A DNA stretch of 64,000 nucleotides from Mycobacteriales bacterium (lineage in GTDB: Bacteria > Actinomycetota > Actinomycetes > Mycobacteriales > SCTD01): positions 81,503 through 145,502 of the forward strand of contig JBBDWV010000052.1 of assembly GCA_040902655.1 (NCBI GenBank). The letters are read 5' to 3'. Under the pieces are notes generated by a model. It saw only the letters and a list, made by a program, of their open reading frames with translations. It was not told the origin of the DNA and did not search any database. Within the stretch, counting starts at the first letter, position 1. Every line of letters begins with the position of its first letter. A program made the position numbers and the translations under genes. Positions 1 through 64,000 of this stretch are shown one piece after another.

Positions 1-26
1 CGGGCGACGCCGACGGGCGTCGCCCG
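1..26. terminator. Perfect hairpin at window edge
   Basis: An 11-bp perfect inverted repeat (1-11 with 16-26) encloses a 4-base loop. It lies just upstream of the first gene and is GC-rich without a clear T-run. It is most simply the terminator of a gene to the left of the window; this is inferred from structure and position only. Confidence 0.5.
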
Positions 27-56
27 CGCTCGCACTCCCGAGAGGACGGAAGCTGC

Positions 57-1826
57 ATGGACGAGGTCGAGGAGCCGGTCGACCCTGAGGCGCCGGGCTC
101 GCCCGCCGCGTGGGGCAGTGACCTGGTCGTTGACGTGCTGCGTGCGCTGGACGTGCCGTACGTCCCGCTGAACCCGGGATCGTCTTTCCGGGGGCTGCAC
201 GACTCGCTGGTCAACTACGGCGGCAACCGGGTTCCCCAGCTGCTGCTGTGTCTGCACGAGGAGATCGCCGTCTCGATGGCGAACGGCTGGGCCAAGGCCA
301 CCGGCCGGCTCGGCGTCGCGGCCGTCCACGACCTCGTCGGTCTCATGCACGCCTCGATGGCCGTCTACGACGCCTACTGCGACCGTACCCCCATGCTGGT
401 CCTGGGAGGCAGCGGCCCGGCCGACCCGGTCCAGCGCCGCCCGATCGACTGGATCCACTCGGCCACGACCCAGGCGCAGCTTGTGCGCGACTACGTCGTC
501 TGGGATGCCGAGCCGATGACGGCTCAGGCCTTCGTGCACGACACTCTGCGCGCGGCGCAGCGGGCGATGTCGGCGCCGCAGGGCCCGACGTACGTCTCGC
601 TGGACGCAGGCGTGCAGGAGGCTGCGCTGGTCGAGCCGGTTTCGCTGCCGGACATCCGGCTGCGTGCACCCATGCGCGGGACGGCAGCCATGGCAGACGA
701 CCTCGAGGACGCCGTCGCCCTCCTGCTCGCGGCCGAGCGGCCGGTCGTCGTGGCCGGGCGCGTGAGCCTGGACCCGCGGGCCACCGGGCTCGTCACCGAG
801 GTCGTCGAGCTGCTCGGCGCGGCCTACCGCGACGACCGCAACGCCGTCGTCCTGCCGACCGCCCACCCGCAGAACTGCTCCGGTGACGCGACCCTCCTGC
901 AGGAGGCGGACGTCCTGCTCACCGTCGACGTGGTGGACCTGAACGCGCTGCTGCGCGGCCAGTCCAAGGGCGCGCGCGGGACGCCTGCCGAGCGGCTCGA
1001 CCGACCGCGCATCGTCGACCTCTCCTACGGGGACCTCGGCCTGAAGTCCTGGAGCAACGCGCTGGTGGAGGCGGTGGATCGCGACGTGCACCTGCTCGGC
1101 GATCCCTTGCACGTGCTGGGGCAGTTGGCTGAGCTGCTGCGCGCGCGGGTCGACCCGACGGCCCGGGACGAGCGCGCCGCTGGCGTGCGCGAGCGCGCGG
1201 CGCGGTTGAGGCAGGGCCAGCTGGAGCTCGTCCAGGACCGCTGGGACGACCGCCCGATCTCCCAGGCGCGGCTGGTGGCCGAGCTCTGGACGGCGGTCAA
1301 GGACGTGGACCACCTGCTCTGCCTGCGCAACACGCGCAGCTGGACCGAGGGGGCGTGGCAGTTCGCCGGTGCGGGCACCTTCCTGGGCGCTCCGGCCGGG
1401 GGTGGTGTCGGCTACGGCCCGGGCGCGCTGATCGGTGGTGCGCTGGCGGCCCGCGACCGCGGTCAGCTCGGCGTCGGGATCATCGGCGACGGTGACCTCC
1501 TGATGGCAGCGGGCGCCCTGTGGACGGCGACCCACTACGGCATCCCGGCCCTGGTCGTCGTGAACGACAACGGCTCGTTCTACAACGACGAGCCGCACCA
1601 GGCCGCCGTCGCGACGCGGCGTGGACGGCCTGTGGAGAACAGCTGGATCGGTATGCGGATCTCCGCCCCGCCTGTCAACTTCGCCGCGCTGGCCCGGTCC
1701 TACGGCTGTGCCGGCATCGGCCCGGTCGACGACCCGGCGGACCTGGCTGAGGCCTTCGCTCGTGGTGTGCGGGAGGCGCGGCTGGGGGCGACTGTCGTCG
1801 TGCACGTCAAGACGGCCCGCGGCTGA
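57..1826 (+). CDS. ThDP-dependent acetolactate synthase-like enzyme (copy 1)
   Basis: A 589-residue protein with the three-domain layout of the acetolactate synthase/benzoylformate decarboxylase family of thiamine diphosphate enzymes. The N-terminal pyrimidine-binding domain has the cofactor-activating glutamate in LCLHEEIAV (residues about 65-72). The C-terminal domain has the diphosphate motif GDGDLL near residue 477 followed by NDN near 503. The family catalyses carboligation or decarboxylation of 2-oxo acids; the substrate is not evident. The start has AGAGGACGGA a few bases upstream. It is close in sequence to the gene at 16223 and more distant from the one at 2564. The next gene downstream is a broken isochorismatase-like hydrolase, echoing the enzyme-hydrolase pair at 15567-17974. 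Family call is firm; reaction unknown. Confidence 0.9.
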   Translation: MDEVEEPVDPEAPGSPAAWGSDLVVDVLRALDVPYVPLNPGSSFRGLHDSLVNYGGNRVPQLLLCLHEEIAVSMANGWAKATGRLGVAAVHDLVGLMHASMAVYDAYCDRTPMLVLGGSGPADPVQRRPIDWIHSATTQAQLVRDYVVWDAEPMTAQAFVHDTLRAAQRAMSAPQGPTYVSLDAGVQEAALVEPVSLPDIRLRAPMRGTAAMADDLEDAVALLLAAERPVVVAGRVSLDPRATGLVTEVVELLGAAYRDDRNAVVLPTAHPQNCSGDATLLQEADVLLTVDVVDLNALLRGQSKGARGTPAERLDRPRIVDLSYGDLGLKSWSNALVEAVDRDVHLLGDPLHVLGQLAELLRARVDPTARDERAAGVRERAARLRQGQLELVQDRWDDRPISQARLVAELWTAVKDVDHLLCLRNTRSWTEGAWQFAGAGTFLGAPAGGGVGYGPGALIGGALAARDRGQLGVGIIGDGDLLMAAGALWTATHYGIPALVVVNDNGSFYNDEPHQAAVATRRGRPVENSWIGMRISAPPVNFAALARSYGCAGIGPVDDPADLAEAFARGVREARLGATVVVHVKTARG

Positions 1827-1828
1827 CG

Positions 1829-2556
1829 ATGGCCGAGGGTTAGCCGAAGCCGTGGAAGGCCTTCCAGGCGGCGCGCGACCGTCGCCTGGCGGCGGCGTTC
1901 CCGCCGCGTCGTCGGATGCAGCCGTCGCGGGTCGTGCTCCACAGCGTCGACAACTACCGCGCGGGCGTCGCCGACCGATCGCTGCCCGTGGAGGAGTCGG
2001 TGCGCGGACGAGCTCGGCGGGATCGGCCGGCTGGGCGGCGATCGAGCGGATCGCCGAGCTGATGGCGGCCTGTCGACGGGTGGGAGTGCCTGTCGTGCAC
2101 GTCGTCGGTCTGCCGCCCGATTGGTCCGGGATCCCTACCTGGCGCTCGGGTGGCGGGGGCCGCCGAGAGGCCGGTGGCGACGGCCCGGACGCGCTGGCGC
2201 GGCGGTCGTCCGACTTCGAGTTCGTGCCGCAGGCCGCACCCGCGGCGGACGAGCCGGTGCTCGCCAAGTCCGCCCCGAACGCGTTCTCCGGCACGCCGCT
2301 CACGGCACTGCTGACATTGCTGGGCTGCAGGACGGTCATCGTCGTCGGGCAGCGCACGAGCGGCTGCGTAGGGGCGACCGTCACCGACGCCGTGAGCTCG
2401 CGGCTGTCGGTCGTGGTGCCGCTGGAGTGCGTCTACGACCGGAGCGAGTCCTCGCACGCGATCAACCTGTTCGACATGCACGACAAGTACGCCGACGTCC
2501 TGCCCCTCGACGGGTTGCTGCGTGAGATCGGCAGCTACGCCGAGAGTTTCGCCTGA
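1829..2556 (+). pseudogene. Broken isochorismatase-fold (N-carbamoylsarcosine amidase-like) hydrolase
   Basis: The C-terminal two thirds reads well in one frame and resembles cysteine hydrolases of the isochorismatase superfamily. It contains GWAAIERIAELM-like sequence, the nucleophile motif TSGCVGATV (near 2362-2388) and SHAINLFDMHDKYADV. The N-terminal part reads in another frame. The ATG at 1829, directly after the synthase stop, meets a TAG at 1841-1843, and the frame changes near 2000-2030. The usual catalytic aspartate of the N-terminal strand is not obvious. A premature stop plus a frameshift makes this a pseudogene, unless both are sequence errors. The intact ancestor probably formed an operon with the ThDP enzyme upstream. 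Confidence 0.75.
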
Positions 2557-2563
2557 ACGGCGA

Positions 2564-4318
2564 CTACTTCATCTGGCAGACCACGTCGACCAGGGCCGGC
2601 ATCCCGGTCGCCTGCACGTGGTCCGCCGCCCGCTGGACGGCTGCCCGCACGTCGTCCGGGTTCGTGATGGGGCCCTCGGCCTCCCAGCCGAAGGACCGGG
2701 CCAGCGCCGCGAAGTCCGGTGCCGGGTTGTCGATCTCCATTCCGATGTACGCGCGCTCGACCGGGGTTCCGCGCTGGCGGGCAAGCCGCTCCTGGTGCTC
2801 CCAGTCGTTGTAGTACGCCCGGTTGTTGAACATCACGACGAGCATGGGGATCTTGTAGTACGACGCGACCCAGAGGGCGCCGGCGTCGAACATGAGGTCA
2901 CCGTCAGGCTGCAGGTCCACCACGAGGCGGCCGGTCCCCTTGTGCGCCAGGGCGACTCCGAGGGAGATCCCGATCTGCGTCGCGGTGCCCAGCTGCCGGC
3001 CAGGGTGGCGGTGCGGCTGGTCGAAGTCCCAGGTCTTCTTCGCCCACTCCGAGGCCGTGCCTGCGGTGAGGACCCAGTCGGTGTCCCGGATGACCTCCCA
3101 GACCTCTGCGGCGAGCCTGGCGGTCGAGACGGGGGACTTGTCGGCCAGCCCGGCGGCCTGCGCGCGCCAGCCCTCCCAGGCCGCAGCGTGCAGCGCCGCC
3201 AGGGCCTCCCGGCGTGCGGCGCGCGAATCCCCACGCTCGGCCGTTTCCGTGGCCACCAGCTCGCGGCACAGCTCGAGCAGCATCGGCAGGGCGATCGAGG
3301 TGTCGGCGGTGACCTGCAGGTCGGTCTCGACGAGGGCGGCGTAGTCCTCGCTCCAGGACGACAGGCCCACGTCGTTGAAGCCCAGGTCGAGCACGCGGCA
3401 CCCGGGCGCGAGCCGCGACTGGACCGTGCGCGTCGTCGACTCGAGTACCTGGGTGGGCTTGCCCATGTCCTTGACGTCGAGGAACAGCAGGCAGTCAGCC
3501 TCCTCGAGGGCCTTGGTGCCCGTCACGCACAGGGGGTGCCGGTTGGGGAAGTTCAGGCGCACGCCGGTGTCGTCGACGCCTGCGCCGATCAGCTCGGCCA
3601 GGGAGACCAGGTCTTGGAAGGACTGCGGGTCGCGCCCGGCGTAGCCGGGGATGACGACGGGTCGCTCGGCGGCGACCAGCTGCTCGGCGAGCTGTCGCAG
3701 GGCTGAGGGGTCGGGACCCACCGTGGCCGGCACCTTGAGCCGGTCGAAGTCCGGCATCGGGACCGGGTCGTCGAGCAGCTGCTCCTGGAGTCCGGCGTCC
3801 AGGGCGATGTAGACCGGCCCTGCCGGCTGGCTGGCGGCGACCCGGTATCCGCGGGCCACGGCCTGCGGCACCGACTCGAGGGAACGCGGCTCGTAGTCCC
3901 ACTTGGTGTAGTCGCGCACGGCGTTGCCCTGCACGTTCGCGCCGTGGATCCAGTCGATGTAGGGGCGGCGCTTGTCGTACGCCGCCGGCCCCGACCCTCC
4001 GAACACGACCACCGGGGCGCGGTCGATGTGGGCGTAGTAGATGCCCATCGTCCCCTGCAGAAGACCGACGACGTTGTGCAGGATGACGGCCATCGGCCGG
4101 CCGGTGGTCTTTGCGTAGCCGTGCGCGAGGGCGACCGCGATCTTCTCGTGCGGACACTCGATCATCTCGATCTCGTTGTCCGCGTAGTTGATCAGCGAGT
4201 CGTGCAGACCTCGGAACGAGGAACCAGGGTTCAGCGCCACGTAGGGAAAACCCATCGCCCGCATGGCGTCGACCATGACGTCGGAGCCGTAGGTGGGCTT
4301 GTCGTAGGGAGCAGGCAC
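2564..4318 (-). CDS. ThDP-dependent acetolactate synthase-like enzyme (copy 2)
   Basis: A 584-residue member of the same ThDP family as the genes at 57 and 16223, sharing the N-terminal block LNPGSSFRGLHDSL. The cofactor glutamate lies in CPHEKIAVALAHGYAKTTG. The diphosphate motif near residue 470 reads QPDGDLMFDAGALW, so the first glycine of the usual GDG is proline; the aspartate and second glycine are kept, followed by MFNN. I chose the GTG at 4318 because GGAG lies about 10 bases upstream. A longer reading from a TTG at 4381 has no ribosome site and would overlap a putative operator. It converges with the broken hydrolase at 1829. It is the most divergent of the three copies and may use a different substrate. 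Confidence 0.88.
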   Translation of the reverse strand: MPAPYDKPTYGSDVMVDAMRAMGFPYVALNPGSSFRGLHDSLINYADNEIEMIECPHEKIAVALAHGYAKTTGRPMAVILHNVVGLLQGTMGIYYAHIDRAPVVVFGGSGPAAYDKRRPYIDWIHGANVQGNAVRDYTKWDYEPRSLESVPQAVARGYRVAASQPAGPVYIALDAGLQEQLLDDPVPMPDFDRLKVPATVGPDPSALRQLAEQLVAAERPVVIPGYAGRDPQSFQDLVSLAELIGAGVDDTGVRLNFPNRHPLCVTGTKALEEADCLLFLDVKDMGKPTQVLESTTRTVQSRLAPGCRVLDLGFNDVGLSSWSEDYAALVETDLQVTADTSIALPMLLELCRELVATETAERGDSRAARREALAALHAAAWEGWRAQAAGLADKSPVSTARLAAEVWEVIRDTDWVLTAGTASEWAKKTWDFDQPHRHPGRQLGTATQIGISLGVALAHKGTGRLVVDLQPDGDLMFDAGALWVASYYKIPMLVVMFNNRAYYNDWEHQERLARQRGTPVERAYIGMEIDNPAPDFAALARSFGWEAEGPITNPDDVRAAVQRAADHVQATGMPALVDVVCQMK

Positions 4319-4382
4319 GGTCGCTCTCCGATTCCGATGGGCGGGCGGCTTGCTGGTGGCAACCGGCTTCCGGACGGGCAAA

Positions 4383-4393
4383 TAGTAATACCA
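4383..4393 (-). promoter_or_regulatory. Putative operator, site 1 (TGGTATTACTA)
   Basis: On the minus strand this reads TGGTATTACTA, close to the recurrent island motif TGGTNNNACCA. It lies about 65 bases upstream of the ThDP gene start at 4318, between that gene and the stop of the MFS gene. One half-site base deviates. The form resembles operators of FadR/FCD-type GntR regulators; the actual binder is unknown. Confidence 0.4.
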
Positions 4394-4422
4394 ATAGACG
4401 TCCGGTGATGGCCAGCACGGAA

Positions 4423-5712
4423 TCAGGTGATCGCCGGGCCCACCGTGTCGGGCGGGGGCACCTGTCCGGCGGGGTCGTCGACGGCCCCGCGGAGTGCACG
4501 CAGCCGGGGAAACAGGGCCAGACCCGCCACGACAGCCGTGGCGCCGGCCACCAGCAGCCCGGCCCGGGCGCCGAACAGCTCGCAGATCCAGCCGAGCAGA
4601 GGGCCGCCGATGGGGGTGGAACCGAGGAACACCAGGCCATGCAGGGCCAGGACCCGGCCGTGCATGCCGGGGTCGCTGCCGAGTTGGAGAACGGTCCGGC
4701 CGAGCGTGTTGAAGACGATGTTGGCGAAGCCGATGGCAACCATGGCTGCGTAGGCGGCGACCAGCGTGGGGGCAGCGGCAGCCACCAGATTGACCACGCC
4801 GAAGGCCAGGCAGGACAGCAGCAGTCCCCAGGACGTGGCCGTTTCGCGCGAGGCGCTGTACAGCGCGCCGAGGACCGCTCCGAGCCCCAGTGCTGCCGTG
4901 AGGTAGCCGTACACCTCGGCCCCGCCGTCGAAGGTGGACTGCGCCAGCAGCGGCAGCACGACGCGGAAGTTCTGACCGAACAGCGCGACGATGCCGACCA
5001 GCAGGAGGACAGCGCGCAGGTCTGGTCGGGACAGCACGTAGCGCAGCCCCTCGAGGGCCTGGCCCTTGCGCGGGCCCCGGGCCGGCCGGCTGCGCATGCT
5101 CGTCGGGTCCATGCGCAGCAGGCCGACCAAGACGGCCACGAAAGACAGTGCGTTCACGACGAAGGCGATGCCCACGCCGGTGGTCGCGATGAGCAGCCCG
5201 GCGATCGCCGGCCCGACCAGGCGCCCGGCGTTGTGCACGGTGGAGCTGAGCGCCTGCGCGTTGACGTAGTCGGCCGGCTCCACCATCTCGCCGATCAGCG
5301 CCTGCCGGGCGGGGGAGTCCAGGACCGTGGTGAGCCCGAGGGCCAGCGCGAGTGCGTAGACCATCCAGAGCTCGACGAGGCCGGTCAGCGCCAGGATCGC
5401 CAGGACCGCGGCCAGGATTGCCTGGACGCCCTGCGTTCCGATGATCAGCCGACGGCGGTCAACGCGGTCGACGACCGTCCCTCCCCACAGGCCGAGCACC
5501 AGCATCGGGCCGAACTGGAGGGCGGTGCTGATGCCCAGGGCCACCCCGCTGCCGGTGAGCGTCAGCACGAGCCAGTCCTGCGCGACGCGCTGCATCCAGG
5601 TGCCGATGACCGACACCGCCTGGCCGAGGAAGTAGCGCCGGTAGTTCGGCTCCTTCAAGGAGCGGAACGTGCGGCGGTGCGTCCGCCGGGCTGCGCGGGC
5701 GAATCTCCTCAT
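4423..5712 (-). CDS. MFS transporter, EntS-like (MFS_3) permease
   Basis: A membrane protein of 429 residues with regularly spaced hydrophobic segments, a cytoplasmic basic N-terminus (MRRFARAARRTHRRTF) and the opening SLKEPNYRRYFLGQAVSVIGTWMQ. This opening is typical of the MFS_3/enterobactin exporter-like group of major facilitators. The conserved loop DRVDRRRLIIGTQ follows the third segment. It is probably an efflux or exchange carrier in the inner membrane; the substrate is unknown. The ATG at 5712 has no clear ribosome site of its own, but it overlaps by ATGA the end of a 14-codon leader frame (5709-5753) that does. It is divergent from the ornithine cyclodeaminase-like gene, with a perfect TGGTATGACCA motif between them. 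Confidence 0.85.
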   Translation of the reverse strand: MRRFARAARRTHRRTFRSLKEPNYRRYFLGQAVSVIGTWMQRVAQDWLVLTLTGSGVALGISTALQFGPMLVLGLWGGTVVDRVDRRRLIIGTQGVQAILAAVLAILALTGLVELWMVYALALALGLTTVLDSPARQALIGEMVEPADYVNAQALSSTVHNAGRLVGPAIAGLLIATTGVGIAFVVNALSFVAVLVGLLRMDPTSMRSRPARGPRKGQALEGLRYVLSRPDLRAVLLLVGIVALFGQNFRVVLPLLAQSTFDGGAEVYGYLTAALGLGAVLGALYSASRETATSWGLLLSCLAFGVVNLVAAAAPTLVAAYAAMVAIGFANIVFNTLGRTVLQLGSDPGMHGRVLALHGLVFLGSTPIGGPLLGWICELFGARAGLLVAGATAVVAGLALFPRLRALRGAVDDPAGQVPPPDTVGPAIT

Positions 5713-5753
5713 GCTGCGTGGGCCGTAGGGGACAACGTCGTCGCAACGCGCAT
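5709..5753 (-). CDS. Possible 14-residue leader peptide coupled to the MFS gene
   Basis: A short frame, MRVATTLSPTAHAA, starts at an ATG preceded by GAGGAAGGGGG and ends in a TGA that overlaps the ATG of the MFS gene (ATGA). The MFS start lacks its own ribosome site, so translation of this leader could deliver ribosomes to it. There is no run of one amino acid that would suggest attenuation. It could be a chance frame. Confidence 0.35.
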   Translation of the reverse strand: MRVATTLSPTAHAA

Positions 5754-5783
5754 TGCCGCCCCCTTCCTCGTCACCGCTTCGAA

Positions 5784-5794
5784 TGGTATGACCA
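5784..5794. promoter_or_regulatory. Putative operator, site 2 (perfect TGGTATGACCA)
   Basis: Perfect dyad half-sites TGGT and ACCA separated by three bases, 25 bases before the start at 5819 and between divergently transcribed genes. It is one of the two perfect copies in the window, the other being at 40558. It could control both the cyclodeaminase-like gene and the MFS gene. Confidence 0.5.
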
Positions 5795-5818
5795 ACAGAC
5801 CGCCAAGGAGGAAATCCT

Positions 5819-6922
5819 GTGCTGCTGATCGACAACCCGACCACCGCGTCCGTCCTCGAGATGCCGGCCGTGGTGGAGGTGCTGGAGCAGGCCTATCGAG
5901 ATCTGGCTGCGGGGGAGGCGTTGTGCCGCCCGCGGATCGACCTGCGCTTCCCGGTGGACGAGCAGGCGGTCTACCAGTGGGGGACGATGGAGGGCGGTTC
6001 GACGACGTCTGGCTACTACGCGATCCGGATGAAGTCCGACGTGCTGACCGAGGTCGAGTACGGCGGGACGCGTACCCAGGAGAAGTTCTGCGTCGAGCCC
6101 GGCACGTTCTGCGGGCTGGTCTTCCTGCTCTCGACCCGTACCGGGGAGCCGCTGGCGATCCTGAACGACGGGGTGCTGCAGCAGATGCGGGTCGGAGCGG
6201 ACTCGGCGATCGGGGTGAAGTACGCCGCCCGAGAGGACGCTAAGGTCTTGGGGATGCTCGGCTCGGGCGGGATGGCCCGCAGCCACCTGGAGTCGATCCT
6301 GTTGGTGCGGGACCTGGAGCGGGTGCAGGTGTACAGCCCGACCCGGGCCAACCGGGAGCGCTACGCCGGCGAGATGACCGAGCGGTACGGCATCGAGGTC
6401 GTCGCGGTGGAGACGGCGCGCGAGGCCTTCCGGGGCGCCGACATCGTCTCGGGCTGCACCGACGCCTCGGCCGAGGTCATCATCGGGGACTGGCTCGAGC
6501 CCGGTACGCACGTGACCTGCATCGGCGGGCGGTCCGACGCCCGTAGCAGCGAGGTCATCGACGTGTGGCTGCGGCTGGGCACGGCGCCGGCGCCGCTCAA
6601 CGACCCGACGTGGCGGCCGACCGACGAGTACATCTCCTACGCAGCTCGTCCGCAGGACCCCGTCTGGGATCAGCACCGGCACGGCAGCGTCCGACGTCCG
6701 CCGGAGGGCGCCGGCGCACCGCGCAGGGTGTCGTTCGAGGACGTCGTGCTCGGCGGTGTCCAGGTGCGCACGAGCAACACGGAGATCACCTACTCCGAGC
6801 GGGGCAACATCCAGGGCGCGCAATTCTTCGCTGTCGCCGGTCTCGTCTACGAGCAGTGCGTGGCTCAGGGCCTCGGCCGGGAGTTGCCGACCGCGTGGTT
6901 CCTCCAGGACATCAGGGACTGA
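5819..6922 (+). CDS. Ornithine cyclodeaminase / mu-crystallin family protein
   Basis: A protein of 367 residues of the ornithine cyclodeaminase/mu-crystallin family, which includes ornithine and alanine dehydrogenase-like, ketimine reductase and opine-forming enzymes using NAD(P). The Rossmann glycine motif is at LGMLGSGGMARSHL (about residues 144-157). It is followed by the second strand ending VYSPTRANRE and by DIVSGCTDAS. The GTG start at 5819 is supported by AAGGAGG eight bases upstream. The gene stands alone on the plus strand, behind a perfect copy of the island operator motif. A fragment with the sequence LTEVQYGGTR near 37421 resembles LTEVEYGGTR of this protein. The substrate cannot be told from sequence. 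Confidence 0.85.
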   Translation: MLLIDNPTTASVLEMPAVVEVLEQAYRDLAAGEALCRPRIDLRFPVDEQAVYQWGTMEGGSTTSGYYAIRMKSDVLTEVEYGGTRTQEKFCVEPGTFCGLVFLLSTRTGEPLAILNDGVLQQMRVGADSAIGVKYAAREDAKVLGMLGSGGMARSHLESILLVRDLERVQVYSPTRANRERYAGEMTERYGIEVVAVETAREAFRGADIVSGCTDASAEVIIGDWLEPGTHVTCIGGRSDARSSEVIDVWLRLGTAPAPLNDPTWRPTDEYISYAARPQDPVWDQHRHGSVRRPPEGAGAPRRVSFEDVVLGGVQVRTSNTEITYSERGNIQGAQFFAVAGLVYEQCVAQGLGRELPTAWFLQDIRD

Positions 6923-7013
6923 CCTCGCGCAGACGGCCACGCCTGGACGAGGTCACGGTTGCACGACGACGGGCCGGAGCAAGCGCTGGAGCCTTGCCAT
7001 GTCTATGGGTTAA

Positions 7014-7024
7014 TGGTAAGACCT
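7014..7024 (+). promoter_or_regulatory. Putative operator, site 3 (TGGTAAGACCT)
   Basis: TGGTAAGACCT differs from the dyad consensus TGGTNNNACCA at the last base. It lies about 100 bases upstream of the first binding-protein gene of the ABC importer. The rest of the 200-base gap 6923-7125 shows nothing else that I can identify. Confidence 0.45.
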
Positions 7025-7125
7025 TAGGACCAGGGCTGTTACCTGGCTCACAGTGCACGCCGCTACGGCCGTCCCCGGATCTGCTCGCCCCACCCCGTCC
7101 CGACCCTCTGTCGCAGGAGTCCCTG

Positions 7126-8271
7126 ATGCGTTCTTCCCTCCCCACCCGGGCCGCGGCCGCCGTGGCGGCCAGCCTCGTGCTCGCCGGTTGCGGCGGATCG
7201 CCCACCGGCTCCTCACAGAGCGCGGAGCGCGGCGGCAGCAGCCGGGAGGGCTCCGACGTCGCTGTGAACGCCAAGGAAGCCTACGACCGGATCAACGGCC
7301 TCTCCGGCCAGGAGCGCACCGACGAGCTCGTCGCCTGCGCCGAGGAGGAGGGTCAGCTCAACGTCTACACGTCGAACACCGACATGGAAGACCTGATCGA
7401 CGGCTTCACCGACGAGTACGACATCGACGTCAACAACTACCGCGCCGGCTCGGAGTCGGTCCTGCAGCGGCTGCTGCAGGAGGACGCGGCCGCCTACTAC
7501 GGCGCGGACATCTTCGAGACCAACGCCCTCGAGCTCGGTGTCGCCTCGCAGGAGGGCCTGCTCTACCCGTACCAGAGCGAGCTGCGCGACTCCGTGCTCG
7601 AGGCGGGCCGCCAGTCGGAGGACTGGACGGCCACCCGTTTCAACGCCTTCGTCGTCGGCTGGAACACCAACAAGGTCGCGCCCGAGCAGGTGCCGACCAC
7701 CTTCGAGGAGCTGGCCGAGCCGCAGTGGAAGGGCCGGATCTCCATGGAGGTCGGTGACGTGGACTGGTTCGCCGCGCTGCACGACTACTACGTCGAGGAG
7801 CAGGGCTGGGCGGAGGAGAAGTACACCGACTTCATGACCCGTCTGGCCGCGAACTCGCAGGTCGTCAAGGGCCACACCGTGCAGGGCGAGCTGCTCTCGG
7901 CCGGCCAGTTCGACATCGGTGTCTCGCTCTACAGCCACACGGTCGACAAGGCCGCCGACAAGGGCGGGCCGGTCCAGTGGATGCCGGCCACCGGTGAGCC
8001 CGTGCAGCCGATCGTGGTTCGCCCCAACGGCATCGGGCTGGTCAAGACCGCGACCAACCCGTGCGCCGCGACGCTGTTCGTCGACTTCGAGCTCACCGGC
8101 GGCCAAGAGGTCTTCAAGGAGGCCTTCCGCATCGGCTCGGTCGAGGGCACGGACAACCCGCTCTCCCAGTACGAGACCTACCCGGTGCCGGAGGACAAGC
8201 TGCTCGAGGACCCCGACACCTGGAACAAGGCCTACGAGGACGTCGTCGCCAACGGCCAGGCCTCCGGGTGA
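7126..8271 (+). CDS. ABC transporter family-1 solute-binding lipoprotein (cassette A, first)
   Basis: A 381-residue secreted binding protein. The N-terminus is a lipoprotein signal, with basic start, hydrophobic stretch and lipobox LAGC near residue 23, followed by a Gly/Ser linker. The mature part has the family-1 (FbpA-like) pattern, beginning QLNVYTSNTDMEDLIDGF. This family feeds importers for ferric iron, polyamines, phosphonates or organic acids. The ATG at 7126 has CAGGAGTCCCT upstream. A close paralogue follows at 8328. The distal part of this protein (GSVEGTDNPLSQYETYPV) is also found as a decayed copy at 15388. It belongs to the importer with permease 9558 and ATPase 11379; the ligand is unknown. 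Confidence 0.88.
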   Translation: MRSSLPTRAAAAVAASLVLAGCGGSPTGSSQSAERGGSSREGSDVAVNAKEAYDRINGLSGQERTDELVACAEEEGQLNVYTSNTDMEDLIDGFTDEYDIDVNNYRAGSESVLQRLLQEDAAAYYGADIFETNALELGVASQEGLLYPYQSELRDSVLEAGRQSEDWTATRFNAFVVGWNTNKVAPEQVPTTFEELAEPQWKGRISMEVGDVDWFAALHDYYVEEQGWAEEKYTDFMTRLAANSQVVKGHTVQGELLSAGQFDIGVSLYSHTVDKAADKGGPVQWMPATGEPVQPIVVRPNGIGLVKTATNPCAATLFVDFELTGGQEVFKEAFRIGSVEGTDNPLSQYETYPVPEDKLLEDPDTWNKAYEDVVANGQASG

Positions 8272-8327
8272 CGTCCCGCCCCGTCCGTCCCCGCACCACC
8301 CCCAGCTACGAGAGAGTGAGCACATCC

Positions 8328-9443
8328 ATGCGGAAGCCCCGCACCGTCGCCCGCACCGCCGTCGCGGCCGGCGCGATCGTCGTCCTGGCCGCCTGCGGCG
8401 GCAGCCCGACCTCGCCGTCCTCCGGAGCCGGCAACAACCAGGACAGCGGCCCCACCGACGCCGAGCAGCTCTACGAGGAGATCGGCGGCCTGTCGGGCCA
8501 GGAGCGGCGCGACCGCCTGGTCGAGCTCGCCGCGGAGGAGAAGGGCTTCAACCTCTACACCTCGATGAACGCCGACGTCCTGGACGAGGTCGTGTCGGCC
8601 TTCGAGGACACCTTCGACATCGAGCCGAGTGTCTACCGCGCCGGCTCGGAGACGGTCCTGCAGCGCATCCTGCAAGAGGCCGACGCCGGCTTCCCCGGCA
8701 ACGACGTGGTCGAGACCAACGGCAGCGAGCTCGGTGCGCTCCAGCAGGAGGGCGTGATGGTCCAGTGCAGCGCCCAGGAGCTTATCGACCAGGTGCCCGA
8801 GGCCGGAGTGTCCAAGGACTGGGTCTCCACCCGCTTCAACATCTTCGCCCCGAGCTGGAACACCAACATCATCTCCGACCCGCCGGAGACGTGGGAAGAC
8901 CTGGCCGACCCGAAGTACGACGGCCAGCTGGCTCTCGAGCTCGGTGACTACGACTGGTACCTCGGCCTGACCGACTACTGGCTGTCCAAGGGCAAGACCC
9001 AGAAGGAGATCGACAAACTGTTCGCCGACATGGTCGACGGAGCCGTCGTCGTCAAGGGCCACACGGTCATGGCCGAACTCATGAGCGCCGGCCAGTTCGG
9101 CCTCGCGGCCTCGAACTACACCTACATCGTCGAGGCGGCCAAGGCCGCCGGCGCACCGGTCGAGACCCAGCCGTACGTCAAGCCGGTCATCGCCCGGCCC
9201 AACGGCGGCAGCTGCATGAAGAACGCCGAGAACCCGGCCACCGCGATGCTGTTCATGGACTGGCTGCTCGAGGAGGGCCAGCAGGTCATCGCCGGCATGG
9301 AGCTCACCCCCGCCATCCAGGAGGGTGAGGCGTTCGCCGAAGACGAGCTGGTCGCGATCGACAGCCAGAAGCTGCTCACCGAGGGCCAGGAGTGGAGCGG
9401 CAAGTACGACGAGCTGCTCTCGGGCGTCAAGACGGTCAAGTGA
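8328..9443 (+). CDS. ABC transporter family-1 solute-binding lipoprotein (cassette A, second)
   Basis: A 371-residue lipoprotein paralogous to the preceding gene. The lipobox is LAAC near residue 22. The shared blocks include LSGQERRDRLVELAAEE, LYTSMNADVLDEVV, YRAGSETVLQRILQE and VVKGHTVMAELMSAGQFG. The two binding proteins are in tandem ahead of a single permease. They may widen substrate range or answer different ligands; alternatively one may be a recent duplicate drifting in function. The gene ends 114 bases before the permease, and a strong hairpin (9451-9480) lies in that gap. That arrangement would favour more binding protein than permease. Confidence 0.88.
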   Translation: MRKPRTVARTAVAAGAIVVLAACGGSPTSPSSGAGNNQDSGPTDAEQLYEEIGGLSGQERRDRLVELAAEEKGFNLYTSMNADVLDEVVSAFEDTFDIEPSVYRAGSETVLQRILQEADAGFPGNDVVETNGSELGALQQEGVMVQCSAQELIDQVPEAGVSKDWVSTRFNIFAPSWNTNIISDPPETWEDLADPKYDGQLALELGDYDWYLGLTDYWLSKGKTQKEIDKLFADMVDGAVVVKGHTVMAELMSAGQFGLAASNYTYIVEAAKAAGAPVETQPYVKPVIARPNGGSCMKNAENPATAMLFMDWLLEEGQQVIAGMELTPAIQEGEAFAEDELVAIDSQKLLTEGQEWSGKYDELLSGVKTVK

Positions 9444-9450
9444 CCCGTCG

Positions 9451-9480
9451 GGGGGTGCCGTGCATGTCACGGCACCTCCC
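9451..9480 (+). terminator. Intercistronic hairpin after binding-protein gene
   Basis: GGGGGTGCCGTG and CACGGCACCTCCC form a strong stem with a loop of about five bases, eight bases after the stop of the second binding-protein gene. There is no T-tract. It probably acts as a partial terminator or mRNA stabiliser between the highly needed binding protein and the permease; this is inferred from position and structure. Confidence 0.55.
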
Positions 9481-9557
9481 GGTCGGGCGTACGTCCTGAC
9501 GACCTCTGGTGCGGCCCATCGCAAACACGTCCTATCGATCGAGGAGCCTTTCCCCCG

Positions 9558-11312
9558 ATGACGTTGACCATCCCTCCGGTTCCGGGCGAGGAGCGGATCG
9601 AGGCGACCACGTCCGAGGTCCCTGCCGCCCCCCGGAGAAGGCTGCCGCTCTCGCCCAAGTTCTTCATCGTCGTAGGGGTCGCGGGCGCCATTGGCTACCT
9701 GGCTCTGGTCCCGCTGGTGTACCTGCTCTGGGGCACCTTCTTCGACGCCACGGGCTTCGACCTGGGTGGTTTCGAGCGTGCGTACGGGAACGGCCGGATC
9801 GGTGAGCTGTTCGGCAACTCGCTGGCCTTCGCCGGCGGCGCCGCGCTGCTGTCCATCACCGTGGGCACCACGCTCGCCTACCTCAACGTCCGGACGGCGG
9901 TGCCGTTCAAGGCGCTGTTCTTCGCTGCCTCGATCGTGCCGCTCATCGTGCCCGGCATCCTCTACACGGTCTCGTGGATCTTCCTTGCCAGCCCGCAGAT
10001 CGGCCTGCTGAACGAGGCTACGGCGACCCTGTTCGGCGTCCGGCCCTTCGACATCTTCACCATCTGGGGGATGATCTGGGTCGACGGGCTGCACTCGTCG
10101 CCGATCGTCTTCCTGCTCATGGTCGCGGCGTTCCGCTCGATGGACCCCTCACTGGAGGAGTCGGCGCTGATGTCGGGCGCGTCCCGGCTGCAGACCCTGC
10201 GCAAGATCACCCTCCCGCTGGTGAAGCCTGCGCTGCTCGGTGCGGTGCTGATCATCCTGATCACCAGCCTGGAGTCGTTCGAGGTGCCGGCCCTGCTCGG
10301 GTTGCAGAACGGCATCTACGTCTTCACCAGCCGCATCTACTTCGTCCTGCGCAGCTACCCGCCGGACTACGCCGGCGCCGGGGCGCTGGCCGTCAGCCTC
10401 CTGGCCATCGCCATCATCGGGGTGATGCTCACCCGCTACTTCATCGGCAAGGGGAGCAAGACGTTCCAGACCGTCACCGGCAAGGGTTTCCGCCCGCGGC
10501 CGCTGGACCTGGGCAAGTGGCGGCCGGTCGTCGGCGCCGGCATCGTGATCTACTTCTTCGTCACGGTCGTCGGGCCCCTGCTCGTGCTGGTCTACGCCTC
10601 CTTGCTGCCCTTCTACCAGGCGCCCTCCGCGAACGCGTTCGCGTCGTTCTCGTTCGACAACTACGAGACCGTGCTCAACATGCGGTCGGCCGCACGGGCC
10701 CTGCGGAACAGCTTCATCCTGGGCATCGCCGCAGCGACCATCGTCATGTCGCTCATGGCGATCGCGGCATGGATCACCGTCCGGTCCCGCATCCCCGGCC
10801 GCGGGATCGTCGAGCAGGTGAGCTTCGTGCCGTTGGTCATCCCCGGCATCGTGCTCGGCCTGGCCATCTCCTTCGTCTACCTGCGCAGCCCCATCCCGAT
10901 CTACGGGACCCTGTTCATCCTGCTGATCGCGTACTGCACCAAGTACCTGCCCTACGGCATGCGCTACGCGACCACGTCGATGACGCAGATCTCCAGCGAG
11001 CTCGAGGAGTCGGCGTTGGTCAGCGGCGCGAGCTGGTGGACGACGTTCCGCCGCGTGCTCCTGCCGCTGCTGTCCCCGGGCATCCTGGCCGGCTTCGTCT
11101 ACATCCTGGTCGTGAGCTTCCGCGAGCTCTCCAGCTCCATCCTGCTCTACAGCCCCGGCAACGAGGTGCTCTCCATCCTCATCTGGGAGCAGTTCGAGAA
11201 CGGCTCGTTCAACGTGCTGGCTGCGATCGGCGTGCTCATGGTCCTGGCGCTCGTGGGCATGGTCGCCATCGCCTACAAGCTGGGCGCGAAGGTCGGGCTT
11301 CGTGACGATTGA
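9558..11312 (+). CDS. ABC transporter fused two-module permease (cassette A)
   Basis: A 584-residue inner-membrane protein in which two BPD_transp_1 permease modules are fused, as in FbpB-like ferric or aminoethylphosphonate importers. Each half carries the EAA loop that contacts the ATPase: LEESALMSGASRLQTLRKI (about residues 198-216) and LEESALVSGASWWTTFRRV (about 484-502). A hydrophobic segment follows the polar N-terminus of about 35 residues. GGAGCC lies about 10 bases before the ATG. It forms an importer with the lipoproteins at 7126 and 8328 and the ATPase at 11379. The paralogue is at 28251. Family and role are clear; the ligand is not. Confidence 0.9.
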   Translation: MTLTIPPVPGEERIEATTSEVPAAPRRRLPLSPKFFIVVGVAGAIGYLALVPLVYLLWGTFFDATGFDLGGFERAYGNGRIGELFGNSLAFAGGAALLSITVGTTLAYLNVRTAVPFKALFFAASIVPLIVPGILYTVSWIFLASPQIGLLNEATATLFGVRPFDIFTIWGMIWVDGLHSSPIVFLLMVAAFRSMDPSLEESALMSGASRLQTLRKITLPLVKPALLGAVLIILITSLESFEVPALLGLQNGIYVFTSRIYFVLRSYPPDYAGAGALAVSLLAIAIIGVMLTRYFIGKGSKTFQTVTGKGFRPRPLDLGKWRPVVGAGIVIYFFVTVVGPLLVLVYASLLPFYQAPSANAFASFSFDNYETVLNMRSAARALRNSFILGIAAATIVMSLMAIAAWITVRSRIPGRGIVEQVSFVPLVIPGIVLGLAISFVYLRSPIPIYGTLFILLIAYCTKYLPYGMRYATTSMTQISSELEESALVSGASWWTTFRRVLLPLLSPGILAGFVYILVVSFRELSSSILLYSPGNEVLSILIWEQFENGSFNVLAAIGVLMVLALVGMVAIAYKLGAKVGLRDD

Positions 11313-11378
11313 GCCGACCGGCACCACCTCCCTGCTGACGTCCCACGCGCAACGGTCGAAAGGACCAACGGTTCCCCC

Positions 11379-12524
11379 ATGCTGACTGTCGACAACCTCG
11401 TGAAATCCTTCGCCGGAGACAAGGCGCGGGGCAGGACGGCGAAGGCCCAGGCCGGCCACACCACCGTGTACGCCGTCAACGACGTCACCTTCGAGGTCAA
11501 GGAGGGGGAGCTGTTCACCCTGCTGGGCCCGTCCGGCTGCGGCAAGACGACCACCCTGCGGTCGATCGCCGGCCTCGAGAAGCCCGACAGCGGGAAGATC
11601 GCCGTGGGTGACCGGGTGATGTTCTCGTCCGGGTCCGCCGGGCGGACCGTCAACATGCCGGCCAACCAGCGTGGCCTGGGCATGGTGTTCCAGTCCTACG
11701 CGATCTGGCCGCACATGACCGTCTTCGACAACGTCGCCTTCCCGTTGCAGGTGCGCAAGCGCGCGGACCGGCCCTCGAGGAAGGAGATCACCGAGCGCGT
11801 CGAGCGCGTGCTGGAGACCATGGAGCTGTCCGAGCAGATCGGTCGGCAGGCCACCAAGCTCTCCGGCGGTCAGCAGCAGCGTCTGGCCCTGGCCCGGGCG
11901 CTGGTCATCCAGCCGCCGCTGCTGCTGCTCGACGAGCCGCTGTCGAACCTCGACGCCAAGCTGCGCGAGTCCCTGCGCTACGAACTCAAGCGGCTGCAGC
12001 GGGAGCTGGGCATCACCTCGGTCTACGTCACGCACGATCAGGTCGAGGCGCTCGCTCTGTCCACGCACATCGCCGTCATGCAGGCCGGCGCGGTGGTGCA
12101 GCTGGGCAAGCCCCGCGAGATCTACATGGACCCGACCAACCGGTTCGTGGCCGAGTTCATCGGCACCTCGAACTTCATCCCCGGCACGATCGGCGCGGCA
12201 ACGGCGGAGCACCACAGCGTCGAGACGGCCAACGGTCCGCTCTACCTGGGCTCGGCGGACGAGCTCGCACCCGGAACCGAGGTCGTCGTGTCCATCCGGC
12301 CCGAGGCGGTCGACCTCACCACCCAGAGCCGACCGGGTGTCCGGAACGAGTGGCACGGCACCGTGGTCACCCGGGCGTTCCTCGGCGACTCGGTCGACCA
12401 TGTCGTCGCCGTCGGCAAGCAGGAGATGCGGGCCCGCACCAGCCCGGACATCTCGATTGAGCCCGGTACGCAGGTCTACCTGCAGCTGGACCCGGCGAAG
12501 ATCTCGCTCGTGCCGGTCGGCTGA
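11379..12524 (+). CDS. ABC transporter ATP-binding protein (cassette A)
   Basis: A 381-residue ATPase of the PotA/FbpC type. It has Walker A GPSGCGKTTTL (about residues 51-61), signature LSGGQQQRLALARAL, Walker B LLLLDEPLSNLD and the switch histidine in VTHDQ. A C-terminal TOBE-like part starts near residue 270. An insert rich in Lys/Arg (KARGRTAKAQAG) lies just after the first strand. The paralogue at 34353 carries a different acidic insert at the same place. The protein energises the permease at 9558. The stop at 12522-12524 is one base before the GTG of the MFS gene. A decayed copy of this very junction (ATPase tail to MFS start) sits at 26519. Confidence 0.93.
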   Translation: MLTVDNLVKSFAGDKARGRTAKAQAGHTTVYAVNDVTFEVKEGELFTLLGPSGCGKTTTLRSIAGLEKPDSGKIAVGDRVMFSSGSAGRTVNMPANQRGLGMVFQSYAIWPHMTVFDNVAFPLQVRKRADRPSRKEITERVERVLETMELSEQIGRQATKLSGGQQQRLALARALVIQPPLLLLDEPLSNLDAKLRESLRYELKRLQRELGITSVYVTHDQVEALALSTHIAVMQAGAVVQLGKPREIYMDPTNRFVAEFIGTSNFIPGTIGAATAEHHSVETANGPLYLGSADELAPGTEVVVSIRPEAVDLTTQSRPGVRNEWHGTVVTRAFLGDSVDHVVAVGKQEMRARTSPDISIEPGTQVYLQLDPAKISLVPVG

Positions 12525-12525
12525 G

Positions 12526-13821
12526 GTGGCGTTGCCGCAGGTCCTGCACAACCGGGACTTCAACCTCTACTGGTCCGGAGTCGTCCTCAGCCAGATCGGC
12601 ACACGCGGCACGGTCGCGGCGAACCTCTACCACGTGTACGCGCTGACCGACTCCATCGCCTACACCGGGCTCGTCGGGGCCGGTCAGGCGGTCGCCCTGC
12701 TGCTGCTCAGCCCGCTGGGTGGTGCGCTGGCCGACCGCTTCGACCGGCGACGGCTGCTCCAGTGGGCGCAGTCGGTGTCCCTCGTCGTCGCGCTCGGCCT
12801 GGCGGTCGCCACGTTCACCGGCGCGGTCGAGGCCTGGCACGTCGTGCTCAGCGTGCTGTTCACCACGGCGGCAGCCACCTTCGACCAGCCGGCCCGGCAG
12901 GCGCTGATCCCGGCCATCGTCGGCAAGAAGCACATCGGTGAGGCGATCGCGCTGCTCAACCCCTCACGCGAGGTGGCGGTCCTGGTCGGCCCGCTCCTGG
13001 CGGGTCTGCTCATCGCCGTCGGCGGTCCGGGGCTGATGTACGCCGTGGATGCCGGCACGTACGCGGTCTTGATCGTCGTCCTGGTGTTCGTCAGGGTGCC
13101 GAAGCTCGTGCCCACGGGTGCGGCGGCCGGGCCGATCTTCGGAAGCATCGCCGAGGGCGCCCGGTACGTGCTGCACCGGCCCCTGATCACGAGCCTGATG
13201 GCGCTCGACCTCTCGGCGACGGTGCTCTCGGCCTACAGGGTCCTGCTCCCGGCGATCGCCACCGACCTGCTCATGCTCGGCCCGACGGGGTACGGCGTGC
13301 TGGCCAGCGCGCCGTCGGCCGGAGCGCTGCTGGCCACCTACACGATCTTCCGGGTGGTCAAGGACTCGCGCCGGCAGGGCAAGGTGCTGCTGCTCTCGAC
13401 CCTGCTGTACGGCATCGCCGCCATCGGCCTCGCCCAATCACCGTCGGTGTGGCTCGCGGTGGGCGCCGCGCTGCTGCTGGGATCGTTCGACGCCATGGCG
13501 ACGACCATCCGGCATGCGGCCGTGCAGATCGACACACCCGACGAGATCCGCGGCCGGGTCACGGCCTTCTACCAGATGTCGTCGCGAGGTGGTCCGGCCG
13601 TCGGCGACACGGTGATGGGTGCCTTCGCCGGTGTCGTGGGGCCGGTCGTCGCGCTCACCATCGGCGGCTTCGGACCGATCCTCGTCGCGCTCGGGTTCGC
13701 CTCGCGAGCCAACCGGGTGCGCGACTACGCAGGCATGGTCGAGGCAGAGGCCGAACCGGTCGAGCCGGTGGCTCCGCCGGACGCACGCCCCGTCTTCCAG
13801 GAAACCCGCGAGCGCCCGTGA
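12526..13821 (+). CDS. MFS transporter (cassette A)
   Basis: A major facilitator permease of 431 residues, many of them in hydrophobic segments. It begins MALPQVLHNRDFNLYWSGVV, with the typical loop ADRFDRRRLLQWAQ between the second and third segments and a polar C-terminal tail. It is of the MFS_3 type like the gene at 4423. It starts with GTG one base after the ATPase stop, so translation is probably coupled. Its own end overlaps the next gene (GTGA). Being inside the importer operon suggests export of a product or analogue of the imported compound. A degraded paralogue lies at 26553. Confidence 0.87.
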   Translation: MALPQVLHNRDFNLYWSGVVLSQIGTRGTVAANLYHVYALTDSIAYTGLVGAGQAVALLLLSPLGGALADRFDRRRLLQWAQSVSLVVALGLAVATFTGAVEAWHVVLSVLFTTAAATFDQPARQALIPAIVGKKHIGEAIALLNPSREVAVLVGPLLAGLLIAVGGPGLMYAVDAGTYAVLIVVLVFVRVPKLVPTGAAAGPIFGSIAEGARYVLHRPLITSLMALDLSATVLSAYRVLLPAIATDLLMLGPTGYGVLASAPSAGALLATYTIFRVVKDSRRQGKVLLLSTLLYGIAAIGLAQSPSVWLAVGAALLLGSFDAMATTIRHAAVQIDTPDEIRGRVTAFYQMSSRGGPAVGDTVMGAFAGVVGPVVALTIGGFGPILVALGFASRANRVRDYAGMVEAEAEPVEPVAPPDARPVFQETRERP

Positions 13822-14894
13822 GCAGACACGTCCGACCCCGTCCACCCGCCCGACCGACCGAGGTCACCATCAGCTCCCCCGGGATGGGCTACCGGACCTT
13901 CGGGCGCACCGGCCTGCAGGTCAGCGTGTGCGGCCTCGGTGGTGGAGGCGAGAGCCGGCTCGGTCTGAAGAAGGGCTCCACCGAGGAGCAGGCGATCGGG
14001 CTGGTCCAGCGGGGACTCGATCTCGGCATCACCTACTTCGACACGGCGCCGAACTACGGCACCGAGGACGTGATCGGTCGCGCACTCCAGCGGCACCGGG
14101 CTGATGTCGTGATCTCCACGAAGACGGTCGCCCGCCGCGAGGACGGTTCGCTGGTCGGCGGCACGGATGTCCGCCGAGCCCTGGAGGCGTCGCTCCGGAA
14201 CCTCCGTACCGACGTCGTCGACGTTTACCACGTGCACCGGGTCCGGCCGGAGGACTACGAGCACACGGTCGCCGAGATCGTGCCCGAGCTGCTCGCACTC
14301 CGGGACGAGGGGAAGCTCCGCTTCCTCGGCATCTCCGAGAGCACCGGCGGGGACGCCCGGCACACGATGCTGTGCCGCGCCGTAGAGGACGACTGCTGGG
14401 ACGTCATGATGACGGGCTTCACCTTCTTCAACCAGTCGGCTCGCGACCTGCTGTTCCCGGCGGCGATCGACAAGGACATGGCGGTCGAGATCATGGCCTC
14501 GGCGCGCAGCTACTTCAGCCGCCCCGAGCAGCTGGCCTCCGAGATCGGCCGGCTGGTGGACGCCGGCCTGGTCGGCAGGGACGCCGTCGACCTGACCGAT
14601 CCGCTCGGGTTCCTCACCCGGGCCGGCGTGCCCTCGCTGACGGAGGCCTCCTACCGCTTCGTGGCGCACGAGCCGGGCGTCCACGTCGTGCTCGTCGGGA
14701 CGGGGAACCCCGCGCACCTCGAGGAGAACGTCCGGGCCCTGAGCGCAGGCCCGCTGCCTGCGGCGGTGGCCGAGCAGCTCACATCGCTGTTCGGCCACCT
14801 CTCGATGGCCGTCGACGCCCCCTGGCGGCAGGGACCGACGCACGACCACAACCAGCACGTTCCAGCGACAGGTCGAGGAGAGGACCAGCGATGA
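13818..14894 (+). CDS. Aldo/keto reductase family oxidoreductase
   Basis: An NAD(P)H-dependent aldo/keto reductase. Recognisable parts are the opening MGYRTFGRTGLQVSVCGLG, the catalytic Asp and Tyr in YFDTAPNYGTEDVIG, the lysine in VVISTKTV, the histidine in VDVYHVHRV and the late strand VVLVGTGNPAHLEENV. The GTG at 13818 overlaps the MFS stop by GTGA and gives 358 residues. The ATG at 13884 gives 336 residues and a more typical N-terminus, so the first 22 Arg/Pro-rich residues may not be made. The gene ends in an ATGA overlap with the cupin. It probably reduces or oxidises a carbonyl intermediate of the imported compound. Confidence 0.87.
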   Translation: MSRHVRPRPPARPTEVTISSPGMGYRTFGRTGLQVSVCGLGGGGESRLGLKKGSTEEQAIGLVQRGLDLGITYFDTAPNYGTEDVIGRALQRHRADVVISTKTVARREDGSLVGGTDVRRALEASLRNLRTDVVDVYHVHRVRPEDYEHTVAEIVPELLALRDEGKLRFLGISESTGGDARHTMLCRAVEDDCWDVMMTGFTFFNQSARDLLFPAAIDKDMAVEIMASARSYFSRPEQLASEIGRLVDAGLVGRDAVDLTDPLGFLTRAGVPSLTEASYRFVAHEPGVHVVLVGTGNPAHLEENVRALSAGPLPAAVAEQLTSLFGHLSMAVDAPWRQGPTHDHNQHVPATGRGEDQR

Positions 14895-15355
14895 CGACGA
14901 CGGAGGGCAGCAAGCCCCACGTGACTTCCTACAGCATGAAGGTCCCGCTGCTGACCAGCGGCCGGACCAACGAGGTGCTGGCCCGCACCGCGACCACCGA
15001 GGTGCGCGCCAAGGTCTACGCCGAGGGCGGGGAGAACGGCCTGCACACCCACCTGGACGAGGACCACACCTTCTTCGTCCTCGACGGGCAGGCCACCTTC
15101 TTCGGGCCGGACGAGCAGAGCACGGTCGTCGGCCGCTACGAGGGCATCCTGATCCCGGCCGGCGCCTTCTACCGCTTCCAGTCCACCGGCGACACCAACC
15201 TCGTCCTGCTCCGCTTCGGCGCCGACGTGCCGGCGCCCGAGGGGACCTCAGCGCCCCGCGTGGGCATCGACGGCTCGCCGCTGGAGGGGAAGGACCCGCG
15301 CAACAAGCAGGTGCCGCCGGAGTTCTCCGGTCGCACCTTCGGTGCGGACGGCTGA
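14891..15355 (+). CDS. Small cupin-domain protein
   Basis: A protein of 154 residues with one cupin barrel. The first metal motif is GLHTHLDEDHTFFVLDGQA (about residues 48-66), giving two His and one Glu or Asp. The second motif, usually PxGxxHxF, is PAGAFYRFQS, so the second-motif histidine is replaced by phenylalanine/tyrosine. It may therefore be a binding or isomerising cupin rather than a dioxygenase. It overlaps the upstream aldo/keto reductase by ATGA, with GAGGAGAGGACC just before the start. It is the last intact gene of cassette A and is followed by a binding-protein remnant. Confidence 0.82.
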   Translation: MTTTEGSKPHVTSYSMKVPLLTSGRTNEVLARTATTEVRAKVYAEGGENGLHTHLDEDHTFFVLDGQATFFGPDEQSTVVGRYEGILIPAGAFYRFQSTGDTNLVLLRFGADVPAPEGTSAPRVGIDGSPLEGKDPRNKQVPPEFSGRTFGADG

Positions 15356-15387
15356 GCACCGAGACGGCTGCGCCTGCAGACGCTCCC

Positions 15388-15525
15388 GGCTCGGTCGAGG
15401 GCACCGACAACCCGCTGTCCCAGTTCGAGACCTACCCGGGTGCCTGTGCAGCAACTGCTCGACGACCCCGAGACCTGGAACAAGGCCTACGAGGACGTCG
15501 TGGCCAAGGCCAGGTCATGGGCTGA
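15388..15525 (+). pseudogene. Remnant of an ABC binding-protein gene (C-terminal end)
   Basis: The DNA matches the last 45 codons of the binding protein at 7126 almost throughout. GSVEGTDNPLSQFETYP is followed, after a one-base insertion in a run of G, by LLDDPETWNKAYEDVV in the next frame. Nothing upstream of it resembles the rest of the gene. It is a leftover of a third binding-protein copy after duplication or deletion next to cassette A. Confidence 0.85.
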
Positions 15526-15566
15526 CGCCCCGCGCGGACCCGTCCTGCCGGCCTCGGGCGTCCCGG

Positions 15567-16226
15567 TCAGGCGGAGGTCCCGCGCCGGGAGGGGTGCCGG
15601 TCGAGCGCGGTGAGGATCTCGTCAGTCGTCCGCGCCCGGGCGGTGCGGGGGAAGACATCGTCGGCAAAGAAGGCGCGCTGGGGAGCGCGGCCGGTCAGGC
15701 CCTCGGGGACGACGAAGACCTGCAGGTCCAGGTCGCGCGCCGCGTAGGCGGTGGACGCGACGCCGACGTGGGTGGAGCCGCCGACGAGGATGAGCGTGTC
15801 CGCGCCTCGGGCCCGCATGGCCGGGAGCAAACAGGTGCCGTGCAGGGCCGACCAGCGGTGCTTGGGTACGTCGAGGTCGTCCGGCTGCTGGCCGAGCTCG
15901 ACGAGCGTGCGGTAGCCCGGGTCGCCCTGGCCGTGCGGCGGGCGCAGCGGCCGTGGATGGTCCGGTCCGAACGCCCGGTGCCGGCCGTCGAGGTCGGTCA
16001 GCGCACGGGCGAAGTCCAGGCCGTCCGCCCGGTGGTCGGCCCGCGCCCAGGCGACGACGACGCCGCGCGACCGGCACCCGTCGGCCAGGCGGCGCACACG
16101 CGGGATCGCCCCGGCCGCCTCCGCGCCGTCCCGGTAGTGCTCGAGCATGTCGAATACGCAGAGGAACGTCCGTGCGGGGTCGAGCACCTCCTCGCCGCGG
16201 AACAGGGTCGGATCGGCGGCGCTCAC
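15567..16226 (-). CDS. Isochorismatase-family hydrolase with Gly at the nucleophile position
   Basis: A 219-residue isochorismatase-fold protein. The catalytic aspartate is in FLCVFDMLEHY (residues about 21-31) and the lysine in DVPKHRWSAL. The position usually held by the nucleophilic cysteine is glycine, in VGGSTHVGVAST. In the family, Cys marks amidases such as nicotinamidase and N-carbamoylsarcosine amidase. A Gly at this point is known from true isochorismatases such as EntB and PhzD, which hydrolyse vinyl ethers by acid catalysis. So this protein may cleave a non-amide bond or be inactive. GTG start overlaps the ThDP gene stop (GTGA), and the gene ends the operon that begins at 20969. 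Confidence 0.82.
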   Translation of the reverse strand: MSAADPTLFRGEEVLDPARTFLCVFDMLEHYRDGAEAAGAIPRVRRLADGCRSRGVVVAWARADHRADGLDFARALTDLDGRHRAFGPDHPRPLRPPHGQGDPGYRTLVELGQQPDDLDVPKHRWSALHGTCLLPAMRARGADTLILVGGSTHVGVASTAYAARDLDLQVFVVPEGLTGRAPQRAFFADDVFPRTARARTTDEILTALDRHPSRRGTSA

Positions 16227-17974
16227 TGCGGCGCCGTCCGCACGTGCACGACGGCGACCTCGCCCGCGAGGGCCTTGGCCACGCCCTCACCGAGGGCGCC
16301 GGGCAGGTCGTCGGGCTCGCAGACCGGCCCCGTCGCCCAGCAGCCGTACGACCGGGCCAGCGCTGCCAGGTCGACAGCCGGGCCGGTCATGCGCATCCCG
16401 ATCCAGCTGTTGTCCGCCGCGCGGCCCCGGTGGCGTGCCACCTCCGCCTGGTGCGGCTCGTCGTTGTAGAAGCTGCTGTTGTCGTTCACCACCACCAGAG
16501 CCGGGATCTTGTAGTGGACGGCGGTCCAGAGCGCCCCGGGGGCCATGAGCAGATCGCCGTCACCCAGGATCCCGACCCCCAGCTGACCGCGGTCGCGAGC
16601 AGCCAGCGCCCCTCCGACCAGGGCCCCTGGCCCGTAACCGACCCCGCCCCCGCCGGAGTGACCGAGGTAGCTGCCGGCGCCCGGGAACTGCCAGACGCCC
16701 TCGGGCCAGGTGCGGGTGTTGCGCAGGCAGAGCAGGTGCTCGACGTCTTTGACCGCCCGCCAGGTCTCGGCGACGAGGCGAGAGGGGGCGATCGGCGTGC
16801 CGTCCCAGCGCTGCTCGACCGCGGCCCACTGCCGCGCGCGCAGCGCGGATACCCGGCGGCAGACGGCGTCACGGCGCCGGTCCGCCGCGGCGGGGTCGAG
16901 TCGCCTGCGGACCGCGGCGGTCAGCTGTGCCAGACCGAGGACAGGGTCGGCCAGCAGCTGCACGGTGCGGGGGACGGGCACGGCGAACGCATTGCTCCAG
17001 GACCGCAGGCCCAGGTCGCCGTGAGAGAGGTCGACCACCGCAGCGTCGGGCAGCGGCGCGGTGTCCCCGCGGCCACGACCCTTGCTCCGCAGCAGCCCAG
17101 GCAGGTCCACGACGTCGACCGCGAGGACCACGTCCGCCTCATGCAGCAGGTCGACGTCGCCGGTGGCGTTCTGGCGGTGGGCGGTCGGGAAGGCGACGTT
17201 GTTGCGGTCGTCGCGATAGGCCGCGCCGAGCAGCTCGACGAGCGCGACGAGCGGGGCCGTCGCCCGGGTGTCCAGGCCGATCCGCCCGGCGATGACGACC
17301 GGGCACTCAGCCGCGACGAGCAGCTCTGCGGCGCGGTCGACCTCCGACTGGAGCGCCGCAACCGGCGGTGCGGGAGCGTGCAGGGCCAGGTCCGGCAGCG
17401 GGACCGGACCGGCCAGCTCTTCCTCCTGCACGCCGGCGTCGAGCGAGACGTAGGCGGGTCCTCGCGGCGCGGACAGGGCCCGCTGCCGGGCCCGCGTGAC
17501 GTCCGCCACCGAGGCCGCAGCGGTCGCGGGTTCGGCGTCCCACACGACGAAGTCGCGGACCAGCTGGGCCTGGGTCGTGGCCGAGTGGATCCAGTCGATG
17601 GGCCGACGCTGCGCGGGGTCCATCGGGCCGCTGCCGCCCAGGACCAGCAGCGGCGTGCGGTCGCAGAAGGCGTCGTAGACGGCCATCGAGGCGTGCATCA
17701 ACCCGACGAGGTCGTGTACTGCCGCAACGCCCAACCCGCCGGTCGCCTTGGCGTACCCGTGTGCCAGGGAGACCGCGATCTCCTCGTGCAGGCACAGCAG
17801 CAGCTGCGGGCTGCGGTTGCCGCCGTGGTTGACCAGCGAGTCGTGCAGGCCGCGGAAGCTCGAGCCCGGGTTGAGCGGGACGTAGGCGATCTCCATGGAC
17901 CGCAGCAGGTCGACCACGGCGTCACTGCCGTAGGTGGCGGACGGTCCGCCCGGTACGGGCAGCTCGACGCTCAC
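16223..17974 (-). CDS. ThDP-dependent acetolactate synthase-like enzyme (copy 3)
   Basis: A 583-residue ThDP enzyme closely related to the one at 57: both have LNPGSSFRGLHDSLVN, LCLHEEIAVS and PIDWIHSATTQAQLVRD. The diphosphate motif is LGDGDLLMAPGALW followed by VVNDN. The GTG start at 17974 overlaps the stop of the AAA+ ATPase gene by GTGA, and its own stop overlaps the hydrolase gene, so AAA+, ThDP enzyme and hydrolase are likely translated as a coupled unit. The reading frame stays open upstream into the ATPase gene, but that is a shadow in another frame and not a fusion. Probable function: decarboxylation or carboligation of a 2-oxo acid. Confidence 0.9.
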   Translation of the reverse strand: MSVELPVPGGPSATYGSDAVVDLLRSMEIAYVPLNPGSSFRGLHDSLVNHGGNRSPQLLLCLHEEIAVSLAHGYAKATGGLGVAAVHDLVGLMHASMAVYDAFCDRTPLLVLGGSGPMDPAQRRPIDWIHSATTQAQLVRDFVVWDAEPATAAASVADVTRARQRALSAPRGPAYVSLDAGVQEEELAGPVPLPDLALHAPAPPVAALQSEVDRAAELLVAAECPVVIAGRIGLDTRATAPLVALVELLGAAYRDDRNNVAFPTAHRQNATGDVDLLHEADVVLAVDVVDLPGLLRSKGRGRGDTAPLPDAAVVDLSHGDLGLRSWSNAFAVPVPRTVQLLADPVLGLAQLTAAVRRRLDPAAADRRRDAVCRRVSALRARQWAAVEQRWDGTPIAPSRLVAETWRAVKDVEHLLCLRNTRTWPEGVWQFPGAGSYLGHSGGGGVGYGPGALVGGALAARDRGQLGVGILGDGDLLMAPGALWTAVHYKIPALVVVNDNSSFYNDEPHQAEVARHRGRAADNSWIGMRMTGPAVDLAALARSYGCWATGPVCEPDDLPGALGEGVAKALAGEVAVVHVRTAPQ

Positions 17975-18813
17975 GACCCGGACCCGACCGCCGCGTGCAG
18001 GTCCTCGGCCAAGAGCAGACTCGGGTCGAGCGCCACCTCGCGTCGCTGCGCCAGGGCCGCGAGCACCAGCTTGCGGACCCGGCGCCCGTCCCAGCCCGTG
18101 CAGCGTTCGGCCAGCGCGGCGTGCAGCGCGTCGTCCTCGGCCAGCGGCTTGATGTCCGGCCAGATCCCGGCCAGCTCGCGCAGCGACGCGGCGACGATGG
18201 CCGCGACGGTTGCGGCGTCCGGGAGCGGGACGTGCAGGACGAGGTCGGCGCGCGAGAGGAACGCCTCGTCGATGGCCTGCGGGAAGTTCGTCGTCGTCAC
18301 GAACAGCACCCCCGGGTGGGACTGCGCGACCGCGTCGATGCCGGCCAGGAGCGCGTCGGTGGCGCGATGGACGTCGACGGGGTTGGTTTCGAAGGAGGCG
18401 ACCGAGCGGCGCACGGCCAGCGACTCGACCTCGTCGATGAGGACGACGGTGTGTGGCCGGCGGGCAGCGAGCTCGGGGACCGTGTCGTACAGCAGCCTGG
18501 TGATGGCCCGCTGGCTCTCGCCGAGCATCTCGCTCGGGAACGCGTGCGGGTCCACCTCTACATAGGTGGTCGCACCCTGGGGTGCCAACGCGCGCGCCGC
18601 CGCCTGGGCCAACCCGCGGGCCAGCGTCGTCTTGCCGGTCCCCGGAGGACCGGCAAGCACGATCAACCCGTGGGGAAGGCCCGGCAGCGTGGCCAGGCGG
18701 TGGCCGTGCCGCATGGTGAGCAGCGCGGTCGACAGCAGCCGCTCCTTGGTGCCGGGTGGCACCAGGATGTGGTCCCACGGGCCGTCGTGGTGATCCGAGG
18801 GCAGGGCGTGCAT
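17971..18813 (-). CDS. TRIP13/Pch2-like AAA+ ATPase
   Basis: A single-domain AAA+ ATPase of about 280 residues. It has Walker A GPPGTGKTTLA (about residues 55-65), Walker B VVLIDEVESL (about 123-132), sensor 1 LFVTTTNF, an arginine-finger-type block AFLSRADLVLHVPLP and sensor 2 GWDGRRVRKL. The combination IDEVESL, TTTNF and GR-VRKL is typical of the TRIP13/Pch2 group, which remodels partner proteins by pulling on their N-termini. No HORMA-domain gene or nucleotidyltransferase is nearby, so a CBASS role is not supported. The neighbours are a bicupin upstream and a ThDP enzyme downstream, which suggests a remodelling or reactivating role for one of them. The start is uncertain: ATG 18813, or GTGs slightly upstream. 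Confidence 0.8.
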   Translation of the reverse strand: MHALPSDHHDGPWDHILVPPGTKERLLSTALLTMRHGHRLATLPGLPHGLIVLAGPPGTGKTTLARGLAQAAARALAPQGATTYVEVDPHAFPSEMLGESQRAITRLLYDTVPELAARRPHTVVLIDEVESLAVRRSVASFETNPVDVHRATDALLAGIDAVAQSHPGVLFVTTTNFPQAIDEAFLSRADLVLHVPLPDAATVAAIVAASLRELAGIWPDIKPLAEDDALHAALAERCTGWDGRRVRKLVLAALAQRREVALDPSLLLAEDLHAAVGSGS

Positions 18814-18853
18814 GGAGAGCACGCCCTGCGGCAGGGCGCTGGACCGCACCGGC

Positions 18854-19921
18854 TCAGGGCCAGGTGGGGCGCTCGACGGCCGGCCAGTCGACCGTCGACG
18901 GGTCACCAGCCTGGGCATCGCGGATCTCGTCCGACGGCTCTTCGAACAGCACCATCGGATCCATCAGCACCCGCATGGTCTCGAGCAGGCTGTCGAACAT
19001 GTGGATCCGGACCACCTTGGCGGTCTTGTCCGGGTCGTCGTTGAAGTGCTGGTGCCACAGGAAGTGGTCGACGACGATGATGTCGCCCTTCTCCCACGGG
19101 TGGTTCTCGCCCTTGTCCGGCTCGGTGCCGAGAAAGCTGTGCCCGCGTCCCTCGACGACGTAGAGCCAGGCCTCACCCGGGTGCCGGTGCATCGACTGGC
19201 CCCGGCCGGGACCGATCTCGAACATCGCCATGGTGATGCCGGACGCCTGGTAGCCGATGGCCTTGTCCAGCAGGAACGTCGTGCGCGTGCCGCGCGGGGT
19301 CGGCAGCAGCTCGAGGGAGTCCCAGCTGGTGTGCAGCCGGCCGGAGCGGCGGGCGTCCTGGTCTCGGGCCAGTCGACGCACGCGACGGGCGTAGGGGTCG
19401 TCGCCGTCGATGGCCGGCGCGTACGGCGGGCGCGGCGCGAGCTCTGCCGCCGGGGTCTGCCCGGCGTCCTCGAGGAAGGCCATGCCCATCGTCTCCAGCA
19501 GCGGCTCGCTGGAGAAGCTCAGGAAGCGGCCCGTCTCGCTGCCCTCGTTGCCGTGCCGGTGCCAGGCCCAGGCCGGCAGGTGCAGGGAGTCGCCGGGCCC
19601 CCACTCGATGCGCTCTCCGTCGATCTCGGTCCAGCCCCAGCCGGCGACGACGAACAGCATCGCGTCCCAGGAGTGGCGGTGGACGGTGGAGGTGGCGCCG
19701 GGGTTGATCTCGTGCACGAGGGCGTCCATCGAGCGGGTGGGCCGGTCGCCGTCGGCGCCGACGTAGACGCCGCGGCGCATACCCCGCGCCGTGTCCTGCA
19801 TCTCGACATCGGCCAGGCGCACCACCGTGTTGCGGTACTGCCGCCACTGCTCGAGGAAGTCGGCGCGGCGCTTCTTCTGCACGTGGTAGTGCGTGACCGC
19901 AGTGGTCGTCTTGTTCGGCAT
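18854..19921 (-). CDS. Bicupin protein, gentisate-dioxygenase-like (bicupin 1)
   Basis: A 355-residue protein with two cupin barrels. The N-terminal barrel has TVHRHSWDAMLFVVAG and AWHRHGNEG; the C-terminal barrel has MHRHPGEAWLYVVEGRGHS and LWHQHFND. Both barrels therefore keep metal-type histidines. This layout is that of gentisate and 1-hydroxy-2-naphthoate 1,2-dioxygenases, which use Fe(II) to open aromatic rings, but sequence alone does not prove dioxygenase activity. It begins one base after the TctC-like gene stop and precedes the AAA+ ATPase by 40 bases. Distant paralogues are at 24311 and 39380. Confidence 0.83.
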   Translation of the reverse strand: MPNKTTTAVTHYHVQKKRRADFLEQWRQYRNTVVRLADVEMQDTARGMRRGVYVGADGDRPTRSMDALVHEINPGATSTVHRHSWDAMLFVVAGWGWTEIDGERIEWGPGDSLHLPAWAWHRHGNEGSETGRFLSFSSEPLLETMGMAFLEDAGQTPAAELAPRPPYAPAIDGDDPYARRVRRLARDQDARRSGRLHTSWDSLELLPTPRGTRTTFLLDKAIGYQASGITMAMFEIGPGRGQSMHRHPGEAWLYVVEGRGHSFLGTEPDKGENHPWEKGDIIVVDHFLWHQHFNDDPDKTAKVVRIHMFDSLLETMRVLMDPMVLFEEPSDEIRDAQAGDPSTVDWPAVERPTWP

Positions 19922-19922
19922 G

Positions 19923-20969
19923 TCAGTAGCTCTCCGTGACGAGGGCGGTGAATTCCTCCGGCGACTGGAGGACGTCCTGGATGAGTTGCGCGGTCTCTTC
20001 GCCGCTGAGTGGGTCCAGCGGGCGCTTCTGCTCCTCCAGCTCGGCCAGCAGGTCGTCCTGCTCGACCGCGCACTGGAAGCCCTCGCGCAGCGCCGTCAAC
20101 CGGGCGTCGTCCATCTCCGGCGACGCCATCAGCGCTCGGCCGGTCTGTCCCATCGCCACCAGGCTGTCGATGATCGCCTTGGCGTCCTCGCCCGGATCGG
20201 TGTCGTAGATCGTGGGCGTGTCCGGCAGCAGCGGGTCCGGCTCCTCGTCGATGGTGACGATCGGCCGCACGTCGCCGGACTCGATGGCGCCGAGCTGGCT
20301 GTCGACGGGCAGTGCATGAGCGTCGGCGTCGCCGGCGATGACGGCGGTGCGTGCCTCGGAGGAGCCGGCGAAGCCGGTGATGATCTCGTACGGGAAGTCG
20401 TAGGCCTGGGCAACGATGTTCGGCGCGATGTAGTCGTTGGCCCCTTCGCCCTGGGCGACGAAGCGGATCGGCGAGGAGGCGTCGACCATGTCCTGGAAGC
20501 TCTTGATGGGGCTGTTAGCGCCCACCACGATGACGTTGGGCGGCGAGGAGACCCGGCCGATCCAGGACAGGTCGTTGAGGTCGAAGTTGGCCCCCTCCGC
20601 GCCGGCGAGCTGTGCTGAGACCAGCCCGGCGGTGTTGACGATCTGGATCCGGTCCGCGTCGGTTGGCGCGGCGGCCGTCTTGTTGGTGGCCAGCAGGCCG
20701 CCGGCACCCGGCTCGTTCTTGACCACGATGGTGGCGCCGAGGCACTGCTCGAGGTAGGGAGCCATCGCGCGGGCGTAGGCGTCGTAACCGCCGCCGGGCT
20801 CGTACGGCACGACCAGGTCCAGGGCCACGCCGTCGAACACCGCCTCGTCAGCAGCGCCCCCAGCCGGTGCGGCGGTGTCGCTGCCGCCTTCGTCAGATCC
20901 GCAGGCGACCAAACCTGCCAGCGCGGCTGCCAGCACCACTCGGTGCGCGATGCGCGGGGGCCTGGGCAT
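19923..20969 (-). CDS. TctC/Bug-family tripartite tricarboxylate binding lipoprotein
   Basis: A secreted protein of 348 residues with lipoprotein signal (VVLAAALAGLVACGSDEGG, lipobox LVAC near residue 23). The mature protein follows the Bug/TctC pattern: LDLVVPYEPGGGYDAYARAM, GATIVVKNEPGAGG and later FVAQGEGANDYIAPNIVAQ. Bug proteins capture carboxylates for TctAB permeases or act as sensors. No TctA or TctB gene is in the window. The ATG at 20969 has GAAAGGG upstream. It is the first gene of the five-gene minus-strand operon down to 15567, with an operator-like motif 32 bases upstream of the start. Confidence 0.85.
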   Translation of the reverse strand: MPRPPRIAHRVVLAAALAGLVACGSDEGGSDTAAPAGGAADEAVFDGVALDLVVPYEPGGGYDAYARAMAPYLEQCLGATIVVKNEPGAGGLLATNKTAAAPTDADRIQIVNTAGLVSAQLAGAEGANFDLNDLSWIGRVSSPPNVIVVGANSPIKSFQDMVDASSPIRFVAQGEGANDYIAPNIVAQAYDFPYEIITGFAGSSEARTAVIAGDADAHALPVDSQLGAIESGDVRPIVTIDEEPDPLLPDTPTIYDTDPGEDAKAIIDSLVAMGQTGRALMASPEMDDARLTALREGFQCAVEQDDLLAELEEQKRPLDPLSGEETAQLIQDVLQSPEEFTALVTESY

Positions 20970-21000
20970 CACTGGGCGCGCCCTTTCGACGTAGGCATAA

Positions 21001-21011
21001 TGGTCAGTCCA
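21001..21011 (-). promoter_or_regulatory. Putative operator, site 4 (TGGACTGACCA on minus strand)
   Basis: On the minus strand TGGACTGACCA, one base away from TGGTNNNACCA. It lies just upstream of the TctC-like gene and would suit control of the five-gene operon. It shares the 200-base divergent gap with site 5. Confidence 0.42.
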
Positions 21012-21104
21012 AAGAACCACAGTCGTGGTCAGGTGGCAAGGCCCCCAGGACGACTTGCTGCCTCGGCGCGACGGAGCAGGTTCATCACTCGCGCAAGGAA
21101 CCTA

Positions 21105-21115
21105 AGGTCTGACCA
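21105..21115 (+). promoter_or_regulatory. Putative operator, site 5 (AGGTCTGACCA)
   Basis: AGGTCTGACCA, differing from the dyad consensus only in the first base, 55 bases before the MFS start at 21170. Two such sites in one divergent gap argue for a real regulatory element. Confidence 0.45.
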
Positions 21116-21169
21116 TGGGCACTTCTTCGACCGTCTCGGGGTGACCACGGCCCGCGGCCGACGAGGCCG

Positions 21170-22351
21170 ATGAACGCGCCGCCACCCGTCACGCTGCGCT
21201 CGGTCGCTCCGTCGGTCTACCTGCCCTCGCTGCTGTACGGCATCGGCCAGGGCGCCATCGCCCCGGTGATCGCCCTGTCCGCGCTCGAGCTCGGAGCCAG
21301 CGTCGGGGTCGCCAGTCTGGTGGTCGGGGCCGTCGGTCTGGGCCAGCTGCTGGCCGACGTCCCGGCCGGTTCGCTGACGATGCGGGTGGGGGAGCGCCGC
21401 GCCATGATGGCGGCGACCGCGTTGGTCGGAGTCGCGCTGGCTGTCTGCCTGCTCGCCACCTCGGTGTGGGTGCTCGGGGTGGCCATCGGCCTGACCGGGG
21501 CCGCCGGGGCGGTCTGGCACCTGGCCCGCCAGGCCTACCTCACGGAGGCGGTGCCGGGACACCTGCGGGCGAGGGCGCTGTCGACCCTGGGGGGCGTACA
21601 GCGGATCGGCAACTTCCTCGGCCCGTTCATCGGTGCCGCTGCGGTGAGCTGGGGCGGCACCGACGGTGCCTATGGCGTGCACCTGGTGGCCGCCGTGGCC
21701 AGCGCCGGCCTGCTGATGCTGCTCCCGGACGTCACCGGACGGGGCGGCCACGGCAGCTCCGGCGGGGGGACCACGGTCCGTAGCGTCGTCCGCAGCCACG
21801 GCCATGTGCTGCGCACCCTCGGCGTCGGCACCCTGCTGCTGGGCGTCGTGCGGGCCGGTCGGCTCGCGGTGATCCCGCTGTGGGGTGAGCAGATCGGCCT
21901 GAGTGCCGCAACGATCGCCCTGGTCTTCGGCGCGTCCAGTGGTGTGGACATGCTGCTGTTCTACCCGGCAGGCAAGGTCATGGACCGGTACGGCCGGGTC
22001 TGGATGGCCGTCCCCTGCATGCTGCTGATGGGGACCGGCGTCCTGCTGGTGCCCCTGACCACGAGCGCGCTGGGTCTTGGGCTGGCCGCAGCCGTGATGG
22101 GGCTGGGCAACGGCATGGGCAGCGGCGTGGGGATGGTGCTCGGTGCCGACGCCTCGCCGCGTGAGGGTCGGGCGGCTTTCCTGGGCGTGTGGCGGTTGTG
22201 CGTGGACACCGGCAGCGGTACCGGACCGCTCGTACTCGGCGCGGTCACGGCCGTGGCCGGTCTGACCTCCGGCGTGCTGGTCGTCGGCGGGCTCGGGCTG
22301 CTGGGCGCGGCCGCGATGCACCGGTGGGTGCCGCGCGGTCCGGTGCCCTGA
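21170..22351 (+). CDS. MFS transporter (intact copy of duplicated facilitator)
   Basis: A 393-residue major facilitator permease with even spacing of hydrophobic segments. Characteristic sequence includes SLTMRVGERRAMMAATALVG in the first cytoplasmic loop and GNGMGSGVGMVLGADASPREGR in the second half. It resembles the TCR/Tet-like drug or metabolite transporter group, but the substrate is unknown. GAGG precedes the ATG by a few bases. Its last 38 codons are duplicated as a remnant at 37529-37642. Downstream on the other strand lies a decayed EutA-like fragment, so this locus and the one at 37.5-39.3 kb derive from one convergent pair. Confidence 0.85.
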   Translation: MNAPPPVTLRSVAPSVYLPSLLYGIGQGAIAPVIALSALELGASVGVASLVVGAVGLGQLLADVPAGSLTMRVGERRAMMAATALVGVALAVCLLATSVWVLGVAIGLTGAAGAVWHLARQAYLTEAVPGHLRARALSTLGGVQRIGNFLGPFIGAAAVSWGGTDGAYGVHLVAAVASAGLLMLLPDVTGRGGHGSSGGGTTVRSVVRSHGHVLRTLGVGTLLLGVVRAGRLAVIPLWGEQIGLSAATIALVFGASSGVDMLLFYPAGKVMDRYGRVWMAVPCMLLMGTGVLLVPLTTSALGLGLAAAVMGLGNGMGSGVGMVLGADASPREGRAAFLGVWRLCVDTGSGTGPLVLGAVTAVAGLTSGVLVVGGLGLLGAAAMHRWVPRGPVP

Positions 22352-22421
22352 CCCCCGGGGTGGTGCCCGGTGCGATCTCGCGCACAAGGGCGTCCCCCGC
22401 GCGGCAGCTGCTGCGACACGC

Positions 22422-22640
22422 TCAGGGCCACCGTCCGGATGCCGGTCCTGGTTGAACACCGGCGACTTGATGGGCCAGGGTCCGTGGGGGACGGCCGGCG
22501 CACGCGGCCGAGGGGTCGATGTAGTCGACGTCGCGGGCTCAGTCCGTCCACAACCATCAGCTCGCGGATGATGCCTAGCTTGTTCACGCAGAAGGCGGCT
22601 CGGTCAGGGGCGAGGTACAGCAACGCCGTCTTCCGCGCCT
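22422..22640 (-). pseudogene. Decayed 3' end of a EutA-like gene
   Basis: On the minus strand this stretch aligns base for base, with small insertions and deletions, with the last third of the intact EutA-like gene at 37698-37930. Shared words include GGCCACCGTC, GACTTGATGG, GTCGATGTAGTCGA and CTCAGTCCGTCCAC. The frame is broken several times and no upstream part remains. The similarity reaches back to the MFS stop, so the spacer was duplicated too. The rest of the gap to 22781 shows no recognisable gene or clear promoter. Confidence 0.85.
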
Positions 22641-22781
22641 CCGGGCCCGTCGCTCACATGTCCGGCAGGCGCGCTCGACGCGCGCACTTTTGGTGAAGTC
22701 AACGCGCTCTGTGGACGACGTCACACTGCGCCCGTTAAGGTCCAATGATTCTACCCCGCTCTGCCCGCTTCCGGAGGTCGC

Positions 22782-24281
22782 GTGCACAACGACCACGACC
22801 ACGACCACTGGCACAGGTCCGGCCCGGCCGGAGAGTCGGACCGCACCTTCCTGGACGTGGAGGGTCTCGAGCAGTACACGCTCACCTCGGTGGGCGTCGA
22901 CATCGGCTCATCGACCTCGCAGGTCATGGTCGCCGGCCTGACCATTCGGCGCCGCGGAAGTGACCTGTCGACCGAGTTCGAGGTCACCGAGCGCGAGATC
23001 CGCTACGTCAGTCCACCGCTGCTGACGCCGTACTCCTGCGGCACGAGGATGGATGTCTCCCTTCTGGAGCAATTCGTCCGGGAGTCGTACGCGCAAGCCG
23101 GTCTCGTGCCGGAGCGCGTGGACACGGGTGTGGTCGTCGTCACGGGTGAGGCGCTGAACAAGGAGAATGCAGCGGAGATCGCCGCTCTCGCCTCCAGTTG
23201 GTCGGGGGACTTCATCTGCGTCTCGGCCGGTGCGAACCACGAGGCGGTCCTTGCTGCACACGGCTCGGGGTCGGTGGCGCTCTCCGAGCGGGAGAACTGC
23301 ACGGTCCTGAACGTCGACATTGGTGGTGGGACGACGAAGGTCTGCCTCATCGACCGCGGGCGGATCGTCTACCGGGAGGCCTTCAGCGTCGGTGCCCGCC
23401 TCGTCGCCTGGGAGCCGGACGGCCGGATCGCCAGGCTGGAGGCCCCGGCTCACGTGTTCGCGGCCCAAACCGGAGACGCGCTCCAGCTCGGCGGCACCAT
23501 CGGCCCGGGTGAGATCGACCGGTTGGCCGAACTCATGGCGCAGGTGGTCCTCGACGCGATCGTCCCAGGCCCGGTTGCCGGGCTCCGCCGTGACCTCATG
23601 GTCACCCACGCTGCGGATGCGGCGGCGGCGGAACGACCGGCTTTCGACCGGATAGTTTTCTCGGGCGGCGTCTCGGAGTACGTCAACCGCGACGAGGTGG
23701 AGTCCTACGGGGACTTCGGACCCGCGCTCGGCGGGCACATCCGGCGTTGCCTGTATCAGGCCGGTCTCGCTGAGTTCGTCACGCGCGCCGAGCACGGCAT
23801 CCGGGCCACGGTCATCGGTGCGAGCCAGTTCTCGGTCCAGGCAAGTGGCCAGACCTGCTACATCTCCGCGGACCACCTGCTCCCGGTAAGGAGCCTGCCC
23901 GTCGCGCACGTCGAATTTTCTCCCGGAGCGGACCCGGAGGAGGCGATCCGGGTCGCGCTGCGCGGACGCGATCGGTCCGACCTGAGTGATCCACTCGCGC
24001 TGGCAGTGTCCTTCCAGGGCCGGCGGAACTACCCGGCGCTGCGCCGCTACGCGGAGGCGCTGGTACTCGTGGCGGCGGGTTCGGCCCTCTACCTGGTCCT
24101 CCGGGACGACCTGGCCCAGGCCCTTGGTCGCCTGATGGTCGCCGAGCTGGCCCATCCCGGACCGGTCGTCGTCGTCGACGGGATCACCGTCGGCGATCTG
24201 GACTACCTGGACATCGGCCGCCCCATGGGGGCGACCCGCTCGATCCCGGTCACGATCAAGTCCCTTGCCTTCCCCCGATGA
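22782..24281 (+). CDS. EutA-like ASKHA-fold protein with His-rich N-terminus (copy 1)
   Basis: A 499-residue member of the EutA family (ethanolamine ammonia-lyase reactivase) in the actin/Hsp70 ATPase superfamily. Phosphate 1 motif is VGVDIGSSTSQVMV (about residues 37-50), phosphate 2 is LNVDIGGGTTKVCLID (about 175-190) and the adenosine region is FSGGVSEY. EutA releases damaged cobalamin from its lyase using ATP, but no EutB/EutC or other B12 enzyme is in the window. The N-terminus carries a run of alternating His and Asp (HNDHDHDHWH), a likely metal-binding tail. GTG start with CCGGAGG upstream. The stop overlaps a bicupin frame; the same pairing occurs at 37698-40513. The target may thus be the bicupin. 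Confidence 0.82.
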   Translation: MHNDHDHDHWHRSGPAGESDRTFLDVEGLEQYTLTSVGVDIGSSTSQVMVAGLTIRRRGSDLSTEFEVTEREIRYVSPPLLTPYSCGTRMDVSLLEQFVRESYAQAGLVPERVDTGVVVVTGEALNKENAAEIAALASSWSGDFICVSAGANHEAVLAAHGSGSVALSERENCTVLNVDIGGGTTKVCLIDRGRIVYREAFSVGARLVAWEPDGRIARLEAPAHVFAAQTGDALQLGGTIGPGEIDRLAELMAQVVLDAIVPGPVAGLRRDLMVTHAADAAAAERPAFDRIVFSGGVSEYVNRDEVESYGDFGPALGGHIRRCLYQAGLAEFVTRAEHGIRATVIGASQFSVQASGQTCYISADHLLPVRSLPVAHVEFSPGADPEEAIRVALRGRDRSDLSDPLALAVSFQGRRNYPALRRYAEALVLVAAGSALYLVLRDDLAQALGRLMVAELAHPGPVVVVDGITVGDLDYLDIGRPMGATRSIPVTIKSLAFPR

Positions 24282-24310
24282 ACCCGAAGACCGCCCTGCC
24301 GAGGAGTGAC

Positions 24311-25429
24311 ATGCCAGAAGAAACTCAGCCCACCCCCCGCACAACGTTCGTCTACGACGAGTGGATGGAGAGCCAGGAGCTCCCAATCTACCGGGGGCAC
24401 TTCGTACCCGACATGCGGACCCTCCCTCTGGCGCGCTGGGAGGAGCGCGGTTGCGATGCGGCGTTCGTCCAGCTGACCGGCCAGGAGGGAGTGAGCGAGG
24501 CGCGCATCACCGAGATCGCGCCGGGTGAGACCCTGCCGCCGTTCAAACTCGCCATCGACGAGATGGTCTACGTGGTGAGCGGTTCCGGCTCCACCCGCGT
24601 GTGGGCCCACGGTAACCGGGCCGAGGACGGACACCAGTTCGAGTGGCACGACAAGGCGCTGTTCATGATCCCGCCGAACCACTACGCGGAGTACAGCAAT
24701 CTCCGCGGTGACCAACCCGTGCGCCTGCTGCACTACACCTATTTGCCACTGGCCATGTCGCTGGTGACGGATCCTGACTTCTTCTTCGACAATCCGTACA
24801 GCCGCAGCACGAGCAGCATCGGCTTACAGTCCGCGTTCTCTGAAGCCAAGATGATCAGCGGTGGAGAGGGCTTCCGGTGGATCATCAGCCGGCACAGGAA
24901 CGTAGCGTACTGGTACGGCAACTTCTTCCCGGACATGGGCGCATGGGAGAAGTTGGACGCAAACCCTTACCGAGGTGCGGGTGGCAGCACGGTTCGCATG
25001 CAGTTCGCGGGATCGGACATGAGCTGTCACATGTCGGTGTTCGACGCAATGACTTACAAGAAGGCGCATCGGCATGGACCCGGCCGCGTCATCGTCATCC
25101 CCTCGGGGGAGGGCTATTCGACCTTGTGGCTGGAGGGTCAGGAAGAGCCGGTGGTCGTGCCGTGGCAGGAAGCGGCACTGTTCGTGCCGCCGGACCGTTG
25201 GTTCCATCAGCATTTCAACCTGAGTGGTGAACCGGCCCGATATCTGGCGCTCCATCCGCCGATGCAATTTCACGGCTACGCAGAAAAGGCAGAAGACCGC
25301 GAGCGGGATCAGATCGAGTACCCGGACCAGGACCCCAGCGTCCGGCTGCGCTTCGAGGCGGAACTGGCGAAGCGTGGCCTCGAGAGCCGCATGCCGAAGG
25401 ACGCCTACGAGGGCCACGGCGACGCCTGA
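24311..25429 (+). CDS. Bicupin protein paired with EutA-like gene (bicupin 2)
   Basis: A 372-residue double-cupin protein. The C-terminal barrel is complete in its metal motifs: KKAHRHGPGRVIVIPSGEGYS and RWFHQHFNLSGEP. The N-terminal barrel has ETLPPFKLAIDEMVYVVSG and NHYAEYSN and has lost most ligands. It is closely related to the protein at 39380 and resembles ring-opening dioxygenases of the gentisate type. The ATG at 24311 follows GAGGAGTGAC closely. An ATG at 24278, overlapping the upstream stop (ATGA), would add 11 residues. Third codon positions look poorer in G/C than in neighbours left of 21 kb, a hint of different origin. Confidence 0.83.
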   Translation: MPEETQPTPRTTFVYDEWMESQELPIYRGHFVPDMRTLPLARWEERGCDAAFVQLTGQEGVSEARITEIAPGETLPPFKLAIDEMVYVVSGSGSTRVWAHGNRAEDGHQFEWHDKALFMIPPNHYAEYSNLRGDQPVRLLHYTYLPLAMSLVTDPDFFFDNPYSRSTSSIGLQSAFSEAKMISGGEGFRWIISRHRNVAYWYGNFFPDMGAWEKLDANPYRGAGGSTVRMQFAGSDMSCHMSVFDAMTYKKAHRHGPGRVIVIPSGEGYSTLWLEGQEEPVVVPWQEAALFVPPDRWFHQHFNLSGEPARYLALHPPMQFHGYAEKAEDRERDQIEYPDQDPSVRLRFEAELAKRGLESRMPKDAYEGHGDA

Positions 25430-25465
25430 CGGTGAAATGGCTAGTGGACGGTCGCCGGCGCGGCA

Positions 25466-26353
25466 CTAGGAGTCCGTACCGGCGGCCGTGCCGTCCGGCC
25501 AGACCGCGAGCAGGGTCCGCAGGGCGGTTGCCAGGATGAGCGGTCGGTCGAGCATCGGGTGGTGTCCGGTGTCCGCCAGTTCGATGACCGGGATCGGGCT
25601 GGTCGTCAGTGCCGCCATTTCGCCGGCCATCTCCGGCGGTATGAGCCCGTGCTCGCCGCGGAGCAGAGCCATCGGGCAGGCAACGCGGGGGAGAAGGTCC
25701 TGCATCCGTTGCCCCTGACCGAAGACGCCCTCGTCGCCCTTCCACGTCCACCCGCCCTCGACGGCGCGTAGGGACTCGCGGGCGACGTGATCGCGGACGT
25801 GGGCAGGCAGTGCCTCCAGAGGTGGTCTTGTCCGGAACCGGAAAATGGCCTCCTGGACCGTGGGGTAGACGCTGGGGGGGCGTGCGGCGTTGCGCCTGTC
25901 GAGGTCCCCTGTTCGATGACGGGTCAGCGGCGTGTCCACGCAGACGATCGCGGCGAGACTGCCCGGGTGCTCGACCGCGGCCGTCACCGCAGCGCGTCCG
26001 CCCATGCTGTGGCCGACGACGACCGGCCGGTGCAGTCTCTCAGCGGCAATGACGGCCAGTATTTCCCGCGCCCAGAGGGCCATGTCGTATGTCCGCCGAT
26101 GCCCGCTGTCGCCGTGACCGCTGAGGTCGAGGGCCACCACCCGGCGCGAGCGCACCAGCGGGGCGATGTGATCCCACCAGCCGGAGTGCGCCCCCGCGCC
26201 GTGCACGAGAACGAGCCCGGAATGCACCGGCTCGCCCCACGTGCGGTAATGGATGCCGACACCGAACGCTTCCAGCACGTGCCGTTGCGGTTCCGCCGTC
26301 ACGGCCCGCGTGAACCAGGGCGGGACATCAAACCCGCTGACGGATTGCGTCAT
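25466..26353 (-). CDS. Alpha/beta hydrolase
   Basis: A 295-residue alpha/beta-hydrolase fold protein. The oxyanion loop is VLVHGAGAHSGWWDH, the nucleophile elbow is VVGHSMGGRAAV (serine near residue 119), the strand 3 motif is LDLSGHGDSG and the catalytic histidine is in ELADTGHHPMLDRP. The enzyme probably hydrolyses a C-C bond, ester or lactone of a ring-cleavage type product; no specific substrate can be assigned. The ATG at 26353 has GAGGAG six bases upstream. It is convergent with bicupin 2 (36-base gap) and lies next to decayed DNA upstream. Confidence 0.87.
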   Translation of the reverse strand: MTQSVSGFDVPPWFTRAVTAEPQRHVLEAFGVGIHYRTWGEPVHSGLVLVHGAGAHSGWWDHIAPLVRSRRVVALDLSGHGDSGHRRTYDMALWAREILAVIAAERLHRPVVVGHSMGGRAAVTAAVEHPGSLAAIVCVDTPLTRHRTGDLDRRNAARPPSVYPTVQEAIFRFRTRPPLEALPAHVRDHVARESLRAVEGGWTWKGDEGVFGQGQRMQDLLPRVACPMALLRGEHGLIPPEMAGEMAALTTSPIPVIELADTGHHPMLDRPLILATALRTLLAVWPDGTAAGTDS

Positions 26354-26518
26354 GGCGTCTCCTCGGCCCGGCCGGCCACGCGGCCGGCGGTGCTCATGGT
26401 CGGGGGGTGAGCCCTGCTGGCCAGGAGCGCTCCCCACCGTAGAACAGGCGTCGAGCGGGCAGATGCCGCCGGTACAGGCAACGCCAACGTATCGGTTTGT
26501 CGTGCCCTTCACCTCGGC

Positions 26519-26898
26519 CGGGCGAGGATCTCCCTCGACCCGTCCGGCGGAGGTGACGTTGCCGGAGGTTCTGAAGAACCCAGACTTCGACCCGACTGCC
26601 GAGAGTGGTCCTCAGTCAGATCGGCGCGCGGAAGGGCGTAGCCAACATGTACCACGTCTACGCGTTGACCTTCTCGATCGCCTACACCGGACTCGCCGGG
26701 CCGGTCAGCCGCCGCGCTGCTGCTGCTCAGCCCGCTGGGTTGTCTGCCCGCCGCACGGCTTTGAGCCGCGACGGCTGCTCCAGTCGGCGCAGGCGGTCTT
26801 GCTCGTGGTGCGCTCGGCCTGGCGGTGTTCACATTCAGCGGCCTGACGAGGCCTGGCACGTGCTGCTCAAGACGGTGGCCGCGAGGTGCGCCTGGTAG
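26519..26898 (+). pseudogene. Remnant of an ATPase tail and MFS gene
   Basis: From about 26553 the DNA follows the first 115 codons of the MFS gene at 12526 (LPEVLKNPDFD, then SQIGARK and MYHVYALTFSIAYTGLAG) with many frameshifts. Just before it, 26519-26552 matches the last codons of the ATPase at 11379, including GATCTC-CTCG and the spacer GAGGTG-CGTTGCCG. The remnant therefore preserves an ATPase-to-MFS junction like that of cassette A. The DNA between 26354 and 26518 and between 26900 and 27069 shows no gene that I recognise. Confidence 0.85.
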
Positions 26899-27069
26899 GC
26901 GCGGGGGATGGTCACCGCGCCGTCCATGGTCGCCGCCTTCGCCCGATACCTCACTGCTGTCGGCCGGAGCCAGGATCTCGATGTCATCCCAGCCAGTGGG
27001 ATGCAGGACCAATGGAGATGACAACCGTGGCTCGAATCACAGTGAGACCTTGACTACACCCCGGGCTAT

Positions 27070-27080
27070 CGGTATGACCA
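27070..27080 (+). promoter_or_regulatory. Putative operator, site 6 (CGGTATGACCA)
   Basis: CGGTATGACCA differs from the dyad consensus only at its first base and has the same spacer (ATG) as site 2. It lies 25 bases before the start of the cassette B binding-protein gene. Confidence 0.48.
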
Positions 27081-27105
27081 TTGAACAACTGCTGAGGAGG
27101 CACAC

Positions 27106-28200
27106 ATGGGTTCCATCCGAAGGGTCGCGACGCCAGGCGTTGCCGTCGCTATGACCGTCATCCTGGCTGCGTGCGGGGGCGGCGGCACGAAGAGCACCGC
27201 TGAGGGCGATGCGCCTGCGAACGACTCTCCCTTCATGCACGCCGGTGACGACAGGACGGAGTACCTCAAGGAGTGTGCCGCTGGCGAGGGCGGCCTCACC
27301 TGGTACACGTCCCTGTCCGGCAAGGTGGTGGACAAGCTGGTTCAGGAATTCACTGCCGAATACCCGGACATCAAGGTCGAGGTGTTCCGCGGCGAGCAGA
27401 CCGACGTGGTCTCTCGTGTCGTGCAGGAGAGCCAGGCGGGCCGGCTGCAGGGCGACGTCGTGGAGGTGACTTCGGACGGGTTCCGCGTTCTGGCCGACCT
27501 CGGCGTGCTGGCTCCCTTCACGAGCCCGGCGCTCGACGACTACAGCGAGCGGTTCACCATCCCTGCTCCCGAGGGTGACGGCGCCCTCGGCGTGGCCGAC
27601 CGCGCCTCGTACGTGGGCTTTGCCTACAACACGGAGGCGTTGCCCGAGGAGGACGTCCCCAGCGACCTCGAGGACCTGCTCGACCCGGCGCTCAAGGGCA
27701 AGATGGCCATCACCTCCAGCACCACCGGCGTGCGTTTCGTGGGCAACGCGTACGAGCGCTTCGGCGAGAAGAAGGGAGAGGAGTTCCTGCGGCAGTTCGC
27801 TGAACAGAACATCCGTGTGGAAGCGATCTCCGGTAACGCGTTGTCGGGACTCATCGGCACCGGCGAGGTGGTGTCGTCGCCCGGCATCTTCCGCAACCAC
27901 GTCGAGCAGCTCAAGAAGGACGGGGTGCCGATCGAATGGGTGCCCCTCGAGCCGGTAACGGCGAACGTTGGCTACGCCGGCGCCTTCGCCGATGCTTCTA
28001 GCCCGTGCTCTGCCGCACTGTTCCTCGACTTCGAGCTCGGCGACCCGGGCACGGAGATCTACGAGAACCTGTACTACCCGCGACCGAGCGAGGACCTCGG
28101 CTTCGAGTCGTGGGTCCCCGACGAGACCTTCGAGTCCACGGACGCCTACACCGAGGCATACGAGACCTGGAGCTCGACCTTCGACAAGTTGTTCACGTAG
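27106..28200 (+). CDS. ABC transporter family-1 solute-binding lipoprotein (cassette B)
   Basis: A 364-residue binding lipoprotein with signal ending in lipobox LAAC near residue 23 and a glycine-rich linker. The mature protein begins GGLTWYTSLSGKVVDKLVQEF and has VEVFRGEQTDVVSRVVQESQAG, the pattern of ferric-iron type family-1 proteins. GAGGAGG lies eight bases before the ATG. It is paralogous to but clearly diverged from the pair at 7126 and 8328. It starts cassette B, whose permease follows within 50 bases while the ATPase lies four genes downstream (34353). Confidence 0.88.
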   Translation: MGSIRRVATPGVAVAMTVILAACGGGGTKSTAEGDAPANDSPFMHAGDDRTEYLKECAAGEGGLTWYTSLSGKVVDKLVQEFTAEYPDIKVEVFRGEQTDVVSRVVQESQAGRLQGDVVEVTSDGFRVLADLGVLAPFTSPALDDYSERFTIPAPEGDGALGVADRASYVGFAYNTEALPEEDVPSDLEDLLDPALKGKMAITSSTTGVRFVGNAYERFGEKKGEEFLRQFAEQNIRVEAISGNALSGLIGTGEVVSSPGIFRNHVEQLKKDGVPIEWVPLEPVTANVGYAGAFADASSPCSAALFLDFELGDPGTEIYENLYYPRPSEDLGFESWVPDETFESTDAYTEAYETWSSTFDKLFT

Positions 28201-28250
28201 ACCCTGACCGGCGATCACCGAATAGGCGACGAGACTTGACGGGACCTGAC

Positions 28251-30053
28251 GTGACAGCCGGACCGGACACGGGAAGGGGGGGCGCAGCGACCGCCGCGCG
28301 CGAGGTCGCGCTGCGCCCCCCCGGTCAGCCTCTGGAGGAACTGCCGATCTCGGAGGAGGAGGGGAACGCGCGCCGAGGCGCCAGATGGGTCCGAGAGCGC
28401 TGGTGGTTCCTCACCCTGCTCTTCGTGTCGGGCGTGCTGATCGTCCCGCCGCTGGCCCTCATGGTGTGGACGAGTCTGACGCCGGGCGGCGGCCTGGGGA
28501 TCAGCAGCGAGATGAGCCTCGACGGCTACCGCGACGTCCTCACGTCCGAGGGCTTCCGGGACATTCTGGCCGACACGGCGGTCTTCACCCTCGGCGCCAG
28601 CATCGGCTCCATTTTCCTGGGCTGCGCCATGGCCTGGTTCGTGGCGCGGACGGACATGGTCGGCAAGACGCTGATCTATCTCTGCGTCTTCCTGTCCTTC
28701 GCCATCCCCGGGATGATCGAAGCGATCGGCTGGATCCTGCTCTTCGGCGAGGGCGCCGGCATCATCAACGGCTTCCTCGACCGCGGGCTCGGGTTCACCC
28801 TCACGATTCAGTCGATGTCCGGCATGATCTTCGTCCAGACGCTGTCTTGGGCGCCGATGGTGTTTCTGCTGTTGGTCGGCCCGTTCAAGGCCATCGACGC
28901 CAGCATCGAGGACAGTGCGCGCGTCTCCGGGGCACGCAAGTCCTACGTCTATCGCCGTATCACCGCGCCGCTCCTGGCGCCGAGCATTCTGGCCGTCCTC
29001 ATCCTTGTCATCATCCGGGCCGTGCAGGCGTTCGAGGTTCCGCTCTTTCTCGGGACTCCCGCAGGCGTGAAGACGTTCACCACAGAGATCTACGGAAAGC
29101 TGCGACGCAGCTACATCCCCGACTACGCGGAGGCGGCGGCCTACGGCACCATCCTGGTGCTGCTTCTTCTGGCGACGCTGATGTACTACCACCACGTCAC
29201 CAGGACGGCTTCTCGCTACACGACTGTGACTGGCAAGGCCTTCAAGGCCAGCACCATTCCCCTCGGTCGCGGCAGGTGGGTCATGGGCGGCATCGCGGCA
29301 ATCCTGTTCCTCCTGTATGTCGCCCCAGCCCTTGCCATGGCAGTGACCTCCGTCTGGCCGAACGTCGGGGCGGCCAGCGGCCTCGGCGACTTCACCTTCC
29401 GCAACTATGAGGAGCTCGCCGGCCATCGCTCCCTCTGGCCGGGCATCCGGAACAGTCTGGTCATCGGGGTGGTCACGGCGACCATTGCCACCCTGCTGTG
29501 CCTCGCGGCGGCTTTCCTCGTCGTGCGATCGGCCATCCCTGGACGACAGTCGCTCGACCACATCCTGTCCATCCCGATCGTCATACCGGGCACCGTCCTC
29601 GGCCTCGCATTCCTCATCACCTACCTGCGTGTGCCCATCGCCGTCTACGGGACGATCTGGATCTTTGTTTTGGCCTACATCGCCCACTACGCGCCCTACG
29701 CAATGCGTTACCTCCAGCCCTCGCTGCTTCAGATCAGCAAGGACATCGACGATGCGGGGCGCATCTCGGGCGGTAAGGGTCATGTCGTGCTCCGACGGAT
29801 CCTGCTGCCACTCGTGGTGCCCGCTGTGATCGGTTCCTGGCTGTACGTGTTCTTCCACGCCTTCCGCGACATCTCCATCGCCGCCATGATTTATACGGCT
29901 CAGACCCCCGTGGTGGCGACGCAACTGCTCGACATGTGGCAGGACGGGGTGGCCGGCGTACTCAGTGCCTATGGCTCGCTGCTCTCGATTGTGAGCATCC
30001 TCATCGGCGGCGGCGCGTTCTACTTCGCCAAGCGCATGGGCTTCAAGGAGTGA
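28251..30053 (+). CDS. ABC transporter fused two-module permease (cassette B)
   Basis: A 600-residue permease with two fused BPD_transp_1 modules and a polar N-terminal extension of about 50 residues before WWFLTLLFVSGVLIVPPLAL. EAA loops are IEDSARVSGARKSYVYRRI (about residues 220-238) and IDDAGRISGGKGHVVLRRI (about 500-518). It is paralogous to the permease at 9558 and partners the lipoprotein at 27106 and the ATPase at 34353. I chose the GTG at 28251; a TTG at 28236 is also possible. Ribosome sites are weak for both, so the exact start is uncertain. Confidence 0.87.
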   Translation: MTAGPDTGRGGAATAAREVALRPPGQPLEELPISEEEGNARRGARWVRERWWFLTLLFVSGVLIVPPLALMVWTSLTPGGGLGISSEMSLDGYRDVLTSEGFRDILADTAVFTLGASIGSIFLGCAMAWFVARTDMVGKTLIYLCVFLSFAIPGMIEAIGWILLFGEGAGIINGFLDRGLGFTLTIQSMSGMIFVQTLSWAPMVFLLLVGPFKAIDASIEDSARVSGARKSYVYRRITAPLLAPSILAVLILVIIRAVQAFEVPLFLGTPAGVKTFTTEIYGKLRRSYIPDYAEAAAYGTILVLLLLATLMYYHHVTRTASRYTTVTGKAFKASTIPLGRGRWVMGGIAAILFLLYVAPALAMAVTSVWPNVGAASGLGDFTFRNYEELAGHRSLWPGIRNSLVIGVVTATIATLLCLAAAFLVVRSAIPGRQSLDHILSIPIVIPGTVLGLAFLITYLRVPIAVYGTIWIFVLAYIAHYAPYAMRYLQPSLLQISKDIDDAGRISGGKGHVVLRRILLPLVVPAVIGSWLYVFFHAFRDISIAAMIYTAQTPVVATQLLDMWQDGVAGVLSAYGSLLSIVSILIGGGAFYFAKRMGFKE

Positions 30054-30114
30054 CGGCGTCCTGTAGCACAAAGCCGAACTTCCTGAGGCACCCGAGAGAC
30101 AGGACGTAGATTCA

Positions 30115-31230
30115 ATGCCACTACTCCTCGAGCACACACCCAGAATCCGTCTTGCGCGTCGGCGTGTCGTCGCGGTCACCCTGAGGAAGAAGGACCCGAA
30201 GTGGCGGTTCGCGCTGGGCGCGCGGCCACTCTCCGAAGGCGTCGTTGTCGATCTGGAGTCCGAGGACGGGGTGCACGGGTACGGCTGGGTCGGAGAGATC
30301 CAGCACCTGGGCCATGACCTGGAGTCGGTCCGAGCAGCCACCTACTCACTCGTCGAATCCGTGAGTGAGCTGAGCACGGAAACGCTGCTCCCCCTGTTCG
30401 CGAGGCTGGAGGAGGCGGCCGCCGGGCGACGGCCGGCCCTCTCCGGTGTGGAGTCGGCTGTCCTGGACCTGATCGCGCGCACGCAAGGAGTGCCGGTTCA
30501 CGCACTTTTCGGCGGCACCTTCCGCAGTGAGATCCCTGTGCTGCGAATCTTGGGCATCAAAGAGCCGGACGAGATGGCCGTCAACGCGCAGAAGCTCCGG
30601 GCCGAGGGCTATCGACACATCAAGGTCAAGATCGACAACGATCCTTCCGGTGTCGACGCCGAGCGGATCCGCGCGATCCGCAGCGCGGTGGGCCCGGACG
30701 TCCGTCTGACCCTCGATGCCAATCAGTCCTACGACGCCCGGGGAGCCTGCGCGCTCTACGAGCAGATCAGCGACCAACGCATCGATGTCTTCGAACAACC
30801 AGTTCCCGCCAAGGATTGGGAAGGCCTGCGTCAGGTCTCGGACGCCCTCGACTGCATTGTGGAGGCGGACGAATCCGCTGACAGCATGCCTGCTCTTCTT
30901 CGTCTCGCGGGCACCGGTGCTTGTACCGGCATCAGCTTGAAGCTGCTGAAGCTGGGTGGCTTACGGGCGGTGCTGCATGCCGCCCGTGTCTGCCGGGACG
31001 CGGGGATCCATACACGACTGGGGGCCCACGTCGGGAGCCAACTGCTCGCAGCGGCAGCGCTCCAAGCGGCGGTGGCGGTCGAGGACATCAGCTTCGCGTG
31101 CGAGCTCGCCGAGTTCGCACGGCTGGACGACGATCCGTTCGAAGGTCTCACAGTCGAGGGCGGCGTCATCCGGCTTGGATCCGCGACAGGCCTTGGCGTT
31201 CGTTTGTTGGACGGCGCGCTGACGACATGA
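30115..31230 (+). CDS. Enolase-superfamily enzyme (mandelate racemase / muconate lactonizing type)
   Basis: A 371-residue enolase-superfamily protein with the MLE/dipeptide-epimerase type barrel. It has a lysine pair in HIKVKID (about residues 163-169) and metal ligands in LTLDANQSY, VFEQPVP and VEADES, and a second lysine pair in ISLKLLKLGG. AHVGSQ follows. Enzymes of this type abstract a proton next to a carboxylate and racemise, epimerise or cycloisomerise it. The gene lies between a permease and an acyl-CoA ligase, so it probably acts on the imported acid. The upstream ribosome site is weak. The specific reaction cannot be chosen between muconate-like cycloisomerisation and epimerisation. 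Confidence 0.87.
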   Translation: MPLLLEHTPRIRLARRRVVAVTLRKKDPKWRFALGARPLSEGVVVDLESEDGVHGYGWVGEIQHLGHDLESVRAATYSLVESVSELSTETLLPLFARLEEAAAGRRPALSGVESAVLDLIARTQGVPVHALFGGTFRSEIPVLRILGIKEPDEMAVNAQKLRAEGYRHIKVKIDNDPSGVDAERIRAIRSAVGPDVRLTLDANQSYDARGACALYEQISDQRIDVFEQPVPAKDWEGLRQVSDALDCIVEADESADSMPALLRLAGTGACTGISLKLLKLGGLRAVLHAARVCRDAGIHTRLGAHVGSQLLAAAALQAAVAVEDISFACELAEFARLDDDPFEGLTVEGGVIRLGSATGLGVRLLDGALTT

Positions 31231-31282
31231 CCGTGACGGTTGACCCGGTACACCCATCGACCAGCCCTGGAGGCGTTGCTTC

Positions 31283-33397
31283 GTGACTTCCGTGCTCGAC
31301 TCGTTCTTGCAACCGGCCGGTATCGCCATCGTCGGAGCGACCGATGAGCGCTACTACGCCCGCAGCCTGATCCGGAATTTGCTCGCGGCCGGCTTCCCTG
31401 CGGAGAACGTCTACCCGGTGCACCCGAGGCACGAGACGGTCGGAGGCCTGACCTGCTACGCAGATCTCGCGTCGATCCCCAACGCGGTGGACCTCGTTGT
31501 CGTGATCACTCGTGCGGATACCGTGGCGGAGATCATTAGGGAGGCCGGAAAAATCGGCGCGAGCGCCGCTCTCGTGCTCGCGGATGGCTTCGCCGAACAG
31601 GGGGAGGCCGGAAGGAAGCTGCAGGAGGAACTCGCCGTCACCGCTGGCGAAACGGGAGTCGCAGTTCTTGGACCCAATACCCTCGGTTTTCTCGCGCCAC
31701 CGGAGGGGGTCGGCGCTTGGGCCGCGGGCGAGCTGTCACAGCCGTTGATCCCCGGCAGCGTGGGCGTCGTCTTCCAGTCCAGCGGGATCCTCAACCTGTT
31801 CCTCACCCTCTCGGTCCAGCGCCGGCTCGGAATCCGGGCCGCCTTCTCGACGGGCAACGAGGTCTCCGTCGATGTGGCTGACCTGGTTGAATACTTTGCG
31901 CGCGACGACAAGACCCGCGTCATCGCCATGGTGCTCGAGACGACCACCCGTCCCCGCCGGCTGATCGCGGCGCTGAAGTTGGCGCGATCGATGGGCAAGC
32001 CGGTCGTCATGCTCAAGCTCGGCGCGTCGGAGCGGGCACGGCGCAACGCCGTTGCTCACACCGGGCGGATGGCCAGCTCGGCCTCGGCCTGGGAAGCGAT
32101 GCTGCGTCGGCTCGACGTCGTCCTCGTTCATGATCATGATGAGTTGGTCGAGGCAGCAGCGCTGTTCGACGCCGCCCCCTCGCCCGACCGATCCGGGGGG
32201 CAGCGGCCGGCCGGGGCCGCCCTGGTCACGATCTCCGGCGGCGACTGCAGCCTCCTCGCCGACCTCGCGGAGCGGGAGGGCCTCCCGTTGGCCGACCTCA
32301 CCCCCGAGACGGTGACTCAGCTCGCCGACGTGCTGGAGAAGCCGGGCCTGCTGGGTAACCCGCTGGACTGTGAGAATCTGCACCAGACGGACTACGAGGC
32401 CTTCCTCGAGGCAGTCGGCATCCTGTGCGGTGACCCGGGAGTGGACATCGTCGGGTTCCGACTCAACCTCCCCAGCGACCCCACGGACCGACTGCGGAAG
32501 TTGTACCGGGACGCCACGACCGTAGCCCGCGAGTGCGGCGTGGAACCGGTCGTGCTGAGCCGAGCGAGCGAGCCACTGGCCGCAGAGTGGTTCACGGTCT
32601 TCTCCGAGCTCGGCGTGCCCTTCCTGCCGGCCTTTCGCCCTGCCGTGACCGTTATGAGCAGGTGGTGCGCCCGGTCGGAGCCGGCAATCGGACCCGACGT
32701 GGCGCTCGAGTCGGTGCCCGAACACGTGTCCGCGCCTAGCCAGGGCACCGTCGCCTCCTGGCAGCAGACCCAGGAGTTTCTGGGGCGAGCCGGCATCCCA
32801 TATGCGCCGTGCGCTCTGGTCAGCACCCAGCTAGAGGCCGTGACAGCCGCGGCCACGCTGCCTTACCCCCTCGTCGCCAAGCTCATCTCACCCGACGCGC
32901 CGCACAAGAGTGACCTCGGTGGCGTCATCACAGGACTGGGTGACGAAGCTGCGGTGGCCGAGGCCTTCACACGGCTGCAGGGCATCGCCGCGGAGAACAG
33001 GCTGCCCTTGGAGGGCGTGGAACTTCAGGCGATGATCTCCGGCGGCTTCGAGATGATCCTCGGGCTCAAGGTGGACCCGGTCGTCGGTCCTCTGCTGCTG
33101 GTCGGCGTCGGTGGCGTGCTGGCCGAGGTCACCCACGACGTCGTGCTCGATGTTCCCACCCTGGATCAGCAGTCTGCCGAGCAGCTGATCCGGCGACTCA
33201 CCAGCGCTCCCTTGTTCGCGGGGTACCGCGGGCGGGACCGGCTGGACATCTCCGCGTTCGCGTCGATCGTCGTCAAGCTGGCGGAGTTCAGTATGCAGGA
33301 GTCCGGTCAGATCCTGGAGTTGGACTTGAATCCCGTGCTGGTCATGCCCCAGGGGCAAGGCGCGGTAGCCGTAGACGCTCTGGCGGTTGTTCCGTGA
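31283..33397 (+). CDS. NDP-forming acyl-CoA synthetase (acetate-CoA ligase family)
   Basis: A 704-residue fused alpha-beta acyl-CoA synthetase. It starts with a CoA-binding Rossmann domain (PAGIAIVGATDERYYARSLIRN). Succinyl-CoA-ligase-like domains follow, with GPNTLGFLAP and the phospho-histidine-type loop VAHTGRMAS. It ends with an ATP-grasp domain (YPLVAKLISPDAPHKSDLGGV and EMILGLKVDPVVGPLLLVGVGG). It would activate a carboxylic acid to its CoA ester using ATP with ADP release. GTG start with TGGAGGCG upstream. Downstream of the enolase-type enzyme and upstream of a beta-hydroxyacid dehydrogenase, it fits a CoA-dependent breakdown of the imported acid. The substrate is unknown. Confidence 0.9.
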   Translation: MTSVLDSFLQPAGIAIVGATDERYYARSLIRNLLAAGFPAENVYPVHPRHETVGGLTCYADLASIPNAVDLVVVITRADTVAEIIREAGKIGASAALVLADGFAEQGEAGRKLQEELAVTAGETGVAVLGPNTLGFLAPPEGVGAWAAGELSQPLIPGSVGVVFQSSGILNLFLTLSVQRRLGIRAAFSTGNEVSVDVADLVEYFARDDKTRVIAMVLETTTRPRRLIAALKLARSMGKPVVMLKLGASERARRNAVAHTGRMASSASAWEAMLRRLDVVLVHDHDELVEAAALFDAAPSPDRSGGQRPAGAALVTISGGDCSLLADLAEREGLPLADLTPETVTQLADVLEKPGLLGNPLDCENLHQTDYEAFLEAVGILCGDPGVDIVGFRLNLPSDPTDRLRKLYRDATTVARECGVEPVVLSRASEPLAAEWFTVFSELGVPFLPAFRPAVTVMSRWCARSEPAIGPDVALESVPEHVSAPSQGTVASWQQTQEFLGRAGIPYAPCALVSTQLEAVTAAATLPYPLVAKLISPDAPHKSDLGGVITGLGDEAAVAEAFTRLQGIAAENRLPLEGVELQAMISGGFEMILGLKVDPVVGPLLLVGVGGVLAEVTHDVVLDVPTLDQQSAEQLIRRLTSAPLFAGYRGRDRLDISAFASIVVKLAEFSMQESGQILELDLNPVLVMPQGQGAVAVDALAVVP

Positions 33398-33449
33398 CCC
33401 GCGCGCAGGCGCACAGTCCCCATCCCCGACAGGAAAAGAGAAGCGACCC

Positions 33450-34301
33450 ATGACCAACCTCCCGAGCCCGGCCGCTGACCATGTTGTCGGTGTTCTCGGT
33501 CTTGGCGCCATGGGCGCTCCCATGGCGCGGCACCTCCTCGCGGCCGGTCACCTCCTGTACGTCCACGACCTGAATCCGGCCGCGGTCAACGCTGCCGTCG
33601 AACTCGGAGCCAAGGCTGCCGGCAGCCCGCGGGCGCTGGGGGAGAACTGCGACGTCGTTCTTGTCATCGTCCCGACCGATGAGGACCTGCTCGACGTCTG
33701 CACGGGCGTCGACGGCATTCTCTCGAACGCCCGCGACGGACTCGTCCTGTTGATGTGCAGCTCTGTACGTCCCGAAACTTGTCAAGCCGTTGCTGCGGCG
33801 GCTCCGGCGGGCGCCGAGGTCCTCGACGCGGCGCTGACCGGAGGGGTCCGGGGGGCCGAGGAGGGCGTGATCAACCTGCTTGTCGGCGGCAACGAGCAGG
33901 CACTGGACAGGGTTCGACCCGCGCTCGCTCCCTGGACGCGCGACGTCCACCATCTCGGGCCCCTCGGGGCGGGCCAGGTGGGCAAGACGGCGAACAACCT
34001 CATCCACTGGGCACAGATCTCGGTGATCGTGGAGGCTTTCGAGCTGGCACGTCGTCTGGGGGTCTCGGTCCCGAAGTTGCGTGCGGCCCTCGAGACGGGC
34101 CCCACCGACAGCCGCACGCTGCGTGAACTGGAAGACATGCGCTTCACGTGGCACGCGAAGGATCTTGCGAATGCGTCCGCGATGGCCGAACCAGTGAGCA
34201 TGCCGCTCCCTGTGGCCGAGATCTCACGTCAAGCAATGCTGGAGATCACCGTGCCGCGGGTCACCCGTCTTCTCCGGGGCGAGGATCCGCGGGATGAGTG
34301 A
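33450..34301 (+). CDS. 3-hydroxyisobutyrate dehydrogenase family NAD(P)-dependent reductase
   Basis: A 283-residue beta-hydroxyacid dehydrogenase. The dinucleotide motif is GVLGLGAMGAPMARHLL near the N-terminus. The substrate-binding block is LDAALTGGVRGAEEGVINLLVGG, and the catalytic lysine lies in GQVGKTANNLIHW. Family members oxidise 3-hydroxyisobutyrate, tartronate semialdehyde, or related 3-hydroxy acids. AGGAAAAGAG precedes the ATG at 33450. Its place between an acyl-CoA ligase and an ABC ATPase suggests an oxidation step in the same pathway. Confidence 0.9.
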   Translation: MTNLPSPAADHVVGVLGLGAMGAPMARHLLAAGHLLYVHDLNPAAVNAAVELGAKAAGSPRALGENCDVVLVIVPTDEDLLDVCTGVDGILSNARDGLVLLMCSSVRPETCQAVAAAAPAGAEVLDAALTGGVRGAEEGVINLLVGGNEQALDRVRPALAPWTRDVHHLGPLGAGQVGKTANNLIHWAQISVIVEAFELARRLGVSVPKLRAALETGPTDSRTLRELEDMRFTWHAKDLANASAMAEPVSMPLPVAEISRQAMLEITVPRVTRLLRGEDPRDE

Positions 34302-34352
34302 CGTCCGAACTCCAGCCCCACAACCCGAGCCGAGCAAGTTCCAGGAGCACTG

Positions 34353-35498
34353 ATGCTACGAGTTGAGCAGCTCGTGAAGACATTCGCCGGCGACCACAGC
34401 GGAGGCAAAGACGATGAGCAGGAAACAGGGTCGCGCCGCGTCTTCGCTGTGAACGGGGTCAGTTTCACCGTCGCAGAAGGTGAGCTGTTCACGCTCCTGG
34501 GTCCCTCCGGATGCGGGAAGTCCACCACCCTCAGGTCGATTGCCGGCCTCGAGGACCCCGACTCCGGATCGATAGCCCTGCAGGAGCGAATGCTCTTTTC
34601 TCGTCAGGGCCGTTCAAAGCCGGTGAATGTGGCCGTCCATGAGCGGGGCTTGGGGATGGTGTTTCAATCCTATGCAATCTGGCCGCACATGACCGTGTTC
34701 GACAACGTCGCCTTCCCCCTGCAGGTGCGCCGACGCAAGGACAAGTTGACACGGAAGGTCATCGAATCGCGCGTGATGCGCGTTCTCGAGACCATGGAGT
34801 TGACGAAGTACGCGCAGCGCCCTGCGACCAAGTTGTCCGGCGGCCAGCAACAGCGCCTCGCTCTGGCCCGGGCCATCGTGATCGAGCCGCCCCTACTGCT
34901 CCTCGACGAGCCCCTCTCGAACCTCGACGCCAAGCTGCGTGAGTCGCTGCGCGACGAGCTGAAGCGGTTGCAGCGCGAACTCGGTATCACGTCGATCTAT
35001 GTCACGCACGACCAGGTTGAGGCCTTGGCGCTGTCGAGTCGGATCGCTGTCATGCAGGAAGGGAACATCGTCCAGCTCGGTCGGCCGCGCGAGATCTACA
35101 ACAGCCCGAGCTGCAAGTTCGTCGCCGAGTTCATCGGGACAACCAACTTCCTCCCGGGCGTCGTATGTCTCCGCGAGGGCTCCCGGTACGTCGTGAGGAC
35201 TTCGGCGGGCGAGCTGACCCTCGACTCTCCCATCGACGTGCCCGTAGGAAGCGATGTGGTTGTCTCCGCGCGTCCCGAGGTCATCGACCTGCACACGGAG
35301 GGGAGCGCCCTGTCCGTGGCCAACGAGTGGAAAGGCACTGTCCTGAGCCGCTCGTTCCTCGGAGACTCGGTCGATCACCTCGTGGGCGTGGGTGAGTACA
35401 CCCTCCGGGCAAGGGTGAATCCGTCGGTCTCGATCCAGCCGCAAAGCCAGGTGTTCATCCGTATGAGCGCCGACCGCTTGACCATGATGGCCGCTTAG
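34353..35498 (+). CDS. ABC transporter ATP-binding protein (cassette B)
   Basis: A 381-residue ATPase nearly collinear with that at 11379. It has Walker A GPSGCGKSTTL, signature LSGGQQQRLALARAI, Walker B LLLLDEPLSNLD and switch VTHDQ. C-terminal TOBE-type sequence includes VVSARPEVIDLHTEG. The variable insert after strand 1 is acidic (HSGGKDDEQETGSRR) instead of basic. It presumably energises the permease at 28251 although four genes lie between. The likely stop signal for the unit is a small hairpin at 35509. Confidence 0.93.
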   Translation: MLRVEQLVKTFAGDHSGGKDDEQETGSRRVFAVNGVSFTVAEGELFTLLGPSGCGKSTTLRSIAGLEDPDSGSIALQERMLFSRQGRSKPVNVAVHERGLGMVFQSYAIWPHMTVFDNVAFPLQVRRRKDKLTRKVIESRVMRVLETMELTKYAQRPATKLSGGQQQRLALARAIVIEPPLLLLDEPLSNLDAKLRESLRDELKRLQRELGITSIYVTHDQVEALALSSRIAVMQEGNIVQLGRPREIYNSPSCKFVAEFIGTTNFLPGVVCLREGSRYVVRTSAGELTLDSPIDVPVGSDVVVSARPEVIDLHTEGSALSVANEWKGTVLSRSFLGDSVDHLVGVGEYTLRARVNPSVSIQPQSQVFIRMSADRLTMMAA

Positions 35499-35508
35499 CG
35501 ATGCCGCT

Positions 35509-35535
35509 GCGTGCACATCGCGAGCGGGTGCACGC
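35509..35535 (+). terminator. Hairpin after cassette B ATPase
   Basis: GCGTGCAC and GTGCACGC pair perfectly around an 11-base loop, about 10 bases after the ATPase stop. No T-run. A weak terminator is plausible. The rest of the 185-base gap to 35683 shows only a ribosome site (AAAGGAG) near the thiolase-like start. Confidence 0.4.
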
Positions 35536-35683
35536 AAGCCACCACAGAGGTGCGCGCTACAGAGCGTTTGACCACCAGAACGACCTCCATGCGCCGACGC
35601 CGAGCAGTGAGGACCGCAGGTAGCGGATCCCGCCGTGAAAGGCCGGTTCACGACCCCGCAGTATCAACCGCAAAGGAGTACAC

Positions 35684-36877
35684 ATGACCGACAGACAACG
35701 GATCGCCGTCGTCGGACTGGGAACAGTCCACGACGCGCCGCCCGGGACGAGTCAGCGCATGATGGCCGCAGAGGCGGCTCGCCTGGCTATCGCGGACGCC
35801 GGATTGTCCATTAGCGACATCGACGGGGCCCTCGACCTCCGGAGGTCTGGCGGTGGAGGTGATCGGTCCACCTACTCCGACGTCTTCACCCGGGTTCTCG
35901 GCCTCCCGGCACAGTTCTACTTCACGGTGGGACGCGGAGGTGCGGTGGCCGGGCTAGCGACCGCTGTGGCCACCGGCTTCCTCGACCGGGGCCTGGCCAA
36001 CTATGTGGTCTGCGTCGGTGCTGTGGACGACTACACCAAGGCGCAGCTGACCAAGAAGCAAGGCCAGCGCGGAATGGCCCACGTCGAGAAGGAAGGCTAC
36101 TGGGGGAAGGCGCTCGGCGACCTCCGCGCCGTGAGCCACCACAGCTGGATGGCGTCGCGGCACATGGCCGAGTACGGAACGACAAGCGAGCAGCTGGGTG
36201 CTATTGCGGTCGCCCAGCGTGCATGGGCATGCATGAACCCCGAAGCGCGCATGTACGGACGGCCCATCACGATCGCGGACCACCAGGCATCCCCACTGGT
36301 CGCTGAGCCCTACCACCTTCTGGACATCAGCCAGATTTCGGACGGCGCCGTCGCCTTTGTTCTCACCACGGAGGATCGTGCCCGCGACTGCGCACAGAAG
36401 CCGGTCTACGTGCAGGGCCAAGGCTTCGGCGAGGTCGCTGCGGACTTGTGGTGGGAGAAGAAGAACTACACGACCATGGCGGTCGCGCCCGCGAAGCAGA
36501 AAGCCTTCGCGCAGGCCGGTCTCAGCGGGGTCGAGGACCTCGACGTCGTTCAGCTGTACGACTGCTTCACCGCTGAGGTGCTCTTCCAGCTGGAGGACTA
36601 CGGCTTCTGCGAGAAGGGGGAGGGGGGCAAGTGGGTCGAGGCCGGCCATACCGCCCCGGGCGGTACCGTCCCGCTGAACACCGGGGGCGGTCTGCTCTCG
36701 AACAAGCACCTCGGGGATCTCACCGGGTTCTCCGAGGCGGTGTTGCAGCTACGGGGGCAGGCCGGTGAGCGGCAGGTGCCCGACTGCGAGGTCGCCCTGA
36801 CAACCGGCCACGGGGGCGAGCTCGTCTCGCCGGGCCTGTGTTCCATCCACACGAGCACGATCCTGGGAGTGGCGTGA
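35684..36877 (+). CDS. Thiolase-fold acyl-CoA protein, Ltp2/SCP2-like, without the usual catalytic Cys
   Basis: A 397-residue thiolase-superfamily protein of the lipid-transfer/SCP2-thiolase-like group. The place of the nucleophilic Cys reads FTVGRGGAVAGLATAVATG, without Cys. The block LYDCFTAEVLFQLEDYGFC followed by KGEGG and NTGGGLLSNKHL is typical of Ltp2-type proteins. In steroid side-chain degradation such a protein pairs with a DUF35 protein and acts as a retro-aldolase on acyl-CoA thioesters. The next gene here is indeed a DUF35 protein overlapping the stop. A retro-aldol role is thus more likely than thiolysis. AAAGGAG precedes the ATG. Confidence 0.85.
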   Translation: MTDRQRIAVVGLGTVHDAPPGTSQRMMAAEAARLAIADAGLSISDIDGALDLRRSGGGGDRSTYSDVFTRVLGLPAQFYFTVGRGGAVAGLATAVATGFLDRGLANYVVCVGAVDDYTKAQLTKKQGQRGMAHVEKEGYWGKALGDLRAVSHHSWMASRHMAEYGTTSEQLGAIAVAQRAWACMNPEARMYGRPITIADHQASPLVAEPYHLLDISQISDGAVAFVLTTEDRARDCAQKPVYVQGQGFGEVAADLWWEKKNYTTMAVAPAKQKAFAQAGLSGVEDLDVVQLYDCFTAEVLFQLEDYGFCEKGEGGKWVEAGHTAPGGTVPLNTGGGLLSNKHLGDLTGFSEAVLQLRGQAGERQVPDCEVALTTGHGGELVSPGLCSIHTSTILGVA

Positions 36878-36879
36878 CC

Positions 36880-37338
36880 ATGACGACCGAGACCACCGAG
36901 ACGACCGAACGGCGCTGGAACAAGCCGCTGCCGAACATCGACCTGGACAACAAGGCTTTCTGGGACGGCCTGCGTGACCACCAGCTACTGCTGTGGACAT
37001 GCTCCACCTGCGGTACGCAGTACTGGCCCAAGTGCTACTGCATCAAGCACGAGAACGAACCGTACGCCCAGAACATGTCCTGGCAGCCGGGTAGCGGTCG
37101 CGGCAAGATCTTCGCGTTGAACCGTCACCACTGGGCCTTCCACCCGGGGTTCCAGGATGAACTGCCGTACATCTACGCGCTGATCGAGCTCGACGAGGGC
37201 CCGCTGATCAGTACCACCATCGTCGGCAAGCAGCCGACGGACCTCGTTTCGGCGGTCGGGGAGCCGGTTCAGATCGTGTACGAGGACTATGCCGAACTCG
37301 GCTTCACCATCCCCCGGTTCGAGTTGATCGACGCCTGA
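36880..37338 (+). CDS. DUF35 OB-fold acyl-CoA-associated zinc-ribbon protein
   Basis: A 152-residue protein with a small rubredoxin-like zinc ribbon (Cys in WTCSTCGTQYWPKCYC, about residues 36-51) and an OB-fold domain (GRGKIFALNRHHWAFHPGF, PYIYALIELDEG). These proteins bind CoA and partner SCP2-thiolase-like enzymes such as Ltp2 or ChsH. The ATG at 36880 is ten bases from GGGAG. A GTG at 36874, overlapping the stop of the previous gene (GTGA), is an alternative adding two residues. It is the last intact gene of the long plus-strand run that starts at 27106. Confidence 0.88.
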   Translation: MTTETTETTERRWNKPLPNIDLDNKAFWDGLRDHQLLLWTCSTCGTQYWPKCYCIKHENEPYAQNMSWQPGSGRGKIFALNRHHWAFHPGFQDELPYIYALIELDEGPLISTTIVGKQPTDLVSAVGEPVQIVYEDYAELGFTIPRFELIDA

Positions 37339-37418
37339 GGTCGGCGCACCGAGCCGGCAGGACGGCCCCGGTCCCCCGTCACGCGCGGGAGATCGGGGCT
37401 GGTCGTGTCACCAGACGC

Positions 37419-37460
37419 CGATCCTCACCGAAGTACAGTACGGCGGAACGCGCCTTGGCC
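37419..37460 (+). pseudogene. Possible fragment of an ornithine cyclodeaminase-like gene
   Basis: One frame reads ILTEVQYGGTR, matching nine of ten residues of LTEVEYGGTR in the protein at 5819 (around 6045-6073), with similar DNA. It continues in frame into unrelated sequence and then into the MFS remnant. The match is short, so this may be chance, but the surroundings are rich in remnants. Confidence 0.35.
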
Positions 37461-37528
37461 TGCAACTCGCTGAGATGACCCAGCCGCCGATGGCAGCCGA
37501 AGTCGTCTGGGGAGTTGACGACGGTCTC

Positions 37529-37642
37529 GGCGCGATCACCGCCGTCGCCGGCCTGACCTCCGGCGTCGTCGTGGTGGGCGGGCTCGGGCTGCTGGGCGCG
37601 GCCGCGATGCACCGGTGGGTGCCGCGTGGCCCAGTGCCCTGA
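37529..37642 (+). pseudogene. Remnant of MFS gene (last 38 codons)
   Basis: The DNA matches the 3' end of the facilitator gene at 21170, including stop: AVAGLTSGV, VVGGLGLLGAAAMHR and WVPRGPVP. No earlier part of the gene is present. The 55 bases after the stop also resemble those after the intact MFS gene, leading into an intact EutA-like gene on the other strand. Confidence 0.88.
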
Positions 37643-37697
37643 CGTGCCGGTGGCGCCAGCGGGCCGATCGCGTGCAGAAGGACGTGCGACGAGCGGA

Positions 37698-39296
37698 TCA
37701 GTTGCTGGCGAAGCTCTTGGGGCCACCGTCTGGCAGTGGGTCCTGGCTGAACACCAGCGACTTGATGGTCACGGGGACGGTGCCGGACGGCCAGCGGAGG
37801 CGGCCGAGGTCGATGTAGTCGAAGTCGCGCAGGCTCAGTCCGTCCACGACCATCAGTTCGCAGATCACACCCAGCTCCTCCCGCAGGAGGCGGCCCAGCG
37901 TCATGGCGACGTCGCCGTCGAGCAGCACGTAGATCGGACGGCCCTGCACGGTGCGCTCGGCCAGCCCGTCGCGGATCCCCTGCGCGAAGGGCAGCAGCCG
38001 CTCGTGGCTGGGCAGCCCGCTCCACGCCATGGCCAGGGCGACGTCGGCGTCCGCGCCGGCCAGTGCCCCGAGGTGGCGCCGGACGGCGTCGGCGACCTCA
38101 TTGGCGTCGACGGCATCCGCCAGCTCGTAGGCCGGGCGCAGCACCTGCAGGTTGCGACGGGGCAGCAGGGCGTCGGGATCGGTGATGCAGCCGGTGTTCC
38201 CGCTCAGTTGAACGCTGTACTCCGACGCGCCAAGGGCCGTGGCGCGGATGCACTCACCGGGCGGGAGGAGGGGGCAGGGCAGCACGCCGGCGTCGACCCT
38301 GCGTCGCACGGCAGCTCCCAGCGCGGGTCCGAGGTCACCGAATCGGCTGGTCTCACGGTCGTAGACGTACTCCGCGACCCCGCCGGAGAAAAGCACTCCG
38401 TCCAGCTCGCCGAGCTCGCCGAGCGGAGCGGTGAGCCACAGGTCGTCGACCTCCGACTCGCCCGTGTCCGCCAGGATCGCGTCTACCAGCGCGTCCGCCA
38501 TCACCTCGGCCACGACCGCGAGGTCGCCCAGAGCAACGAAATCGCCGAGCTGCCAGTTGAAGTCGGCGCGCGCCGCATGCAGTCGCCCGGCTGGCTCGAG
38601 GCGGACTATGCGGTTGCCCTCGTCAACGACCTGCAGCCGCCCGCCCACGTGGAAAGCCGCCGTGCGCACCACCCGCCCACGGTCCACGAGCGCCAGCTTC
38701 GTGGTGCCGCCACCGATGTCGACGTTGAGGATCCGCGACCCTGCGTCGTAGGACGTACGGGCCGCACCCGAGCCGTACGCAGCCAACATCGCTTCCATGT
38801 GATGGCCGGCGGTGGCGGTCACGAGCTCCCCGCCCCGCTCGGCGAGAATGCCGGCGATGGCCTCGGCGTTGCCGCGCCGCAGCGCCTCACCGGTGAGGAT
38901 GACGACCCCGGTGTCCACGTCGGCCGGATCCACGCCTGCCTCGGCATACGCACGGTCGATGATCGATCCCAGCACGGGAGCGTCGATCTGCTCGTTGGAG
39001 GCGTACGGGGTCAGGGCGACCGGTGAGCGGTAGGTGGTCTCGCGGCGCACGACGACGTAGCGGCTGGCGAGGTCCTCGCCGATCCTGCGCAGGTGGAGTC
39101 GGGAGAAGACCACCTGGGTCCCCGACGAGCCGATGTCCATGCCCACGCTGTGCAGCGTGACGTTGTCCTGCTGCCAGACGGGGTTCTCCTGGAGCGGGTG
39201 GAGGGCTTCGTCGTCGCGCTCGTGGTCGTGGTCGGGCAGGTGCGGGGAGTGGACCGTGCGCGGCTGCTCCTGCTGGGCGTGGACGCGGTGCGTCAC
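37698..39296 (-). CDS. EutA-like ASKHA-fold protein with His-rich N-terminus (copy 2)
   Basis: A 532-residue EutA-family protein. Phosphate motifs are VGMDIGSSGTQVVF and LNVDIGGGTTKLALVD; adenosine-type motif is FSGGVAEY. The N-terminal 45 residues before the fold are hydrophilic and rich in His and acidic residues (HSPHLPDHDHERDDEALH), comparable to copy 1 at 22782. GTG start with GAGAGG upstream. It is 83 bases downstream of bicupin 3 on the same strand, so the bicupin/EutA-like pair is kept here in opposite order to 22782-25429. EutA is a reactivase for a B12 lyase in ethanolamine use, yet no such lyase is seen here, so the target is open. Confidence 0.83.
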   Translation of the reverse strand: MTHRVHAQQEQPRTVHSPHLPDHDHERDDEALHPLQENPVWQQDNVTLHSVGMDIGSSGTQVVFSRLHLRRIGEDLASRYVVVRRETTYRSPVALTPYASNEQIDAPVLGSIIDRAYAEAGVDPADVDTGVVILTGEALRRGNAEAIAGILAERGGELVTATAGHHMEAMLAAYGSGAARTSYDAGSRILNVDIGGGTTKLALVDRGRVVRTAAFHVGGRLQVVDEGNRIVRLEPAGRLHAARADFNWQLGDFVALGDLAVVAEVMADALVDAILADTGESEVDDLWLTAPLGELGELDGVLFSGGVAEYVYDRETSRFGDLGPALGAAVRRRVDAGVLPCPLLPPGECIRATALGASEYSVQLSGNTGCITDPDALLPRRNLQVLRPAYELADAVDANEVADAVRRHLGALAGADADVALAMAWSGLPSHERLLPFAQGIRDGLAERTVQGRPIYVLLDGDVAMTLGRLLREELGVICELMVVDGLSLRDFDYIDLGRLRWPSGTVPVTIKSLVFSQDPLPDGGPKSFASN

Positions 39297-39379
39297 GGGT
39301 GCCTCTCATCGTCCTGGTGCGACGTGCTCGTGAGGCCCGCTCAGGGGGCCAGGGCGGGCCGCACGCCGTTCGTGGCGGC

Positions 39380-40513
39380 TCAGACGCGAGCCGGCTCCTG
39401 GTGCTTGGCCGGCAGCGTCGGCAGCTCAGCCTGGTAGACCTCGTCCATCTTCGGCTCGAGCCCGACCTCGGCCAGAGCTGCGCGGAACGTGTCGCGCACG
39501 AGAGAGGACTCGTCGGCGTAGTCGATCTGGTCGCCACCGATGCGCTGGCTGATCCACGCCTTCGGGACGCCTTGCGCGTTGCGCACCGAGACGACCTCGT
39601 GCTTGAAGGCCAGGTAGCGGGCCGGCTCGGTGCCGGTGTTGAAGTGCTGGTGGAACCACATGTTCGGCGGCACGATCAACGTCCCGGCGTGCCACTCGTA
39701 GCGGCGGGGCTCCTCGCCCTCCGGCCACATCAGGCTGTAGCCCTCGCCGGAGAGCATGATCACGTGGGCGCCCGGGCCGTGCCGGTGGCCCTTCTTGTAG
39801 GTCGCTGTCGGGAACTGCGAGATGTGGCTGTTCATCGACCCCTTCGCCATCGAGAAGCGGATGTGGCCGCCGCCTGCACCGCGCTCCTTGGCCTCGATGA
39901 GCGGCAGGTTCACCGCGTCGGCGACGAAGTTGGTGTCGAGCAGCAAGCCCTTCTGCTCGCCCGTGGGCGCAAAGTAGTCCGGCTCGCCGTTGAAGCGGTT
40001 CGGGAAGTCCTTGGGCGTGCCGAACACGAAGTCGGCGTCGTCGTAGAGGTTGATGATGGGCGGCATGTTCGTGGAGGAGACGAAGCGCGCCGCGCGCTGG
40101 CCGGAGCCGTTGAAGTGCTGGTGGTGGGCGTTGAGCGGGATCGCGAACAGCGACCCGGCCTGCCACTCGAAGGTGACCTCGGCGCCCGCGTCGTTCCAGA
40201 CCCTGGTCGAGCCCTGGCCCTCCAGCACGAGGACCATCTCCTCGAACAGCTGCCGCTGGGGCGCCAGCTTGCCGCCGGCCGGGATCTCGCAGACGTAGCA
40301 GTCGTTCGAGGTGCGCGTGGCCTCGTGGTTGATGAACACTCCGCGCCCGCCGCGGCGCTCCCACGGCTTCAGCTCGACGGTGCGCAGGTCCGGCACGTGG
40401 TGGGCCGCGATGATGTCCAGGCCCTCCGCGGCGACCCAGCGGGTGTAGGGGGAGTCCTTCTCGGTGGCGAACTTCGCCGCCAGGTTGCTCGAGACGATCG
40501 CGTCCTTGGCCAT
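39380..40513 (-). CDS. Bicupin protein paired with EutA-like gene (bicupin 3)
   Basis: A 377-residue double-cupin protein, closely related to bicupin 2. The C-terminal barrel carries YKKGHRHGPGAHVIMLSGEGY and MWFHQHFNTGTEPARYL. The N-terminal barrel has LFEEMVLVLEGQGSTRVW and HHQHFNGSG, retaining more ligands than in bicupin 2. It is a possible Fe(II) ring-opening dioxygenase or a binding protein. The ATG at 40513 has AGGAGG nine bases upstream, and a perfect operator motif lies 45 bases upstream. The EutA-like gene follows on the same strand, and an IclR regulator gene ends 78 bases upstream. Confidence 0.83.
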   Translation of the reverse strand: MAKDAIVSSNLAAKFATEKDSPYTRWVAAEGLDIIAAHHVPDLRTVELKPWERRGGRGVFINHEATRTSNDCYVCEIPAGGKLAPQRQLFEEMVLVLEGQGSTRVWNDAGAEVTFEWQAGSLFAIPLNAHHQHFNGSGQRAARFVSSTNMPPIINLYDDADFVFGTPKDFPNRFNGEPDYFAPTGEQKGLLLDTNFVADAVNLPLIEAKERGAGGGHIRFSMAKGSMNSHISQFPTATYKKGHRHGPGAHVIMLSGEGYSLMWPEGEEPRRYEWHAGTLIVPPNMWFHQHFNTGTEPARYLAFKHEVVSVRNAQGVPKAWISQRIGGDQIDYADESSLVRDTFRAALAEVGLEPKMDEVYQAELPTLPAKHQEPARV

Positions 40514-40557
40514 GCAGCGGGCCTCCTGGGTCGGCGGGGCGGGCCCATGGCCCGGAT

Positions 40558-40568
40558 TGGTCTGACCA
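40558..40568 (-). promoter_or_regulatory. Putative operator, site 7 (perfect TGGTCTGACCA)
   Basis: Perfect dyad TGGT-TCT... form TGGTCTGACCA on the plus strand and TGGTCAGACCA on the minus strand, in the gap between the IclR gene stop and bicupin 3. It matches the form TNGTNNNACNA known for FadR-type GntR operators such as LldR. With site 2 it is the best copy in the window. Confidence 0.52.
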
Positions 40569-40590
40569 TAAGTCCATCGGCCGCGACGCG

Positions 40591-41346
40591 TCAACGGACC
40601 GAGCGCGAGATCCCGCGGGCGGCGACGTCGAGCGCCGGCACGAGCCGCACGAGGTCGCGCCGGCTGGTCGCGGCGACGACGCCGAGCGCGGCGAAGACCT
40701 CGCCCGTGCCGGTCACCACCGGGACCGCGACCGAGCCGGTGCCCACCGTCATCTCCTCGCCGGTCAGCGCGTAGCCCCGCCGGCGGACCTCGGCGAGCTG
40801 CCGGCGCAGGGTGCCGGGCTCGACCACCGTGTACGGGGTCAGCCGGCGAAGCCGCTGCAGCGCGGCGTCGACCACCCCGGCCGGTGCGTGCGCCAGGAGC
40901 ACCTTGCCGACGCCGGTCGCGTGCAGCGGCAGCCGCGAACCGGTGCGGCTCACGATCGGCACCGAGGCGCGGCCGGAGATCCGCTCGACGTAGAGCGCGG
41001 TCGTGCCGTCACGGACCGCGAGGTGGGCGTTCTCGCCGGTCGCCGCGGAGATGTCCTGGAGGAAGGGCAGCGCGACGTCGCGCAGCTCCCGGGAGACCGG
41101 CGCGAGCAGGCCGAGGTGCCACAGCCGCCGGCCGACGACGTACGACCCGTCGGGCCGCCTCTCCAGAGCCCCCCAATCCGCCAGCCCGGCGACCAGCCGG
41201 TGCGTCGTCGTCAGCGGCAGGCCGGCGCGGCCGGCCAGCTCGGTGAGCGTCAGGCACGGGTGGTCGGCGTCGTACGCCCCGAGCACCGCCAGCGCGCGCG
41301 ACGTCACGGAACTGCCGGGAGCCCTCTGGTCGTCTTCAGCAGGCAA
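40591..41346 (-). CDS. IclR-family transcriptional regulator
   Basis: A 251-residue regulator. The N-terminal winged helix has SVTSRALAVLGAY, LTLTELAGRAGLPLTTTHRLVAGL and WGALERRPDGSYVVG. The C-terminal effector domain has HLAVRDGTTALYVERI, LPLHATGVGKVLLAH and GSVAVPVVTGTGEVFAALGV. IclR proteins sense aromatic or short organic acids and control catabolic genes. It is the only clear regulator in the island and so a candidate for local control. It starts at a TTG at 41346, 11 bases inside the end of the LLM gene; a GTG at 41307 is an alternative that gives 238 residues. Confidence 0.88.
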   Translation of the reverse strand: MPAEDDQRAPGSSVTSRALAVLGAYDADHPCLTLTELAGRAGLPLTTTHRLVAGLADWGALERRPDGSYVVGRRLWHLGLLAPVSRELRDVALPFLQDISAATGENAHLAVRDGTTALYVERISGRASVPIVSRTGSRLPLHATGVGKVLLAHAPAGVVDAALQRLRRLTPYTVVEPGTLRRQLAEVRRRGYALTGEEMTVGTGSVAVPVVTGTGEVFAALGVVAATSRRDLVRLVPALDVAARGISRSVR

Positions 41347-42391
41347 GGGCCCGCCAGGCCTGCGCCAGCGCGACGTAGCTGCCCGTGCGGCGCGTCCGGT
41401 CCAGGCTCGGCGTGACGACCACGATCTCGTCCACCTGGGCCTGTTCCTTCAGCTCGAGCAGGCGCTCGGCGACGAGCTTCGGCTCGCCCGTCGCGCTCCG
41501 GCCGTCGTCGCGCCGGCTCGCCCGGAAGTCGGCGGAGCGGGCCAGCTCGACGACCTGCTCCGGCCGCAGCGGCTCCCGGACGCCGCGGCGCAGGTTCGCC
41601 AGCGTCAGTGTCCAGGCCGCCTCGAACTCCACGACCGCGTCCGCGTCCTCGCTGGCGAAGGCGAGCACCGACATGGCGGAGTACGGCCGGTCGCCCTCGG
41701 TAGCGGGGGTGAAGGTACGGCGGTAGTCGCACAGCACCTGGGCGGCGATCTCGGGACTCATGTGGTGGGCGAACACTGCGCTCAGCCCGTTGACTGCCGC
41801 GAACCTTGGCCCGTACTCGCTCGAACCGAGCACGAACAGCTCCGGCCGTTCCTGCACGACCGGCGCCGCCACCAGCGGGGCGTACGGGTGCTCCTCGGGG
41901 AAGCCGTCGCCGAGAAAGGCCAGCAGCTCGGCGACCTGCTGCGGGAAGCCGGTGCCGGGATCGACCTGCAGGCCGCGTCGCAGGACGTGCGCGGTCAGCG
42001 GGTCGGTGCCCGGCGCACGGCCGAGGGCCAGGTCGATCCGGCCGGGGTGCATGGCCAGCAGCGTGCGGAAGTTCTCGGCGACCTTGAAGGCCGCATGGTT
42101 CGGCAGCATGATCCCGGCCGCGCCGACCCGGACCCGTTCGGTGTGCGCCGCGACGTGTGCAGTCAGCAGCTCCGGCGCGCTGCAGGCCAGGCTGCGCATG
42201 TTGTGGTGCTCGGAGACCCAGTAGCGCCGGTAGCCGGCCGCCTCCACGGCCTGCGCGATGCCCACGGCGCCGCGGATCGAGGCGGCCGGCGTCTCGCCGT
42301 GCTCGATGCCGACGAAGTCGAGCACGGACAGCGGCAGCGCAGCGGCGGAGGCGTTCACACCCCAGGCCAATCGCCCCTGCGCAGTCGCCAT
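41336..42391 (-). CDS. LLM-class (luciferase-like) flavin-dependent oxidoreductase
   Basis: A 351-residue luciferase-like protein of the alkanal monooxygenase-like subgroup. It opens with LSVLDFVGIEHGETPAASIRG and continues with AAGYRRYWVSEHHNMRSLA and GRIDLALGRAPGTD, both standard for this group. It would use reduced flavin and oxygen; the substrate is unknown. I chose the ATG at 42391. One at 42463 would add 24 residues but reaches into the likely promoter of the HU gene. The end overlaps the IclR start. Together with the regulator it marks the right edge of the accessory region. Confidence 0.87.
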   Translation of the reverse strand: MATAQGRLAWGVNASAAALPLSVLDFVGIEHGETPAASIRGAVGIAQAVEAAGYRRYWVSEHHNMRSLACSAPELLTAHVAAHTERVRVGAAGIMLPNHAAFKVAENFRTLLAMHPGRIDLALGRAPGTDPLTAHVLRRGLQVDPGTGFPQQVAELLAFLGDGFPEEHPYAPLVAAPVVQERPELFVLGSSEYGPRFAAVNGLSAVFAHHMSPEIAAQVLCDYRRTFTPATEGDRPYSAMSVLAFASEDADAVVEFEAAWTLTLANLRRGVREPLRPEQVVELARSADFRASRRDDGRSATGEPKLVAERLLELKEQAQVDEIVVVTPSLDRTRRTGSYVALAQAWRALAC

Positions 42392-42480
42392 TCCGCGCGC
42401 CGCCTGCGGGGCGCGGCCAGGCGTGCGCGACACTGGAGCAAGCGACTGCACCATTGCGGTCACCGACCCGAGGAGTCCCC

Positions 42481-42762
42481 CTGAACCGCAACGAGCTCGT
42501 CACCGCCGTCGCCGAGGCCTCCGGCGTGTCCAGCAAGGACGTGGACGCCACCCTCAAGGCCTTCCAGCAGGTTGTCTCCGACACCGTGGCCAAGGGGAAC
42601 GAGAAGATCACGATCCCGGGCTTCCTGTCCTTCGAGCAGGTGGACCGGGCCGCCCGCGAGGGCCGCAACCCCTCGACCGGTGAGACCATCCAGATCGCCG
42701 CGAGCAAGGCCGTCAAGGTCACCGCCGGCTCCGCGCTGAAGAACGCCGCCGCGGGCAAGTAG
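42481..42762 (+). CDS. HU-family histone-like DNA-binding protein, apparent CTG start
   Basis: A 93-residue HU protein. It starts (M/L)NRNELVTAVAEASGVSSKD, has the DNA-arm region GFLSFEQVDRAAREGRNPST and ends VKVTAGSALKNAAAGK. The full expected length begins at a CTG codon (42481), with GAGGAG six bases upstream. There is no ATG, GTG or TTG between this ribosome site and the conserved first residues. In-frame starts farther up lack a site and would add unnatural residues. CTG initiation is therefore the best reading; a point change from GTG or a base error is possible. HU compacts DNA and is abundant. Confidence 0.85.
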   Translation: MNRNELVTAVAEASGVSSKDVDATLKAFQQVVSDTVAKGNEKITIPGFLSFEQVDRAAREGRNPSTGETIQIAASKAVKVTAGSALKNAAAGK

Positions 42763-42786
42763 CGCGCGTATCGGTTGTCCTGCGGC

Positions 42787-43596
42787 ATGTCCGCCGCCCC
42801 TGGCCCGGACCCGAAGGTCCTCGCCGAGCAGGCCGCGGCCCGCTGGGCGGAGCTGACCGGCGTCGACCGGCACGACGTGGCCCTGGTGGCGGGGTCGGGC
42901 TGGGCCGCGGCGGTGGACGCGCTCGGTCCGCCGGAGTTCGACGTCGCGGTGACCGGGCTGCCCGGCTTCCTGCCGCCGGTCGTGGCCGGGCATCCCGGCC
43001 GGATCCGGTCACTGGAGGTCGACGGCCGACGGATCATGGCCTTCCTGGGGCGCACGCACCTGTACGAGGGGCGCGGCGTCGACCCCGTCGTGCACGCGGT
43101 CCGCACGGCCGCGGCTGCCGGCTGTCGGACGGTGGTGCTGACCAACGCCGCCGGCGGCGTGCGGGAGGGCCTGCAGGTGGGCCAGCCGGTGCTGGTGAGC
43201 GACCATCTCAACCTCACCGGCCGGTCGCCCCTGGTCGGGCCCCGGTTCGTCGACCTGGTGGACCTCTATTCCGCGCGGCTGCGCTCGGCTGTGCGCGCCG
43301 TGGACCCGTCGCTCGAGGAGGGGGTGTACGCCGCGCTCCCGGGCCCGCAGTACGAGACGCCGGCGGAGGTCCGGATGCTGCGCGCGATGGGGGCCGATCT
43401 GGTCGGGATGTCGACCGCGCTGGAGGCCGTCGCCGCCCGTGCGGAGGGGCTCGAGGTGCTGGCGGTCTCCCTGGTCACCAACCTGGCGGCGGACGCGACG
43501 GGTCAGCCGTTGGACCACCAGGAGGTGCTTGCGGCCGGAGCGGCCGGCGCCGCCCGGGTCGGCCGGCTGCTGGCCCAGGTGGTGGGGCAGCTGTGA
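42787..43596 (+). CDS. Purine nucleoside phosphorylase
   Basis: A 269-residue phosphorylase of the PNP/MTAP family. It has [13 protein letters not shown] near residue 36, the phosphate site in [19 protein letters not shown], the base-binding block [27 protein letters not shown], and VTNLAADA near the end. It cleaves (deoxy)inosine or guanosine with phosphate to base and sugar 1-phosphate in purine salvage. Start at ATG 42787, 24 bases after HU. A neighbour relation to HU is positional only. The 133-base gap to 43729 contains no further feature that I can recognise. Confidence 0.9.
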
Positions 43597-43729
43597 GCCG
43601 GCCGCCGTGCCGCCGCCGGTGGGCTGTCTGCCCGGGCGAATGCCTCGAACTGACCACCCCGTAACGCTCACCCTGAGTGCCTGTCGTGTCGACGGGTAAG
43701 CAGGGCTCACCAACGGGAGGACACCGACC

Positions 43730-43948
43730 ATGACCCAGACGCTGCTCGCGCCCGCCGCTCTCACCGCCGCCGACCGCTGTGACCGTTGCGGGGCCCAGGC
43801 CTTCTACCGTGCTGTTCTCACCACAGGTGAGCTGCTGTTCTGCGCCCACCACGGCCGGGCGTACGGCGACCGGCTGGCCGAGGTCGCCCTCGAGCTGCAG
43901 GACGGCTCCGCGGCGCTCCATCCCACGTCGACCCCCGCCGCCTCGTAG
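43730..43948 (+). CDS. Small DUF7455-like zinc-finger-type protein
   Basis: A 72-residue protein with the central block DRCDRCGAQAFYRAVLTTGELLFCAHH. This has a CxxC pair, then Cys and His suited to bind one zinc. Proteins of this length and pattern are common in actinomycetes (DUF7455 type), role unknown. GGGAGG lies about nine bases before the ATG. It is convergent with the sensor-like gene at 43979, 30 bases away. Confidence 0.82.
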   Translation: MTQTLLAPAALTAADRCDRCGAQAFYRAVLTTGELLFCAHHGRAYGDRLAEVALELQDGSAALHPTSTPAAS

Positions 43949-43978
43949 TTCGGCCTGGTCCCACGTCGCCTGGACCCA

Positions 43979-45361
43979 TCAGCCGTCGAGTGGCTCGATC
44001 CAGGCCAGGTAGACCGGGCGGCCTCGACCCACCTCGGCCTGCTCGATGAGGAAGCGGCACGACACCTCGGAGCCGTTCCGGTGCAGCACCGGCAGCTCGA
44101 GGTCGATCCCGAGGATGTGCGACTCCCCGGTGCTCAGGTGCCGGCTGAAGCCGGCGACGTGGGCTTCGCGGAGCCGGGGTGGGACCAGCGCGACGAGCCG
44201 CCTGCCGACGAGGTCCTGGGGTGACCAGCCGGCTGTACGGGCCAGCGACTCGCTGATCGCGATGATCCGGTTGGCGTCGTCGGCGGCGACCACCCCCCGT
44301 GGGGAGCCGGTGACCTGCGAGGCGTCCCAGTCCGGAGGTTCCGGGTCGGCGCGGTCGTGCACCAGGTCGGTGAACCGCGGCTGTGCCGTGCCCGGCCACG
44401 GGGTCACCGAGGCCCCCCCGAGCTGGGCCACGATCTGATCGAGGGCCCAGTTCCGGACCGCGACGATTTCGGGCAGGCCCGGGCGGGCCAGGAGCAGGCC
44501 GGCCACCGCCAGCCGCTCGCCGAGGTCCAGGGCCTCCTGCATCGCGCTGTAGGCGGTCGAGCAGCCGACCGGCAGGGACATCCGCAGGTCGACCGGCGGC
44601 AGGACCTCTGGCAGCGGACCGGTGCGGCCGTCCGGCAGCGACCGACCGGCGGTGCCGGTGCTGTGCTCGCGGTGGGCGAGCAGCTCGTTCCAGATCGTGT
44701 GACGGGCCTGGTCCACCAACGCCATGTCCAGCCGGGGCGAGGCAGCGTCGTCGTGCTCGGCCAGGTAGAGGATCAGCTCGCGGAGCAGCGTCTGGTGGTG
44801 CTCTCGCGCGGCCGTCCACAGCGCCGTCGGCATCCCCCTCAGCTCGACCTCCTGCACGGCTGGAGCCTGCCCGGTGGCCGAGGCCGGTTCGGGGATCCAG
44901 ACTCCTTCGAGGTCCCAAGCGATCAGCAGGTCCTGCTCCGACGTCTCGTCTGCCGGCTCATCGTCGCCGACGGTGAACCAGACGACCTTGCCGGCCGGCC
45001 CCGGCCGCACGCCGCAGTTCCGGGTGAGGGCGCTCACCAGCTCGAGCCCCCGGCCGGTCGTGGCCTCGGCCTGGTGCGTGCGGCGTTGGACCGGCAGCGT
45101 CGGGCTGCCGTCCTGCACCTCGACCTCGACCTCGTCCTCGCGCAGCCGCACCCGGACCGTCAGCTCGGTGTGCGCGTGCAGCACGCCGTTGGTCACGATC
45201 TCGGAGAGCGCCAGCTCGGCGGCATCGACCCAGCGCTCATGGTCGGCGGCAGTGAGCAGGTCACGGACGAACTGCCGCGCGAGCCGCACGCTCTGTGCCA
45301 CGGAAGGCAGCCGCAGCTCCTGCGCAGGCTGCAACGCGCCCGGCTCGGGCTCGCTGCTCAC
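43979..45361 (-). CDS. Sensor-like protein: HATPase (RsbW-type) domain plus PAS domain
   Basis: A 460-residue protein. Residues about 10-130 form an anti-sigma/RsbW-like ATPase domain (ELALSEIVTNGVLHAHTELTVRV, VEVQDGSPTLP, GRGLELVSAL). The middle is helical and undefined. The last 120 residues are a PAS domain (GVVAADDANRIIAISESLARTAGWS, DLVGRRLVALVPPRL, FLIEQAEV). There is no histidine kinase phosphoacceptor or PP2C domain. Similar actinomycete proteins take part in stress or sigma-factor switching, but no partner gene is adjacent. GTG start with GGAG upstream. Function is inferred only from domains. Confidence 0.83.
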   Translation of the reverse strand: MSSEPEPGALQPAQELRLPSVAQSVRLARQFVRDLLTAADHERWVDAAELALSEIVTNGVLHAHTELTVRVRLREDEVEVEVQDGSPTLPVQRRTHQAEATTGRGLELVSALTRNCGVRPGPAGKVVWFTVGDDEPADETSEQDLLIAWDLEGVWIPEPASATGQAPAVQEVELRGMPTALWTAAREHHQTLLRELILYLAEHDDAASPRLDMALVDQARHTIWNELLAHREHSTGTAGRSLPDGRTGPLPEVLPPVDLRMSLPVGCSTAYSAMQEALDLGERLAVAGLLLARPGLPEIVAVRNWALDQIVAQLGGASVTPWPGTAQPRFTDLVHDRADPEPPDWDASQVTGSPRGVVAADDANRIIAISESLARTAGWSPQDLVGRRLVALVPPRLREAHVAGFSRHLSTGESHILGIDLELPVLHRNGSEVSCRFLIEQAEVGRGRPVYLAWIEPLDG

Positions 45362-45406
45362 TCTTGCTCCGTCACGTCCGAATCGTCCTACCCACGACAG
45401 CCGGGG

Positions 45407-45793
45407 CTATTCCTCCGGCAGGTTGGCGAGCCGCAACTCGCCCTTGGCCACCAGCCGATCCTGCTCGTCCCGGACGTCCACCGTCCAGAGCTGCTGGGTC
45501 CGGCCGCGGTGGATGGGCGTCGCGATGGCCGTCAGCCGCCCCTCGCGTACCGCCCGGAGGAAGTTGGTGTGGTTGCTCGTCCCCACCACCTTGCCGCGGT
45601 CGCCGAACCAGACCGCCCCCGCCACGCTCCCCACCGTCTCGACCACGGAGCACAGGACACCGCCGTGCAGCAGGCCGTACGGCTGGAGCAGCTCGGGGCG
45701 GACCTCGAGGGAGGCGACGACCTCGTCGCCGCTGACCGCCGTGATCTCCAGCCCGAGCAGCGTGTTGAACCCGGCGTGCACGTCGTCCGTCAT
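45407..45793 (-). CDS. PaaI-type hotdog thioesterase
   Basis: A 128-residue hotdog-fold protein of the PaaI/YbgC-like thioesterase group. It has the long helix HGGVLCSVVETVGSVAGAVWF with the preceding LLHGG motif, where the His/Gly and the following acidic residue are typical of the active site. A later strand is VVGTSNHTNFLRAVREGRL. It hydrolyses acyl-CoA thioesters, often of aromatic or medium-chain acids. It is alone on its strand between the sensor-like gene and a small plus-strand gene. Confidence 0.88.
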   Translation of the reverse strand: MTDDVHAGFNTLLGLEITAVSGDEVVASLEVRPELLQPYGLLHGGVLCSVVETVGSVAGAVWFGDRGKVVGTSNHTNFLRAVREGRLTAIATPIHRGRTQQLWTVDVRDEQDRLVAKGELRLANLPEE

Positions 45794-45867
45794 GGCCGGA
45801 CCCTACGAGGACGCCGCGACGCGGCGCAGCCGGTGTGCCCGTCGGCCGGGGCGGGCACGTCTGTGGC

Positions 45868-46161
45868 ATGTCTCCCGACGCTCAGCAGACCCCCGTACAG
45901 CACGCCCGCACCGACGGTGCCGCCGCTCCTGTCCAGCCGGCGCAGGACCCGGCCGCTCCCGTCGCGCCGGTCCCCGCGCCGGGTCACGCCGACAGCAGCG
46001 CCGGACCGGGTGTCCGGACGGCGCAGGGTGCAAGCCCCAGGGACGGCGTCCATGCCGGCGAGAAGAGCGAGGGCAGCGACTCCTCGATCAGCAGCCCCGG
46101 CGCATGGACCGCCCTGGCCGCACCCGGCAAGCCGGACGGTGAGGTCGATACCCGACCCTGA
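45868..46161 (+). CDS. Small disordered Ala/Pro-rich protein, hypothetical
   Basis: A 97-residue frame, MSPDAQQTPVQHARTDG onward, low complexity with Pro, Ala, Gly and Ser and no hydrophobic segment. No family is recognised. It starts at ATG 45868, with a weak ribosome site. It could be a non-coding reading of high-GC DNA. Confidence 0.4.
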   Translation: MSPDAQQTPVQHARTDGAAAPVQPAQDPAAPVAPVPAPGHADSSAGPGVRTAQGASPRDGVHAGEKSEGSDSSISSPGAWTALAAPGKPDGEVDTRP

Positions 46162-46178
46162 GCCGCCGTGGAGCCTTC

Positions 46179-46244
46179 CTAGAAGATGAGGATGAGCAGC
46201 AGGACGATGATGATCAGCGTGACGACGCCTCCACCGATGTACAT
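46179..46244 (-). CDS. 21-residue single-span membrane peptide
   Basis: Frame MYIGGGVVTLIIIVLLLILIF with a stop directly after the hydrophobic span. AAGGAG lies six bases before the ATG, a well-formed ribosome site. Very short hydrophobic proteins beginning MYIGGG are known in actinomycetes; function is unknown. It is divergent from prfC with a gap of about 120 bases. Confidence 0.72.
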   Translation of the reverse strand: MYIGGGVVTLIIIVLLLILIF

Positions 46245-46364
46245 GTGATCTCCTTCGTCAGGGCGCGCCGCGCGCGCCGGTGAGTCGGGACATGCCCTGT
46301 GCACCCCGCGGTACCCACCGTCGTCGCCTCTTCGTGGAGCGGGCGCAGCCGTAGACTCGCTTCC

Positions 46365-47984
46365 ATGACCGTCGCGGACCGCTCCGTCGACGCCGTCAGC
46401 GCACCGGGGACGGCGACCGGTGAGGCCGCCCGTCGGCGCACGTTCGCGGTCATCAGCCACCCTGACGCCGGCAAGTCGACGCTGACCGAGGCGCTCGCCC
46501 TGCACGCCCGGGTGATCCAGGAGGCGGGCGCGATCCACGGCAAGGCCGGCCGCAAGAGCACGGTGTCCGACTGGATGGACATGGAGAAGGCCCGCGGCAT
46601 CTCGATCAGCTCGGCGGCGCTGCAGTTCTCCTACGGCGACGCGGTGATCAACCTGCTGGACACCCCCGGTCACGCGGACTTCTCCGAGGACACCTACCGG
46701 GTGCTGGCCGCCGTCGACTGCGCGGTGATGCTGCTCGATGCGGCGAAGGGGCTCGAGCCGCAGACGATGAAGCTCTTCGACGTCTGCAAGCACCGGGGCA
46801 TCCCGATCATCACCGTGGTGAACAAGTGGGACCGGCCGGGGCTCGAGGCGCTCCAGCTGATGGACGAGATCCGCGACCGCACCGGTCTCGAGCCCACGCC
46901 GCTGACCTGGCCGGTCGGCATCGCCGGGGACTTCAAGGGCGTCCTGGAGCGTGCCAGCGGCGACTTTCTCCGCTTCACCCGCACAGCCGGCGGCGCCACC
47001 ATCGCCCCGGAGGAGCGGCTGCCGGCCGCTGTGGCCCAGGAGCAGGAGCCGGTGGACTGGCACACCGCTGTCGAGGAGAGCGAGCTGCTCACCGAGATGG
47101 GGCAGGTGCACGAGCAGTCGACCTTCCTCGACGGCGTCACCACGCCGGTGCTGTTCGGCTCGGCCGTCCTCAACTTCGGCGTCCACCAGCTGCTCGACAC
47201 GCTGCTCGAGCTCGCGCCGCCGCCCGGCCCGCGACCGGACGTGGCGGGACAGCCGCGCCCGCTGGACAAGCCGTTCAGCGCCTTCGTCTTCAAGATCCAG
47301 GCCGGCATGGACAGCGCCCACCGGGACCGGCTGGCGTACGTCCGGGTGTGCTCGGGCGTCTTCGAGCGGGGGACCGTCGTCACCCACGCCGCGACCGGCA
47401 AGCCGTTCGCCACGAAGTACGCCCAGCAGGTGTTCGGGCGGGACCGCGAGACCGTCGACGAGGCCTTCCCGGGCGACGTCGTCGGCCTGGTGAACGCCAG
47501 CGCGCTGCGGGTCGGTGACAGCCTCTACGTCGAGGAGCCGGTGGTCTTCCCGCCGATCCCGAGCTTCGCGCCGGAGCACTTCGTCGTCGCCCGGGCCGTC
47601 GACTCCGGTCGCTACAAGCAGTTCCGGCGGGGCATCGAGCAGCTCGAGCAGGAGGGGACGGTGCAGGTGCTGCGCTCGGACCTGCGCGGCGACCAGGCGC
47701 CGGTGCTCGCCGCGGTCGGGCCCATGCAGTTCGAGGTGGCGGAGCACCGGATGGCCGGCGAGTTCTCCGCGCCCGTACGCCTGGACCGACTCGAATACTC
47801 GATCGCGCGCCGCACCGACCGCACGTGGGCCAAGGTGCTGGACCGCGAGAGCGGTGTGGAGGTGCTCGAGCGCAGCAGCGACGGTCAGCTGCTGGCGCTG
47901 TTCGCCGGCAACTGGCGGCTGCAACGCGTCCTGGGGGACCACCCCGAGGTCGTGCTCGAACCGCTCGTCGCGGCCAGCTCGTGA
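46365..47984 (+). CDS. prfC: Peptide chain release factor 3
   Basis: A 539-residue translational GTPase. It has G1 SHPDAGKSTLTEAL (about residues 31-44), the class motif GRKSTVSDWMDMEKARGIS, G3 DTPGHADFSED, G4 NKWDRPG and the RF3-specific C-terminal domain with MQFEVAEHRMAGEF. RF3 recycles RF1 and RF2 from the ribosome after termination and also helps quality control. The start at ATG 46365 gives a normal N-terminal length. The stop overlaps the next frame (GTGA). Confidence 0.95.
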   Translation: MTVADRSVDAVSAPGTATGEAARRRTFAVISHPDAGKSTLTEALALHARVIQEAGAIHGKAGRKSTVSDWMDMEKARGISISSAALQFSYGDAVINLLDTPGHADFSEDTYRVLAAVDCAVMLLDAAKGLEPQTMKLFDVCKHRGIPIITVVNKWDRPGLEALQLMDEIRDRTGLEPTPLTWPVGIAGDFKGVLERASGDFLRFTRTAGGATIAPEERLPAAVAQEQEPVDWHTAVEESELLTEMGQVHEQSTFLDGVTTPVLFGSAVLNFGVHQLLDTLLELAPPPGPRPDVAGQPRPLDKPFSAFVFKIQAGMDSAHRDRLAYVRVCSGVFERGTVVTHAATGKPFATKYAQQVFGRDRETVDEAFPGDVVGLVNASALRVGDSLYVEEPVVFPPIPSFAPEHFVVARAVDSGRYKQFRRGIEQLEQEGTVQVLRSDLRGDQAPVLAAVGPMQFEVAEHRMAGEFSAPVRLDRLEYSIARRTDRTWAKVLDRESGVEVLERSSDGQLLALFAGNWRLQRVLGDHPEVVLEPLVAASS

Positions 47985-48439
47985 GCGGGGCCACGGTCGC
48001 CGTCACGGGGCTCGCCGTCGCTGCCCGCCGCGCCACCGCCGTGCAGGCGCTGCGGCGCCTGCTGGTGGTCACGGCCGCCGTGGCCCTGCTGGGGCACGGC
48101 GGCGTGCAGCTCACACCCCGGCTCATGGCCGCCGGGGCCGGCTCCGGCGCGGCCGTGGGAGGTACAACGACGCACGCCCCTGCCCCCGCCCGGTCCGTCG
48201 CGGAACGCCCCGCCCTCGCCGGGTCGCGGCCGGGCGAGCGGGCCGTTGCCCTGCGGCTGTCCAGGGTGCTGGCCGTGCCGGCTGGGAGCACCCAGAGCGT
48301 GGCCGGCCCCGGCTCCTCGCCGCTCGTGGCCCCGCTCCTGCCGGCTGGGCCGGGAGCGCGTCCGCCGACGTCTCCGGCCGTCCGGTCGGTGCTGCGGGGT
48401 GCAAGCGGTCGTGCGCCGCCGGTAGCGGCAGGCACCTGA
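47981..48439 (+). CDS. Hypothetical protein with one hydrophobic segment
   Basis: A 152-residue frame starting at a GTG that overlaps the RF3 stop. It has one hydrophobic stretch (LRRLLVVTAAVALLGHGGVQL, about residues 25-45) followed by an Ala/Pro/Gly-rich tail. No family is recognised. The position 38 bases before SecDF and the stop-start overlap argue for expression, but the composition is that of non-coding high-GC DNA too. Confidence 0.5.
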   Translation: MSGATVAVTGLAVAARRATAVQALRRLLVVTAAVALLGHGGVQLTPRLMAAGAGSGAAVGGTTTHAPAPARSVAERPALAGSRPGERAVALRLSRVLAVPAGSTQSVAGPGSSPLVAPLLPAGPGARPPTSPAVRSVLRGASGRAPPVAAGT

Positions 48440-48477
48440 GCGTCCTGCCCGTTCCACCCCCTTTTCCGGAGATCCCT

Positions 48478-51027
48478 GTGACACGACCGCCCGTCCTGCG
48501 CGCGCTGCTCGCGCTGCTCATCCTCGGCGTGACGGGCTTCTTCGCCGTCACCAAGGACCCCCGCCTCGGCCTGGACCTGCGCGGTGGGACCCAGATCGTG
48601 CTCGAGACCAAGGACTCGCCGACCACCGAGGCGGACGCCGAGGCGACCGACCGGACGCTCGAGGTCCTGCGCCGCCGGGTCGACGCCCTCGGCGTCGCGG
48701 AGCCGACGCTTGCCCGGTCCGGCACCAACCGCATCATCGTCGAGCTGCCCGGCGTCCAGAACGCCGCAGAGGCGGCCGACGCCATCGGGCAGACCGCCCA
48801 GCTCACCTTCCACCCGGTCCTCGGCCCCGGCGACCCGGCCAACGTCGTCGGCCTGCAGCCGGAGGAGCTGGAGCCGGAGGACGAGGCGCCGGAGTTCACG
48901 CCGGCCAGCCCGACAGCAGAGGCCACCGCCGGCGCCAGCGCCGCGCCGTCGGCCACCAGCAACGGCCGGGCACTGCCGCCGGCCCTCACCACGCAGACCC
49001 AGGCCAGCCCGGCACCCACCGCGTCGGCCTCGCCGGCACCGGCCGAGCCGCAGACCGACCCGCAGGAGCTGGACACCAGCCAGCAGAACAGCATCCTGGA
49101 CGAGAGCGGGCAGCCGATTCTCATCGGCCCGGCCGCCCTCACCGGTGACGACGTCGGCGATGCCGCCGCCGGGACCGACCCGACGACCGGCACCCAGCGC
49201 TTCGTCTCGGTCGACTTCCAGGGCGAGGGTGGCCGCAAGTGGGAGGCGCTCACCGGCGCCGCCGCGTGCAACCAGCCGCTCGACCCGAAGCGCCGGGTCG
49301 CGATCGTGCTGGACGGCCAGGCCATCTCCTCGCCGCAGGTCGCCCCGGACGTGCAGTGCAACATCGGCATCCAGGGCGGCTCGACCCAGATCACCGGCAA
49401 CTTCACCCGGGACGAGGCCCAGCAGCTGGCCGTCCTCATCAAGGGCGGCGCGCTGCCCGTGCGGGTCGAGATCATCTCCCGCAGCACGGTCGGGCCGTCG
49501 CTGGGCCAGGAGGCGATCGACGCCAGCGTGAAGGCCGGCATCATCGGCCTGTCCATGACCGCGATCTTCCTGATGGTGGTCTACCGGGTGGTGGGCCTGC
49601 TCGCGGCGGTCGCGCTGGCGTCGTACGGCCTGATCTCCTACGGCGTACTGGTCGCGATCGGGGCGACGCTGACGCTGCCCGGGCTCGGTGGTCTGCTGCT
49701 GTCCGCAGGTCTGGCCATCGACGCCAACGTGCTGGTCTTCGAACGCACCCGTGAGGAGTTCGCCGCCTCCCGGCACAAGCGGCTGCTGCCGTCACTGGAC
49801 AACGGCTTCTCCAAGGCCTTCACGGCGATCGCCGACTCCAACATCACCACCCTCATCGCGGCGGCGCTGCTGTTCCTGTTCGCGGCCGGTCCGGTGCGCG
49901 GCTTCGGTGTCACGCTGACCATCGGTGTACTCGCCTCGATCGTGTCGGCGCTGCTCGTGACGCGGGTGCTCACCGAGTTCGCCGTGAAGCGCGGTCTGGT
50001 GCACAAGCGGCCGCGCATCAGCGGCCTGGCCACGCTCGGCCGCTTCCGCGAGTACCTCGAGCGGCGCAAGCCCGACCTCATGCAGTTCCGCCGGCGCTGG
50101 CTGATGATCTCGGCACTGGCACTGCTGCTGGCGATCAGCGGCATGTTCCTGCGCGGTTTCAACTTCGGTGTCGAGTTCACCGGCGGCCGGGTCGTGGAGT
50201 TCGCCACGTCGCAGCCGGTCTCCGTCGGCGACGCGCGCAGCGCCGTGGAGGAGGCCGGCTTCCCGACGGCGGTCGTGCAGCAGAGCAACGGCGAGAACAT
50301 CTCCGTCCGCACGGCCAACATCGACGACGACGAGGTCGAGCGGATCCGGGCCTCACTGGCCGAGGTGGGCGGCGACGCGAGCATCAACGCCGACGACCTC
50401 ATCGGCCCGACGCTCGGCAGCGAGCTCCGCAAGAAGGCGATCATCGCCCTGGTCATCGCCCTGGTGATGCAGCTGGGCTACCTGGCGATCCGCTTCCGGT
50501 GGACCTTCGCCTCGGCGGCGGTGCTCGCGATGTTCCACGACGTGCTGATCGTGCTCGGCATCTTCGCCTGGCTCGGCAAGCCGATCGACGGCATCTTCCT
50601 GGCCGCGGCGCTGACCATCATCGGTGTGTCGGTGAACGACTCGATCGTCACGATGGACCGCATCCGCGAGACCTGGGCGAACAACCGCACCCGGCCCCTG
50701 GCGGGCGTCGTGAACACCGCCGTCCTGTCCACCGCGCCCCGCACCGTCAACACCGGCCTGGGCGCGATGTTCATCCTCGGTGCGCTCACCTTCCTCGGCG
50801 GCCGGTCGCTGACCGACTTCGCCCTGGCGCTGCTGATCGGCTTGATCGTCGGCACCTACTCGTCGGCCTTCACCGCCGCGCCGCTGCTGCTCCTGCTCGA
50901 GCAGAGGAACAGCGCGCCGCCGCCGATGCCCAAGCGCAGGACGGGCAGCGCCTCGTCCCGGCCGCGGCCGGCCAAGCGGCCCGCGCCCCGGCCGATGGGC
51001 GTCAGACGAGAGGGCGGGGTCGTCTAA
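48478..51027 (+). CDS. secDF: Protein translocase subunits SecD-SecF, fused
   Basis: An 849-residue fusion of SecD and SecF, membrane motors that pull exported proteins through SecYEG using the proton gradient. The SecD part has the first span, the motif LDLRGGTQIVLE, and the P1 domain. Six-span blocks follow in each half (SMTAIFLMVVYRVVGL, SAGLAIDANVLVFERTREE). The SecF part starts about residue 530 with RRKPDLMQFRRRWLMIS and has FNFGVEFTGG, GVSVNDSIVTMDRIRE. A Pro/Ala/Thr-rich insert of about 70 residues (about 135-205) sits in the SecD periplasmic region. Start GTG 48478 with CCGGAG upstream. Confidence 0.93.
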   Translation: MTRPPVLRALLALLILGVTGFFAVTKDPRLGLDLRGGTQIVLETKDSPTTEADAEATDRTLEVLRRRVDALGVAEPTLARSGTNRIIVELPGVQNAAEAADAIGQTAQLTFHPVLGPGDPANVVGLQPEELEPEDEAPEFTPASPTAEATAGASAAPSATSNGRALPPALTTQTQASPAPTASASPAPAEPQTDPQELDTSQQNSILDESGQPILIGPAALTGDDVGDAAAGTDPTTGTQRFVSVDFQGEGGRKWEALTGAAACNQPLDPKRRVAIVLDGQAISSPQVAPDVQCNIGIQGGSTQITGNFTRDEAQQLAVLIKGGALPVRVEIISRSTVGPSLGQEAIDASVKAGIIGLSMTAIFLMVVYRVVGLLAAVALASYGLISYGVLVAIGATLTLPGLGGLLLSAGLAIDANVLVFERTREEFAASRHKRLLPSLDNGFSKAFTAIADSNITTLIAAALLFLFAAGPVRGFGVTLTIGVLASIVSALLVTRVLTEFAVKRGLVHKRPRISGLATLGRFREYLERRKPDLMQFRRRWLMISALALLLAISGMFLRGFNFGVEFTGGRVVEFATSQPVSVGDARSAVEEAGFPTAVVQQSNGENISVRTANIDDDEVERIRASLAEVGGDASINADDLIGPTLGSELRKKAIIALVIALVMQLGYLAIRFRWTFASAAVLAMFHDVLIVLGIFAWLGKPIDGIFLAAALTIIGVSVNDSIVTMDRIRETWANNRTRPLAGVVNTAVLSTAPRTVNTGLGAMFILGALTFLGGRSLTDFALALLIGLIVGTYSSAFTAAPLLLLLEQRNSAPPPMPKRRTGSASSRPRPAKRPAPRPMGVRREGGVV

Positions 51028-51059
51028 GCCGTACCGACGAGGAGGACGAGGAGGGCGAG

Positions 51060-52550
51060 GTGGACGACAACGCCAACCTCGTCCTTCTCGTGTCGTGCGT
51101 CCTGCTGCTGGTCAGCGTCGTCGCGGTACGTCTGTCGCACCGCACCGGGCTGCCGGTCCTGCTCGTCTACCTGGGGATCGGGCTGCTGGTGGGGGAGGCC
51201 GGGCTCGGGATCGAGTTCTCCGACTACGGCCTGACGGCCGACCTGGGCCTGATCGCGCTGGCGATCATCCTCGCCGAGGGTGGGTTGACGACCCGCTGGC
51301 GGGTGATGCGGCCGGTGCTGCCCCACGCTCTGGCGCTGGCCGTGGTGGGGGTGGCCGTCTCCGTCGGCGTCGTGGCGACAGGCGCGCACCTCCTGCTGGG
51401 CCTGGACTGGCGGACGGCGATCATCCTGGGGGCGGTCATCGGCTCCACGGACGCCTCGGCGGTCTTCTCGGTGCTGCGCCGGCTGCCGCTGAACAAGCGG
51501 GTCGGCGCCACGCTCGAGGCGGAGTCGGGGCTCAACGACGCGCCGGTCGCCGTGCTGGTCGTGCTGGCCTCCTCCGACGCGTGGCAGTCGACGACGCTGC
51601 TGGGCGGCGCGGCGGAGGTCGTCTTCCAGCTCGTCGTCGGTGCAGCCGTGGGGCTGCTCGTCGGCTGGCTGGGGCGCGAGCTGCTCAGCCGGGTCGCCCT
51701 GCCGGCAGCCGGCCTCTACCCGCTGGCCGCGGTCGCGATCGTGCTGCTCGCCTACTCGGCCGGGACGCAGCTGCACGCCAGCGGCTTCATGGCCGCCTAC
51801 CTGTCGGGGCTGGTCCTCGGCAGCAGCCAGCTCCCGCACCGCCGGGCCGTCTTCGGCTTCGCCGGGTCCCTCGCGCTCATGGCCGAGGCCGGCTTGTACG
51901 TGCTGCTGGGGCTGCTCGCCTCCCCCGATCGACTACCGGACGCCGTCGGGCCGGCGCTGCTGGTCGCGGCCGTGGCCGTGCTCCTGGCGCGGCCGGTGGC
52001 CGTGCTGCTGTCGCTGGTGCCGTTCCGGGTGCCGTGGCGCGAGCAGGTCTTCGTGTCCTGGGCGGGCCTGCGTGGGGCGGTCCCCATCGTGCTCACCACC
52101 ATCCCGGTGACCCAGGACGTGCCGGGGGCCGAGGACGTGCTGGACGTCGTGTTCGTGCTCGTCGTTCTGCTCACGCTGGCGCAGGCGCCGACGCTGCCCG
52201 TCGTCGGGCGCTGGCTGCGTCTGATCGAGCCGCTGCACGCCCGTGACCTCGAGGTCGAGTCCGCCCCGCTGGAGCAGCTGAACGCCGACCTGCTCCAGCT
52301 GCAGATCGGGCCGGGTTCGCGACTGCACGGCGTCTACGTGGAGGAGCTGCGGCTACCGCGGGACGCGCACGTGACGTTGATCGTGCGGGACGGCAAGAGC
52401 CTGGTGCCCGACGCCTATACGCACTTCGTGCGCGGTGACGCAGTACTCGTCGTGACGCCCAGCGCCGTGCGGGCGGAGACAGAAGCCCGGCTCCGCGCGG
52501 TCACCCGGGGAGGCAAGCTGGCCCGCTGGAACGGCGAGACCGGCCGCTGA
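51060..52550 (+). CDS. Potassium/proton (NhaP2-type CPA1) antiporter with C-terminal TrkA-C-like domain
   Basis: A 496-residue membrane protein of the CPA1 cation/proton antiporter family, with many hydrophobic segments, the GSTDASAVFSVL ion site (about residues 133-144), ESGLNDAPVAV and LRGAVPIVLTTIP. The last 90 residues (LQLQIGPGSRLHGVYVEELRLP, AVLVVTPSAVR) form an RCK C-terminal-like regulatory domain. That fits NhaP2/CvrA type antiporters for K+ or Na+ at high osmolarity. GTG start with GAGGAGGGCGAG upstream. It ends in a short repeat array. Confidence 0.9.
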   Translation: MDDNANLVLLVSCVLLLVSVVAVRLSHRTGLPVLLVYLGIGLLVGEAGLGIEFSDYGLTADLGLIALAIILAEGGLTTRWRVMRPVLPHALALAVVGVAVSVGVVATGAHLLLGLDWRTAIILGAVIGSTDASAVFSVLRRLPLNKRVGATLEAESGLNDAPVAVLVVLASSDAWQSTTLLGGAAEVVFQLVVGAAVGLLVGWLGRELLSRVALPAAGLYPLAAVAIVLLAYSAGTQLHASGFMAAYLSGLVLGSSQLPHRRAVFGFAGSLALMAEAGLYVLLGLLASPDRLPDAVGPALLVAAVAVLLARPVAVLLSLVPFRVPWREQVFVSWAGLRGAVPIVLTTIPVTQDVPGAEDVLDVVFVLVVLLTLAQAPTLPVVGRWLRLIEPLHARDLEVESAPLEQLNADLLQLQIGPGSRLHGVYVEELRLPRDAHVTLIVRDGKSLVPDAYTHFVRGDAVLVVTPSAVRAETEARLRAVTRGGKLARWNGETGR

Positions 52551-52625
52551 GGGAACGCCGCTGGGGGAACGCGGCGCTGAGGGAACGCGGCGCTGAGGGA
52601 ACGCGGCGCTGAGGGAACGCCGCCG
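52543..52625 (+). repeat. Tandem array of a 16-bp unit (GCTGAGGGAACGCGGC)
   Basis: Five tandem units of 14-16 bp with the core GCTGAGGGAACGC. The first overlaps the stop codon of the antiporter gene, the second has one change (GCTGGGGGAACG), the others are near identical. It ends 52 bases before the MsrA start. The role is unknown. Confidence 0.85.
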
Positions 52626-52676
52626 CCTGTCCGCCGGTTGGACGGGGCAGACCCTGCGACCGTCTGGAGCCCGCCC

Positions 52677-53345
52677 GTGTGGAGCCTGCGCAAGACCCCC
52701 GAGATGCCGACCGCCGAGACCGCGCTGCCCGGGAGCCCGACGCCGGTCGCCGTCCCGGCCCGGCACGAGGTGCTGGGCACGGCGATGACCGGCCCGTGGC
52801 CGGCCGGCGCCGAGGTGCTTTACCTCGCCATGGGCTGCTTCTGGGGGGCCGAGCGCATCTTCTGGCAGATTCCCGGGGTGCTGAGCACCGCTGCCGGCTA
52901 CACGGGCGGCCACACGCCCAACCCCACGTACGAACAGACCTGCACCGGACGCACCGGCCACACCGAGGCGGTCCAGGTCGTCTACGACCCCAGGAAGGTG
53001 GACGTCGAGACGCTGCTGAAGGCGTTCTGGGAGAACCACGACCCGACCCAGCGGGGCGGCCAGGGCAACGACCACGGCACGCAGTACCGCACGGCGCTCT
53101 ATCCGACGACCGACGAGCAGCTGATCGCGGTCCGGGTCTCGGTCGAGCGCTACCAGGCCGCGCTCACCGTCGCCGGTCACGGCGCCATCACGACCGAGGT
53201 CCGGCCGTTCGCCGAGGCCGGCCCCTGGTACTACGCCGAGGCCTACCACCAGCAGTACCTGCACAAGAACCCCGGCGGCTACTGCAACCACGGCTTCTGC
53301 CAGGTGGCGTACGACCGGCAGGGCTCCACCGGCGTGCAGGCCTGA
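52677..53345 (+). CDS. msrA: Peptide methionine sulfoxide reductase MsrA
   Basis: A 222-residue MsrA. The N-terminal extension ([17 protein letters not shown]) is typical of actinomycete forms. The catalytic motif is [12 protein letters not shown] (Cys near residue 54). [27 protein letters not shown] follows, and the C-terminal [10 protein letters not shown] carries two recycling cysteines. It reduces methionine-S-sulfoxide in oxidised proteins. GTG start 52677 with TGGAG upstream; a TTG at 52638 would extend into the repeat region. Followed by an inverted repeat array. Confidence 0.93.
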
Positions 53346-53360
53346 CGCCGCATCCCCGCT

Positions 53361-53545
53361 GCTGATCCACGCACCCGCTGGTGATCCACGCACCCCGCTG
53401 GTGATCCACGCACCCCGCTGGTGATCCACGCACTGGTGATCCACGCGAAGTTCGAGGTGGATCCGACGCGCCCATCCACCTCAAACTCCCCGTGGATCAG
53501 CCGGGTACCCCGTGGATCAGCTGGGTCCCCCGTGAATGAGCTGGG
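53361..53545. repeat. Inverted repeat array around a central hairpin
   Basis: Five direct copies of TGATCCACGC start at 53363, 53382, 53402, 53422 and 53437, mostly 20 bases apart. A central hairpin follows: GTTCGAGGTGGAT pairs with ATCCACCTCAAAC near 53449-53486. After that come three copies of the reverse complement CGTGGATCA at 53491, 53511 and (changed) 53531, again 20 bases apart. The whole is roughly symmetrical. It may end transcription of msrA, or be a mobile intergenic element. Confidence 0.8.
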
Positions 53546-53621
53546 TACCCGTGATCGCACCGGCTGGCTGAGCGACCGGCACGGGCTCGACGTGCGTCGG
53601 GCCCCGGTGCACACTTCCGGC

Positions 53622-53786
53622 ATGACCAACCCGTACTCCGTGCCGATGGAGGACCTCGACGCCGTCCACGTCCCGGGTGCCGAGCTAATCGAGGAGCGGC
53701 AGCTGGCCGATCTGCGCTGGGCGGCCGGCGTGGCGCTGGTGCATCCGTTCGGTGACGGCGCGACGCCCGACGCCGTCGGGGAGTAG
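53622..53786 (+). CDS. Small hypothetical protein
   Basis: A 54-residue frame, MTNPYSVPMEDLDAVHVPG onward, acidic, no hydrophobic segment, no family recognised. The start has a weak ribosome site. It lies between the repeat array and a membrane-protein gene. Confidence 0.4.
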   Translation: MTNPYSVPMEDLDAVHVPGAELIEERQLADLRWAAGVALVHPFGDGATPDAVGE

Positions 53787-53830
53787 CGCCCGGTCCCGGG
53801 GCCGCCCCCGCGAGATGGCACCCTGATCAG

Positions 53831-54589
53831 GTGCCGCTGACCCGGAACGCCGTGCTCGTCGGCGGCGTCGCGGTGTGGGTGCTTGTGGTGCTCTGGCTGG
53901 ATACCGGCGCCTCGCTCGCGCAGCAGCGGCTGCTCGGGCTCGGCACCTGGTTGCTGCTCCTGCGCGCGTTGCGGGGGGAGGACCGGGCGACGCGGGTGCA
54001 GGTCGCCGTGGTCGTCGTCTACGCCACGATCATCGAGTACGTCTTCGCCGACTGGCTCGGCGTGTACGTCTACCGGCTCGAGAACGTCCCGGCCTTCGTG
54101 CCGCCCGGTCACGGGCTCATCTACCTGGCGGCCTTCGCGCTCGGGCGCAGCGCATGGGCACACCGCAACGCCCGGCCGTTCGTCGTCACGACGCTGGTGC
54201 TCGGGGGCTGCTGGGCGCTGTGGGGCGTGACGCTCTCGAACCGCCCGGACGTGCTCGGCGCCTTCTGGTTCGGCTGCCTGCTGCTGTTCGCGTGGAAGGG
54301 CAAGAGCCCGCTGCTGTACGCCGCGGCCTTCCTCATCGTCAGCTACCTGGAGATCGTCGGCACGTCACTGGGGAGCTGGGCGTGGCAGCCGCAGGACTTC
54401 ACCGGGCTCATCTCCATCGGCAACCCCCCGAGCGGCATCGCCGGCGGCTACGCCTTCTTCGACGCGGCCGCGCTGTACCTCACGCCGCGGGCGCTGGCGG
54501 CCTACGACCGCCGGCGGCGGGCCCGTCAGAACCAGGAGACCTCGGTGTCCAGCGAGGTCGTGTCCAAGGTCTCCAGCAACGCGAACTGA
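53831..54589 (+). CDS. Integral membrane protein, hypothetical
   Basis: A 252-residue protein with about seven hydrophobic segments and conserved-looking loops: ATIIEYVFADWLGVYVYRLENV followed by AFVPPGHGLIYLAAF, and later SWAWQPQDFTGLISIGNPPSG. This FVPPGHG block is found in a group of uncharacterised actinomycete membrane proteins. No enzyme family is assigned. GTG start; the last 64 bases overlap the end of the convergent acyl-CoA dehydrogenase gene. Confidence 0.75.
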   Translation: MPLTRNAVLVGGVAVWVLVVLWLDTGASLAQQRLLGLGTWLLLLRALRGEDRATRVQVAVVVVYATIIEYVFADWLGVYVYRLENVPAFVPPGHGLIYLAAFALGRSAWAHRNARPFVVTTLVLGGCWALWGVTLSNRPDVLGAFWFGCLLLFAWKGKSPLLYAAAFLIVSYLEIVGTSLGSWAWQPQDFTGLISIGNPPSGIAGGYAFFDAAALYLTPRALAAYDRRRRARQNQETSVSSEVVSKVSSNAN

Positions 54590-56310
54590 GCCGCTGTGCG
54601 CGGCAGCTCCCAGCGGAAGAAGTACCGGCCGGCCTGTCGCTTGCCCTCGTAGAAGTCGCCGGTCCTGCCGTCGGCCGCCAGCAGCTGCTCGAGCCAGATC
54701 CAGGCGAGCACCACGTGACCGACCGCTTCGAGGTAGAGGCTGGCATTGGCGAGCGAGACCTCCAGGTCGCCGGCGCTCCAAATCGCTGTCGTGGTCTTGC
54801 CGATGCGTTCACACGACTCGCGCAGCTGTGCGCCGAGATCGGCCAGCTCGCCGCCCGCCGAGGTCGCCCGGTCGATCGTCGCGGCGACAGTCCTGCTGAG
54901 CAGCTGCAGTCCCGCCCCGTCCTGCATCACCATCTTGCGGCCGAGCAGGTCCAGGCCCTGGACGCCGTGGGTGCCCTCGTGGATGGGGTTCAGGCGGTTG
55001 TCCCGGTAGAACTGCTCGACCGGGTACTCGCGGGTGTAGCCGTAGCCGCCGTGCACCTGGATGGCCAGGCTGTTGGCCTCCAGGCACCACTGCGACGGCC
55101 AGCTCTTGGCGATGGGGGTCAGCACGTCGAGCAGCAGCAGGGCGTCGGTGCGGTCCTGCCCGCTGTCCCCGGTGGCGTGCTCGTCGAGCAGCCGGCCGCA
55201 GTAGAAGTTCAGCGCCAGAGCGCCTTCCACGTACGACTTCTGCGCCAGCAGCATCCGCTTCACGTCGGCGTGCGCGATGATCGGGACCTGCGGGCCGGCG
55301 GGGTCCTTGGCGCTGACCGGGCGGCCCTGCAGGCGGCCCTTCGCGTAGTCCAGCGCGTGCAGGTAGCCGGTGTAGCCGAGGGCGGTGGCGCCGAGGCCGA
55401 CGCCGACGCGCGCCTCGTTCATCATGCGGAACATGTACTTCAGTCCCTGGTGGGGCTCACCGACCAGGAAGCCGACCGCGCCGGGGCGGCCGCCCGGCGT
55501 GTGCCTGCCCTCGCCGAAGTTGAGCAGCGTGTTGACCGTGCCGCGGAAGCCCATCTTGTGGTTCAGGCCGGCCAGGACGACGTCGTTGCGCTCGCCCGTC
55601 TCGACGAGGACCTTCGGCACGACGAACAGGCTGATGCCTTTCACCCCGGCCGGTCCGCCGGGGATCTTCGCGAGCACCAGATGGACGATGTTCTCGGTCA
55701 GTTCGTGGTCGCCGGCACTGATCCACATCTTGTTGCCGAACAGCCGGTAGCTGCCGTCGTCCTGCGGCTCCGCCCGGGTCGTGACGTCGGACAGCGACGA
55801 CCCGGCCTGCGGCTCGGACAGGCACATCGTCCCGAAGTAGCGGCCCTCGACCATCGGTCTCACGTAGGTGTCGACCTGCTCCGGCGAGCCGTGGGCCAGC
55901 AGCAGGTTGGCGTTGGCGATGGTCAGGAACGGGTAGGCGCTCGTCCCGACGTTGGCCGCCTGGAACCACGCGAAGACCGCGTTGCCCATGACCGTCGGCA
56001 GCTGCAGCCCGCCGAGGTCCTCGTCCAGCGTGCCACCGAGCAGGCCGGCCTCGGCGAAGACCCTCAGCGCCTCGGCAATCTCGGGGATGAGGGTGACCCG
56101 CTCGCCGTCGAACGTCGGCTCGTGGGTGTCGCTGGCCCGGTTGTGCGGCGCGAAGTGCTCGGTGGCGACCCGCTCCGCCAGAGCCAGGACGTCGTCGAAG
56201 GTCTCCCTCGAGTGCTCCGCGTGCCGCGGTCGGCTCGTGAGGCTCAGCACGTCCAGCCACTCGTAGAGCAGGAAGTCGAGGTCGCGGCGGTTCAGCAGCA
56301 GGCTCGGCAT
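54526..56310 (-). CDS. Acyl-CoA dehydrogenase (long form with C-terminal domain)
   Basis: A 594-residue acyl-CoA dehydrogenase of the long type (AidB/FadE5-like), about 200 residues longer than the standard. FAD/substrate blocks are MCLSEPQAGSSLSDVTTRA and GNKMWISAGDH. The catalytic glutamate is in PIHEGTHGVQGLDLLGRK, and LAIQVHGGYGYTREYPVEQFYRDNR precedes it. The C-terminal 130 residues form the extra helical domain. It would introduce a trans double bond in an acyl-CoA with FAD. ATG 56310. Likely function in beta-oxidation of fatty acids. Confidence 0.92.
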   Translation of the reverse strand: MPSLLLNRRDLDFLLYEWLDVLSLTSRPRHAEHSRETFDDVLALAERVATEHFAPHNRASDTHEPTFDGERVTLIPEIAEALRVFAEAGLLGGTLDEDLGGLQLPTVMGNAVFAWFQAANVGTSAYPFLTIANANLLLAHGSPEQVDTYVRPMVEGRYFGTMCLSEPQAGSSLSDVTTRAEPQDDGSYRLFGNKMWISAGDHELTENIVHLVLAKIPGGPAGVKGISLFVVPKVLVETGERNDVVLAGLNHKMGFRGTVNTLLNFGEGRHTPGGRPGAVGFLVGEPHQGLKYMFRMMNEARVGVGLGATALGYTGYLHALDYAKGRLQGRPVSAKDPAGPQVPIIAHADVKRMLLAQKSYVEGALALNFYCGRLLDEHATGDSGQDRTDALLLLDVLTPIAKSWPSQWCLEANSLAIQVHGGYGYTREYPVEQFYRDNRLNPIHEGTHGVQGLDLLGRKMVMQDGAGLQLLSRTVAATIDRATSAGGELADLGAQLRESCERIGKTTTAIWSAGDLEVSLANASLYLEAVGHVVLAWIWLEQLLAADGRTGDFYEGKRQAGRYFFRWELPRTAAQFALLETLDTTSLDTEVSWF

Positions 56311-56362
56311 GACGCCGAGCCTAGGGTGTGCCCGCGCAGCGAGACGCCGTCCTCGCTGGGCA

Positions 56363-56426
56363 CCGGCTGGTCCTGCGAGCGGGCCGGTTGGTCCTGCGAG
56401 CGGATCGGCTGGTCCTGCGAGCGGGC
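56363..56426 (+). repeat. Three tandem 21-bp repeats (GGCTGGTCCTGCGAGCGG)
   Basis: Three adjacent units of GGCTGGTCCTGCGAGCGG plus three bases, differing by one or two changes, in the gap between the divergent acyl-CoA dehydrogenase and a coiled-coil gene. The rest of the gap 56311-56523 holds nothing that I recognise. Purpose unknown. Confidence 0.78.
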
Positions 56427-56523
56427 CCGGATGTGGTGGTGCCGGAGGGGGGCGGCGTCAGTGATACGTCCTATTTCGGCGTGGCGAGCCCCACTCGGGG
56501 CGCCGGGTCCCTACCTTCGTCCC

Positions 56524-56946
56524 ATGGCGCGAGGACGACACCGACGGCGGTCCGGGCTGCTCTCACGATTGCTGCCGCGCCGGCGACGGCCCAGCCGCCG
56601 TGAGGCCGAGTTCGCGCGACTTCGGTCCGTTGCGGACGCGGCCGCCGCCAGCGCGGACGCCGCGCTGGCCCGGGCCGTGACGGCCAGCGAGGCCGCGCAG
56701 AGCGCGGAGCTGCGGGCCGCCCGCGCCGAGCTGGCGCTGGCCTCGGCCCGGGACGAGGTGGTCGCCCTGCGGGCCGACCTCGCCGCGCTGCGTGAGGAGC
56801 TGGTGTGGGCCTTCGCGGCCGGTCGGGCCGACGCCGTCGCCGTCGCGGCGACCGCTACCCCCGACACCCGCGCGGCGACCGCTACCCCCGCTACCCGCGC
56901 GGCGACCGTCGTCGACCTGCGCGAGCAGGCCGCCAGCACCGCCTGA
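56524..56946 (+). CDS. Small coiled-coil protein, hypothetical
   Basis: A 140-residue protein. It has a strongly basic N-terminus (RGRHRRRSGLLSRLLPRRRR) and then a long alanine-rich helix with heptad-like Ala/Leu and Arg/Glu spacing (residues about 28-105), likely coiled coil. The C-terminal part has a short DNA-level tandem repeat encoding ATATPxTRA twice. No family recognised. Ends before a long inverted repeat. Confidence 0.6.
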   Translation: MARGRHRRRSGLLSRLLPRRRRPSRREAEFARLRSVADAAAASADAALARAVTASEAAQSAELRAARAELALASARDEVVALRADLAALREELVWAFAAGRADAVAVAATATPDTRAATATPATRAATVVDLREQAASTA

Positions 56947-57009
56947 CCTGCGCGAGCTCCCTCCGCCGCTGTCCTGGAGGTTGCTGGTCGGACCGATGCG
57001 GCGAGGCAC

Positions 57010-57065
57010 CAAGATCATCGGAACATCCACAGGGCCAGGGTGCTGTGGATGTTCCGAAGATCTTG
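57010..57065. terminator. 23-bp near-perfect inverted repeat, bidirectional terminator
   Basis: Arms 57010-57032 and 57043-57065 match at 22 of 23 positions (CAAGATCATCGGAACATCCA pairs with its complement), with a 10-base loop. It lies between two convergent genes, so it is well placed as a two-way terminator. The AT content of the arms is unlike the surroundings, which hints at a mobile intergenic element. Confidence 0.75.
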
Positions 57066-57106
57066 CTCCGAGTGCGGCGACAGGGGTCCGAGCGCCCCCT
57101 GCGGAC

Positions 57107-57889
57107 TCAGCCGGCCAGTGCGGCGAGCACGTCGTCGTGCAGCGGCCCGTTGCTGCAGACGACGCTCCCGCCGTCCGGCCGGGCGATCCCCGACAGGTCG
57201 GTGAAGCGGCCGCCGGCCTCCTCGACCAGCACCTGCAACGGTGCCAGGTCCCACAGCGAGACCTCCGGCTCGAAGGAGGCGTCGACGGCGCCCTCGGCGA
57301 CCATCACGTGCGACCAGAAGTCGCCGTACGCCCGGGTCCGCCACGCGGCGCGCGACAGCTGCAGCAGGCCGGGCAGCCGCCCCTGCTGCTCCCAGCCGGT
57401 CAGTGAGGAGTACGACAGGGAGGCGTCGGCGAGCGCGCTGACGGCGCTGACCCGCAGCGGCCGGGCCTGCGCCAGTGACCCGCCGGCGAAGGCGCCCAGG
57501 CCGCGGGCGGCCCACCAGCGCCGGCCGAGGGCCGGTGCGCTGACCACCCCGGCGGTGACCACACCGTCCTCCTGCAGGGCGATCAGCGACGCCCACACCG
57601 GGACACCCCGGACGAAGTTCTTGGTGCCGTCGATCGGGTCGACCACCCATCGCCGCGGCCCGGTGCCCGTCTCGCCGTCCTCCTCGCCGAGCACCGCGTC
57701 ACCGGGCCGGCTGGCGGCCAGCCGCGCGCGCAGCACCTGCTCGACGGCGACGTCGGCGTCGCTGACCGGTGTCAGATCCGGCTTGGACCGTACGGCCAGG
57801 TCGAGCGCGCCGAAGCGCGCGACGGTGATGGCGTCGGCGGCATCGGCCAGCTCGTGGGCCAGCGCCAGGTCGGCGGCGAGGCTGCTCAT
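57107..57889 (-). CDS. Inositol monophosphatase family phosphatase, histidinol-phosphatase (HisN)-like
   Basis: A 260-residue Mg-dependent phosphatase. It has the metal motif VVDPIDGTKNFVRGVP (about residues 85-100), the preceding EED site in AVLGEEDGE, and the distal motif ASFEPEVSLWDLAPLQVLVEEAGG. The start block SKPDLTPVSDADVAVEQVLR is that of actinomycete HisN proteins, which remove phosphate from histidinol phosphate. Inositol phosphatase is an alternative. It begins 28 bases after the ketoacyl synthase stop on the same strand. Confidence 0.85.
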   Translation of the reverse strand: MSSLAADLALAHELADAADAITVARFGALDLAVRSKPDLTPVSDADVAVEQVLRARLAASRPGDAVLGEEDGETGTGPRRWVVDPIDGTKNFVRGVPVWASLIALQEDGVVTAGVVSAPALGRRWWAARGLGAFAGGSLAQARPLRVSAVSALADASLSYSSLTGWEQQGRLPGLLQLSRAAWRTRAYGDFWSHVMVAEGAVDASFEPEVSLWDLAPLQVLVEEAGGRFTDLSGIARPDGGSVVCSNGPLHDDVLAALAG

Positions 57890-57917
57890 GAGCGGGGGGA
57901 CGGCGACCGGCCACGGC

Positions 57918-59099
57918 TCATGCGGGGCCCAGCACCAGCGAGCCGTTGTGACCGCCGAAGCCGAAGGAGTTGCTGATCGTGGGCCCGGGCTGCCAGGCCC
58001 GCGGCTCGAGCACGACGTCGAGCTCGAGCTCCGGGTCGACGGTGGTGGTGCCCATCGTGGGCGGCAGTTCGCGGTGCACGAACGACAACAGCACGCTGGC
58101 CGCCTCGAGCGCCCCCGCGGCACCCAGACCGTGGCCGGTGACGCCCTTGATGCTCGACACCGGGACGGCGCCCGCGCCGAAGACGGTGCGGACGGCCGCG
58201 GCCTCTGCGGCGTCGTTCAGCGGCGTGGAGGTGCCGTGGGCGTTGACGGCGCGGATGTCGCCGGGCTGGAGCTCGGCGTCCTCGAGTGCCAGGCGCATGC
58301 AGGCCGCGGCCCCGGCCCCGCCGGGGGAGGGGGCGGTGATGTGGTGGGCGTCGCAGGTGGAGGCGGCGCCCAGCACCTCGCCGTAGACCCGGGCGCCCCG
58401 GGCGAGCGCTGCCGCACGCTCCTCGAGCACGAGAACGGCGGCGCCCTCGGCGATGCAGAAGCCGTCCCGGCCGGTGTCGAACGGCCGGGACAAACCGGTC
58501 CTGGACAGCGCGGTCATGACGGTGAAGGCCGCCACCGTCGTCGGTGTCATGGAGGATTCCGCGCCACCCGCGAGCACCACGTCGCACCGGCCGTCGGCCA
58601 CCATCCGGGCGCCCGCCGCGACAGAGTGGGTGCCCGCGGCACACGCCGTCGTGAGCGTCTCCGACGGCCCCTGGAAGCCGTACCGCAGGGACACCGCGGC
58701 GGCGCCGGCGTTGGGCATGACCATCGGGATGGTGAAGGGCGAGACGCGGCCGGGCCCGCGTGCGGCCAGCACCCCGACCTGCGTCTCGAGCGTGCCGACC
58801 CCGCCGATGCCGGTGCCCAGCTGCACCCCGACCCGCGGGGCGGGGACGTCCGGCACACCGCCGCAGTCGTCGAGGGCGAGCTGCGCCGCGACCACCGCGA
58901 GCTGGGTGAAGCGGTCGAGGTGCCGGGCCTGCTTGGCGGACAGCCACGGTGCCGGGTCGAAGTCCTCGACCGTCCGCTCCCGACGGTCGGCGGGCGGCGT
59001 CGCCAGCCCCTTCCAGAACGCCTCGAGGCCGGTGCCGCCGGGGGAGAGGACGCCGAGACCGGTGACGACCACGCGCCGCGGCGCGGGTGTGGCCCGCAT
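57918..59099 (-). CDS. Beta-ketoacyl-ACP synthase (FabF-like)
   Basis: A 393-residue condensing enzyme of the KAS I/II group. The active-site cysteine lies in TLTTACAAGTHSVAAG. The histidines are in NAHGTSTPLND and KGVTGHGLGAAGA, and the end is ISNSFGFGGHNGSLVLG. The enzyme elongates an acyl chain on ACP. The start is at ATG 59099, overlapping the ACP stop by one base (TGATG), so ACP and synthase are coupled. No ketoreductase or acyltransferase is adjacent, so it is either a FAS accessory or part of a small specialised pathway. Confidence 0.9.
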   Translation of the reverse strand: MRATPAPRRVVVTGLGVLSPGGTGLEAFWKGLATPPADRRERTVEDFDPAPWLSAKQARHLDRFTQLAVVAAQLALDDCGGVPDVPAPRVGVQLGTGIGGVGTLETQVGVLAARGPGRVSPFTIPMVMPNAGAAAVSLRYGFQGPSETLTTACAAGTHSVAAGARMVADGRCDVVLAGGAESSMTPTTVAAFTVMTALSRTGLSRPFDTGRDGFCIAEGAAVLVLEERAAALARGARVYGEVLGAASTCDAHHITAPSPGGAGAAACMRLALEDAELQPGDIRAVNAHGTSTPLNDAAEAAAVRTVFGAGAVPVSSIKGVTGHGLGAAGALEAASVLLSFVHRELPPTMGTTTVDPELELDVVLEPRAWQPGPTISNSFGFGGHNGSLVLGPA

Positions 59100-59356
59100 C
59101 AGGCCTGTCGTTTCGTACCGAGTCGGCGCACCAGTTCGTCGACCATGCCGTAGGTCCGGACGTACTCCCAGGCGTCCTCGGGCAGCGAGATGCCGAAGGC
59201 GTCCTCGATCGTCATGCCCCACTCGATGGCGCCGAGGCTGTCGACGCCCAGGTCGTCGGTGAGCACCGCGTCGGGCCGCAACTCCGCCGGCGGGACCGAG
59301 AGCTGCTCGGCCGACAGCGTCAGCAGCCGGGCCGACACGTCGTCGGGCGTGCTCAC
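59099..59356 (-). CDS. Acyl carrier protein (minus strand)
   Basis: An 85-residue carrier protein with phosphopantetheine serine in DDLGVDSLGAIEWGM (residue about 41) and the acidic helix IEDAFGISLPEDAWEYVRT. It precedes the ketoacyl synthase and is its likely partner. GTG start at 59356, 103 bases from the start of a second ACP on the other strand. The C-terminus RRLGTKRQA is basic. Confidence 0.88.
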   Translation of the reverse strand: MSTPDDVSARLLTLSAEQLSVPPAELRPDAVLTDDLGVDSLGAIEWGMTIEDAFGISLPEDAWEYVRTYGMVDELVRRLGTKRQA

Positions 59357-59459
59357 GAGGCCTGCACGATCGCCTTCACGACAGCAGAGCCTAGATGCGG
59401 ACCCGCCCGGATCGCCCGCCGGACCGCTGCGGGGGCCTGCTCGGCTACGTTGCGCCTCC

Positions 59460-59729
59460 ATGGAGCGCTCCGAGGTGTTGCAGGTCCTGCGGGACAAGGC
59501 GGTCGAGCTGCTCGAGGTCGAGGCCGACCAGGTGCAGGAGGACAAATCCTTCGTCGAGGACCTGCAGGTCGACTCGCTGTCCCTGGTGGAGTTCACGATG
59601 GAACTCGAGGACACCCTCGGGATAGAACTGCCCGAGGAGGAGTTGAGCGGGCTGAGGACGATCGGGGCCTTCGTCGACCTCATCGCGGCCAGGACCAGCT
59701 CCGGCTCACCCGCCGACCCGACCCGCTGA
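59460..59729 (+). CDS. Acyl carrier protein (plus strand)
   Basis: An 89-residue carrier protein with serine in EDLQVDSLSLVEFTM (about residue 39) and acidic helix LEDTLGIELPEEELSG, followed by IGAFVDLI. Its tail SSGSPADPTR runs into a DNA repeat. It differs strongly from the ACP on the other strand and precedes an acyl-CoA dehydrogenase-like gene, which could act on its acyl chain. Start at ATG 59460, weak ribosome site. Confidence 0.87.
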   Translation: MERSEVLQVLRDKAVELLEVEADQVQEDKSFVEDLQVDSLSLVEFTMELEDTLGIELPEEELSGLRTIGAFVDLIAARTSSGSPADPTR

Positions 59730-59775
59730 CCCGACCCGACCCGCTGACCCGACCGGACCCGCCGACCCGACGCTG
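59708..59775 (+). repeat. Tandem repeat of an 18-bp unit (CGCTGACCCGACCCGACC)
   Basis: Three to four imperfect 18-bp units, overlapping the last codons and stop of the ACP gene and the 100-base spacer to the next gene. Similar to the arrays at 52543 and 56363 in size and placement next to a stop codon. Confidence 0.7.
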
Positions 59776-59828
59776 CCGGCTGCCTGCTCGTTCGGCGCGT
59801 GGGTCGGCCGGAACCTAGGCTTGCCCGG

Positions 59829-60908
59829 GTGACCACCGTGACCCCCGTCCGGGCGGTGGAGCTGGCCCGCTCCCTCGCCGACTCGCTGCTGCGCCCCCAG
59901 GCCGAGCAGGTCGATCGCACCGTCGTCCCGCGTTCGCACCTCGATGCCTGGGGCAGCGCCGGCCTGCTCGGCCTGGCCGGACCCCCGGCGTACGGCGGCG
60001 GCGGCGCGCCGGCGCAGGTGGGGCGCGAGGTGACCGAGCTGCTGGCCGGCGCGTGCGGCGCGACCTGGTTCGTCGCCACCCAGCACGCCATGCCGCTCGG
60101 CACCGTCGCGGCGTCCACGAACGACGCGCTGAAGCAGCGGCTGCTGCGCGGGCTGTGCACCGGCCGGCTGCTGTCCGGGGTGGCGGTGGCGCACCTGCGC
60201 CGGCCCGGACCGGCGGCCGTCACCGCGACCCGCACCGACGGCGGCTGGCGCTTCGACGGCCACGTCGGGTGGATGACCAGCTGGGGGATCTGCGACGTCT
60301 TCCTGCTCGCCGGCGTCTCGGCCGACGGCGAGGCGGTCCTGGCCATGGTGCCCGCGTGCGAGGGTGCCGGCCTCACCGCCTCGGCGCCGATGCAGCTCGC
60401 CGCGATGTCGGCCACCGGCACGGTCACCCTCGAGCTGTCCGGCTTCCCGGTGGCCGATGCCGACGTCGCGACCGTGCTGCCGGCCGTGGACTGGCTGGCG
60501 GTGGATGCCGCCAAGACCGCCAACGCGAGCCCGCACACCTTCGGCCTGCAGCGCGAGGCGGTGCGGCGGCTGGCCGGGACGGCCTCGCGCCGCGACGACG
60601 GCACCGCCGCGGCGCTGGCGCAGCAGCTGGGGCGTGAGGGCGAGCGGCTGCGCCGGGTGGCGTACACGCTGATCGACGACGTCCCGGTACAGGAGCGGAT
60701 CGAGGACCGGCTGGGCGTACGCGCCGTCTCGCTCGAGCTCGCCGTCCGCACCACGACCGCGCTGGTCGCGGCGACCGGCGGCTCGGCCATGGCGCTGGAC
60801 GCCGCTCCGCAGCGGCTGATGCGTGAGGCCGTCTTCCAGCTGGTGCAGGCGCAGACCGCGCCGATCCGCGAGGCGACGCTGCAGCTGCTCCGGGAGCTCG
60901 GAGCGTGA
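59829..60908 (+). CDS. Acyl-CoA dehydrogenase-like protein
   Basis: A 359-residue protein with the acyl-CoA dehydrogenase fold: N-terminal helices (RSHLDAWGSAGLLGLAGPPAYGG), a central beta domain (GGWRFDGHVGWMTSWGICDVFLLAG) and C-terminal helices ending LMREAVFQLVQAQTAPIREATLQLL. The FAD-contact WITN/S type motif is changed to WMTSWG, and no clear catalytic glutamate block is visible. It may oxidise an ACP-bound chain from the gene before it, or act as a flavin monooxygenase-like member. It starts at GTG 59829; its stop overlaps the aldolase start (GTGA). Confidence 0.8.
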   Translation: MTTVTPVRAVELARSLADSLLRPQAEQVDRTVVPRSHLDAWGSAGLLGLAGPPAYGGGGAPAQVGREVTELLAGACGATWFVATQHAMPLGTVAASTNDALKQRLLRGLCTGRLLSGVAVAHLRRPGPAAVTATRTDGGWRFDGHVGWMTSWGICDVFLLAGVSADGEAVLAMVPACEGAGLTASAPMQLAAMSATGTVTLELSGFPVADADVATVLPAVDWLAVDAAKTANASPHTFGLQREAVRRLAGTASRRDDGTAAALAQQLGREGERLRRVAYTLIDDVPVQERIEDRLGVRAVSLELAVRTTTALVAATGGSAMALDAAPQRLMREAVFQLVQAQTAPIREATLQLLRELGA

Positions 60909-61555
60909 CGCCGGACCTGGTCGGGCAGCTGATCGCGGTCGGCCGCAAGGCCGTCTCCGCCGGACTGGTCATCGGCTCCGGCGGGAACCTGTCGGCCCGC
61001 GTCCCGGGCGCCGACGAGTGCCTGATCACCTGCTCGGGCAGCGCGCTGGACGAGCTGACGCCGGAGCAGTTCTCACTGGTGGGGATCGCCGACGGCCGGG
61101 TGCGCGACGGCCACCCCGTGCCCAGCAGCGAGGTGCCGCTGCACCTCGCGACCTACCGGGTCCGCCCGGACGCCAACGCGCTGGTCCACCTGCACCCGCA
61201 GATCTCGGTGCTGCTGGACGCCCTCGGCCATCCGGTCCGGCTGCTCACGATCGACCACGCCTACTACGTGCGCGAGGTCCGGTCGACGCCCTTTCTCCAG
61301 AGCGGCACACCGGAGCTGGCCGAGGCGGGGGCGCAGGCCGTGGCCGACGGCTGCAACTGCGTGATCCTGGGCCACCACGGCTGCTCCGTCGTCGCTGACA
61401 CCGTCGAGCTGGCGTGGAAGCGGGCCAGCAACCTCGAGGAGGCGGCCCGTGCGACGCTGACGATGCTTCAGCTCGGCGACACCACGACGGCCTGCCCGCC
61501 CTCCTACCTCGAGACGATCCGGGCCGGCGAAGCCGCCGCCCGGGCGGGTCACTGA
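60905..61555 (+). CDS. Class II aldolase/adducin family protein
   Basis: A 216-residue aldolase of the fuculose-phosphate/ribulose-phosphate epimerase type. It has the start block SGGNLSARVPG, zinc ligands in ALVHLHPQIS (two His) and GHHGCSVVADTVELAWKRA, and SSEVPLHLATYRVRPDA. It cleaves or epimerises a phosphorylated sugar or sugar acid. It is followed by a FGGY kinase one base later and by a dehydrogenase, so a short sugar pathway is likely. Confidence 0.88.
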   Translation: MTPDLVGQLIAVGRKAVSAGLVIGSGGNLSARVPGADECLITCSGSALDELTPEQFSLVGIADGRVRDGHPVPSSEVPLHLATYRVRPDANALVHLHPQISVLLDALGHPVRLLTIDHAYYVREVRSTPFLQSGTPELAEAGAQAVADGCNCVILGHHGCSVVADTVELAWKRASNLEEAARATLTMLQLGDTTTACPPSYLETIRAGEAAARAGH

Positions 61556-61556
61556 C

Positions 61557-62954
61557 GTGCAACTGGTCGCCGGGCTCGACGTCGGCGGCTCCTCCGTCAA
61601 GGCGTGGGTCGCCGACCTCGAGGGCGGGGTGCACGCCGAGGCGGTGCGCACCCTCCCGTCCGTCCGGCCGGCGCCGTACCGCGTCGAGTTCGAGCCGGCG
61701 GTCTGGGAGGAGGCCTGCCGGGGCGCGCTCGGCGCCACCGTCGCGGCCGCGCCGGCCGGCGACTGGCTCGGCGTGACGGTCTCGACGCTGCGCCAGGGTT
61801 TCGTGCTGCTGGACCGGGCCGGCGAGGTGCTCGGCAACGGCGTGCTCAACAGCGACCGGCGCGGCGGCCCGTACGCCGGCGTGCTCACCGGGACGCACGA
61901 GCTGACCGGCCACTGGCCGGCGCCCGAGCTGACCCTGCCCAAGCTGCTCGCGGTCCGCGAGCAGGAGCCCGGCCGCTGGGCCGCGACGACCCGGGTGCTG
62001 TTCCTGCACGACTGGCTGGTCGCCCGGATGACCGGCGTCCACGCGACCGAGATCTCGTACGCCTGCGCGGGAGCGATGGCCGACGTCCCGGCGCGCACCT
62101 GGGCACTCGACCTGCTGGAGGACACCGGCATCGGGGCGTCGCTGCTGGCCCCCGTGGTCGAGTCCGGCACGGTCGTCGGCGAGCTGCGCGCGGGGTGGGG
62201 GCTGCCGGCGACGCTGCCGGTCGTCGCGGGCTGCGGCGACACGCAGCTGGCCGCGATGGGCGTCGGCGGCCTCGGTGACGGCGTGCTCACCGTCGTCGCG
62301 GGCTCGTCCACGCCCGTGCAGGCCGCGACGGCCGCTCCCGTCCGCGACCCGCTCGGCCGGCCGTGGGTGTCGACGCACGCCGCGCCCGACCTGTGGGCGG
62401 TGGAGGGCAATGCCGGTTATCCCGGGACGTTCTCCGGCTGGTGGGCGGCGCTCGCTCCCGGCGACGGCCCCCGCCGGGGGCACGGCTTGACGGCGGTCAC
62501 TGCCGCGCCCTACTGGTCGCAGGAGACGTGGGAGCACAAGCCGCCGGTGTCGCTGCTGGGACTGCGGCCGGACACCAGCGCCGGCGACGTGCAGGCCGCA
62601 CTGCTGGAGGCGCACGCCTTCGCGGTGCGGGGCAACGTGGAGGACCTCGAGCGGGCGCTCGGCGGGCCGGCCGCTGCGGTGGTGGTCTGCGGTGGCGCGG
62701 CGGCCGACGGACGCCTCCCGACCCTGCTCGCCGAGGTGCTCGGACGCGACGTGCACCACGCGCGGGGCGCGTCGGGTGCCGCCGCCGCCGGTGCCCTGCT
62801 GGTCGCTCGGGCGGTCGGGGCGCACACGCACCCGCCGGCCCTGCCGGAGTCGGTGTGCGCTGCCGGGGACAGCTCGTCGTGGGACGAGCAGTACGACCGG
62901 TGGTGCGCCACGCATGCCGCGCTGCGAGCCGCCCTTCCGGACGGCGGCTCATGA
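61557..62954 (+). CDS. FGGY-family carbohydrate kinase
   Basis: A 465-residue sugar kinase. The N-terminal actin-like phosphate loop is AGLDVGGSSVKAWVADL. The second lobe has VVAGCGDTQLAAMGVGGLGDGVLTVVAGSSTPV, and VVCGGAAADGRLPTLLAEVLGRDV is the terminal FGGY-type signature. It phosphorylates a sugar such as xylulose, ribulose or fuculose, giving substrate for the aldolase upstream. GTG start two bases after the aldolase stop; its stop overlaps the dehydrogenase start (ATGA). Confidence 0.9.
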   Translation: MQLVAGLDVGGSSVKAWVADLEGGVHAEAVRTLPSVRPAPYRVEFEPAVWEEACRGALGATVAAAPAGDWLGVTVSTLRQGFVLLDRAGEVLGNGVLNSDRRGGPYAGVLTGTHELTGHWPAPELTLPKLLAVREQEPGRWAATTRVLFLHDWLVARMTGVHATEISYACAGAMADVPARTWALDLLEDTGIGASLLAPVVESGTVVGELRAGWGLPATLPVVAGCGDTQLAAMGVGGLGDGVLTVVAGSSTPVQAATAAPVRDPLGRPWVSTHAAPDLWAVEGNAGYPGTFSGWWAALAPGDGPRRGHGLTAVTAAPYWSQETWEHKPPVSLLGLRPDTSAGDVQAALLEAHAFAVRGNVEDLERALGGPAAAVVVCGGAAADGRLPTLLAEVLGRDVHHARGASGAAAAGALLVARAVGAHTHPPALPESVCAAGDSSSWDEQYDRWCATHAALRAALPDGGS

Positions 62955-63898
62955 GGGCGCTGGTGACCGCCGAGCTGATGGACGAGGGTGCGCAGCGGCT
63001 GACGGCCCTTGGTTACGACGTCGTGCGGGCCGGCTGGGGGACGACCCGGCAGGCGCTCGACCGGGACGCCTACGTGGCGGCGGCCGTGGGCACACAGCTG
63101 CTCGTCACCGAGATCGAGGCGGTCGACGAGTACGTGCTGGAGGCGCTGCCGGCGGTCCGGCTCGTGGCGACCGCCCGCGGCGGTCCGGTCAACGTCGACC
63201 TGGCCGCGTGCGCCGCGCGCGGCATCCCGGTGGTGTTCACGCCGGCGCGCAACGCCGACTCGGTGGCGGACTTCGTCCTCGGTCTGCTGCTGTCGCTCAG
63301 CCGCCGGATCAGCGCCGCCGAGCAGCACCTGCGCAGCGAGGGCTGGCACGTCGGCGGCGAGCTGCCGTACCTGCACTTCCGGGGCCGGGAGCTGGCCGGA
63401 CTGGTGCTGGGGCTGGTGGGCCACGGTGCCGTCGGGCAGCGCGTGGCGCAGCGCGCCCGAGACGGCTTCGGCATGCGCGTGCTGTTCACCGATCCGGTCG
63501 TCCGGGGCTCGATTCCGCTCGACGACCTGCTGCGCGCCTGCGACATCGTGTCGCTGCACTGCCCGCGCTCCCCGCAGACCGAGCGGCTGTTGGACGCGCG
63601 CAGGATCGGCCTGCTGCGACCGGGTGCGCTGCTGGTGAACACGGCGGGCGGCGGCATCGTGGACGAACAAGCCCTGGTCGCGGCACTCGAGCAGGGTCGC
63701 CTGGGCGGCGCGGCGCTGGACGTCTTCGCGAGCGAGCCGCTGCCGCGTGACTCCCCGCTGCTGACTGCGCCGAACCTGCTGCTGACGCCGCATCTGGCCG
63801 GAGCCGCCCTGGACGTCGTGCGCCACCACACGGACATGATCTGCGGCGATGTGGAGCGCTGGCACCGCGGCGAACCGCTGGTGCACCGGGCGGTCTAG
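62951..63898 (+). CDS. D-2-hydroxyacid dehydrogenase (phosphoglycerate dehydrogenase-like)
   Basis: A 315-residue NAD-dependent D-2-hydroxyacid dehydrogenase. It has the glycine motif LGLVGHGAVGQRVAQRA (about residues 153-169), catalytic Arg in VATARGGPVNVDL, LVNTAGGGIVDEQALVAAL, the Glu in FASEPLP and the His in LLLTPHLAGAA. A 2-hydroxyacid or 2-keto sugar acid is the probable substrate. The last gene of the coupled group aldolase-kinase-dehydrogenase. Confidence 0.9.
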   Translation: MRALVTAELMDEGAQRLTALGYDVVRAGWGTTRQALDRDAYVAAAVGTQLLVTEIEAVDEYVLEALPAVRLVATARGGPVNVDLAACAARGIPVVFTPARNADSVADFVLGLLLSLSRRISAAEQHLRSEGWHVGGELPYLHFRGRELAGLVLGLVGHGAVGQRVAQRARDGFGMRVLFTDPVVRGSIPLDDLLRACDIVSLHCPRSPQTERLLDARRIGLLRPGALLVNTAGGGIVDEQALVAALEQGRLGGAALDVFASEPLPRDSPLLTAPNLLLTPHLAGAALDVVRHHTDMICGDVERWHRGEPLVHRAV

Positions 63899-63947
63899 GC
63901 TGCCCGGCGGGGCCGGAGACCAGCGCAGACGCGCAGGAGGATCACAG

Positions 63948-64000
63948 ATGCAGCCGTTCGTCCTCAACGCGCGTGGGCGGGTCGTCTTTCCCTCGAACTT
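63948..64000 (+). CDS. Start of a gene cut by the window edge
   Basis: ATG at 63948 with CAGGAGGATCACAG upstream, a strong ribosome site; the visible start reads MQPFVLNARGRVVFPSN. Too short to identify. Fifty bases after the dehydrogenase stop, so it may be in the same operon. Confidence 0.6.
   Translation, partial: MQPFVLNARGRVVFPSN

Follow-up and report, generated by a model that had tools for sequence, protein, structure and literature searches.

The locus that we analyzed lies in a window of 64,000 nucleotides from the genome of a Mycobacteriales bacterium (3.56 Mb, 98% complete), and it consists of a run of five genes on the minus strand that are separated by few-base gaps or joined by 4-bp overlaps. 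Judging from the order of the genes in the sequence, the apparent operon starts with a gene for a TctC-like solute-binding protein (19923..21020; Pfam PF03401, E 1e-16). This gene is followed by a bicupin of 355 aa that resembles gentisate and salicylate 1,2-dioxygenases and contains the Cupin_2 domain twice (18854..19921), an AAA+ ATPase of the TRIP13/Pch2 family (17971..18849), and two accessory genes, which encode a decarboxylase/acetolactate-synthase-like thiamine diphosphate (ThDP) enzyme with N and C TPP_enzyme domains (16223..17974) and an isochorismatase-like hydrolase (15567..16226; Pfam PF00857, E 4e-23). The AAA+ and ThDP genes overlap by the tetranucleotide GTGA (17971-17974), as do the ThDP and isochorismatase-like genes. 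The AAA+ reading frame is intact and can be read either from an ATG at 18813 (280 aa, beginning MHALPSDHHDGPWDHILVPPG...) or from a GTG at 18849, 4 bp past the bicupin stop (292 aa). The GTG is the likelier start because the residues LPxGxxSxHALP upstream of the ATG are common to the homologues, which themselves start at an upstream GTG or ATG. The closest relatives at the AAA+ locus were found in records of Blastococcus and Pseudonocardia.

Profile HMM, PDB sequence search, phylogenetic tree and predicted fold all place the AAA+ protein in the TRIP13/Pch2 group. The PADLOC TRIP13 model PDLC00915 matches residues 3-276 with E 5.7e-96 (it also scores the AAA+ relatives at loci L042 and L074 very highly), and the top five PDB matches by sequence are all PCH-2/TRIP13 proteins (E 2e-26 to 7e-25). 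In a tree of 51 proteins, a branch with support of 98/89 sets the cupin-linked, CBASS and eukaryotic TRIP13 proteins apart from the classic AAA+ proteins of the same genome. The cupin-linked and CBASS rows do not mix in this tree (one change over all 200 bootstrap trees), while the branch between the two is weak (51/41), the internal order is poorly resolved, and a PDLC00914-type TRIP13 (L101) sits on a very long branch. The AlphaFold2 model of the AAA+ protein (pLDDT 88) matches the fold of E. coli CBASS Trip13 (6p8v) with Z 25.2, human TRIP13 (6f0x) with Z 23.7, and PCH-2 (4xgu) with Z 23.0; the fold by itself is not decisive, since other classic AAA+ proteins follow close behind with Z 21-23. 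CbbX is not among the matches listed for the protein by NCBIfam, PDB or fold comparison. The initial annotation had assigned the gene to the TRIP13 group from the motifs IDEVESL, TTTNF and GR-VRKL (here GRRVRKL), all of which are present; every line of evidence agrees with that assignment, and in none of them did the protein fall into another AAA+ clade.

TRIP13/Pch2 proteins are regarded as remodellers of HORMA proteins in meiosis, the cell-division checkpoint and CBASS phage defence. The nearest relatives of the AAA+ protein outside the cupin-linked group (41-48% identical, on plasmids and in genomes) are CBASS TRIP13s that stand with two HORMA-type genes, a cyclase and an effector; all of the annotated ones have the HORMA-type genes and the cyclase, and two plasmid records are unannotated. 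The earlier observation that no HORMA or cyclase gene accompanies the ATPase is borne out for the whole genome of our bacterium, in which HORMA_2, the SMODS cyclase (whose positive controls matched) and the PDLC00809 cyclase gave no hit, as did bacHORMA_1 in a search that had no positive control. The PDLC00809 cyclase was absent from seven genomes including this one and was detected in the CBASS controls G179 and G341; the same is true of HORMA_2, although highly diverged HORMA folds could escape its search. Gene clustering revealed no HORMA gene that recurs at the 71 cupin-type loci described below, and no CBASS gene recurs next to the AAA+ gene there. The absence of HORMA_2 lowers the case for a HORMA remodeller, not that for a TRIP13-family ATPase.

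The Walker A sequence GPPGTGK, the Walker B DE, the sensor-1 TxN and the arginines R188 and R244 are invariant over 41 AAA+ homologues, on account of which the protein should be an active ATPase. The cupin-linked proteins differ from their relatives in pore loop 1, whose codons and flanks lie at 18508..18552 on the minus strand (DPHAFPSEMLGESQR). This loop reads PS[ED][ML]LGE in nearly all cupin-linked AAA+ proteins, whereas CBASS members have MSAEHGQS, SSAMGKT or SSSHGKS at this place, and eukaryotic TRIP13 has FSKWFSES. In PCH-2, mutation of a tryptophan or phenylalanine in the pore loop alters ATPase activity, and the loop has been proposed to engage substrate (PMC4439613); given this role, the difference between the groups would fit a change of client.

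We identified 72 loci in a patterned scan of 84,980 genomes that was restricted to close relatives. The bicupin gene is the immediate same-strand upstream neighbour of the AAA+ gene in 71 of them, and the only other one, L078, proved to be a true CBASS operon, which leaves the pairing without exception among the 71 non-CBASS loci. The gaps between the two genes are mostly -10 to +60 bp, and the pairing is conserved across Actinomycetota and Acidobacteriota. In a sample of 393 genomes of the class, five carry an AAA+ protein of 65% identity or more; these are also the five with a bicupin of 76% identity or more, and in each of them the two genes are neighbours. In genome G563 (AAA+ 54% identical) the two genes are still adjacent though convergent, which argues against operon drift as the sole cause of their linkage. 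Thus the pairing is real and conserved, and in soil actinobacteria this AAA+ protein is strictly paired with the bicupin; because of this strict pairing, it probably services the cupin protein instead of HORMA proteins. The distance correlation between the two proteins (r 0.67) was rejected as proof of their interaction, as it is unspecific: the MFS gene shows a higher correlation within the subset of loci that have it. A divergent TRIP13-like AAA+ gene (52% identical) at locus L081 (7841-9758, minus strand) stands with two single-cupin ORFs where the HORMA genes would be, adjoining an ABC transporter. It is not quite a plain split form of the same bicupin, since its cupins are nearer to a second bicupin of the clusters (cluster 5, present in 38 of the 72 loci) than to the first, and it is a possible independent cupin pairing.

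The genes directly downstream of the AAA+ gene are more variable and include the ThDP enzyme (about 20 of 72 loci), the second bicupin on the opposite strand (15), the isochorismatase-like hydrolase (8) and others. Relatives of the ThDP enzyme occur in 25 of the 72 loci, 20 of them with the gene directly downstream of AAA+, and the isochorismatase-like gene occurs in 15. The distance correlation between the AAA+ and ThDP proteins, in the subset of loci with both, is 0.12. The initial annotation had described the AAA+ gene as coupled to the ThDP enzyme and following a bicupin, and it would have given up its reading if this order were unique to the genome. The GTGA overlap and the upstream bicupin are both there, and neither element of the order is confined to this genome; however, the conserved partner is the bicupin (71 of 71) and not the ThDP enzyme, which the neighbour counts rule out as an obligate partner. 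The same difference in adjacency makes the bicupin the probable client of the AAA+ protein.

The best PDB matches of the bicupin, both by sequence and by Foldseek, are gentisate and salicylate 1,2-dioxygenases (3bu7, 2phd), at about 20% identity, and the NCBIfam gentisate and 5-aminosalicylate models match it far under their cut-offs. The protein thus resembles a ring-cleaving dioxygenase, with the activity being predicted. Two putative 3-His sites (H81/H83/H121 and H245/H247/H290) are invariant over 39 bicupin homologues, and for this reason both domains may bind metal. The genes found near the pair encode transporters, an RraA-type aldolase, an amidohydrolase, a class II aldolase, an aldehyde dehydrogenase and relatives of other oxidoreductases; these neighbours support the metabolic setting first proposed for the AAA+ gene and are consistent with the catabolism of aromatic acids. 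An RraA-like aldolase, Amidohydro_2 and class II aldolase recur near the pair at L014-L023, L046, L049, L055 and other loci, and so do proteins that resemble Zn alcohol dehydrogenases and ferredoxin reductases, as well as a distant phosphonate-binding-like protein.

Bicupins that are 48-59% identical and have no adjoining AAA+ gene were found at four loci (L084, L085, L109 and L111), one of them in a similar catabolic cluster, so a bicupin of this kind is not inherently AAA+-dependent. In the tree, the AAA-linked bicupins group together in a single clade (SH-aLRT 96) that excludes the AAA-free homologues, and therefore, within our sample, the AAA+ protein seems to have joined the bicupin lineage once and to have been retained afterwards. 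The plasmid search found no bicupin. Two parts of the bicupin were considered as possible AAA-specific tags. The N-terminal tail is conserved, but it was rejected because AAA-free bicupins have the same tail. The C-terminal [TS]WP occurs in 70 of 72 AAA-linked bicupins and is only suggestive, as it is missing in the deepest members (L042 and L110). Thus no clear pulling tag was found in the bicupin.

A second, unrelated ATPase is also paired with a cupin protein in the window. At 22782-25429 on the plus strand, the gene for a EutA-like ATPase (Pfam EutA, E 2e-95) overlaps by 4 bp with that of a weakly recognisable bicupin. EutA is the reactivator of ethanolamine ammonia-lyase. The EutA-like/bicupin pair recurs near bicupin-AAA+ genes at nine loci (L009, L010, L011, L026, L028, L030, L060, L062 and L079).

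We estimate at roughly 55% the probability that the AAA+ protein is a TRIP13-family remodeller whose client has changed from HORMA proteins to a metal-binding bicupin, which it would probably activate or repair. In our estimate, there is about an even chance that the motor, having exchanged a HORMA client for one with a cupin fold, is now devoted to the dioxygenase-like bicupin as its ATP-dependent activase or metal-loading chaperone. In such a mechanism, the AAA+ protein would form a hexamer, and its PSEMLGES pore loops would grip a flexible part of the bicupin, either the conserved N-terminal tail or a C-terminal segment (both modelled with low confidence). ATP would then drive the opening or partial unfolding of one cupin domain, which could allow metal to be loaded or reloaded, or an inhibitory product or oxidised state to be released; an oligomer change of the bicupin is a further possible outcome. 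The model for this kind of action is CbbX, the gene of which lies directly downstream of rbcL/rbcS and which pulls a tail of Rubisco into its pore and thereby frees the active site (PMC5385338). The initial annotation had already compared the AAA+ protein with CbbX as a possible enzyme reactivase; this logic is plausible, and by the analogy, CbbX-like action on the bicupin is the most economical reading.

It is also conceivable that the bicupin is no client but an adaptor or ligand sensor, comparable to p31comet and HORMA proteins in their relation to TRIP13. After binding a small molecule, it would guide the AAA+ protein to a different target, for instance the second bicupin, or else a regulator or enzyme that the cluster encodes. 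Eukaryotic TRIP13 requires the adaptor p31comet (PMC4439613), and the second bicupin is a frequent member of the clusters, with the L081 AAA+ protein sitting next to two cupins of that very type. However, there is no third gene that occurs with the pair at every locus, and the invariance of both putative metal sites is expected of an enzyme rather than of a pure sensor, so that we regard this possibility as unlikely. Cupin dioxygenases are oligomers, and the AAA+ protein might instead promote the first folding, the oligomer assembly or the controlled disassembly and turnover of the bicupin, with no repair of an inhibited enzyme involved. Members of the TRIP13 family do disassemble or convert folded complexes (PMC4439613), and the genomic evidence for such a role is identical to that for activation; we nevertheless consider it rather improbable. 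There is very little likelihood that the AAA+ protein reactivates the ThDP enzyme, as the GTGA overlap in the window and the 20 loci with a ThDP relative directly downstream might suggest, because most loci have no ThDP gene next to AAA+ whereas the bicupin is always present, and the correlation of the two proteins is low. Equally far-fetched, in spite of the strong PADLOC TRIP13 match (E 6e-96) and the CBASS relatives outside the group, is a defence gene (a CBASS TRIP13 remnant or an immune regulator that acts on its own) carried along next to a metabolic one, given the lack of HORMA_2 and a matching cyclase in the genomes checked and of any recurring CBASS neighbour, the retention of the pairing across two phyla, the intact ATPase site and the distinct pore loop.

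If activation of the bicupin by the AAA+ protein is true, this would be the first TRIP13-family remodeller in metabolism, outside HORMA signalling. A search of the open papers found no description of a TRIP13-cupin pairing, which is apparently undescribed so far. A stable cupin-tied branch would show that the TRIP13 motor is able to switch its client, would provide a simple bacterial system for the study of TRIP13 substrate choice, and would extend ATP-driven activation to a dioxygenase-like enzyme. In addition, these metabolic genes are taken for parts of CBASS by defence-gene HMMs such as the PADLOC TRIP13 model, and the annotation of CBASS in actinobacteria may therefore be over-called.

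Several known systems share features with the pair. The gentisate and salicylate 1,2-dioxygenase bicupins have the same two cupin domains and are the top sequence and fold matches of the partner, but the identity is low (about 20%), and we know of no such dioxygenase reported with a dedicated AAA+ protein. The NorQ/MoxR-VWA metal-insertion chaperones may follow a similar logic, in which an AAA+ protein opens a metalloenzyme for the entry of a non-haem metal; unlike them, the AAA+ protein described here has no VWA partner among its recurring neighbours and is nearer to TRIP13 by sequence. Eukaryotic TRIP13/PCH-2 proteins provide the best PDB sequence matches (E 2e-26), fold similarity of Z 23-24, and the common IDEVESL and sensor motifs. 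In contrast to them, our protein lacks the N-terminal substrate-recognition domain and the WF pair of the pore loop, and no HORMA client was found for it. The CBASS TRIP13s (6p8v, 6pb3) share its AAA+ architecture of about 280-310 aa with no large N-domain, the full-length identity of 41-48% (to the two-HORMA members) and the best fold match (Z 25.2); they differ in the presence of HORMA and cyclase genes, whereas our protein has a bicupin as its neighbour, a catabolic cluster as its setting, and PSEMLGES in place of MSAEHGQS or SSAMGKT. As for CbbX, the activase of red-type Rubisco, the AAA+ protein is closer to TRIP13 than to other AAA+ groups in the searches made, no Rubisco gene cluster recurs at the 71 loci, and the neighbour in all of them is the cupin protein. 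The likeness to CbbX is one of working principle only, with an AAA+ gene placed directly downstream of the gene for its possible client enzyme.

Follow-up and report, generated by a model that had tools for sequence, protein, structure and literature searches.

Bicupins of one kind are, with near certainty, coupled to EutA-like ASKHA ATPases that form a clade of their own, and the bicupin-linked EutA is probably a dedicated ATP-driven metal loader or reactivase of these cupins, a role whose chemistry we infer. Two such pairs occur in the window, i.e. the whole 64,000-nt stretch of Mycobacteriales DNA that was analysed, together with a further bicupin lying next to an ATPase of another type. 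The positions given in an earlier note for all six genes (three bicupins and three ATPases) were borne out. These genes and their associated features are:

16223..18052, minus strand: ThDP-dependent enzyme in the gene run of bicupin 1 (TPP_enzyme_N and TPP_enzyme_C)
17971..18918, minus strand: TRIP13/Pch2-type AAA+ ATPase, CBASS-type, outside the EutA-cupin pairing (PADLOC TRIP13, 327 bits; PDB)
18854..19921, minus strand: bicupin 1, a separate subfamily nearer to true gentisate dioxygenases (two Cupin_2 domains; TIGR02272, 70 bits)
19923..21020, minus strand: TctC-type solute-binding protein, upstream of bicupin 1 (PF03401)
22782..24281, plus strand: EutA-like ASKHA ATPase, partner of bicupin 2 (PF06277, 321 bits, E 1.7e-95)
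22782..22838, plus strand: His/Asp-rich N-terminal tail of that ATPase, VHNDHDHDHWHRSGPAGES (from sequence; a clade-wide feature)
24278..25429, plus strand: bicupin 2, gentisate/salicylate-dioxygenase-like (HRH and HQHFN motifs in the C-terminal cupin)
37698..39296, minus strand: EutA-like ASKHA ATPase, partner of bicupin 3 (PF06277, 356 bits; AlphaFold2 model)
39159..39296, minus strand: His/Asp-rich N-terminal tail of that ATPase (sequence and AlphaFold2 model)
39380..40513, minus strand: bicupin 3 (AlphaFold2 model; best matches to salicylate/gentisate 1,2-dioxygenases)
40591..41346, minus strand: IclR-family-like regulator, upstream of bicupin 3 (sequence clustering)

The first EutA-like gene is joined to that of bicupin 2 by an ATGA overlap, and bicupin 3 lies 83 bp upstream of its own EutA-like gene. 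Both partners score far above the PF06277 cut-off of 27 bits, in agreement with the EutA-like nature ascribed to them in the earlier note, and the ATPase motifs DIGSSTS, VDIGGGTTK and FSGGVSEY are intact in the partner of bicupin 2. The regulator located upstream of bicupin 3 clusters with IclR-like proteins encoded beside Streptomyces and Acidocella EutA genes, the name of the cluster having been assigned from sequence and not by a family search. Bicupins 2 and 3 share 37% identity and their EutA-like partners 39%, which indicates at the sequence level that the two are paralogous pairs. The pairings are thus not three independent ones as had been claimed, bicupin 1 being distant kin (22-23% identity to bicupins 2 and 3) with an ATPase of another kind. 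A third EutA homologue of this genome, located on another contig (C5:64056-65468) and overlooked in the earlier note, also abuts a bicupin of the 2/3 kind, so that 3/3 EutA homologues of the genome adjoin bicupins.

The earlier claim would have failed had bicupin and EutA-like genes rarely been adjacent elsewhere; adjacency and co-occurrence were found to span Actinomycetota, Chloroflexota, Alphaproteobacteria and other lineages. Two unbiased phylum samples were used. Among 296 Actinomycetota genomes, all five with a bicupin have an adjacent EutA-like gene (8/8 bicupins found adjacent) and EutB is absent from all five, including the genome studied here, while the other five EutA genomes have an adjacent EutB and no bicupin (Fisher 5e-11 when bicupin-type EutA is counted). 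Among 201 Chloroflexota genomes, PF06277 occurs in 14 of the 15 with a bicupin (1.4e-18); in the remaining one (G330) no EutA was detected. In the genomes reached from bicupin loci, EutA homologues were present in 29/29 and EutB in a single one, the other 28 being without it. On plasmids, such bicupins occur in four records, which are also those whose EutA matches rank best and are not of the eut type. Canonical ethanolamine use was rejected for this genome because it has no EutB.

Within a set of 92 distinct EutA proteins, which includes canonical EutA, 56 are encoded within 400 bp of a bicupin, against ca. 1.6 expected by position alone; 55 of these 56 close pairs are on the same strand, with junctions that are short or overlapping. 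A search for bicupin-EutA fusion proteins found none. Rieske oxygenases, Tct/ABC transporters, RraA, amidohydrolases and EamA transporters are also encoded near bicupins, as would be expected if the linkage reflected only mobile aromatic-degradation cassettes, with the EutA-like protein acting on another component of the pathway, for instance a transporter or regulator. This is distinctly unlikely, since no other gene tracks the bicupin so closely (EutA is the commonest neighbour with 31 loci, Rieske oxygenases coming second with 16), genome co-occurrence is near absolute, and the two partners co-segregate paralogue by paralogue. In the EutA tree, the bicupin-linked proteins make up a separate clade (SH-aLRT 100), with a branch of length 2.04 between them and canonical EutA. 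The trees of EutA and bicupin are correlated (mirror-tree r 0.62, permuted maximum 0.13), a correlation that alone could reflect species history; weight was therefore put on the within-genome quartet test, which controls for species and in which paired paralogues co-segregate in 39/40 quartets, these quartets not being independent of one another.

Such tight operons and paralogue-specific co-evolution would also suit a two-subunit enzyme. The ASKHA subunits of ATP-dependent hydantoinases and acetone carboxylase phosphorylate or otherwise activate the substrate, kinases are found among ASKHA folds, and the EutA-like ATPase might likewise be a catalytic partner that phosphorylates or activates a substrate whose product is converted by the cupin. 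The gene counts make this unlikely: the 29 genomes hold 413 bicupins for 92 EutA matches, a ratio that fits a helper and not a stoichiometric subunit, and most bicupins are left without a one-to-one partner. A kinase role would also leave the His tail unexplained, and the folds closest to the cupin are those of dioxygenases that need no ATP. Counting against a dedicated helper, most bicupins of the bicupin-rich genomes have no EutA next to them, and about 9 of 30 EutA loci in these genomes have no bicupin within 1.5 kb.

The bicupin-linked ATPases carry this tail at their N-terminus. At least two His occur in 80 of 83 tails and an HxH in 67 of 83, the His content being 10.3% versus 2.4% in the rest, and no such His/Asp-rich extension exists in canonical EutA. 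A His-rich tail is not in itself proof of metal delivery. The AlphaFold2 model of the bicupin 3 partner (pLDDT 84.5, pTM 0.81) displays an ASKHA fold with its first 34 residues disordered. Throughout the bicupin-linked EutA, phosphate-1, phosphate-2 and adenosine motifs are conserved, and the model matches ASKHA structures with Z up to 17.4. A sequence search among solved structures returned no member of the EutA family, MreB being the sole match and a low-scoring one. The NCBIfam EutA equivalog cut-offs (598-952) lie well above the best scores of the bicupin 2 and 3 partners (270 and 288).

The top Foldseek match of the ATPase model is a 2-hydroxyglutaryl-CoA dehydratase activator (E 3e-9) and PF01869 scores weakly on these proteins, both of which would be in line with an HgdC/BcrAD-type reductive activase that reduces oxidised cupin iron by ATP-driven electron transfer. 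In HgdC/BcrAD activators, cysteines bind an Fe-S cluster, whereas the EutA-like ATPases have a single nearly invariant Cys (alignment position 160), itself missing in the bicupin 3 partner. Judged by Z, the model also aligns slightly better with exopolyphosphatase and FtsA folds. Because the cysteines are lacking, we give very little credence to redox activation of this type.

As for the presumed clients, the bicupin 3 model (pLDDT 89) retrieved salicylate or gentisate 1,2-dioxygenases as all of its top ten VIA-align matches (Z 20.3-21.5). Identity of bicupins 2 and 3 to gentisate/salicylate 1,2-dioxygenases is only 11-16%, and TIGR02272 gives 18.4 bits or no hit, for a cut-off of 442. The salicylate enzyme has a three-His metal site in its N-terminal cupin; no such site is found there in bicupins 2 and 3, in which the invariant His (230, 243, 245, 288 and 290) are confined to the C-terminal cupin. 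They are most likely single-metal cupins, serving in aromatic catabolism as ring-cleaving Fe(II) dioxygenases.

A function of the bicupin-linked ATPase in metal loading or reactivation fits both its His/Asp-rich tail and the lack of EutB. Each bicupin would be co-produced with a dedicated partner, an ASKHA ATPase of the separate EutA clade, whose client would be the cupin instead of ethanolamine ammonia-lyase. The disordered tail would bind the metal, and the ASKHA core, by binding and hydrolysing ATP, would open up the cupin as subunit or assembly, allowing a site that is empty, mismetallated or oxidised to be emptied and then refilled; a single ATPase may act in trans on several cupins. Physical interaction, metal, ATP dependence, reactivation or loading, and substrate are the parts of this scheme that we infer. 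The client of canonical EutA is a B12 enzyme, and it is for enzymes of this kind that EutA/diol dehydratase-type reactivases are known; gene context is what suggests a change of client from B12 enzyme to cupin. That an EutA-type clade left the B12 enzyme for dedicated, paralogue-specific metal loading and reactivation of non-haem cupin dioxygenases, with the tail as metal donor, stands for us at about even chances.

The case of bicupin 1 differs, and the pairing rule put forward in the earlier note is supported for the EutA-like ATPases and not for the TRIP13-like one. Bicupin 1 also falls under the TIGR02272 cut-off. The AAA+ gene comes after it on the same strand and, as had been noted, is TRIP13/Pch2-like: it matches the TRIP13 profile (PADLOC PDLC00915, 326.8 bits) and its nearest solved structures in the PDB are of pachytene checkpoint protein 2 (PCH-2). 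A wider rule, by which every bicupin type including this one needs an ATP-driven remodeller, would draw on a second sampled genome (G183, from another family), where bicupin 1 also adjoins an AAA+ orthologue. The two genes are convergent there, however, a third genome has a bicupin 1 (59%) without AAA+ nearby, and adjacency in two of three genomes is too little for a rule. Moreover, the AAA+ belongs to the CBASS TRIP13 family, and its relatives sit in CBASS operons with HORMA and cyclase genes. Neither HORMA nor oligonucleotide cyclase genes were found among the neighbours checked here, which are the bicupin, the ThDP enzyme, TctC and an isochorismatase-like hydrolase. These data do not support including the bicupin 1 pair in the EutA-cupin rule, and the wider rule is highly improbable.

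No description of an EutA-cupin or cupin-metallochaperone link was found in the open papers searched; the "EutA" of ectoine papers is a different gene. If the proposed role is true, it would provide a repair system with an ATPase for a cupin ring-cleaving class in which none has been described, and a concrete route for loading or repairing mononuclear iron sites. Many soil and marine bacteria, among them SAR202, would then rely on ATP-driven repair of the enzyme for aerobic ring cleavage, and degraders of recalcitrant aromatic carbon, with up to ca. 30 such cupins per genome, would have a testable common dependency. Many genes automatically named "EutA" would fall outside ethanolamine metabolism, and ring-cleaving cupins expressed heterologously without their partner may be inactive.

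Compared with known systems, the bicupin-linked ATPases share with EutA, the reactivating factor of ethanolamine ammonia-lyase, the PF06277 domain over their whole length, intact ASKHA motifs and a gene position beside the presumed client, but differ by their separate clade, their tail, their cupin neighbour and a genome typically devoid of EutB (absent in 5/5 Actinomycetota and 28/29 further genomes). With HgdC/BcrAD-type activators they have in common the ASKHA fold and, as proposed here, ATP-driven enzyme activation, but not the conserved cluster cysteines. HypB-type metallochaperones are NTPases that likewise carry a His-rich N-terminal tail and have a metalloenzyme gene alongside, their core being a G3E-type GTPase and not ASKHA. 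Bicupins 2 and 3 resemble gentisate/salicylate 1,2-dioxygenases in bicupin fold, histidine metal motif and aromatic-catabolism neighbourhood, and depart from them in having a partner ATPase and conserved His in the C-terminal cupin only. Finally, the AAA+ next to bicupin 1 belongs to the same family as TRIP13/Cap6 of HORMA-containing CBASS, yet it lies in a catabolic gene run without HORMA or cyclase neighbours.

The six genes named in the earlier note were all found in the window, which belongs to a 3.56-Mb actinobacterial genome (G000:C52:81503-145502), at the positions it had reported. They are listed here with other features of the island:

57-1826, 2564-4381 and 16223-18052, ThDP-dependent enzymes, three paralogues of one subfamily
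9558-12524 and 28005-35498, two ABC transporter sets resembling each other, iron/aminoethylphosphonate type
17971-18918 (-), TRIP13-like AAA+ ATPase
18854-19921 (-), bicupin 1
22782-24281 (+), EutA-like ATPase, partner of bicupin 2
24278-25429 (+), bicupin 2
26605-26898, probable pseudogene fragment, a short and degraded copy similar to the beginning of the MFS gene at 12337
37698-39296 (-), EutA-like ATPase, partner of bicupin 3
39380-40513 (-), bicupin 3

The ThDP paralogues adjoin isochorismatase-like hydrolases and TctC proteins, and the transporter sets, with several substrate-binding proteins (6565, 8061, 27106), represent an apparent duplication.

The EutA-type domain PF06277 spans the whole length of both EutA-like ATPases (321 and 356 bits). 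Bicupin 2 starts within the stop codon of its neighbour (ATGA, 24278-24281) and 83 bp separate the end of bicupin 3 from the start of its own. With 37% identity, bicupins 2 and 3 are paralogous to each other, and so are their ATPases with 39%. Bicupin 1 is only a distant relative; it reaches 70 bits against the gentisate dioxygenase model, where bicupins 2 and 3 give 18 bits or no match. What had been described as three independent pairings is thus one EutA pairing, which is indeed repeated, and one different pair, bicupin 1 with the AAA+ protein. The genome encodes three PF06277 proteins in total, the third of which (contig C5) lies directly after a bicupin of the 2/3 type, so that 3/3 EutA homologues are bicupin-adjacent. 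A fourth, divergent bicupin occurs upstream of the window (L011:9215-10540); its neighbours include an aldehyde dehydrogenase and a Tct transporter, but neither ATPase type.

The AAA+ gene following bicupin 1 is TRIP13-like, as claimed, and belongs to the CBASS TRIP13 family: plasmid relatives adjoin oligonucleotide cyclases, with a HORMA protein annotated or detected by PADLOC in some records, and the same holds, judged by sequence, for a third actinobacterial relative (L177). Bicupin 1 orthologues were found in three of 396 Actinomycetota genomes; the AAA+ gene is adjacent in two, convergent in one of them, and no AAA+ gene lies near the orthologue in the third. This pair is not counted towards the proposed rule. 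A ThDP enzyme gene near bicupin 1 is common to all three. In the window, the AAA+ gene has no HORMA or cyclase neighbours and sits in the run TctC-bicupin-AAA-ThDP-isochorismatase; the other genome of the two in which an orthologue adjoins bicupin 1 is G183.

The EutA pairing extends well beyond this genome. In 296 genomes drawn evenly from the Actinomycetota, PF06277 occurred in 10 and bicupins (profile A1) in five; the two directly adjoin in all five (8/8 bicupins). EutB, searched for in the EutA-bearing genomes only, was found in none of these five, and lies next to EutA in all five remaining EutA genomes, which have no bicupin. Among 201 Chloroflexota genomes, PF06277 was present in 16, bicupins in 15 and both in 14, and the two with EutA but no bicupin (G351 and G483) have canonical EutA according to the tree. 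Fisher tests of co-occurrence gave 5e-11 and 1.4e-18, respectively, values that are inflated by shared ancestry although the pattern recurs across phyla. A bicupin-seeded scan of genome contigs, of which the best 80 loci were retained, reached Chloroflexota, Deltaproteobacteria/Binatota, Acidocella, Rhizobiales, Streptomyces, Acidobacteriota and others. EutA was the commonest neighbour family (31 loci in an 83-locus comparison), followed by Rieske oxygenases (16). The 29 genomes reached from bicupin loci, a biased set unlike the two phylum samples, all have EutA homologues (1-10 per genome) and one has EutB; in the genome searches as a whole, only the best candidates in each genome were scored. 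The four plasmid records that carry such bicupins (three Sinorhizobium, one Phyllobacterium) also give the four top-ranking EutA matches. At Deltaproteobacteria/Binatota loci of several genomes (L014, L016, L017, L021, L024), apparent F-type ATP synthase genes are followed immediately by bicupin-EutA(-EamA-bicupin) cassettes; at L119, L121 and L123, the gene after a solo EutA-like gene, which has no bicupin neighbour, encodes a small, conserved protein of metallo-beta-lactamase fold (PF14597). As many as 33 paralogous bicupins are present in a single genome among G298, G302, G306, G313, G315 and G321, reached from Chloroflexota/Deltaproteobacteria loci.

The partners have also evolved together. 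Among 92 distinct EutA proteins, canonical ones included, 56 lie <400 bp from a bicupin, 55 of them on the same strand and many with a gap <100 bp. A long branch (SH-aLRT 100) parts canonical EutA from the bicupin-linked clade, in which the ATPase motifs are present, and pairwise distances of the partners are correlated (r 0.62, permuted maximum 0.13). When species history was controlled by comparing paralogous pairs inside genomes, the better cross-genome EutA match went with the better bicupin match in 39/40 quartets. Partners are thus chosen paralogue by paralogue, suggesting direct contact between EutA and bicupin.

The best structural alignments of the bicupin 3 model (pLDDT 89) are to salicylate and gentisate 1,2-dioxygenases (Z 20.3-21.5). 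The invariant His residues (HRH, HQH and one more) are confined to the C-terminal cupin, none being found in the N-terminal cupin of the alignment. With Rieske oxygenases, dienelactone hydrolase, amidohydrolase, RraA, UbiD, Tct/ABC transporters and EamA carriers, the bicupin neighbourhoods are an aromatic-acid setting, the cupin's own substrate being putative. Locus L046 is SAR202-VII-2, for which 25 ring-cleaving dioxygenases, part of them annotated as gentisate dioxygenases, have been described (PMC6123686). The Phyllobacterium plasmid locus (TctABC, ThDP enzyme, NAD(P) oxidoreductase, bicupin annotated as "hypothetical protein", EutA) is built from the same parts as the island.

Bicupin-linked EutA proteins have a His/Asp-rich N-terminus (consensus MHDxxxDHxH), exemplified by VHNDHDHDHWH and HSPHLPDHDHERDDE in the window and HHEDHSHSHDHSHHSHDHGHDHG in Streptomyces. 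At least two His occur in the tail of 80/83 members and HxH in 67/83, His content being 10.3% in the tail versus 2.4% in the rest; residues 1-34 of the bicupin 3 partner are disordered in its AlphaFold2 model. Canonical EutA, in contrast, begins a few residues before the first ATP motif or lacks a comparable conserved tail, the start positions of two being uncertain because their reading frames are open upstream. Since His-rich tails of this kind are typical of metal handling, such a role may be proposed here by analogy. The ratio of 413 bicupins to 92 EutA matches in the 29 genomes is easier to reconcile with a helper role than with that of a stoichiometric subunit. EutA is the reactivator of a B12 enzyme, and as this client is absent from these genomes, the simplest reading is that the client has changed: in the bicupin-linked clade it would have switched to the cupin, whose metal site would be loaded or repaired, ATP opening the cupin protein and the tail supplying a metal of putative identity.

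Follow-up and report, generated by a model that had tools for sequence, protein, structure and literature searches.

An EutA-like ASKHA ATPase clade paired with a bicupin in actinomycetes and proteobacteria: a putative metallochaperone or metal-centre reactivase lacking a cobalamin lyase partner

The window described here is the whole stretch of 64,000 nucleotides that was analysed from the genome of a Mycobacteriales bacterium (assembly GCA_040902655.1, contig JBBDWV010000052.1), and all coordinates refer to it. It contains two gene pairs, each consisting of an EutA-like ASKHA ATPase and a bicupin, together with the following features.

18854-19921, minus strand: a second kind of cupin, followed by an AAA ATPase at 17971-18918
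22782..24281, plus strand: EutA-like ASKHA ATPase, copy 1 (499 aa, GTG start, tail beginning VHNDHDHDHWHR)
22782..22889, plus strand: His/Asp-rich N-terminal tail of copy 1 (36 aa, 5 His)
24278..25429, plus strand: bicupin partner of copy 1 (383 aa, as the open reading frame)
27106..35498, plus strand: catabolic and transport genes located between the two pairs, assigned by Pfam as solute-binding protein, permease, enolase-type isomerase, acyl-CoA synthetase, hydroxyacid dehydrogenase and ABC ATPase
35684..37338, plus strand: a pair of thiolase-like and OB-fold (ChsH2_C) proteins, adjoining pair 2
37698..39296, minus strand: EutA-like ASKHA ATPase, copy 2 (532 aa, GTG start with GAGAGG upstream)
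39147..39296, minus strand: His/Asp-rich N-terminal tail of copy 2 (50 aa, 8 His)
39380..40513, minus strand: bicupin partner of copy 2 (377 aa counted from MAKDAI)
40591..41346, minus strand: IclR-type regulator upstream of pair 2 (NCBIfam PcaR/PcaU/PobR subfamily, 155 bits, below the cut-off of 285)

Both pairs are present as an earlier note on this DNA had described them, with the EutA-like gene first at 22782-25429, the bicupin first at 37698-40513, and a His/Asp-rich tail on each EutA-like protein. In pair 1 the bicupin start overlaps the EutA-like stop by 4 nt (ATGA), while in pair 2, read along the minus strand, the bicupin is followed after a gap of 83 nt by the EutA-like gene. A GGAGG ribosome-binding site lies directly 5' of the GTG start of copy 1, and the tail of this copy is therefore very probably translated. 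The MAKDAI start of the pair 2 bicupin is kept in relatives, and its open reading frame could be extended to 40594. A third pair, outside the window (G000:C5), is again joined by an ATGA overlap, so that the source genome has three EutA-like family members, each paired with a bicupin, and a 4-nt stop-start overlap in two of the three pairs.

The window copies 1 and 2 match the Pfam EutA family (PF06277) over its full length, at 321 and 356 bits against a cut-off of 27 bits (profile positions 2-474 of 475), and reach at best 270 and 288 bits with the NCBIfam EutA equivalog, below its cut-off of 598; all NCBIfam EutA equivalog cut-offs are missed by more than 300 bits. A phylogeny against true EutA, as the earlier note had called for, was computed by maximum likelihood from 75 rows, with no outgroup to fix its root, and it separates seven reference EutA rows from all others with a support of 100/100. 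Six of these references were seen beside eut genes, whereas the seventh, from Acetoanaerobium, comes from a record without annotation. Copy 1 is very divergent (end branch 3.44), and its place inside the clade is unsure because of this very long branch. The nucleotide motifs DIGSS, DIGGGTT and SGGV are conserved in the clade, and D54, D193-GGGT and SGGV are invariant or nearly so in the alignment, true EutA included. The AlphaFold2 model of copy 2 (pLDDT 87) has the ASKHA fold, which was recovered at Z 18.5 in a structure search, with residues 1-31 of the tail disordered; the tails of EutA-like proteins have a predicted pLDDT below 50. Fold matches are mostly to exopolyphosphatase, PilM and FtsA (Foldseek, VIA rows), and they include 2-hydroxyacyl-CoA dehydratase activators and an aromatic acyl-CoA reductase component; diol dehydratase reactivase is not among the matches listed, to which no weight attaches. 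EutA itself is the reactivating factor of adenosylcobalamin-dependent ethanolamine ammonia-lyase (Mori et al. 2004, as cited in PMC5821096). The clade shares full-length homology and the ASKHA ATPase motifs with EutA but differs from it in having a bicupin in place of the EutBC partner, a His/Asp N-terminal tail with an additional poly-His C-terminus in proteobacterial members, and one loop that reads AGHH or AGHK in most clade members versus AGP in EutA.

The tail of copy 2 (PDHDHERDDE...ENPVWQQDNVTLHS) is homologous in Streptomyces, Blastococcus, Mycolicibacterium and proteobacteria, and alignment from Streptomyces to alpha- and betaproteobacteria gives a common motif of approximately DHDHxHD...(E/D)NP(I/L)Wx(x)DNV. 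Of 91 clade members, 84 have an N-terminal tail with at least three His residues, as against none of the seven true EutA proteins; the tail occurs in both Actinomycetota and Proteobacteria, and no EutBC-linked EutA has one. A C-terminal tail with at least six His residues was found in 43 clade members, none of them actinobacterial, and takes the form of a long poly-His C-terminus in proteobacterial proteins. HxH occurs 245 times in the tails, against a mean of 77 after shuffling (about threefold). In three betaproteobacterial loci (L033, L046 and L053), a single open reading frame of 1168-1195 aa joins the EutA-like domain through a His-rich linker to an ABC permease. Given its ribosome-binding site and its occurrence in both phyla, the His/Asp tail is genuine, and its composition suggests a candidate metal-collecting segment; tails of the poly-His kind are characteristic of nickel chaperones. 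A subclade of paralogues (L054, L059, L063, L066 and L143) has no His-rich tail and is still found in pairs with a cupin, which shows that pairing does not depend on the tail.

The pairing was examined in 80 loci from other genomes, comprising 86 EutA-like copies, 44 of which have a bicupin within 300 nt, in either order. The claim that the partners always share a strand holds for all three pairs of the source genome and nearly always elsewhere (43/44). Many of the remaining copies lie on short contigs or have a bicupin a few kb away, the distance ranging from an overlap to several kb or to another contig. In one Hyphomicrobiales group the bicupin is encoded elsewhere in the genome, and in the one case read out it sits close to a different EutA-like paralogue. 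Among 246 genomes of the class, four carry the EutA-like clade, and a full-length bicupin is present in these four and in no others, a perfect overlap whose chance is about 7e-9 by simple combinatorics that ignore relatedness; the EutB-bearing true-EutA genomes G042 and G212 lack the bicupin. Distance matrices of the two partners correlate at 0.95 across 47 adjacent pairs (0/2000 permutations as high), clustering of the two families yields essentially the same subclades, and in genomes with several pairs (L056, L066 and the source genome) each subclade stays with its matching subclade. The pairing is thus far beyond chance, and adjacent EutA-like and bicupin partners co-evolve.

The earlier observation that no EutB accompanies the pairs extends to the whole source genome, from which EutB is absent (98% complete; family profile search). 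The same genome encodes only three B12-binding domains, all outside the window, in what are, by open-frame length, probably mutase-type proteins and MetH. A search for a co-occurring B12 lyase, which the earlier note had named as the finding that would speak against its proposal, was negative across 27 distinct genomes with the clade: EutB is missing in 22 and present in 5, diol dehydratase is likewise missing in 22 and present in 5, and the bicupin is present in all 27. EutB was found beside true EutA in G042, G212, L127, L129 and L130, and the reference EutA genes of G042, G212, Haladaptatus, Halalkalicoccus, Cetobacterium and E. coli lie beside EutB or in eut operons. No cobalamin riboswitch was found in the window, no Rfam family matched in the window or in four relatives, and no B12 enzyme was present among the conserved neighbour clusters examined around the clade. 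Judged by its context, the EutA-like clade is not a B12 reactivase.

The window bicupins match Pfam Cupin_2 weakly, but the AlphaFold2 model is confident (pLDDT 88, pTM 0.88) and its fold is clearly that of a bicupin. Among solved structures it comes closest to salicylate and gentisate 1,2-dioxygenases (2phd and 3bu7; Z 21, 12-16% identity), with 253 residues aligned to 2phd at Z 21.1 and rmsd 3.2. Gentisate and salicylate 1,2-dioxygenases have a three-His metal site in the N-terminal cupin; the predicted bicupin fold and an aromatic catabolic context are common to them and the clade's partner, whereas the His ligands of the latter lie in the C-terminal cupin. With the NCBIfam gentisate_1_2 model (cut-off 442), the pair 2 bicupin scores 18 bits and the pair 1 bicupin has no match. 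In an alignment of 32 sequences, the C-terminal cupin conserves the pattern HxH(x4)H...HxH (H243 in 32/32, H245 in 31/32, H250 in 26/32, H288 in 32/32 and H290 in 31/32), and the N-terminal cupin is without HxH, Q86/Q88 being typical. The candidate metal ligands of the pair 2 bicupin are H243, H245, H250 and H288; the pair 1 bicupin has HxH and HQHFN motifs, with Val in place of the fourth His. By motif spacing, H250 presumably takes the place of the Glu ligand of QueD. The latter is a nickel cupin dioxygenase (quercetinase) of Streptomyces, of which the 4-His variant E76H is described as keeping its fold and residual activity (PMC4416304). QueD tolerates a 4-His site, as the natural pattern of the bicupin would need; the likeness is one of fold, and QueD, as far as that account describes it, has no dedicated ATPase partner, in contrast to the bicupin with its EutA-like neighbour.

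The neighbourhood of the clade includes a conserved Rieske oxygenase with a LigXa_C domain, a ferredoxin and its reductase, a ketopantoate-hydroxymethyltransferase-like aldolase, an alpha/beta hydrolase, RraA, IclR, and TctC and ABC transporters, which together indicate aromatic catabolism; the third pair of the source genome is accompanied by a phenol-hydroxylase-type FAD monooxygenase. Riboflavin/lumichrome catabolism, in which TPP and Rieske enzymes also occur, was considered and rejected, since the system as outlined in PMC12746152 is without EutA and offers no matching gene set. The second kind of cupin and the AAA ATPase are adjacent in most loci that have them and constitute another conserved cupin and ATPase pair. 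The AAA ATPase at 17971-18918 bears a conserved HALP[AS]DHHDGPWD motif.

The metal of the system was suggested by genes beside the pairs of relatives. NicO lies within 10 kb of the EutA-like gene in 15 of 80 loci and NikR in seven. The placement of NicO varies, from 6 nt upstream in L053 to 32-84 nt downstream in Comamonadaceae, where the next gene encodes the nickel-responsive regulator NikR (NikR_C, 97 bits), and in other loci NicO is upstream and adjoins IclR. An arrangement unrelated to these is seen in Phyllobacterium trifolii (L143), where the order is cupin, EutA-like, NicO (363 bits) and NikR (96 bits), with a NikR box matching 11/12 positions (2/20000 shuffles) between NicO and NikR; this gap in L143 held the only good site of the NikR-box scan, and none preceded the cupin or EutA genes that were examined. 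In L145, a Hyphomicrobiales genome, the neighbour of the EutA-like gene is a HupE/UreJ nickel permease (192 bits). Such a diversity of layouts makes hitch-hiking of the nickel genes unlikely. On the opposing side, a tail-less EutA-like paralogue in L143 sits beside NicO and NikR, so that the nickel link is separable from the tail. In Phyllobacterium zundukense a TerC-family gene occupies the place of the nickel genes. No nickel genes were found beside the window pairs or the pairs of other Actinomycetota, and in the source genome a weak NicO match (41 bits) is far from the pairs and HupE is absent; for the window, nickel is therefore proposed by homology. NicO-type transporters can carry either nickel or cobalt, and can act in import or export. 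The metal is probably nickel rather than iron. The earlier note had proposed that the tail binds or delivers a metal such as iron: a tail of metal-binding appearance was found, delivery would follow from the reading given below, and iron gave way to nickel in view of the genes adjoining the relatives' pairs.

We assign a probability of roughly 0.58 to the reading in which the EutA-like protein is an ATP-dependent metallochaperone or metal-centre reactivase for the adjacent bicupin, working without a cobalamin partner and most likely with nickel. Bicupin in its apo or inactivated form would be bound by the EutA-derived ASKHA ATPase core, and the His/Asp-rich tails would gather and retain a divalent metal, nickel being the likeliest. 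Binding and hydrolysis of ATP would power placement or exchange of this metal at the HxH...H...H site of the C-terminal cupin. The bicupin would then contribute an oxygenase or ring-cleaving step to a cluster for aromatic catabolism. Pairing, co-evolution, the absence of a B12 lyase, nucleotide motifs, tails, cupin ligands and the nickel genes of relatives were computed, and it is from these that we infer physical contact, metal transfer, ATP coupling, the identity of the metal and enzyme activity. A more specific version, held tentatively and with somewhat less than even odds, is that the clade represents the first ASKHA-fold nickel insertase, a former B12 reactivase with His-rich tails for collecting metal, whose client, loaded and re-activated by it, would be a bicupin oxygenase that depends on nickel and acts in aromatic catabolism. 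In its predicted combination of a His-rich terminal segment with an NTPase, the clade would resemble HypB, UreE/UreG and CooJ/CooC. Genes of the HypB/UreG/CooC type lie beside the client metalloenzyme and nickel genes, which the clade matches, the nickel genes being confined to proteobacterial relatives. However, those proteins are P-loop (SIMIBI) GTPases/ATPases, whereas the clade has an ASKHA domain and its client would be a cupin.

Many cupins take up their metal without a chaperone, and the EutA-like protein might instead be a reactivase that delivers no metal, using ATP-driven conformational exchange to free the bicupin of an inactivated cofactor or inhibitor, much as EutA acts on ethanolamine ammonia-lyase, while the tails only buffer metal. 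Such a role is consistent with the clade's origin in a reactivase family, with its intact ATPase motifs and with the continued pairing of the tail-less subclade. We nevertheless regard it as unlikely, given the strong retention and expansion of the tails in proteobacteria and the nickel transport or regulatory genes in the neighbourhood. Strict co-occurrence and co-evolution would also be expected if the two proteins were subunits of one ATP-dependent catabolic enzyme rather than chaperone and client, in analogy to the ASKHA subunits of hydantoinase/acetone carboxylase-type enzymes and benzoyl-CoA-type reductases. This arrangement would suit catabolic clusters with Rieske oxygenase, FAD hydroxylase, aldolases and transporters, as well as the fold matches to dehydratase activators and a reductase component, but it leaves the poly-His tails and nickel genes unexplained and sits poorly with the variable gene distance; we consider it improbable.

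An ordinary EutA-type reactivase serving another adenosylcobalamin enzyme, such as a mutase or diol dehydratase, could be argued from the full-length Pfam match and the three B12-binding-domain proteins of the source genome. On the other hand, most clade genomes lack EutB and most lack diol dehydratase, the conserved neighbour clusters examined include no B12 enzyme and the window no cobalamin riboswitch, and the equivalog cut-offs are missed by a wide margin, which renders this explanation highly improbable. Among the three alternatives to the metallochaperone or metal-centre reactivase reading, it is the only one clearly disfavoured.

The suggestion of an undescribed role for the EutA family holds up, as the clade is without a cobalamin lyase and is tied to a bicupin. 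A full-text literature search, with subscription journals and preprints outside its scope, returned no EutA-type protein linked to a cupin, nickel or a metallochaperone; the "EutA" that appears in papers on ectoine is a different gene, named for ectoine utilization. Databases call the clade proteins "ethanolamine ammonia-lyase reactivating factor EutA" (in RefSeq the Phyllobacterium zundukense protein is named EutA and its bicupin "hypothetical protein"), although the hosts are mostly without ethanolamine ammonia-lyase, which implies that a large family is misannotated.

If the proposed role is true, the EutA fold would have been recruited from the repair of B12 enzymes into metal-centre assembly, and the cupin superfamily would have a dedicated ATP-driven maturation factor. 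A catabolic cluster of environmental bacteria and actinomycetes, not linked to nickel before, would then involve a nickel-dependent enzyme. A nickel insertase of this kind would constitute a metallochaperone class unrelated in fold to HypB/UreG/CooC and dedicated to a cupin, and the system makes testable the general question of whether reactivases and metallochaperones are one mechanistic class.

A third pair of EutA-like and bicupin genes is encoded elsewhere in the genome from which the window derives, where its neighbours are phenol-hydroxylase-type monooxygenase, isochorismatase-like, TRAP-type binding and hydantoinase-A-type proteins. The features concerned are as follows.

G000:C5, elsewhere in this genome (L004:9482-12222): third EutA-like and bicupin pair
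Window 2567-4318, minus strand: thiamine-diphosphate enzyme
Window 16226-18025, minus strand: thiamine-diphosphate enzyme
Window 17971-19921, minus strand: cupin and ATPase pair of a second kind, bicupin gene followed by AAA ATPase gene
L033:4486-8022: EutA-like/ABC permease fusion ORF
L046:9902-13486: EutA-like/ABC permease fusion ORF
L053:7904-11407: EutA-like/ABC permease fusion ORF

The two thiamine-diphosphate enzymes border the region, and in Phyllobacterium zundukense (L125) the EutA-like and bicupin pair is likewise adjoined by a TPP enzyme. The L125 and L126 records are rhizobial megaplasmids (Phyllobacterium and Sinorhizobium), both bearing such pairs, with two matching places each. 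Since pairs are located on large plasmids, at two places per record, the system may move between genomes.

In each of the three fusion ORFs, a His-rich linker joins the EutA-like domain to the permease of an ABC transporter within one reading frame. Upstream of the HupE/UreJ gene in another locus, the perfect inverted repeat GTAAGC-N16-GCTTAC (L145:3460-3487) is a possible operator for some type of metal regulator. A NikR-box-like site (11/12 match) is found in one Xanthobacteraceae locus (L042:2223-2250), approximately 7.7 kb from the EutA-like gene. In the Comamonadaceae clusters L062, L064, L065, L067, L068, L070 and L071, a CobW-family GTPase gene adjoins NikR, and a zinc-type alcohol dehydrogenase is also encoded beside it.

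The bicupin of the second-kind pair contains HxH sites in both domains, the AAA ATPase that follows it carries the conserved motif HALP[AS]DHHDGPWD, and the adjacency of the two genes is maintained across approximately 14 related loci. These observations suggest that the cupins of this region have an ATPase of their own as a repeated companion.
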